From positions 1-35,994 of the forward strand of contig NW_003138320.1 in the NCBI RefSeq assembly GCF_000003605.2: a DNA stretch of 35,994 nucleotides. The letters are read 5' to 3'. The position numbers were made by a program, and so were the translations under genes. Each line of letters starts with the position of its first letter. The first letter of the stretch is position 1. This DNA is from Saccoglossus kowalevskii (Eukaryota; Hemichordata; Enteropneusta; Harrimaniidae). This document shows, piece by piece, positions 1 through 35,994 of this stretch. The notes under the pieces are model-generated. The model saw nothing but the letters and a program-made list of their open reading frames with translations. It did no database searches and had not been told where the DNA came from.

Positions 1-820
1 GTCAACAACACTTGTCCCAACCTCTGAAATAAAAGTAAAATTTCCACTACCAGTGTTTTTATAAACCCTACCATTCACAATTCTGAGGCCAGTGCTAATG
101 CAAAAGTCCAGATTTCACTACCAAAAAACGACATAGACATTTACATATATGTGCCCAAAATAAAATAGCGATACATAAAAAAAGTGAACAAAATTAAATT
201 ACATTTGCGTATGTTATTAGTTGATACATATGTCACCTGTTTTAATGACCCAATTCAAATTCCTGGTCGGTATCAAACAATTCTGCATTTGCTTATTACC
301 ATAAAATATAACGTATGGGACTCGATTAAAATAGCAGTTGAGTCGAAGCATATACATAAGGCTGATTTTGATACATCGAAAACACCATGTCAACAAACAA
401 GCTTTCTGATTGGTCTAACTGTTTGGTGTCAAGGTTGGGTAGCCAATCAGGTACAATCTTGTAAGTAGCTTCGCAATGACTTGAAAAGTACTGGTGTTCC
501 CGTGGATGATTAGCACCGATTTTACACTCGTTCATTGCAAGTAGATTGACTTTCCAGATAACGCCCTCCTTACTCGTGCGTAATATACCACGCGTTTTTA
601 CGCAGTATCAGGTACACATTGCAAAAAATTAATATTGTTTCAATCTGCGTACTTTAAAATATCGACGTTGCGTTGCTATCTTTACGAAGTGGTTTTTTTC
701 CACATGTTGACGTCTGTTTAACTGATTTGCAACATTTAAAAATATTCTGAACATACAAACGTGTAATGAGTTTTACCATATGATAACCCTCTAGGCACGC
801 GCTCGCCGATATTGGATATA
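1..820. other. Sequence upstream of the mosaic gene
   Basis: AT-rich sequence with only short unconvincing ORFs. It should contain the promoter and 5' UTR of the gene starting at 821, but I see no TATA box or other element I would defend. The neighbouring upstream gene is not visible. Confidence 0.5.
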
Positions 821-890
821 ATGAGAGTTCTGTTCTACGTGTTCGTGGTTGTGGTTGCATTCTACGAAGATACGCTGTCGCAAGACACGG
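821..890 (+). CDS. Exon 1: start codon and signal peptide
   Basis: Reads [20 protein letters not shown] followed by QDTG. A short basic n-region, a strongly hydrophobic run from residue 3 to about 14 and a small polar c-region make a good secretory signal peptide, with cleavage probably near the serine at residue 20. The donor is GTGAGT at 891, leaving phase 1, which matches the phase-1 acceptor of the Cys-rich exon at 4833. The ATG is chosen because it opens the signal peptide. The 3.9-kb intron to exon 2 makes the link inferred rather than proven. Confidence 0.75.
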
Positions 891-3800
891 GTGAGTGTTA
901 AGTCAAATATTTCACACTTAGTGACGCACGTCACTGTCTCTTAGCCCTACCGAGTACCACGAGGTGCAGCAATGTAAAAAAACTTCGTGGAAATATCGTG
1001 TCAATTTTATTTGGACGACCTTCGCCTCGCAGTGCAATTCCATAGAAAGCAACGCCAGAAATGAGTGGACAAGATGGCCGACTTCCGCCCTGGCCAGTGT
1101 ACTACAGTCAAATAAACATCACATAATGTGCCATAGAAAATGCATTGCATAAACATATATTAAAACAAAATTTAATTTTGAGTTTATATTTTTCATTTTT
1201 TAACTTTTGTGTGCTTCGTAATAGACAGGTGACGTTCCAAGCTTTCGATATGTTATAGATGTTTCCATTAAAACTCCACCATTAAATGCCCAACTTGCCG
1301 TAAAACCTGATGATAAATTTTACACTGGCCCAGTGTATTACCAATGGACGATGTGTATTTGTGTGCCAGACTCTATTTTTACAAATAAGAAAATGCAGTA
1401 ACGCAGGTGACTGTTAAAGTTTGTTTGCTTCGTTCTGGATACTCTCTGATTCAATGAACATTGCGACGCAGCTGGCGCAGTTGTAGACGCAGTATTCGCT
1501 GCCCAAATTAGAGTCAAATTCATGCATTTTTACACAGATGTACGATCCAGTTGTGGACAAATATAACTGTTTTAATCCAATTAACAACAGGAAGTAACTA
1601 AAACAAGATTTATTTTATGTCGTTATTCCATGTTAAATCACCCTATTTTTCGAACGCGAACCACTATCGCCATACTGCTTTTGATGCTGAAGGTCTGACC
1701 ACAAGATCAATATATTGTATCGGCCGTTTTTCCTCTTAATAAAAGAGGGGTTTCAGCATACTGTCTGTCCGGGAGTTGTGTATTGTTTCACGACAGTCGC
1801 GACTTTTGTTTTGTAATAAGTGAGACAAACGTAATTTGCATACCAATCGTCATTGATGTCCACAATGATATTTACAAGATTAGTCTGTTCACATATTTTT
1901 GTATTATGTATATAACAGGTGACTGTCTTCAATGCCATCATAAGAGTGTACCTAATGGTATCTCGTTCTTTGGCAACCAACACCATTTATTACATGGCTT
2001 CATATGATCAGCTAACAAATACAAGTGGGCACAGAACAAAGAAAACAAAAGATTACCTCACTTACTATTGTTTCCAACCCCAAGATGTGAACTACTTAAC
2101 ATAACAATAGACTCTCAACCTTTAAAGTCTATGACATCTTGAATCATTTTGCATGTAATTATAGTCACTGCAATGGGATAGACGGGAAATCCCTACTTGA
2201 CCAGATTCTATTGTCCATTTCTGGCAATAAAGTTTATTTCACGAACTTAATGTGATTTTAATCACATTCGCAGCCAATGGTCCCTCAGTCTTTTCTCGCT
2301 TGGAATTGGATAAAATTTAACACTGTTGAATCATTGTCGCAGCCAACGGCGGAACACCTCACCATATTGTTTATACACGTTGTAATCGATACAAGAACTT
2401 TTTATATTACTGTCGACTCGGAGCTCATAAACGCAGCACTATCAATAGTTTCTGGCGTACTTCCAATTGACCAATCAGGGTGGTTCATTAACAACGTCAC
2501 TGAAACAATGGACCCCCAGCAGCGGCTATCCGTAAGAAACGGGGCAAATGTCGTCTGCTTTGCGTGTCTTTTTAAATCGTTATAAAAAAATAGGCTCGTA
2601 GGATAGTTCAAATTTTTATTCAGACTTTATTAAAATCACATTAAGTTTGTGAAATAAACCCTAAAATCCATAGTACATCAGTTTGTCCAGAGATTTCCCA
2701 TTCAATCTTGTATAGATATATAGACGTAACGATCGAAGCAGTCGTAATTTGTGCGTTGATAAAGCAAATTTATTGCCTAATTATTCAACGTCTAAATTGT
2801 AACCAAGCTATGTTGTGGAAGTCGATATTGTTCACCCGTTGAGAAAACCGCAAATCAAAAATAAGCAACAAATTTGGTTGAAAAACAAATGGAGAATTGT
2901 AATATTATTCTTTTCATGTAGTCATGGTGATCCACAAAGGAAGATCACATACAGTTTCAATCCAAGAAAAAGCACAACACCGCGTCGTGTTCGATATGGG
3001 ACCTATAGCAACGTATGCAACGCATGTAAAGTACTTTGTTTATTAACACGAAATTAAACCACGCGCTGCGTGACGACCGTGTCGCTTTAACCAAGTCTGA
3101 TTGTTTATCTATCTGTCAAACATTCTGATTTGGCATGACGCAATACTATATATTCTGAGATGTTTATTCTGATTGTTTTCGAGTGTTCTTTCTGCCAAAT
3201 TTGCAATAGAAATTCTTGTTCCCAATTTCGACGCGCTGGAAGCTAGCAAGTCGTCCTCGTGTTTCCAAGCAACATGAATTTTTGGTTGACTCATGTGTAA
3301 CACTAAACCCAATCCTTGAATAATTATAACACGTATGTATATCATTTCGATGAAATACACATTCAATTACACTCGCGACAATAATAGGTGCTTTGTTGTG
3401 TTAGTGTAAGTGTAGAGTTACGCACGGCAGATGCGATTAATTAAAGTATGCTCTTGAGAACCGGATGACTTGCCATCTGGCGAAATAGCACAGTTTCGTT
3501 TGCATTATGTGTGTACATGTATACAATCGTTACTACGTCTCGTTAATATTTGTGTGCGGTATTGTATATCGACACACACATTAATTGTAAAGTAAGCCCA
3601 CTATTTTTGCAGCATGGTATTCATCGAAAACTTAATAATGCACTGCGCATGCCCATATGCGTACGCATAAAAGTATTTGATTTCCGATACGTCCTAACTT
3701 TGGGTAATAAAACACAAATACTCAAAATTACCGATACTCGCGTTCAAACTAGTTTTTTTTTTACACTGGACGAGGCAATGCGCAATTTATTCCACAGACC

Positions 3801-6800
3801 TCAGACAATAGAACGTTGTAACTCAGAATATTTCGTACATATAGTAAACTTAGTTATAATCCCCTACCTGATTCAAATGCCGACCACCGACGTTTCGGCC
3901 GCTGATTTTTGGGCGTTCCTCATACAAACATTTGAATAACCGCTTGTTCGTATTTATTTATTTATTCAATCCAGAATAAAGATTATTATTTTGCAAGGGT
4001 TATTGTTGTGCAAGTTTATTTTACCCACCCTGAATTTAAAATGTGTAAATATTTGTCATTTACACTTTCATAGAAAAAAAGAAACATGATTATATGTCTT
4101 GAAACTTATACAACCACTTTGTGATCATTGTAGTCATTAATTAATTAACGGAGGGTATAATTAGGGCAAAATGACAGTTGCATCATGACGAGATGCTACG
4201 GAAAATGTGATTGTTACGGTGTTTTGTTTTCAGGCCAAACTGACCAAAATATCTTGAATGGACTACGAAATATGCCAGTGTGCGCAGTCTGTTGGGCATT
4301 TGGTATTTCTATGTCTAAACAAACCATGGCACGTGAAACACTCTTTTTTTCAAATAGCAGGTGACGTATTCCAAAAATGCTCAATCAGTTTGAGTAAACT
4401 AAATGCGAGGTCAATCTACGAAGCTTGGCGGTTTTACAAACGACACTGTAAACGCAATAATAATTCACGGATATTTAATTTTGCAATTCTCACAGATAAT
4501 ATAAGTAAAATCCGCTAATTTAAATGCATGTGAATATATAAAATACGATAGCTCTCATTGTTTTCTCCCAGTGAAATTGATCAAAACTTCAAAATAGTGC
4601 TGTAATTCAGTCTCTGAGGACAGTAATTGTAAAACGTGTGTCATGCTCATTTTGTGTTTTGAAACGTAGGCGTCAAACAACGAATCAAAATGTTCGATAA
4701 ATCAGTAAACGAGATATTATGTTTTCATCGCTATGTGTCTGAATCAATACACATTGCCCAGTAAATATAACTTTGTTATTCGCTGTAAACTCATTTAATT
4801 AAACAGATGACACTTATCTTTCTCTTTTACAGACATATTCTACAGTTGTCCGTCAGGGATACCGTTACTATCAACAGATGGCAATCCAGTAGCCTGCAGT
4901 AGAAGTGGTTGCGGCGCATGGTCCGCAGACCATTTCTGTTCCAGTGGTGTATGCTGCCCTCTATGTAGCAACGGCAAAAGACCATATTCGTTTTGTGATC
5001 AGGCGATATGCGCAGATTTTGTATGCGCGGGATATCCTAGTGCCGTGTGCAAAGCCGATAAGTGCGTGTCATGTGAAATAGTCGTATTTGACTCGGTAAC
5101 CCTCGAGGGCATACGGTGTCCAGGTAATCTGATCCTTCTCCATCCACATTATTCAAGTCCTCTCGCACCGTTTTTCCTTGAATTCGTCGCACTGGACCCA
5201 TCTAACTCATTTCTAATCCACGGAAGCACTTAGTCGCTAGAGGGCGCGCAAAGTGTATTGCATGTTTTTGTAACGTACTAGTACCTTTTCTACAACTATT
5301 ACTCTCTAACTAACTACGCCTGTGACAATACTGGTGTAGTCAGTTAGGGTACCATCGGAATTGATTTATTATCCCAGTTTTGCACATTTTTCTTGCTGTA
5401 TCTTGAAAACTATTTTTTTTTCAAAATCGCCAACATTTTTTTGACAAGGTGTGGTGATCTGGTTGGCGATCCGTTGGGAATGCAAACAATCATGTTGTTG
5501 GCCCGTGACCGTACCAGCCTATCAAGATCGAAATCGGTCCAAACAATAGTAGACCGGTAGAATAAACAGCTCGTTGCCAAGCTTAACGTTACTCAGATCA
5601 CAGTCCCTCTATCTGATAGAGGGACCGTGCTTAGATTGAACTGACTTCAACACTTTCTCCACGAACTTTAAGACTTAGTAAATTTGAATGATTTATGGAC
5701 TTGAACTTTTGAACGCTTTTGGCATTCGGAAATTCTGTGCCCTTGACTCAAAAACAACATTTTAACTTTGAGCACAGACACTCAAGCAGGGTAGAATGAG
5801 ATATGTGCGAAATGTTGCCATGGTGATTATGGTAGGGCAGGAATTGTTGTTCAATTTTACCACTTAACTGCTGGTGTGACCCGGCTGTGAAGATTGAACA
5901 AAATCGCCCCCCCCCCCCGCGACGAAAAAGCTACCAGAATTTCCAGGTGAAATTTCTCGACAACGAAGAAAGATATCAAATAATAATACGTTAGGTACAC
6001 TCAAGTTAAGTAGAATGAGATATGTTGCTACATTTGGCACGAAGGTAGGAAACATGGTTTTGAGTTGTTGTCATGGCAACAGGTTTTCATAACGTAATCT
6101 GCACAAAGAAAAAACAAAGAAAATCAGAAGAGTTGATACGTACATGAAGACAGACATACAGACAAATGTAATCCCAGTAGTGCTGGTCGCCAATAAACAA
6201 CTCAGTGAACAGTGGTGAACAAACCCGTACAATCGAGTCCTCGAAAATCTTACGTTGTCATTTTTGTGGCCAAAATAAAAACACTTGCTATTTAGTGACA
6301 GAATGGCGGTAGCACGAGTAGCAAATGTGTAATGATTATTTAGTGAGTTACGTGTGTCGGTTTGTTTGTTTGTTTGTTTGTTTGTTTAACGCGCGGAACA
6401 TCCTAATCTCGTGCCATTATTAGCACGTTAACACATTTCTAATCTACCGCTCGTCACTACCGTCTCTGTATTATAAACGTTTTTCTCTCACAATTGTCAG
6501 ATATGCATGATTTTACGGCTTTTATTAACGATACACATATGTGATTGTAGCAAAACGAGAATTATTAGCATTTGGTTGCTATGGATTTCTATCTAATACA
6601 AATATGGTTCGTAAACTTTGACTCATAATTACCTAAAAGAACCCTATAAAATATACACGACTGTTTTCCGTTGCCATGGAAGCGACTTTTATATTATTTT
6701 ATATTATTTTATATTATTTTATATTTTATATTATTTTATATTATTTTATATTATTTTATATTATTTTATATTATTATAACATAATAATAATTCTTTTTAA

Positions 6801-9800
6801 TTTCTAAATTGCCCAAATTTGGAATGATTTGCTTTATCTGAAGATGAAATACTCATTTTGTCAAAAAATGTTAATTACTGCTTATTAGGATCGTACGGCC
6901 ATTACGACCGACCGTCCGAATGTTGTTAATTTATGGTTAACCTATACTTGCGAATAAGACCCGGCACATTTTCATAACCTCGTAATCACACGAAGAGTGT
7001 CATTTGATAACACGAGGTGTTACATCACGTGGCCATGGAACGGAACTTCCGTTTTTAAACGTTCAGCCTATGAATATGAAACGAAAACATTTATGATTAG
7101 ACTCCCTCACAAATTACATGAAAAATGACAAATGCACATATGTTTATTTAAATACAGAAAACTACTGTGTATTAGAAGATGGAGAGATTGCTTTTGATGG
7201 GGAGCAGTGGATGGACGGATGTCTCAGCTGGTAAGTAGTCTTATTGTCACAATTATTGATGCACCTGTGTCTCGAGGTATACACAAGTGAACCCAGAATA
7301 AATACATCTTATTGTTATTGTTCATAAGTTCATAATAAAAACTACTTACTAATTATGGTTTCGATAATTTGTAAGTATCCTAAGCTATGTTACAATATAC
7401 TCTACGCTACTTTGTCGGCTTTTGTCTTCATAAATTTATCTCCCAGACTGAATTAGACCATGTAGTTCTCGTTATTCTCGAGTTGTTAATTGTCTTATGT
7501 ATATTCAATATATTAAAGAATGGTGGACTTCGCGTAACGCACGCGCGAGAAATTGTCTCATATGAACAAAGATGGCGACTTTGTCTGTTGCGCAGACCAA
7601 TGACTACAAACTGAGATGTTATCGAGCTTCTTCTGTGATTGGAAGGTATCGAAGGAGTCGGCGGAGGTAATTAGTGCACGTCGCGCACAGGTCGAACTCG
7701 TGATTTCCCTTAGAAGAGCGCATTGAAGTATGGGAAAATCAGTGTTTATCAAGAACACGAATGACGCGCATGCGCCCTTTATCGCCCTTTAACGGAGAGT
7801 TTAATGTGCGTTTGTTAACATGTCTTTTTAGTCAGCATGGTATGTAGCTAATAGACTTTATAGAAATACATGGTCGACGAAATTTCGTTGAAAGTGAGAA
7901 AACTACGCAATATTTTCTTGGCACTCAATCCATAAATAAATGTCACATCTTTGTTACAGCCAGTGTGAAGTGGGGGTACTGACTTGTACTGATGAACGTT
8001 GTCGTAAGTACCGCACGCCATTGTACTATTGTCAAGTGCTTACTTTTTATCCTGTGTTCGATATTGAATCTCTGCAAAATTTGAAACTATACAAAACTAG
8101 ATTATTGCTGAAAACAAACCTTAAAGAGTAGGTAAGAAAGAAGACCTAACATTGTTGCTGCTGGACGAAGTGCTCAATGTTTCAAGAACGGCTGTATCTT
8201 TTGATATTATTTATGGTTAACAACGTTCAGTTCGCAGTATGCGAGGCAGACATTTTCCGATTAAGTTGCCATGACAACATTATAATTCATATAATTTCAA
8301 TTTTGCACTTGTATATTATTCACGTAGTAAATGCTTTTGAATTGACGAAAATAGCGTATGAATTATTTGACAAATCTGCAATTCAAAATGTGTGTGTACT
8401 TGTATTACAGTATTAACAACTTCAGGACCAGAAAGATGTAAAAAGTATTATTAGTATACAATAATTTTATATCTATATTACAAATTTAGCCAAAATTATT
8501 AACAACATTAATGAATTAACATCAGGTACTGTGATAACAAAAACAGTCACTCTAGTTCATGTTAAGGTAGAAGCCTACACATAAATTAAAATACCCACAA
8601 TTTATTCATTTTGTAATAAAATGTACTCCAAGGCAATACAAGGATATTGACCTAAAAAAGTTGGGGTCACCATCCTTTTTTTTTCGAGAAAATGGTGGTT
8701 GTGTTTTAGTCGCCAGTCGCCATTTTGTCACTATTATAACACTTTTACCATAGGTTCCTGTGGCAGAGATATTATGCAATATCTCAAAATTTAGCCTGGG
8801 GACATAGGCTGAAAAAAATCATATATTGTTAATGATGGAGTACCATTTGTTGTTCTGAATTATTTAAACAATCTGGGTTTTAAAAAGTGTCAACAATTTT
8901 TCTTTAACATTGTGTTCCATGGAATTGTTCTAAAATAGCACTTTTCAAGAAATATTAGGACACATTTCTCAAAAAGCTCAACTGTAACACACAAAATAAT
9001 GCCATTTCATTGTACCATGGGACATCAGCTTTATGACTGTACATAATAAACTAATAAACATTGTCATGCGATTTATGACCAATTTTGTCAAAAATTATGA
9101 CGAGGCTTCTACCTTAAAACTCCTTTCCAATAAATAGCGCCCTCCAGCGACAACGTGTTCCTATGACGTAACTAGGTAACACGGAGGCCGTTCAGAGCGT
9201 CGATATCGTTTTATACTGTAGTCGTCAAATTAAAGAAAATCCGAGACGACGAACGTTCATACAACCAAACAAGCACAATGGTCGATTAGAACGACATTGC
9301 TCTTACATCAGTAAACGTAATTTTTGACGTCATTGCAAGAGGGCGCAATTTATAGAAATGTTGTATTACTAGTATATGCTCATGCTCATGTTTCCCTTTG
9401 TTTCTTTACTCTGTAGCTGTCGACGAGTGTAGTACTGGGACACATACATGTGATGTAAATGCAAACTGTACTGACACTCCCTCAACGTTCGAATGCCGCT
9501 GCAATCAAGGCTTCACGGGAGATGGCCACCAATGCCAAGGTAACCCGTTGCATGGGGTCCGTTGAAGACGATGACGTAGAAAACCGTAAAGTGCAATCAC
9601 TATTTTCTCACCGCGTCTCACGTCGCCCGTTTAGTCGCACGCGACATGTTGCATTGACGGATCAAATTATTCAGTTAGTTGATTTCGTAGAAAAAAAAAC
9701 TATTCTTGAATAGTGCGTAACGACCATCAACCTAATTGTTTTGATGAGTTGATGGTAATTACCTTTGCAGAAGTATTTTGCCATTGTTCTAATCAATGTT

Positions 9801-12800
9801 AATTATACACACTGTACGAGTTTTTCATTTGCCTAACAGATGAATTTCGCGAGATTGTTATTCAAAGATTTGTTTATCAGTCTGGCAATTATCTACTTCA
9901 TATTGTGCCTGTGTTCTTGCTTGTGAGTGTTTCAGTTGATTGCCAGGCTAAGTTGCTTCATAACCGTCTATCTCGACCGCAAACTCGCTTGTTGAATTAA
10001 ATTGTTTCAGTTTTACCAATATAATTTTATTGCCAAGAGGTCGCATATGCGATGTTGTCAAATCTATTTACAAACCAAATGATATATCTTTTCATAGCAT
10101 GGACATGATATGTACATTTCATCTTATTGTTTTCAGATATTGACGAATGTTTATCGGTTCAATGTGGCGATAATTCCCATTGTACTAATTTACCTGGTTG
10201 GTATCAATGCGAATGTAATAACGGATTTTCATGGGACGGACAGACATGCCAAGGTAACGCAACGCAACGTTTTACGCAGTAATGCGTTTTGAGACATAAC
10301 ATTCCTCAATATTACAAAAGCAGACGCTCTGATTTTTCATGTACTTCTTACCATTCCAAATTGCCACTGAAATGATCACTGTTGTACTGTTTTGAGAGTG
10401 AAACATTCCTCATATTTAGCTCAACGACATAAGTATCGGTATATGTATTATTATTGATAATATATTATTAAAACATTTTTTTTAATTATTTGACTTTTAA
10501 TTAAGTGAGCTTCAGGTATTATAATAAGTTTTTTATAAATACAGTGGAAAGTTTTCTGCATTAGCATATGTTCAGTAGTGAAACATTTGAACTCCACTCG
10601 GACTTCTTCAGTATTTTAAAGTTATTGAATTCCATGTCATTATCTGATTGTAGATGTCGACGAATGCGAGTCTGGTATCCATGCTTGTGACGTCAATGCT
10701 TTATGTATTAATATACCAGGTTCTTTCATGTGTCAATGCATCGATGGATTTACGGGAACAGGTCTCATATGCGAGGGTGAGGTATTTTTTGCAGTCGTTA
10801 CTTCCATTGAAGAAATGAATTAGTTAGACGATACCCTGACAATTAAAACATGTACATTGAGATGGCAGTATGCAGAGGTGTACAGTTCTATAACGACAGC
10901 AATGATATACTGTATTTCAAATTACAGATATAGACGAGTGTTTGGGGTCAAATGACTGCGGCACTGATGCATTATGCATCAATTTACCTGGTTCTTACTC
11001 GTGTAGCTGCGTTCAAGGGTTTTATGGCGACGGGATCACGTGTCAGGGCAAGTCAAATAAATATTTGTTATATGTAGACATTAGTTAACGAAATGTTGCC
11101 TGAATAAGGCCAGTCACTATTTACAGCTGTCATACACCATCGCTGTAGTCATTTAAATGCAGTTCTAATAATACTAAAACAACTAAAACGCACGTTTCCT
11201 AGCAACACGTACTTATCCTGCCCACATGGCCAGCCATGTGACGTGTTATTTATTCATTCTGCACAAAACAGTCACCTATTTCATCCTTGCATATAAAGCA
11301 TTTGACTTGAATGACATACCTCGACTTTTGTTAATAGTCTCACGGTATCCATATTTACAGATATTGACGAATGTGAGCTTGATGTCCATGACTGTGACCT
11401 CAATGCCCTTTGTATTAATAGACCAGGTTCTTTCACGTGTCAGTGCAAAGCTGGCTATATTGTTGATGGTTTTACCTGTGTGGGTAAGTGTGGTGGGATG
11501 GGCAGGATGCGTAGATCTGTGACCAAATTGACGTATAATTGTTATTTTTAAACGTATACTAATGAACAACTCGCGGATTTACACACGGAGACCCTTTTGA
11601 GATCAACAAAAAACACGGTAATCGATTACGCAGACATGTATCAGCAGACAAATAAATCAACCCAAACCCAGCTGTTGATTATTTTTTATGTAAATTCATA
11701 TTTACTACTTGCATGTTTTACTTATGACTTGTTCGTTCAAATGATGTTGTTGTTTCGGAGCAAATTACATGAAAACCTGTTTAAATATTTTAGTGATTCT
11801 GTAAACATATTTATTTCAAGACTCAATTGTAGTGAACACGTGTTAAAACAAAATGTATAAATATATAGCTATACATTTACAGGTGGGGTTCAGTATATTT
11901 GAGAAGTATTTCATAGGTATTATCTGTTCTACTTTAGACATCAACGAATGTGTGACTGGCGAACACAATTGTGACGCTAATGCTTATTGCACAAACACCA
12001 TGGGCTCGTTTAACTGCACATGCGCAAATGAATATATCGGTGATGGCATCAATTGTAGAGGTATGATGAAATCAATATCTTTTAATGAAATAATTTACAA
12101 TTAAATCTAAGTGTGGTATAATCCTTACTGATATACTGTCTCATGGCTGGGCTCCCATTCTTTACCTATGTTATCACGAAATTAGAACGTTTCCAGACAA
12201 TTACTGTACTATGCTGGCTGCCAAATATTATTCCTAGTAGTTCAACCTGATTTACCTGCACAAACACAAAATATAAACATATTTCTGAATATTATCAACT
12301 ACTGATTCATTCACAATTGCTTCATAGCTCACTTAAAACTATTTATACAAACTTCTATGTTATAGCAATGGCCACCATTGACAGGTGTCCCTACGACTTC
12401 CCACTTCTCGTGTCCAGTGATGACAGAATTATGAGCTGTTCCAGGACCAGGAGATGCACCGTGAAGAATCCAATGACTTATTGTTACAGGGGTCCATCCG
12501 GTAGTGGTTGTTGCCCGGTGTGTCCGGATACCGGTAAAACCCCAGGTACCTGCGAATCTGATGTATGTGACGGATTTGAATGCAATGGATATCCCTACGC
12601 TGTATGCAAAGCCAATCCCTGTGCGGACTGTCAACCAACAGCGTATGATCCGTTGACTTTGAAAGAGGTTCATTGTTCTTGTACGTATCTCCATTAAATC
12701 CTCGTTTTTTCAAGCTTTTCGAGACATTAAATTCAAGATTAGCATCACTGCTGTTAGTATTTATTGTACAGTACTATAATAGACAGTGTACTTCCTGTTG

Positions 12801-15800
12801 ATTACAATTGTTTCAAATAACAAAAATTACAATTTAGTTGTTTCACTTCAACAATACTATTCTGCGCACGTAAAGCTGCCAAAAAGGCAACTGCCAAAAG
12901 TTGCAACTGCATTGTGATTTCCATATAGGGTATACAGACGTGCTGTTGATGATGGAGTACTTTTTGTTCTGAATTTTTTTAAAAATCTGGGTTTTAAAAA
13001 GTGTCAACAATTTTTCTTTAACATTGTGTTCTATGGAATTGTTCTAAAAATAGCACTTTTCAAGAAATGTTAGGACACATTTCTCAAAAAGCTCAACTGT
13101 AACACACAAATAATGCCATTTCATTGTACCATGGGACATCAGCTTTATGACTGTACATAATAAACTAATAAACATTGTCATGCGATTTATGACCAATTTT
13201 GTCAAAAATTATGACTCGGCTTCTACCTTAAAACGCCTTTCCAATAAATAGCGCCCTCCAGCGACAACGCGTTCCTGTGACGTAACTAGGTAACACGGAG
13301 GCCGTTCAGAGCGTCGATATCGTTTTATACTGTAGTCGTCAAATTAAAAAAAAACCGAGACGACGAACGTTCATACAACCAAACAAGCACAATGGTCGAT
13401 TAGAACGACATCGCTCTTACATCAGTAAGACGTCATTTTGACGTCATTGCAAGAGGGCGCAATTTATAGAAATGTTGTATTACTAGTATATGCTCACGTT
13501 TCCCTTTGTTTCTTTACTCTGTAGCTGTCGACGAGTGTAGTACTGGGACACATACATGTGATGTAAATGCAAACTGTACTGACACTCCCTCATCGTTCGA
13601 ATGCCGCTGCAATCAAGGCTTCACGGGAGATGGCCACCAATGCCAAGGTAACCCGTTGCATGGGGTCCGTTGAAGACGATGACGTAGAAAACCGTACAGT
13701 GCAATCACTGTTTTCTCACGTCGCCCGTTTAGTCGCGCGCGACATGTTGCATTGACGGATCAAATTATTCAGTTAGTTGATTTCGTAGAAAAAAACAAAC
13801 TATTTTTGAATAGTTCGTGACGACCATCAACCTAATTGTTTTGATGAGTTGATGGTAATTACCTTTGCAGAAGTATTTTGCCATTGTTCTAATCAATGTT
13901 AATTATAAACACTGTACGAGTTTTTCATTTGCCTAACAGATGAATTTCGCGAGATTGTTATTCAAAGATTTATTTATTAGTCTGGCAATTATCTACTTCA
14001 TATTGTGTCTGTGTTCTTACTTGTGAGTGTTTCAGTTGATTGCCAGGCTAAGTTGCTTCATAACCGTCTATCTCGACCGCAAACTCGCTTGTTGAATTAA
14101 ATTGTTTCAGTTTTACCAATGTAATTTTATTGCCAAGAGGTCACATATGCGATGTTGTCAAATCTAATTACAAACCAAATGATATATCACTTCATAGCAT
14201 GGACATGATTTGTACATTTCATCTCATTGTTTTCAGATATTGACGAATGTTTATCGGTTCAATGTGGCGATAATTTCCATTGTACTAATTTACCTGGTTC
14301 GTATCAATGCGAATGTAATAACGGATTTTCATGGGACGGACAGACTTGCCAAGGTAACGCAACGCAACGCAACAATTTACGCAGTAATGCGTTTTGAGAC
14401 ATAACATGCCTCAATATTCTGAAAGCAGACGCTCTGATTTTTTCATGTACTTTTGATCTTCTTACAATTCCAAATTGCCACTGAAATGATCACTGTTGCA
14501 CTGTTTTAAGAGTGAAACATTCCTCATATTTAGCTCAACGACATAAGTACATGTATTATTGATAATATATTGTTAAAACATTTTTTTAATTATTTGACCT
14601 TTAATTAAGTGAACTTCAGGTATTATAATAGGTTTTCTATAAATACAGTGGAATGTTTTCTCCATTAACATATGTTCAGTAGTGAAACATTTGAACTCCA
14701 CTCGGACTTCTTCAGTATGTTAAAGTTATTGAATTCCATGTAATTATCTGATTGTAGATGTCGACGAATGCGAGTCTGGTATCCATGCTTGTGACGTCAA
14801 TGCTTTATGTATTAATATACCAGGTTCTTTCATGTGTCAATGCATCGATGGATTTACGGGAACAGGTCTCGTATGCGAGGGTGAGGTATTCGTTGTAGTT
14901 ATTCGTAATTGCTTCTATTGCAGAAATGAATTAGTTGGACGATATTCTGATTATTGCTACCATAAATCTTAGATAATGAGACACTGTTTTATAAAAAAAT
15001 ATATATCAATTCATAAAAGAATTTAAGATGTTCTTAATATAGTCAAACAATATATTTATTGTATCACCTAACTACAGCTCTGGAATTCAAATCTTTGTCA
15101 ATGTTTTGACTGTGTGACACAAAAATAAAATGTTATATTTCTGGCAATTTTTTACTACATATTGGTTCGATGTTATTGCCTGAGAGTGTACAGTGGTTGA
15201 TTGCCAAGCAATGTGACAGTCTCAGTATAGCCTAACTTGACAGCCTTATTCGATTGCGAACTTGCGAATCATTTGCAACACTTAATTTCACATGAACGGC
15301 CATTTTAGTACACATTAACACATACACATGTCCTACGCAGTACAGGTAAAGTATATGTACATTTCATCTCATTGTTTTTCAGATATTGACGAATGTCTAT
15401 CGGTTCACTGTGGTGATAATTCCCATTGTACAAATTCACCTGGTTCGTATCAATGCGAATGTAATAACGGATTTTCATGGAACGGACAGACATGCCAAGG
15501 TAAATCATTTTAAAATGATGTTCATTCAATTAAGTGAGCTTCCAGTATTATAATAGATATCCTATAAATACAGTGGAAAATGAATCTATGCACATATGTC
15601 CAGTAGTGAAACATTTAAACTCGGCTCGAACTGCCTCAGTATGTCAACGTTATTGAATTCCATGTTATTATCTGATTGTAGATGTCGACGAATGCGAGTC
15701 TGGTATCCATGCTTGTGACGTCAATGCTATGTGTACTAATATACCCGGTTCTTTCATGTGTCAATGCATCGATGGATTTACAGGGACAGGTCTCATATGC

Positions 15801-18800
15801 GAGGGTGAGGTATTCTTTGCAGTCGTTACTTCAATTGAAGAAATGAATTAATTAGACGATACCCTGACAATTGAAACATGTACATTGAGATGGCAGTATG
15901 CAGAGGTGTACAGTTCTATAACGACAGCAATGATATACTGTATTTCAAATTACAGATATAGACGAGTGTTTGGGGTCAAATGACTGCGACACTGATGCAT
16001 TATGCATCAATTTACCTGGTTCTTACTCGTGTAGCTGCGTTCAAGGGTTTTATGGCGACGGGATCACGTGTCAGGGCAAGTCAAACAAATATTTGTTATA
16101 TGTAGACATTAGTTAACGAAATATTGCCTGAATAAGACCAGTCACTATTTACAGCTGTCATACACCATGGCTGTAGTCATTTAAATGCAGTTCTAATAAT
16201 ACTAACACAACTAAAACGCACGTTTCCTAGCAACACGTACTTATCCTGCCCACATGGTCAGCCATGTGACGTGTTATTTATTCATTCTGCACAAAACAGT
16301 CACCTATTTCATCCTTGCATATAAAGCATTTGACTGAATGACATACCTCGCCTTTTGTTAATAGTCTCACGGTATCCATATTTACAGATATTGACGAATG
16401 TGAGCTTGATGTCCATGACTGTGACCTCAATGCCCTTTGTATTAATAGACCAGGTTCTTTCACGTGTCAGTGCAAAGCTGGCTATATTGTTGATGGTTTC
16501 ACCTGTGTGGGTAAGTGTGGTGGGATGGGCAGGATGCGTAGATCTGTGACCAAATTGACGTATAATTGTTATTTTTAAACGTATACCAATGAACAACTCG
16601 CGGATTTACACACGGAGACCCTTTTGAGATCAACACAAACACGGTAATCGATTACGCAGACATGTATCAGCAGACAAATAAATCAACCCAAACCCAGCTG
16701 TTGATTATTTTTTATGTAAATTCATATTTACTACTTGCATGTTTTACTTATGACTTGTTCGTTCAAATGATGTTGTTGTTTCGGAGCAAATTACATGAAA
16801 ACCTGTTTAAATATTTTAGTGATTCTGTAAACATATTTATTTCAAGACTCAATTGTCGTGAACATGTGTTAAAACAAAATGTATAAATATATAGCTATAC
16901 ATTTACAGGTGGGGTTCAGTATATTTGAGAAGTACTTCATAGGTATTATCTGTTCTACTTTAGACATCAACGAATGTGTGACTGGCGAACACAATTGTGA
17001 CGCTAATGCTTATTGCACAAACACCATGGGCTTGTTTAACTGCACATGCGCAAATGAATATATCGGTGATGGCATCAATTGTAGAGGTATGATGAAATCA
17101 ATATCTTTTAATGAAATAATTTACAATTAAATCTAAGTGTGGTATAATTCTTACTGATATACTGTCTCATGGCTGGGCTCCCATTCTTTACCTATGTTAT
17201 CACGAAATTAGGACGTTTCCAGACAATTACTGTGCTATGCTGGCTGCCAAATATTATTCCTAGTAGTTCAACCTGATTTACCTGCACAAACACAAAATAT
17301 AAACATATTTCTGAATATTATCAACTACTGATTCATTCACAATTGCTTCATAGCTCACTTAAAACTATTTATACAAACTTCTATGTTATAGCAATGGCCA
17401 CCATTGACAGGTGTCCCTACGACTTCCCACTTCTCATGTCCAGTGATGAGAGAATTATAAGCTGTTCCAGGACCAGGAAATGCACCATGAAGAATCCACT
17501 GACTTATTGTTACAGGGGTCCATCCGGTAGTGGTTGTTGCCCGGTGTGTCCGGATACCGGTAAAAGACCAGGTACCTGCGAATCTGATGTATGTGACGGA
17601 TTTGAATGCAATGGATATCCCAACGCTGTATGCAAAGCCAATCCCTGTGCGGACTGTCAACCAACAGCGTATGATCCGTTGACTTTGAAAGAGGTTCATT
17701 GTTCTTGTACGTATCTCCATTAAATCCTCGTTTTTTCAAGCTTTTCGAGACATTAAATTCAAGATTAGCATCACTGCTGTTAGTATTTATTGTACAGTAC
17801 TATAATAGACAGTGTACTTCCTGTTGATTACAATTGTTTCAAATAACAATAATTACAATTTAGTTGTTTCACTTCAACAATACTATTCTGCGTACGTAAA
17901 GCTGCCAAAAAGGCAACTGCCAAAAGTTGCAACTGCATTGTGATTTCCATATAGGGTATACAGACGTGTATAAAAAAAAGTAGAATACATAAAAAACAGA
18001 AGTAAAAGGAACAAATAAAACATGACAAATACATTAAGTTTATAAATTATTACACAATGAATTCAAACCACTAAGATATACGTTAGTTGAACTAAACACT
18101 TTCCCATATTTGCATCACGTTAATGTAAACTTACGTTAATTGGAAATTACGCTATATGTAAAGCAGTTCCACTTGAATATTGCAATAATTGAAGTTACCT
18201 AACAGTGCGGAGTATTTATCACTGTTTAGCAATATGTCATGTAATGTAAATTTTTGTATATCCGTACAATCTTTTTTATGTCCAGAACAAATTAATTCAA
18301 TCGCATTCATAAACGATATTGATCGATGTTTCCAACCCTGATTCGCATGATTTGCACAGCACGAATTCCGTTTTTCGCATTCAATTAAACCACTGTTCGT
18401 CGCTAAAAACTTAATTACTTTTATTTAAAACCTAGTTTTATACTGTGATTGACTTGTAAAAGCAAAGCAAATAGTAAACGTCGTTCACCTTTTGACTCAC
18501 TTAAAATTAGTTCCCATTTATGCCTGTTTTTACACGACGGTTACTTACTAAATAGTTTTAATAATTTTTTGAAGTAGGTAGAAAATGTAATTGTTTTTCT
18601 TGATAAGGTTTCCCTACCTACACTGTTCTAATTTCAAATCACGTCACATGTCATTGTTATCCAGTGAACTGCAACTCAACAAATGGTATTGAATACAGAC
18701 ATGGTGATAAATGGATAGACAGTTGTCTAATATGGTAAGCATAACCACATCTTTCGCCGTTCATTATTCGTTTAATCATAGTCCCTCTATCCCCGGTCTG

Positions 18801-21800
18801 GAAACATCGTCAGTGCTATGTTTCTTTTTAACTTAGTTGTTTATTCCAGAATTCAAGCTTTTTCACATAATCTTTTAATCAGGATATCTGTATAAGGTCA
18901 TATTTTAGCCGGCGAGTAGTTCTTTAATTCATCTATTTTACCAGCAACGAAACAAAGTTTCATACCTTTATACCCAGAAACATTTCGTGTTTAATTTTTG
19001 GGTGATTGAAATGAAATTTTATTTACCCTACTTCTCAACGCAAAACCAATATTTGTCTTCGATTTGGACATTTTATAGTCGAAACATATTAAAAATTGGT
19101 GGACTGATTTGTTATGTGTCACACCGCATTTTATTTACGTTAAATTGAGCGATTTTTATGGATGCTATTCCGATAGTAAATGCAAATGGCGACGTTTTGA
19201 AATGACAATGTACGCTATTCAGTGCTAAAACATCATTTATATACAACATACTTTACATCGTTGTTGTATAGTTGACTTAAACTGTTATGAACCCCCAAGA
19301 ATCAGAAATATCATAGGTTTTTCGATCGACCACGTTAACATGATGAACGACGCCATTTTGACAAGATTTGTTTAGCGATGTCAGCATGATGTTACGCGAA
19401 GTTTTTTCCCTATTAAACTAGAAGATGAACATAATTCCCGATATTAATCGTTACATGGCAGGAACTAGATGTTTATGAGTTGGTAGGCTGGTTTTGATAC
19501 ATATCAGGGTTCAAAACCCCCTAATTTCATAGTGCTAATTCTGTTTACGTTGTGGTTGCCCGAATTTGAAGTCAAAGTGAAGTCGTACAATAAGATATCG
19601 CTTTGCATGACGGTAAATTTGCCGATTTTAATGAATATTCTGACGGTATTGTATTCTGTCTGACTTCCCGACTCCCTCGGCCCGGATTTGAGCCGTTTGT
19701 TTACCCGCATCGCGGTTCGAGACAAAAGAACGCTAGTTGTTTCCAGACCGGGCATAGAGAGACTTATAATACAAATACATTGCATAATTCATATGATATC
19801 TGCTTTCATTTCAGCGAGTGTAACGATGGTAACGCCGTTTGCTCTGACCATCTGTGTGGTAAGATCTTCTCAAATTACATGTAAACATGATGAACGTATG
19901 ACTCACAATTATTAGTTCTAAGGTGCAAAGGAAATCGAAACTTAACTGATATCATCCCATAAGCCGTACATGAACAAGCGATTGCCTTCTACACTTATTA
20001 ATAGTCTAGGTGAAACACACAAAGCGCATTTTCAATACAATTTCTGGATTAGATATCGTCATTGATATATATCGTGATTAATATTTAATCAGCAACACTT
20101 TTTCACTTTAGAATCCAGTGGAGGTATACTTTGCCCTGACTCAGATCCATTGCATTATGACGGAATTGTATTCAACTGTTCGTCACATGATTGCCCAGCT
20201 GGTCATTATTGTAGACATATTGCACCCAGCCAAGGAGTATGTTGCCCAGCTGGTAATTATTATATTAGTAATGACATTGAACTTTTATTTCAATAATTAT
20301 ATTTGCAAGTACTTTTTTCAACGTATTTTAGCAACGTAATATTCACTCAAAAACGGGAAATGTGATTAGTTTAAGCATTGTTATTTGCCAACAAGATGAA
20401 TGGGAGTATGTATCTGAATTAGTATATCATTTCATGGTTATGCCAATAAAATAATAACAACATGACACATGATTTATTTTTCTTCTCAAACAGTAAATAC
20501 GACAGTTGAATGTATCTATGATTGGACGGAATGGTTCGATATAACGACACCCGTTGATTCACTTGGCGATTTTGAAACACTATTTATGTTATGCAAGAGT
20601 GGGATTAACCCTATGTGTGACAACACGACAGTCATCGATGTTCGCACCGTTGAAGGCAACCGTCCTGCCCAGACCACGGGAGAAGTGTTCTACAGTAACG
20701 ATGCAATTAACGGGTTTATTTGCCGTAATCAAGACCAATTTGATGGGCAATGTGAAAATTATGAAGTGCGTTTCTGCTTCGTAGGTATGACGGAAGCGCA
20801 TAAAACTTGTCCCCTCTATAATCTAGGCTTTGTAGATTATTAAGTATGAATGGAAAAAACATTCATGCTTCTAGTGAGATCTCGCGAGGGGCGCGTTTAG
20901 AACGCTTCTGTCATTGCTGGCAGCGCGTCGTTTTCACTATTTCTTTCTGATTTCCCATTTCAAACAAATAACAAAAAATAGTTTCGGATTTTAGTATTTT
21001 TGCTTTGAAAAATGTGATAGTATACTCGATTTTGTAAACATAATATAATAATACATCTCCCTTTGCAGTCGTGACTTACAGTAATGGTGAATATTAGCTT
21101 ATATAATTCACTACGATCATGCATCTCTGTTTAAACAATCTAACAATCTTTTTAGGTTCTGAAACAGTAATTAAACCCGTATATTGCCAAACCAATAGCA
21201 CGGCATACGTGGAAGGAGAGGAATGGTTAACAGGATGTACATTATGGTAATTAAGATATGACATTACGCACGTTATGAATATTATTATATGCAGGAATAT
21301 GTTTGGTTTGTTCTCGTATGTACCATGTTATAACGTGTGTCAGATCAACCACTACATTCGACAAATTTCATTTTAAACATTACTTGATTAACATGAAATT
21401 GCATTCTGTATGAATTTAGAATGTTCCCATTCAAGTGGCCTGTAATCATACAGTCACTCGAGGCACGTAACTGTAGCCATGACATTCTCTGGTGACGTGG
21501 CTGCAGAGATGTAATCATTCGAATGAAGTCGGGATCTACATACTTGCAGTGCTACTGCAAACATATGTTTTGGGTGTACGAACCATCTAAAACAGTTACT
21601 AATCTGTAGTAGACTACTAATGTCCAATCGGTTTATATTTCAGTCGATGTACAAATGGAAGCATAAACTGTACGGATCAGTATTGCGGTGAGACATTTAT
21701 TTCTTCTATGGTTTTTTCCCCACATCCCACGTGCATTGAAAATAAGCTTAAAATCGTTCACTGCAATCACCCGTTTTAAAAGTGTTACATAGTTCCTGAT

Positions 21801-24800
21801 TTAAATATGAGTCATCGACATTTTAGTATGAAATATTAATAAGAATTTCCCAATTATTTGGAACAAACTTTTTAGAACTATACCTGATTTTTTTCTCTAT
21901 AAGAAAAACGAAACGAGTTTTGACGAAACATTGTTATCATTGGAACAAATAAGAAATGGTTGTAAATAGCTATTCATAGATGATTGACACATTTTATGGT
22001 CAGTTAACATTTCCTTTCTAGTGGGTCAGCAAAAATAAAACCGTATGTCAAAACTCAATGAAATATGGCATTACGGTTTAATTTGTAACCAATTACCTTA
22101 ACACGTGCAACATATCTCTGTGACATGTTGTTACGTGTGAAGCATGCGTGCCCCGGGATTCATTCAAACGCAACGGAGAGGTGTTGCACAAAAGCCAAAT
22201 CATTTCACAGGACCGTTAGATCGATAAATGGATTTATGCCCTGTTGAAACACACAGCTCGGTTTGTCATTTCGCAAAATATCAAACGGCTACTAAGTACA
22301 TTTTTTTTCTCAAAACTATAATAGCATAAAACAAAACTTTTCTTGTTTTAGGGGATTTGTACAATATGTGCGATAGGGGGACACCACTCATCGCTGATCA
22401 TGTGACTAATTCCCTGGTATTTTGTAAATTGGAGATTATTCATGATTGCCCCGCTACTCATCTTTGCCAAGCAGTTAATATCAGTCAGATTCAAACAGGA
22501 ATATGCTGTCCAATTTGTAAGTATGACGTCATTATTACATAATGTATTACATAATATGAGTTTCTTGCATATTATTTCAAATATACCTAGAACGCGTTAT
22601 TTGCTGCACACAACGTACTCGTATGTGTTCCAGCTATGAATAATTCATCAGTATACTATTAGATATGCACATAATCAGAAATTATTATCGTAATTTTAAA
22701 TAATGTCCACATTTGGACTGTGCTCGAAGCGCTAAAGTCCTGTCGCGACCTTCGTTCGAATATTGTGTAAACAATCTATGTTACATGCGTTGCGTGCATT
22801 GCATTGCATTAGACCCACATCAAATGCGAACTCTGGCGCTTTAAGTTAGATGTATTTTTTTTAATTTGAATGGAATAATAAATCATTTAATTCCGTTGCA
22901 GCGACATATGATCAGAATTGTGTAAATGGTACATGGACGGATTGGTACGATCTTGACAAATCCTACAATGAATCAGTGATTCCTGGTGACTTGGAAGTAT
23001 TACAATACCTTATCTCGTCATCTGGGCATGTTTGCAAGAATCCTTTGTCAATTGACGTGCAGACTGACGAAGGTATCCCAGCGTACAACACGGGCCAGAC
23101 ATTCTATTCTTTCGACGTCGTCACTGGGTTTGTTTGTCGAAATGCCGACCAGAATGGTGAACCGTGTCTCAACTATCGTGTACGACTCTGTTGTCCAGGT
23201 ATCTACACTATAATACAGGGGCAGGAATTAATTTGTAGCATTATGTTTACGTGATATGAACAATCGGAGACTTCAAGTTGTTCGTAACTCCCCACCCACA
23301 ATGGTCTCCCCTCAGCCAATGGTCACTAATACACCCCCGCCTGCTACTACTCCCAATTACGCCTCTGTCTAACTGTTCCTATTTCCCACCCCGCAATGCA
23401 GACTTTATTGCCTTACCACCCCGCATTGCAGACTTTATTGCCTTACCACTTGAAGATACAGATTTAAATTGTATACCACCCACTTGCTATGATACCTACG
23501 TACATCATTGGAAAAAAAAATGTTCTGTGACTTAAAAAATGAAATATGACGAAATAGCATTTTGTGGCATATGTCTTTCTTGCTAGCATTTTATTTCAGC
23601 TAATCCATAATTTTGCTAGTTCACGATTTTTTTAAAAGATTCTATATATACATTATCAGTTAAATTTTATTATTTCATACCTTGGGCCAATTTCTTTAAA
23701 CATGCGTGTAGTTATTGCTATGCGTTCTACAGTATATAGAGGCTGTAATCTGGAACACTATACTTTGTAAATTTGTAGATGACTGTGTCACAGAACGCCC
23801 TCACTGACTGACTTTTTAAAACTAAAAGTCTAGAATTCCCTCCAGCGAGTTGATGATTATGAACTACCGCTCATTCTTTTAACCAAGCAATAACGCAGAG
23901 TCGTTGCTGCCTGCCCACATACACATACACCTCCCAGTGAAATTGTTTTCATTAAATGCAAGTTTCCTTAAAAAGTTTTTCCTTTGATATTTAACTTTTT
24001 CTGTACAAAGTCTGATCTTGTGACTTACCACTGGGGCAGTACGTTTTACTCCTCCCCCTCCCGCTGATTAAATTTAAATTTGCCTGCACACTGAAAAAAA
24101 GTCTACAAAGACTTTTCGCGCAAACAGATTTGTTATCAGTACATGATAATACTCGTCACGTTGAGGCGAAGTGTGAGCGATTCTGTGGCGAGAGACGCAC
24201 TGTGCGACAGGATTGACGTGTTTTAAAGCGCGGCTCCGCAATCCCAGGGATTGCACCAGTGCGTCATTGGAAATGTAATGACGTAGCAATGTTTAGACAG
24301 ATGCAACATCATTTACGTTTCTAATAAATTTAATTTATTCCGTAGAACCATCTTTCTGTGACGAGGACATGCTCACGCCATGGTTTGATTTGGACAATCC
24401 GTGTGGGATGGACACGCACGATATCGGTGACGTAGAATTATTGTCCGTCATACGGGATGAATACCCTCTCGAATCATGTGACTTCCCGACGGCAATTCAA
24501 GTGCACACCGTAGATGGCGTTCCAGCTGAGCAGACGGGTCAAGTCTTTAGATACATGGACGTAAAGCACGGGTTCATTTGTCGTGACAAGGACCAGGAGG
24601 GTTTCGATGATTGTCTGGACTACAAGATAAGATTCTGTTGCAATTATGCTCCCGGTGAGTATTTGCAGGTTGACGGTATATTGTCTCAGTATCTCGCCTC
24701 AGTATCTCGCAAGTTATGTGAACTCTCTTGCTGGGAAAAGTGAAAGAAATTGTGTATGATTTGTATTCGCGTATCTGAAACAAACGTAACGTTACAGCGT

Positions 24801-27278
24801 GCTTCAAACGAATTCTTTTTACTCGGATAGTAATCTCAATTTTGTTGCGCAATTTATTTCACCGGAAATGCAAATGCCGTCTACTTTTCAAGATTCTGAA
24901 CAATTGTCATTTCTATTCTACCAGTAACCAAGGAGCTAAGCTATGAATATTCAAAAACTGCGACTCACGAATCCATGTAGACCCTAAAATGTACTTAGCG
25001 AGTACAATTACGCGAGGGAAAATAAAACCCAAGGGCAAAACAGAATATACATTTGACCGTTATAATGATTTTTTTTCAAACCACTGGATATTAAATAGTT
25101 GAAAACATGATTTCGGTGTATTTTTTGCCTTCTTAAAATTGAAGCATTGTTGTCGTTCGTGTCCGTGTGATAGCAAAAGTGATACTTAAATCACAGTCCC
25201 TCTATCACTATATAGGGACTGTGCTTAAATGCACTGTATGACCAACGGCGCAATATTGTTACGGTCCTCTTTTTCGCTGCTAATCTAAATGCACCGTGGT
25301 TTTGCAATCAACCCTGGAAGGTGAAATGATTTTCTTTTGCGTGGCAATTCATTGCCCATAGACAGAATGCGTCGCAAATAAAGCTTACACACGTACATGT
25401 TTTGATATGTACATGACGTTCGTTTCAGTCATGAAATGTGTTGTAAGTTTTAACTGGTCTTTTTTTGTTTTTCAGCAGAATCGTTACATTTTTTGTGTGA
25501 ATAATAACTAATTGTTGACCTGTAGTTGATCTGAAGTGCAACATTTTTGCGTTACTCATTCGTACGAAGTATATTTCAATTTATGGACGACTTCCTTTAA
25601 AGCATACAATTGAATAGAGAAAAACACGAATAATGAGAGATTAATTTAGTGTATACGTGCTGTTTTGAGACTCAATTCATTCAAGAATATAAGATTTGCC
25701 TTAACGAGCGTAAAGGTGGTTCTTTTCTTCAGTTGATTGACGTTTATTCCCTATTTAATACTTACAATTTCTCAGCTGGTTGTACAGGAGAACTCATTGA
25801 TAGTAAAAACTGCTCCTTGTATCTCGACTTTATTATTTGACTGTATTATTAACAAACTACACACAACACGATTTACACACACAGCACTTGTTAAGGTTGG
25901 TAAATACAGTACTCTCGACACAGTAACACTGACCCTTCATCTTTTTATGTGTTTATGAAGTTTAATAATGTATACGATTTAAAAAATACTATGCATTAAA
26001 AAATGTTAATACATTCTCCTGAAGTCTGTATTACGCTACATTCGTAACCTTTTCACCTAGTCCTGTTTAAAGTCTGCACTGTTCTTCAGAAAACTGGAAC
26101 AAAAATAGCCATGAAAATTTACTCAAAATTTGTCAGTTGACCCCGAAATTAGGGTTTATTCTCAGGAATATTAAGAATATAAGAAAACGTTAATGTGACC
26201 CAAAGTGAGTGAATTTTTTTTTCTCTAACAAAATATAGTGAGTGAGTACAACGTATCGAAGATAATTAAAAAAGGTCAGTGCCCACTGGTTATCAGAACA
26301 ACGTTTAAGCAAATACGAGACACGGACGGCGAATTTGCATATTTTGGTTGTCAAGACGACAGAGACTGCGCAGAGACTCAGAAATGCTGCCCCAGCGGTG
26401 AATTTGGTACATTATGTATGGATGCGATATCCCCATGCCGCCATGACGGAATTGATTATCCACCAGGCTCATACAGACAACATTCATGTAACTTTTGGTA
26501 AGTGGGAAAATGCGTATAGGAATGGAAATCCAAGTAGATTAAATATCTTCTATTTTTTGGCATTATTAATGATTTGACTACGTGAAATGTAGAATTATGT
26601 TTATTTTATTCATCAACCCTAATCTTGTCAAATCCATGTACTTTTTGTTAAAACAGTTCTGCTTTTATGCTGATGATATTTCAAAGTTCCATCATAAATA
26701 GAAACATACTAAAAACAAAGTACAACACATTTATTTACCGGTACTTTCGAAGACTTTGCTTGATTTTCCGAGGGTTTCTGTTTTGGTATAAACTTGGAGT
26801 CTCCATTAAATTTACCATAAATTTTAACATTTTCACCACATACCTGTTCTGTTTTATACGATTTATCTCCTACTCAATTATTTGACACTTTGGGTATCAT
26901 TACGTGAGAATATCTATATGCATCTACTATATTAATTAGTAATGATAGTAGGCATAAATCTCTTTTTCGGAGTCTGCATTGAAATTCTCTTCGTCGCGCG
27001 GTACATGAATAACATTATGTATTTCAATTAACGAAAAAGACTTACATCCATGAACACTTCCAATGTCTATATTATGAGGGCGCTTTACATCCATATATCG
27101 CCTGCAATCTCCACGCGTTTGCTATGTGATAGCATTTACGAGAAGAGTGGAATCAGTTAATGTTGTACCTACTCTAAGCATTGGATAATAACTGATCATA
27201 TTCTTATTTTATGTGATTTTCAGTGGTTGTGAGGATGGTGTCTGGGAGTGTACGCAAGAACAGTGTGACGGGTATTGA
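821..27278 (+). CDS. Multi-exon gene for a secreted EGF/VWC/lustrin/WxxW/WAP mosaic protein (31 exons, whole locus)
   Basis: Predicted extracellular protein of 1523 residues, built from 31 exons listed separately. Exon sizes sum to 4572 nt, divisible by three, and all splice phases agree: phase 1 between modules, phase 2 inside each VWC. Approximate residue order: signal peptide 1-19; Cys-rich 24-120; VWC 121-159; EGF x6 160-402; Cys-rich 403-507; EGF x8 508-830; Cys-rich 831-935; VWC 936-973; lustrin 974-1020; WxxW 1021-1117; VWC 1118-1162; lustrin 1163-1217; WxxW 1218-1316 and 1317-1419; WAP plus VWC 1420-1523. There is no transmembrane segment after the signal peptide. The module families are typical of matrix, mucus and shell or cuticle proteins. 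A structural or adhesive secreted role is inferred; binding partners are unknown. The exon chain is my manual reconstruction, so small extra exons could be missing, mainly in the long introns. Confidence 0.82.
891..4832 (+). other. Intron 1 (3.9 kb)
   Basis: Long AT-rich first intron holding the MITE-like element at 2232-2659. I saw no exon encoding a recognisable Cys-rich module. A 129-codon open frame at 3550-3939 has no domain I recognise and no Cys pattern like the rest of the gene; I treat it as chance. The acceptor is a pyrimidine tract ending in AG at 4831-4832. Confidence 0.6.
2232..2659. mobile_element. MITE-like element with 31-bp terminal inverted repeats
   Basis: The 31 bases at 2232-2262 (starting GTTTATTTCACGAACTTAAT) are the reverse complement of 2629-2659 with one mismatch. 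The 428-bp element encodes no convincing transposase, so it is a non-autonomous DNA-transposon-like insertion in intron 1. I cannot fix the target-site duplication or superfamily from one copy. Confidence 0.6.
4833..5123 (+). CDS. Exon 2: lustrin-like / Cys-rich domain
   Basis: A 291-nt phase 1-1 exon. The first half reads [18 protein letters not shown], then ends in a GVCCPLC cluster, the pattern of lustrin-type cysteine-rich repeats. The second half has [11 protein letters not shown] followed by VVFDS and a closing Cys. It is paralogous to the exons at 12366 and 17392 (same CCP cluster, same AVCKA..C..C tail), giving three copies of this module per protein. Donor GTAATC at 5124. Confidence 0.85.
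5592..5636. repeat. 31-bp palindromic hairpin with near-identical 7-bp flanks
   Basis: The segment 5599-5629 starts CACAGTCCCTCTATC and folds on itself: arms 5603-5613 and 5615-5625 are perfect complements with a one-base loop. It is flanked by CTCAGAT (5592-5598) and CTTAGAT (5630-5636), which resemble a target-site duplication. A second copy with perfect flanks lies at 25192-25223. Confidence 0.6.
6361..6388. repeat. (TTTG)n microsatellite
   Basis: About seven consecutive TTTG tetranucleotides in intron 2. Confidence 0.9.
6687..6776. repeat. 10-bp AT minisatellite (ATATTATTTT)n
   Basis: About nine tandem copies of a 10-bp unit ATATTATTTT, with one unit shortened near 6720-6730. It lies in intron 2, is pure AT, and is likely polymorphic by slippage. 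Confidence 0.9.
7158..7230 (+). CDS. Exon 3: VWC domain, first half
   Basis: A 73-nt exon entering in phase 1 and leaving in phase 2. It encodes [20 protein letters not shown] followed by CLS and the TG of a split Cys codon. The pattern C...DG....GE.W..GC..C is the N-terminal part of a von Willebrand C domain. It is completed by the exon at 7960. Donor GTAAGT. Confidence 0.85.
7231..7959 (+). other. Intron 3
   Basis: 729 bp separating the two halves of the first VWC domain. No other feature seen. Confidence 0.6.
7960..8003 (+). CDS. Exon 4: VWC domain, second half
   Basis: A 44-nt exon in phase 2 to phase 1, reading [15 protein letters not shown]. It supplies the C.C..G...C....C part of the VWC fold. 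The corresponding exons at 19815 and 21644 are also exactly 44 nt, which supports the call. Donor GTAAGT. Confidence 0.82.
8004..9416 (+). other. Intron 4 (1.4 kb) with MITE and duplication breakpoint
   Basis: Holds the 556-bp MITE-like element (8562-9117) and the left edge of the large tandem duplication at about 8827. No exon recognised. Confidence 0.6.
8562..9117. mobile_element. 556-bp MITE-like element with 14-bp perfect inverted ends
   Basis: Begins TTAAGGTAGAAGCC and ends GGCTTCTACCTTAA, perfect inverted repeats of each other. The TTAA at both tips could be a TTAA target-site duplication, as in piggyBac-type elements; that is only a suggestion. There is no open frame for a transposase. 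Its right half recurs at about 12944-13237 because the tandem duplication starts inside it. Confidence 0.65.
9417..9539 (+). CDS. Exon 5: calcium-binding EGF domain A1
   Basis: A 123-nt phase 1-1 exon with six cysteines. It opens AVDEC (calcium-binding type) and contains [12 protein letters not shown], which fits the C.[DN]....[FY].C.C Asp/Asn-hydroxylation motif. It differs from B1 (13525) by a Thr/Ser change. Confidence 0.92.
10137..10253 (+). CDS. Exon 6: calcium-binding EGF domain A2
   Basis: A 117-nt phase 1-1 exon opening [16 protein letters not shown] and closing with SWDGQTCQG. The usual PGSYQC segment reads PGWYQC here; both B equivalents have Ser. All six EGF cysteines are kept. 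Confidence 0.92.
10654..10776 (+). CDS. Exon 7: calcium-binding EGF domain A3
   Basis: A 123-nt phase 1-1 exon, [18 protein letters not shown] through GTGLICEG. Its sequence follows the first B copy (14758) until the last dozen bases, then matches the second B copy (15682) there and in the following intron, so it is probably a recombinant exon. Confidence 0.92.
10928..11047 (+). CDS. Exon 8: calcium-binding EGF domain A4, GC donor
   Basis: A 120-nt phase 1-1 exon, [17 protein letters not shown] through GDGITCQG. The donor is CAGG followed by GCAAGT at 11048, a GC-AG intron; no in-phase GT is nearby. The same donor occurs in B4. Confidence 0.9.
11361..11483 (+). CDS. Exon 9: calcium-binding EGF domain A5
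   Basis: A 123-nt phase 1-1 exon, [18 protein letters not shown] through VDGFTCVG, with the [12 protein letters not shown] hydroxylation-type motif. It differs from B5 by one silent change. Donor GTAAGT. Confidence 0.92.
11938..12060 (+). CDS. Exon 10: calcium-binding EGF domain A6
   Basis: A 123-nt phase 1-1 exon, [18 protein letters not shown] through GDGINCRG. It is the last EGF of the first array. It differs from B6 by Ser to Leu in the CTNTMG.FNC segment. Donor GTATGA. Confidence 0.92.
12366..12680 (+). CDS. Exon 11: lustrin-like / Cys-rich domain A
   Basis: A 315-nt phase 1-1 exon. It contains [10 protein letters not shown], a GSGCCPVC cluster, then [15 protein letters not shown] and [11 protein letters not shown]. 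It has the same module plan as exon 2 (4833) and is a recent duplicate of exon 20 (17392), from which it differs by nine bases and eight residues, with no silent site changed. Donor GTACGT at 12681. Confidence 0.88.
12681..13524 (+). other. Intron across the duplication junction, with truncated MITE
   Basis: Intron 11. Its left part (to 12942) matches the sequence after the second Cys-rich exon (17707-17968). From 12944 it carries the right half of the 8562-9117 MITE, ending in GGCTTCTACCTTAA, so the junction of the tandem duplication lies at about 12943. No exon is present. Confidence 0.8.
13525..13647 (+). CDS. Exon 12: calcium-binding EGF domain B1
   Basis: A 123-nt phase 1-1 duplicate of exon 5, opening with AVDEC-like sequence; because the preceding exon ends in T, the first residue becomes Ser (SVDEC). 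TPSSFEC replaces TPSTFEC. Confidence 0.92.
14237..14353 (+). CDS. Exon 13: calcium-binding EGF domain B2
   Basis: A 117-nt phase 1-1 duplicate of exon 6. It has DNFHC instead of DNSHC and the standard PGSYQC instead of PGWYQC. The intron after it starts GTAACGCAACGC, as after exon 6. Confidence 0.92.
14758..14880 (+). CDS. Exon 14: calcium-binding EGF domain B3
   Basis: A 123-nt phase 1-1 exon, almost identical to exon 7 except Ile to Val near its end. Its downstream intron differs clearly from the intron after exon 7, unlike that after exon 16. Confidence 0.92.
15383..15499 (+). CDS. Exon 15: calcium-binding EGF domain B2', extra copy
   Basis: A 117-nt phase 1-1 exon, [16 protein letters not shown] through SWNGQTCQG. 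It is an older paralogue of exon 13, with both coding and intron divergence, and is present only in copy B. Confidence 0.92.
15682..15804 (+). CDS. Exon 16: calcium-binding EGF domain B3', extra copy
   Basis: A 123-nt phase 1-1 paralogue of exon 14, with [11 protein letters not shown] in place of [11 protein letters not shown]. The intron after it closely matches the intron after exon 7 of copy A. Confidence 0.92.
15956..16075 (+). CDS. Exon 17: calcium-binding EGF domain B4, GC donor
   Basis: A 120-nt phase 1-1 duplicate of exon 8, with one Gly to Asp change (NDCDTDALC). The donor is again GCAAGT, at 16076, so the GC-AG intron predates the duplication. Confidence 0.9.
16388..16510 (+). CDS. 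Exon 18: calcium-binding EGF domain B5
   Basis: A 123-nt phase 1-1 duplicate of exon 9, same protein sequence. Donor GTAAGT. Confidence 0.92.
16964..17086 (+). CDS. Exon 19: calcium-binding EGF domain B6
   Basis: A 123-nt phase 1-1 duplicate of exon 10, with MGLFNC in place of MGSFNC. It closes the second EGF array. Confidence 0.92.
17392..17706 (+). CDS. Exon 20: lustrin-like / Cys-rich domain B
   Basis: A 315-nt phase 1-1 duplicate of exon 11 with eight residue differences and every Cys preserved: for example [15 protein letters not shown] versus [15 protein letters not shown] and a Lys-Arg-Pro in place of Lys-Thr-Pro. It leads into the VWC exon at 18665. Donor GTACGT at 17707. Confidence 0.88.
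17707..18664 (+). other. Intron 20
   Basis: The left 260 bp repeats the sequence after exon 11; beyond 17968 it is unique and AT-rich. No further feature seen. Confidence 0.6.
18665..18734 (+). CDS. Exon 21: second VWC domain, first half
   Basis: A 70-nt exon, phase 1 to 2, reading [20 protein letters not shown] then LI and a split Cys codon. C...NG..Y..GD.W..SC..C matches a VWC start. Donor GTAAGC. Confidence 0.82.
18735..19814 (+). other. Intron 21 (1.1 kb)
   Basis: Splits the second VWC. At about 18776 it contains CATAGTCCCTCTATCC, a left-arm-only relative of the hairpins at 5599 and 25192. Nothing else recognised. Confidence 0.55.
19815..19858 (+). CDS. Exon 22: second VWC domain, second half
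   Basis: A 44-nt phase 2 to 1 exon encoding [16 protein letters not shown]. Its length and Cys spacing equal the other VWC second-half exons. Donor GTAAGA. Confidence 0.82.
20112..20252 (+). CDS. Exon 23: lustrin-type Cys-rich repeat
   Basis: A 141-nt phase 1-1 exon with [20 protein letters not shown], then CPAGHYC and a final GVCCPAG. The C..D.PL..dG....C....C..G.YC.....G.CCP pattern is that of lustrin cysteine-rich repeats. It lies between VWC and WxxW, as in the cassette repeated at 21156-23198. Confidence 0.82.
20494..20784 (+). CDS. Exon 24: WxxW (mucin/CILP-type) domain 1
   Basis: A 291-nt phase 1-1 exon. Signature elements: [17 protein letters not shown], the [10 protein letters not shown] strand, [16 protein letters not shown] and ENYEVRFC. 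This is the WxxW repeat known from gel-forming mucins and cartilage intermediate layer proteins, where the first Trp is a C-mannosylation candidate. Unlike the other two copies it ends RFCF rather than RxCC, so a cysteine is missing. Several Asn-X-Ser/Thr sites are present. Confidence 0.88.
21156..21246 (+). CDS. Exon 25: third VWC domain, first half
   Basis: A 91-nt phase 1 to 2 exon encoding [20 protein letters not shown] then TL and a split Cys codon. The GEEW..GC element identifies the VWC start. Donor GTAATT. Confidence 0.8.
21644..21687 (+). CDS. Exon 26: third VWC domain, second half
   Basis: A 44-nt phase 2 to 1 exon encoding [16 protein letters not shown]. It has the same size and Cys spacing as exons 4 and 22. 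Donor GTGAGA. Confidence 0.82.
21688..22351 (+). other. Intron 26
   Basis: 664 bp, AT-rich, no feature recognised. The acceptor is a T-rich tract ending TTTTAG. Confidence 0.5.
22352..22516 (+). CDS. Exon 27: lustrin-type Cys-rich repeat
   Basis: A 165-nt phase 1-1 exon: [20 protein letters not shown], then DCPATHLC and GICCPI. It has the same Cys plan as exon 23 but a longer linker. Donor GTAAGT. Confidence 0.8.
22902..23198 (+). CDS. Exon 28: WxxW domain 2
   Basis: A 297-nt phase 1-1 exon with the full signature: [49 protein letters not shown] and [11 protein letters not shown]. The closest internal relative is exon 24. Two Asn-glycosylation sites lie near the start. Confidence 0.88.
23199..24345 (+). 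other. Intron 28 (1.1 kb)
   Basis: Contains a 2 x 30-bp tandem repeat at 23386-23445. The remainder is AT-rich apart from a short GC-richer stretch at about 24150-24260. No exon seen. Confidence 0.55.
23386..23445. repeat. 30-bp tandem duplication, two copies
   Basis: Units 23386-23415 and 23416-23445 start CCACCCCGC and end GACTTTATTGCCTTA, differing by one base. The repeat is intronic. Confidence 0.85.
24346..24654 (+). CDS. Exon 29: WxxW domain 3 (first Trp lost)
   Basis: A 309-nt phase 1-1 exon: [52 protein letters not shown]. The WxxW motif reads LTPW, so the first tryptophan, the expected C-mannosylation position, is absent while the rest of the fold is kept. Donor GTGAGT. Confidence 0.86.
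24655..26238 (+). other. Intron 29 (1.6 kb)
   Basis: Contains the hairpin insertion at 25192-25223 and a weak possible alternative 3' exon near 25776. No further recognised module. Confidence 0.5.
25185..25230. repeat. 32-bp palindromic hairpin with 7-bp direct-repeat flanks
   Basis: The segment 25192-25223 begins CACAGTCCCTCTAT and ends AGGGACTGTG; the outer 10 bases are perfect inverted repeats. It is flanked on both sides by CTTAAAT (25185-25191 and 25224-25230), which looks like a target-site duplication. It is a sister of the hairpin at 5599-5629. Confidence 0.7.
26239..26497 (+). CDS. Exon 30: WAP domain plus VWC first half
   Basis: A 259-nt exon, phase 1 to 2. The WAP four-disulfide core reads [21 protein letters not shown], then LCMDAISPC. 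It runs directly into [18 protein letters not shown], the start of a VWC domain, closed by the split Cys codon. WAP domains are often protease-inhibitory or antimicrobial; no inhibitor loop can be judged here. Donor GTAAGT at 26498. Confidence 0.86.
26498..27223 (+). other. Intron 30
   Basis: 726 bp, AT-rich, with no recognised feature. The acceptor is TTTTCAG before 27224. Confidence 0.5.
27224..27278 (+). CDS. Exon 31: last VWC half and stop codon
   Basis: Enters in phase 2 to give [18 protein letters not shown] then TGA at 27276-27278. C.C.DG.W.C....C is the VWC second half, so the protein ends three residues after the last Cys. This stop, in frame after 31 exons, supports the whole model. 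Confidence 0.82.
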
Positions 27279-27522
27279 ATCGGCGAATCCTTCAAGAAAT
27301 TTCACATTTTCTCTATTTACACTAGATCACATTTACCTCTATTATTAGCCTCAACCCTGCCATTTGATAGTCTATAGTCTATGGGTTATAATCTTCTTTA
27401 CTGTTCTATTTTTTGACAGACTCACATAATGTTGCGTGTTTATATATATATCACAAAACCAAACATAAATTGTAGAGATATGTTTTTGATCGGACATTGT
27501 TAATGACAGAGTGACCAGAGTA

Positions 27523-27528
27523 AATAAA
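27523..27528 (+). terminator. Possible polyadenylation signal
   Basis: This is the first AATAAA after the stop codon, about 245 bp downstream. Sequence alone cannot show that it is used. Confidence 0.35.
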
Positions 27529-28205
27529 GGAAATTGTATCCCATTGATAGCATGGGAATTGCAAAGACAAAACCTAATCTTATTGTTTTCAAGCGTCTAT
27601 CAGATTTCAAGTAAATGTTACACAATTTAGACACAACGCGGGCATTAATCTCTGGTTCTTGACCAGGAAAGCCTTCATGTGCCACACTTTAGTATATAAT
27701 GTACACCCAGTGTTATTTTACAAGTTTGGTACAAGCTTGCACGCGCCAATTTAGTTTCTTTCAAACAAAATATCTTGTATGAATATATTGTACAAAAACT
27801 CCATAGCGCAATATTAGTATTTTTGTAAAAGCGTCTTATACGAATTCATACAGAATTCATGTTTAAAAGTCAATACAAATAAATTACTGGCGACTCTCCG
27901 CACATCTTTGTTTGATTTTAACGCGAGAGAATTACAAGTGTATTCAAACTGTTATATCTTCAATTAAAATAAACTGTGCCGTCTATCCTATTTTGAAATG
28001 TTATGTATGTGTTATCGAAGATTGGAACTGTAAATCCAAGATGGGATTTTTGAAAACTGGTGTTACGGTATGACAATTGGATACGATGCGACGTCTGCGA
28101 AAATACTTACTACAATGAGAAGTACCTTATCAGTGTGCCATAGTTTTTGTTTATTTTGCCAAAAAATAACATCTCAATATGAAATTACTATCATCGGTTG
28201 GATGT

Positions 28206-28715
28206 TCATAATTTTTGTATAAAACCGTCAACAAGAAATGATATTAGGAAACAATCTATCCAAATTAGAAGCCAACAGAGTGTAGACGTTGTTAAAACGA
28301 GATAGATCACTGGATCATATGCAACGTTACACCATCTGATATTAGATGTCATAGTGATGACGTCACTATACTGCTTGTTCTTATCGTGATATACCTTATG
28401 TATTGTTTTCATTGTGAACGTTGAGCAGAAGAAGAAAGAAGTAATAATCAATGGTGGTAGTCTTTTTAGAGGAGACTGTAATATTAAATACGCCCACACT
28501 TGGTGCATTCTGATTAGAATATATGCGTATAAAACAAATTTAAATAGACTAAAAGCACTGATATCCGCGCAAACACACTTGCCGTATCCAGAATTGATGC
28601 CTGATATCTCGTACCAGCGTATTGACCGTTTAACGCTTTGCAATATATCGCGAGATCCCGCGGGATTCCGAGTTGTGCGTGAAATGGAACGTAAAACAGG
28701 ACAAACAAAGATCAT
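28206..28715 (-). pseudogene. Doubtful 169-codon ORF with GPCR TM6-TM7-like segment
   Basis: The frame is hydrophobic in its second half. FFFCSTF followed 37 residues later (Cys to Asp) by NVAYDPVIY resembles class A GPCR helices 6 and 7: CWxP position 6.47 to NPxxY position 7.49 is also 37 in typical receptors. Against it: the Trp and Pro of CWxP are absent, no helix 1-5 sequence is found upstream on this strand (higher coordinates), the sequence after DPVIY does not resemble helix 8, and a 106-codon ORF overlaps on the other strand. It could be a decayed fragment or chance in AT-rich DNA. Confidence 0.2.
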
Positions 28716-30837
28716 AGCGTCGCAATGTTATTAAGACATCGAGCGCGATTCGACAAACGCGAAAGTATTTCGGTGACATTTTTACGCTACTAATGTGCTA
28801 TACACATTTAATGAAGTAAGTGTATCTTAATTGAGCGTATGGTAAAATCCGGGGGCAGTACATAGAACTTGCCTAATGGGGACGTGCCCCTGAAATGGGC
28901 CTCTTTTTTTGGATTTTAGGTGTAAGTATCGGTCTTGATTTTGGTCAAGATAGGTAGAAATATCAGTAATATTGTTCCGATTAGTACTGTTTCTCATTCA
29001 ACAACCTAAATTACCTGTGTTAATAATGTGTTTTATGTAAGTGACAGAGGTGTTTCTATGGTCAAAATACATATTTTAATAAATCAATATACAATGCAAC
29101 TGTTTGCTTACATTTGCATATATTGGAGATGCGCTTCTAATAGAGCAGTGGGTAAAGGTTTTATTTGGAATAAACAGTGGTGACAGAAATTGTACTTTAA
29201 TATAAAGATGGGTATAAGTTTTGCCACTATCCAGGTATACTTTTGAGCTTTTGAGCACTCGGGAGTACCCAGCTTATGTATCAACTGCCCCCGCGGGGTA
29301 ACATGCAAAGTCCCATCTCGCATACGAAACTATGCTATGCCCCTACGTATCAAAAAACGTAGGATTATAGACTATAGCACATATGCGTGGCTTTAGAACG
29401 CCAAACAATCAACCAACCAAAAATAAAATGAAATGAAACGATAAACCGGTTACTTGATTTAACTGACATATACGAAATCTTATCGGATTAGGCACCATTG
29501 TCACGGTTTGCACGTCAACTAGAGTCTCCATTGTCGTTGGCATTTCATACTCACACATTCCTGTTATTAGGAACAAACTTGTCTTCAAATGCTTGGGGCA
29601 CTATTAATATGAAATCTAGGATTAATCCCACGTGAATGCTGAAGATGATAAAATACAAGACATGAATGTCAGCTCAAGGAAAAAAAACGCTCCTTCACGC
29701 AAGTTTCCCAAAATAAGAATATATTTAACAGATGAGGAAAACCACTTTCTTTCAATAAATATTGATGTCTCATCATTATTTCATTTTCACCGTGTTGTCG
29801 TTGTAAGGCTGTCCACGCATTTATTTTAAGGGAACAATTTTCTGTTTCACTTTTGTCAATCCAATTTGACATAGTTTTGTCCCACTTTAAATTACTATTT
29901 ATTATTCACAAGTATTTTGAAATTTGACGTAAAATGCATATTACAAATGTTTACTACCATTGTACTGAATATTCAGACGTACGTGCTTGTAACAGACACA
30001 TTTAAGTGTTTCCAGTAATTGATAACATGATTACATTATCCATATACTAGTACCTGCGTGTGGGGCAAAAGCATTTTCACCTGGAAATATATTTTAGAAA
30101 GTGTTTATGAGCAAAACATCAAATGATGCAATTCAAACCTTTCGCGAACCTGTAGAACAAACCTAATAAATGTAACAGAGTAATACATTCAAACTAACAA
30201 TAACAATTTGAAATCATTTACTTTTTGATATAATGAACGTGCCCGATATGCTGTACTGTGCTATTGTCTCGAATGCAATCTTTTCAAACACATTAGATTC
30301 CTGGAAAAAGAAAAACAGTAAAAAAAAGACATGTACGTCACAACAATGTCAGTCGCCAGATACTGGTCTTTAAAAATGCCATAAAGACTGACTCTATGCA
30401 ATAAGCGACTATTTATCAATTTAAAAACTATGACAGTCGACTGTATGGTGTATTCCATCATCCGAACACATAATGTCACGTTGCAATTACGACCTAATAT
30501 GTTAATATTCCCAAACTGTTTCAAATTTAATTCACTTGAATTGAACACAGTACCGTAATAATACACCATCATATAAGCTGTTCTCCTTCATACGGGTTCA
30601 ACTGCTACTCCATGGCAATGACAATTGACCGTCAAAAACGACAAATGATCAGCAGCGAAACGGTAACAAAGGTGGAGGAGGAGCCGCAACGGTAAAGACG
30701 AATGACTTGCATGCCTCATCAGTCAATCATCTGAAAAAATAATCGCATTAGATCACTTCTCGTTCCTCGGCAACAACTTCTCCTGCGTTCGTTAGTATCA
30801 CAAGGAATCGAAGTTGATTTGCGATACAGTCTGAGTT

Positions 30838-31095
30838 ATGGAATTCCATTTCACGTTATATACTGCGTCGCTGGTCGTTTTTCTTCTAAATATCTGCATG
30901 TCGTGTTTTATCTATGAAGTTTCTGCTGATCCACCTCACCTGTACATTGGTTGCATTTTACCTCTCAGTGGTGGATATTGGAACGAGCTCGGACACGAGA
31001 GCTTGCGTAGCGCCCAGCAGGCCGTACGTGACATCAATAATAACACAGACATACTGAGTGCATATGAATTACATTTAGTATGCAATGATTCAAGG
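30838..31095 (+). CDS. GABA-B-like family C receptor, first coding exon (gene continues past window)
   Basis: An 86-codon exon. An in-frame TGA lies two codons upstream of the ATG. It begins with a hydrophobic signal peptide (LVVFLLNICMSCF), followed by HLYIGCILPLSGGYW, QQAVRDINNNTDIL and YELHLVCNDSR. That is the beta-strand/helix start of the ANF-receptor (Venus flytrap) ligand-binding domain. GABA-B receptors have P.SGG, DvNn...iLp.Y.L.l...Ds in the same order. The exon ends AGG before GTAAGT in phase 0, at a point where GABA-B proteins continue with a Cys-rich stretch. Downstream exons were not found in the remaining 4.9 kb, so the gene is partial here. Subtype and ligand cannot be told. 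Confidence 0.8.
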
Positions 31096-31433
31096 GTAAG
31101 TGTTTTATTTCATATGGAGATGGTATTATCCCGATGCTATCGATACTAGCCAGGCATTTGATTTGATGATGACGTTGATGACAACACACAAAGCTGAAAT
31201 TGGTTTTCTGTCTGTTTGCGTACTTGACACGAAATTAGGACTAGTTTTTTTGGGAGGGCGGTTATTGTAGCGTAGCTGAGTGATATGGCTGATATTGATG
31301 TTGATGCTAAACAACTTTGAGGTTTTCCGTAAGTTTGCGTACTTGACACGTACTCGGGTTCGCCGTTTTGAGGGCCGTTACCGTAACGCAGCTATGTATG
31401 TATGGAGTGCAATGACTGTCTTATCATACTCAT
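31096..31433 (+). other. Start of receptor intron 1, with a local direct repeat
   Basis: Contains an imperfect direct repeat 119 bp apart (31202-31231 and 31321-31350), sharing GTTTGCGTACTTGACACG exactly, with further weaker similarity to about 31400. It leads into the minisatellite. Confidence 0.6.
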
Positions 31434-31992
31434 TGTCATTACGTGGTAGGCATTCGCCATCACATGATAAGCATTCACAGTTACATGATAGACATTCACC
31501 ATTACATGGTAGGCATTCAACAGGACATGATAGGCATTCGCAATCACATGATAAGCATTCACAATTGCATAGTAGGCATTCAACAGGACCTGATATGCAT
31601 TTGTCACAGCATGATATGCATTCACGACAAGATAGGTATTCGTTAAAGCGTGATAGGCATTCACCATTACATAATAGAATCACCATTACATGATAGGCAT
31701 TCAACATTACATAATAAGCATTCACCATTACATAATAAGCATTCACCATTACATGGTGGGCATTCACCATTACATGGTGGGCATTCACTATCACATAAGC
31801 ATTCACCATTACATAATAAGCATTTACATTACATGACATGCATTCACGACAAGATAGGTATTCGTCACAACGTGATAGGCATTCACAATTACATGATAGG
31901 CATGCGCTTCATCATGATAGGCATTCACCATTACATCATAGACATTCATCATTACATGACAGGGATTCACCATTACATGATAGGCATTCACC
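31434..31992 (+). repeat. 21-bp minisatellite array, forward orientation
   Basis: About 26 degenerate copies of a 21-bp unit with core CATTACATGATAGGCATTC. A larger period is visible: the variant GCATTCACGACAAGATAGG occurs at about 31618 and 31840, 222 bp apart. It has open frames on both strands because 21 is divisible by three; these are not taken as genes. Confidence 0.95.
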
Positions 31993-34980
31993 GTTTATAT
32001 GGAAACTATATACTATTTATGAAACACATTTTTTCACCATTCAGCCGATTACTGCAAAGAATTATATTATTTTCAATGACGAAAACAAACGTGTATCATA
32101 TTTTATATTGGATTATTATTCATAGAAGAATATAAATTGACGCATTCAACACAAAGCAAATAAAGCGACTTTTTAATGCTTTGAAATAGCAATGGACAAT
32201 ATACCAATATATAGTATATTATACGCAACTACATAAATGAACCACACAATATTCACGTTTTTATATTAAAATAGTCACGTGTTCTCAGTTTGTTTCTGTA
32301 ATTGCGTCATTTTCATTATATATGAGAACAATGCCCTACGTCAGAGAATAGTTAATATTTTGAAAGCCCAATATAGCTACATCGATTTTGTGACAATCAG
32401 GTGACAATCATAAAACGTGAATAAATGAAGCGAACCACCTTGTTTAAAGAATTCCTGCCAGATTATTTCTTTCACAAGTTTTTATTACAATTTTCCAATG
32501 TACTTTCTGCACAATGGTGGCTAAAGGTTTGAATACGAGCACTGTTTGATATTTTCCATTCTAAAACAAAACAAAACAATGTAATTATATTGATTACAGA
32601 AAACGTTCGAATCCGCCGAATTGCTGTGAACTAGTCAACGAACTATGTTTCTTGCTATCCCCTTCCCCTCACGGTAATGCGGTCTGCAGAACACCGGTTT
32701 CTAGATTGTGAGCTAAAATTAACATTTCAGTACACGTCGGACGTAAATTTGATATGCGGAAAATTCTGCGTTTTGGAGTGTTTTTGCTGCATTGTCCGAA
32801 GGTATAACGAAATCCGCGCTAGTCCGGATTTCCGGCTAGTCTGCATCATGAAGAATCTTGAGGCCACGAATGACACAACTCACATTTGTTAAATCAGTAC
32901 TTTATATTGTTTCGCCTTGCACGTTGAAAATATAGCTACCTTTAGTTTGTTAGTATTTATATTACAGCTGCTAAACACAAATGTCATAATTAGGTAATGA
33001 AATTAACATGCCATCATGATGTCTTTAATAATATGACGTCTTATTTGCATGCCAAATTAAAATTGTTATAAACCTCCTTTTGGCATTTATAATTATATTG
33101 ACAACATTGTTTTTTTTATTCATATATAGTGTTAATATAACTATGATTTTCTGTTGTGCACGTATACACTCTAATGTATTTTAAAAACTTAACCTCTCTT
33201 TCGAAAAAAACAACTTTTTAGCTGCTATGATATATATGTAAAATGTAATTTATAATTCATTTCTTACAAGGAATGTGCTTATCTAACATCGTAGTGTTAC
33301 GTAGTTTTCGACAAAAATTCCAAATAAGTTTTCCAATAATAAAACAAGAAAGCTACTGTAATTTATACAGAATTGGTTTCTATTTCGCTTTTTAATTTGT
33401 TTAAAATATCCAAGTCAGATGACCGACTGGCAGTAGATATGTTTTGCTTTTAAAAACATAAATACATGTTGAATTTTAGTAAATATGTTCTAACATGGTG
33501 TCTAACAGTAAATATGTCATTATATCGATAACATTACTTACTTATACTTACGGTTAGTAATATATATACTATCACCATAACAATATAACTAATAGTGTGA
33601 CACATTTTATCAGGCAGCAGCAATTTCCGCTGCTTTGAATAGAAATAGTTTATAAATACTTATGATACACGGCGTAATATGATACAAAAAATTGTCTACA
33701 CCTCTGCATCATGGTACCAATATATTGGAGTATGCACTCTCTATGTAAAGTGGAGCTTTCCGCACACGTCGCCTGCACCACGTGACTTATGCATTATGAA
33801 GTGTGAACTATGAAGTGCAAAGACCTTCCCGGTTTTCCACATGACATCAAAATTTCATGGTTTATCGTTTTTAATTTTTTTATTTGTTTATATACTATCA
33901 TAAAGTTAAACACTTGCGCAATAGATTTCTTTTTCAAATCATTGATTGAAGTAATTGTATTATTTATGTTCGGTCTCGTGGACCTTCGGTCTCGTGAACC
34001 TTCGGACAACCGGCGTAAATCAGGTAAATTCGGGAGGAAGGTACCCGGATGTGGGCAGACATACAAAAATGTCAGGCGGTCGACATAGGAATATGTCTAC
34101 CTGTAATGTGCGAATTTGGCTGTCATGGTCATGAGGAATAATAAAATATGTTGTTCTATTAATAAATATCCAACGTTAAATATAGAATTTTTGTTTCTTC
34201 ATTCAAAATAATTCAACTCAATGCAGTGAATGAATGATGTGTTTCATAAATAGTATAATAGTTTCCATATGCTTTCAAAAACAGAAATGTTTAATTTTAT
34301 TTCAAAATTATAAAGCATAGATTTAGCTATACCTAATATTAGTAAGTAAATTTTCAAATTATGTTTTTTACTGATATGTACTTCAACCAGCCATTCATCG
34401 TGTTTTTCAACTATAAATGTCACCTATAAATATGAATTTAATTATTCAAAGCATCGAAACTTCCAAAGAAACTAATTACTATAATGACAGCTTCTTTGTG
34501 TTCATTACACTACAATGTTATTCAACATATTACGGATGTCAACATTCAACTAATTCGATTGGCGTTTCAATTAATTAATATTTGTCACACTCATTAATCA
34601 CTTACAATCCTGTATTGAATACAAGTGATTAATATACATAATAAAACAGATGGAAAGTTTATATTCTAGACAATATTAGCAGTTATTAGCAAAGCATAAT
34701 AAATATTGGCATTTGAAGGCCAGCTGCTACATCATTCCAAATACAGGGGAAATCGTCGTTCAAAAACCTTGTGTTTGTTATTAGCTGTATATTAGTTCAG
34801 ATGCCGTGTGTATATATTCCGGATATTCATTTCATAATCTCAAACTTTAGGTTTTTGTTTCTCAATTTCGGTCTCGTGGCCCTTCCGTTTCCTGGAACTT
34901 CCGACAACTGTAATTGTGAATTCCTAACACGTGGTTTCTAGACTAATCATTCTTTCGTATGTTAAAAATTACCATCGAGC
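31993..34980. other. 3.0-kb AT-rich spacer between inverted minisatellite blocks
   Basis: No exon of the receptor gene and no transposase or reverse-transcriptase-like frame recognised. Two related segments, CGGTCTCGTGGACCTTCGG at about 33971 and CGGTCTCGTGGCCCTTCCG at about 34869, lie in direct orientation near its right end. Presumed to be intronic to the receptor gene. Confidence 0.55.
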
Positions 34981-35994
34981 GCCTGTTATGTCGTGGTGAA
35001 TGCCTATTATGTAACGGTGAATGCCTTTCATGTAATGATGAATGTCTATGATGTAATGGTGAATGCCTATCATGTGATGGTGAATGCCTATCATGTAATG
35101 TTGAATGCCTATCATGTTATGGTGAATGCCTATCATGTGATGGTGAATGCATATCATGTAATGGTGAATGCCTATCATGTGATGGTGAATGCATATCATG
35201 TAATGTTAAATGCCTATCACGTAATGGTGAATGCCTATCATGTAATGTTGAATGCCTATCATGTTATGGTGAATGCCTATCATGTGATGGTGAATGCATA
35301 TCATGTAATGGTGAATGCCTATCATGTGATGGTGAATGCATATCATGTAATGTTGAATGCCTACAATGTGATGGTGAATGCATATCATGTAATGGTGAAT
35401 GCCTATCATATGATGGTGAATGCCTACCATGTAATGATGAATGCCTATCATGTAATGGTGAATGCCTATCATGTAATGGTGAATTCCTATCATGTAATGG
35501 CGAATGCCTACAATGTGATGGTGAATGCCTATCATGTAATGGTGAATGCCTATCTTGTAATGGTGAATGCATATCATGTAATGTTTAATGCCTAACATGT
35601 TATGGTGAATGCCTATCATGTAATGTTAAATGACTGTCATGTAATGTTGAATGCATATCATCTAATGTCGAATGCCTATCATGTAATGTTGAATGCCTAT
35701 CATGTTATGTTGAATGTCTGTCTTGTAATGGTGAATGCCTATCATGTAATGTTAAATGCCTATCATGTAATGTTAAATGCCTATCATGTAATGTTAAATG
35801 CCTATCATGTAATGTTAAATGCCTATCTTGTAATGGTGAATGGCTATCATGTAATGGTGAATGCCTATCATGTAATGTTAAATGCCTATCATGTAATGTT
35901 AAATGCCTATCTTGTAATGGTGAATGGCTATCATGTTATGTTGAATGCATGTCATGTAATGTTGAATGCATATCATCTAATGTTGAATGCCTAT
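34981..35994 (-). repeat. 21-bp minisatellite array, inverted orientation, continues past window
   Basis: About 48 copies of the same unit as 31434-31992 but reverse-complemented (core GAATGCCTATCATGTAATG). A higher-order period of 147 bp (seven units) is seen between about 35100 and 35247, and one of 84 bp (four units) between 35821 and 35905. The array runs off the window end. Confidence 0.95.

Follow-up and report, generated by a model that had tools for sequence, protein, structure and literature searches.

Background

Rods of the fibrillin type typically have a C6-x-D linker, and the TB domain is a further feature of fibrillin. A full VWC domain has 10 cysteines, the core of a WAP domain usually has eight, and the first cysteine gap of pacifastin is 9-12. 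An excess of symmetric phase-1 introns is a signature of exon shuffling.

A CYS domain reportedly makes mucus stiffer, and 13 CYS domains are described in a house protein of an appendicularian (PMC6861317); the 10 cysteines of CYS domains are described as constant from sea urchins to humans (PMC11207715). In limpet pedal mucus, EGF, WAP and oikosin/CILP-like mucin domains were reported in separate proteins (PMC7333891), and lustrin and VWC domains have been reported in linkage with ancestral pacifastins (PMC13388995).

In the present study, we analyzed a window of 35,994 nucleotides from the hemichordate Saccoglossus kowalevskii (contig NW_003138320.1, positions 1 to 35,994 of the forward strand). 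An earlier note on this DNA had proposed a single long secreted mosaic protein built of named domain types, and this description holds, with a signal peptide and a chain of exons that runs to 27278. The product of the gene appears to be a single large protein, secreted and rich in disulfides, that consists of many small extracellular modules, with one internal block doubled; it is an unusual mix of familiar parts, and not a new kind of system. Among the matches listed in our full-text literature searches, none described this combination of modules and none had lustrin together with WxxW. No relatives were confirmed in viral_contigs (73 pattern stretches) or genome_contigs (52).

Exon chain and signal peptide

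The gene model was built by a dynamic-programming search for exon chains, in which splice sites had generic weights and the residue composition was cysteine-rich, starting from the ATG at 821. Strict splice cut-offs gave just 18 exons with a different end point and were replaced by relaxed ones, with which the search returned 32 exons from the ATG at 821 and ended at 27278. After the weak exon 4234-4332 was dropped and five splice sites were reset from context, the final model (821-27278, + strand) comprises 31 exons with 4,572 coding bases, which translate into 1,523 residues and end in a stop codon. The 31-exon in-frame chain to a terminal stop and the 1,523-residue translation given in the earlier note were thus recovered, with the same residue and exon counts, in an independent rebuild. 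On 701-28000, with any ATG permitted, the real strand scored 353.9. The reverse complement reached 18.6, the highest of the 21 controls, and all 20 dinucleotide shuffles fell within 6.2-16.2.

The unedited search overlapped 31/31 of the final exons at an exon penalty of -7 (31 exons, 26 exact, 0 extra) and 26/31 at a penalty of -9. The cysteine-rich composition in the score is our own choice; with a generic composition, 25/31 final exons were overlapped at a penalty of -2 (15 exact) and 10/31 at -4.5 (5 exact). The 30 introns comprise 28 GT-AG and two GC-AG introns, and 26 of them are in phase 1 (P 1.8e-10 at a chance rate of 0.3), the four phase-2 introns lying inside the half-VWC modules. 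As in exon-shuffled mosaic genes of the extracellular matrix, 22 of the 29 internal exons are symmetric, with phase 1 at either end, so that each joins, or can be singly skipped, with no frameshift. Because most internal exons are of this kind, in-frame joining alone says little; the earlier argument that such a join goes beyond chance stands for the chain score, which is far above the controls, but not for the joining itself, which is cheap. The window resembles animal DNA and contains no N, its GC content is 32-39% in 2-kb steps, tRNA and Rfam scans of it gave no match, and ten other ORFs had no Pfam match at 0.01.

The first exon is as follows (here and below, the basis of each call is in brackets):

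821 to 890, + strand: exon 1 with the signal peptide (23 residues), phase-1 donor (hydrophobicity, donor)

Upstream of 4833, ten pairings of an ATG with a donor were compared, and exon 1 is the most hydrophobic of them. Signal-like first exons with a phase-1 donor were sought over 1-26.6 kb; three turned up (821, 1310 and 4258), none of which lies downstream of 4833. The signal peptide is the most hydrophobic 19-residue stretch of the protein, in which no second hydrophobic segment was found. When any ATG was allowed, the best chain began at 4185 and not at 821; this start was rejected, as it comes without a signal peptide and with a weak donor (-0.8). Since the score prefers 4185, the case for the signal-peptide exon is made by its hydrophobic core and its donor. 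The signal peptide of the earlier note is therefore retained on these two features, the chain score itself not needing exon 1.

Order and overall properties of the modules

The order of the modules is signal peptide, Lus1, VWC1, six EGFs, Lus2, eight EGFs, Lus3, VWC2, Lus4, WxxW1, VWC3, Lus5, WxxW2, WxxW3, WAP and VWC4, where Lus denotes a lustrin-like module. The order proposed earlier, lustrin-VWC-EGF(14)-lustrin-VWC-WxxW(3)-WAP-VWC, has to be revised at two points, as Lus2 (12366-12680) lies between EGF6 and EGF7, and the three WxxW domains are not uninterrupted but interleaved with Lus4 and Lus5. Given that the residue and exon counts of the earlier note equal the rebuilt ones, its model probably held Lus exons that were absent from its title. 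The protein is ~164 kDa, with 187 cysteines in 1,523 residues (12% cysteine), a pI of 4.1 (residues 21 onward) and 15 N-glycosylation sequons.

WxxW, VWC and WAP modules

The three WxxW domains are encoded as follows:

20494 to 20784, + strand: WxxW1 (Mucin2_WxxW 70.2 bits; mucin-5AC E 6.4e-6)
22902 to 23198, + strand: WxxW2 (Mucin2_WxxW 75.5 bits; mucin-5AC E 4.3e-8)
24346 to 24654, + strand: WxxW3, degenerate motif LTPW (Mucin2_WxxW 71.8 bits; mucin-5AC E 8.7e-6)

All three are above the Pfam Mucin2_WxxW cut-off of 22.4, and in a search of solved structures mucin-5AC chains were the best matches for each. The earlier count of three is upheld by these scores, with the qualification that the W-x-x-W motif itself is present in two of the three (WTEW and WTDW), the first Trp being missing in WxxW3. 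The domains have 6, 6 and 7 cysteines, respectively. A structure model of WxxW2, of low confidence (mean pLDDT 62.3), gave 20 PDB matches, none of them at E ≤ 0.001 and none a mucin.

The VWC and WAP modules occupy the following exons:

7158 to 7230, + strand: VWC1 first half, phase 1-2 (VWC 20.7 bits, below the cut-off of 27.6)
7960 to 8003, + strand: VWC1 second half, phase 2-1 (chain, Pfam)
18665 to 18734, + strand: VWC2 first half (VWC 22.5 bits, below cut-off)
19815 to 19858, + strand: VWC2 second half (chain, Pfam)
21156 to 21246, + strand: VWC3 first half (VWC 31.6 bits, above cut-off)
21644 to 21687, + strand: VWC3 second half (Pfam)
26239 to 26497, + strand: WAP (six cysteines) and first half of VWC4, pacifastin-like (WAP 32.0; Pacifastin_I 26.5; VWC 15.8)
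27224 to 27278, + strand: VWC4 second half and stop codon (chain)

The split VWCs of the earlier note are present as two-exon VWC-like modules, but all four are six-cysteine half-domains, whose two exons are separated by a phase-2 intron, and only VWC3 is above the cut-off, its best match spanning positions 1-44 of the 57 in the profile. VWC4 is closer to Pacifastin_I than to VWC, both scores being below cut-off (27.9 for Pacifastin_I), and VWC3 scores 17.3 with Pacifastin_I, also below 27.9. The locus thus resembles pacifastin/VWC multidomain proteins in its six-cysteine half-VWCs and in the Pacifastin_I score of VWC4, and differs from pacifastin in the first cysteine gap of the half-VWCs, which is 16-17 here. 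The presence of a WAP domain is borne out by a score above the cut-off of 20.8. Its exon has eight cysteines, of which the last two belong to VWC4, leaving six; with six cysteines and not the usual eight, protease inhibition is doubtful.

Lus modules

Five lustrin-like modules were found:

4833 to 5123, + strand: Lus1, 14-cysteine module with a lustrin-like half and an eight-cysteine half, phase 1-1 (chain, Pfam below cut-off)
12366 to 12680, + strand: Lus2, 14-cysteine module between the two EGF runs (chain, cysteine spacing)
17392 to 17706, + strand: Lus3, copy of Lus2 differing at 8 residues (chain, copy comparison)
20112 to 20252, + strand: Lus4, lustrin cysteine-rich domain (Lustrin_cystein 30.2 bits, exon alone)
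22352 to 22516, + strand: Lus5, lustrin cysteine-rich domain (Lustrin_cystein 27.2 bits, exon alone)

At the Pfam Lustrin_cystein cut-off of 27, the lustrin repeats of the earlier note are sustained for Lus4 and Lus5 but not for the N-terminal Lus1, whose first half alone scores 20.8 bits over the whole profile and whose whole exon gave no match, nor for Lus2 and Lus3, which gave no Pfam match as the whole exon or as the first half alone. With flanking sequence, the scores of Lus4 and Lus5 become 28.6 and 26.1, and inside a longer piece both are absent from the Pfam output. As the lustrin score depends on the piece submitted, the lack of a match for Lus2 and Lus3 is not strong evidence. Lus1-3 have 14 cysteines each, the first six with lustrin-like spacing and the other eight in a tail for which Pfam has no family above cut-off. 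Compared with lustrin A and other lustrin-domain proteins, Lus4 and Lus5 are alike by profile score and the Lus1 half falls below the cut-off, whereas Lus2 and Lus3 are unmatched and Lus1-3 bear the extra eight-cysteine half. A structure model of Lus2, also of low confidence (mean pLDDT 58.6), had four fold matches at E ≤ 10, none of them at ≤ 0.001, and a search of Lus2 against solved structures gave two matches (E 0.8 and 1.0), which were taken as chance.

The 8 residue differences between Lus2 and Lus3 correspond to 8.5 replacement versus 0.5 synonymous changes. In this comparison, which was picked post hoc, the one-sided Fisher P for the replacement excess was 0.009-0.020 against synonymous sites and the two flanking introns, and 0.019-0.043 with all five measured introns, the ranges reflecting 9 or 8 changes. 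No such excess was seen in the six pooled EGF pairs (P 0.66).

EGF modules and the duplicated block

The EGF modules and the two tandem units that contain them are as follows:

9417 to 9539, + strand: EGF1, type a (Pfam EGF_3 46.4 bits, EGF_CA 33.2, cut-off 27)
10137 to 10253, + strand: EGF2, type b (chain, EGF consensus)
10654 to 10776, + strand: EGF3, type c, left side EGF9-like and right side EGF11-like (chain, site comparison)
10928 to 11047, + strand: EGF4, type d, GC splice donor (chain)
11361 to 11483, + strand: EGF5, type e (chain, EGF consensus)
11938 to 12060, + strand: EGF6, type f (chain, EGF consensus)
13525 to 13647, + strand: EGF7, copy of type a (chain, EGF consensus)
14237 to 14353, + strand: EGF8, copy of type b (chain, EGF consensus)
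14758 to 14880, + strand: EGF9, copy of type c (chain, site comparison)
15383 to 15499, + strand: EGF10, extra copy of type b, unit 2 only (self-comparison, chain)
15682 to 15804, + strand: EGF11, extra copy of type c, unit 2 only (self-comparison, chain)
15956 to 16075, + strand: EGF12, copy of type d, GC splice donor (chain)
16388 to 16510, + strand: EGF13, copy of type e (chain, EGF consensus)
16964 to 17086, + strand: EGF14, copy of type f (chain, EGF consensus)
8827 to 12943, + strand: tandem unit 1, EGF1-6 and Lus2 (self-BLAST, alignment)
12944 to 17968, + strand: tandem unit 2, EGF7-14 and Lus3, abutting unit 1 with no N gap (self-BLAST, alignment)

The calcium consensus [DN]-x-[DN]-[EQ]-C is present in 12 of the 14 EGFs and the hydroxylation motif in all 14; EGF1, to which Pfam EGF_CA was applied, scored above its cut-off. 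With tandem calcium-consensus EGFs, C6-x-D linkers and one EGF per phase 1-1 exon, the locus is like the fibrillin/fibropellin-like calcium-EGF rod proteins. It is unlike them in that the EGF run is broken by a 14-cysteine Lus module, that the protein ends in WxxW-WAP-VWC and that no TB domain was found in Pfam scans of the pieces here. In the type-a EGFs (9417 and 13525), the first calcium ligand is lost, with Pro or Ser replacing Asp, because the splice-split codon takes its first base from the VWC or Lus exon. The two GC splice donors, at 11048 and 16076, follow both type-d EGF exons.

Units 1 and 2 are arranged head to tail and abut at 12943/12944, and their matching stretches are 93.9% and 97.1% identical. 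Their difference is 0-4.7% over 15 inner 150-base windows of the distal part (13 of them at ≤ 2.7%), the end windows being left out because the alignment extends beyond the copies, and 0.7-7.9% over 12 such windows of the proximal part. EGF10 and EGF11 differ from EGF8 and EGF9 by 14-19% at synonymous sites and are older EGF duplicates at the locus. Around EGF3, the sequence agrees with EGF9 at 36 of the 38 informative sites lying at or before 10757, and with EGF11 at 50 of the 52 past it; the switch point lies within 10757-10788, at or just beyond the 3' end of the exon (10776). The right flank of EGF9 aligns poorly with EGF3 and EGF11, so that on this side the assignment depends on how closely EGF3 matches EGF11. 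Judged by these sites, EGF3 looks like a recombinant. The simplest history that we can infer is that an eight-EGF unit came to be present twice, by duplication or as two alleles, and that one copy would then have lost two EGFs by unequal recombination.

Possible role of the protein and alternative readings

We consider it fairly probable that the product of this one gene is a very acidic secreted protein of ~164 kDa, modular and rich in disulfides, which was built by phase-1 exon shuffling and acts as a structural scaffold in the extracellular matrix, in mucus, in cuticle or in glue. This role is what we infer from the predicted protein, and the stiffening of mucus by CYS domains and the domains of limpet mucus cited above led us to it; the "matrix or mucus" protein of the earlier note is plausible in the same sense, given the classes of the modules. 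The two EGF runs may form calcium-stiffened rods, with Lus2 as a hinge between them, and the lustrin-like and half-VWC modules may be compact disulfide spacers or binding sites. The WxxW domains might provide weak cohesive contacts, as proposed for mucin CYS domains, and the terminal WAP domain might shield the material from proteases. The gene would have grown by phase-1 exon shuffling, and the number of EGFs would change by unequal recombination, one switch having been placed at or near an EGF exon end.

Two other readings concern the identity of the gene. If it were a relative of gel-forming mucins with true CysD domains, the three strong Mucin2_WxxW matches and the mucin-5AC matches would be accounted for, and in these the domains do resemble those of mucin CYS/CysD proteins, a group that includes the oikosin and CILP types. 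However, they have 6-7 cysteines, against the 10 reported as constant (PMC11207715), WxxW3 has lost its first Trp, and their neighbours here are half-VWC, lustrin and WAP modules. Pfam scans of the pieces found no VWD, C8 or cystine-knot domain, TILa being below cut-off. Furthermore, Ser, Thr and Pro together peak at 37.5% in any 40 residues and no PTS region is present; with no Ser/Thr/Pro-rich stretch, the protein is not a mucin. Membership among gel-forming mucins was ruled out by the cysteine count and the missing PTS regions, and we regard it as exceedingly improbable. The model may instead fuse two genes, an EGF/Lus protein whose end would be at about 17.7 or 19.9 kb, followed downstream by a WxxW-WAP protein, since the domain content shifts at about 18-20 kb and phase-1 exons of adjacent genes would also join in frame. 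This is very unlikely in our view: the chain search, with any end allowed, continued to 27278, VWC-like and lustrin-like modules lie on either side of the shift, and the fusion was rejected on the missing internal signal-like exon, none with a phase-1 donor occurring downstream of 4833 in the scan for such donors.

The one-gene scaffold is the reading that we follow, and within it the main doubt is the count of 14 EGFs, as the two blocks are near-identical and abut. All 14 EGF domains of the earlier note are in the chain, but as a run split 6+8 by Lus2 and in blocks that are near-identical copies; the number stems either from a tandem duplication or from a haplotype that was retained. In the latter case, which we hold to be possible but rather doubtful, the second EGF block would be a false duplication, with two haplotypes assembled head to tail and an allele of 6 or 8 EGFs with one middle Lus module. 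The abutting of the units and their identity favor this, and their range of divergence would suit heterozygosity, which occurs at such a size in some marine invertebrates. Within a single scaffold, false duplications have been documented both for adjacent copies and for exons, with gaps between the copies named as one sign (PMC9516828); no N is present in the window, although long-read assembly may also make gapless errors. The absence of a gap leans to a real tandem, and with the older EGF duplicates at the locus a true duplication would be in character. It is also conceivable, but quite improbable, that the repeated block is an unstable cassette of variable copy number, in which unequal exchange of EGF exons would alter the rod length while the Lus modules diversify under selection, as for a surface of recognition or adhesion that varies from one individual to another.

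If the chain and the tandem block are real, the locus would be a readable record of a matrix protein lengthening in whole-module steps, by phase-1 exon shuffling and unequal exchange of EGF exons. A real chain would also provide six- and seven-cysteine WxxW domains outside a mucin, which may help to ask what CysD domains do without the glycosylated regions of mucins, and a 14-cysteine Lus module whose eight-cysteine half matches no family. Should the second block prove to be an artefact of assembly, the locus would be a warning case of a haplotype copy inflating a domain count.

Neighbouring sequence

Downstream of the gene, two arrays of a 21-bp minisatellite with the same unit lie in opposite orientation at 31437-31992 and 34994-35994, with 22 and 47 units, respectively, within 5 mismatches of the consensus. 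An inverted pair of ~140 bp (31997-32134 and 34147-34270, 73%) is also present, and together with the arrays it resembles a foldback-type element that the end of the window truncates. An ORF at 30835-31149 on the + strand has a signal-like start and weakly resembles GABA-B receptor subunit 1 at its extracellular start (best E 0.033); it may represent exon 1 of the next gene.
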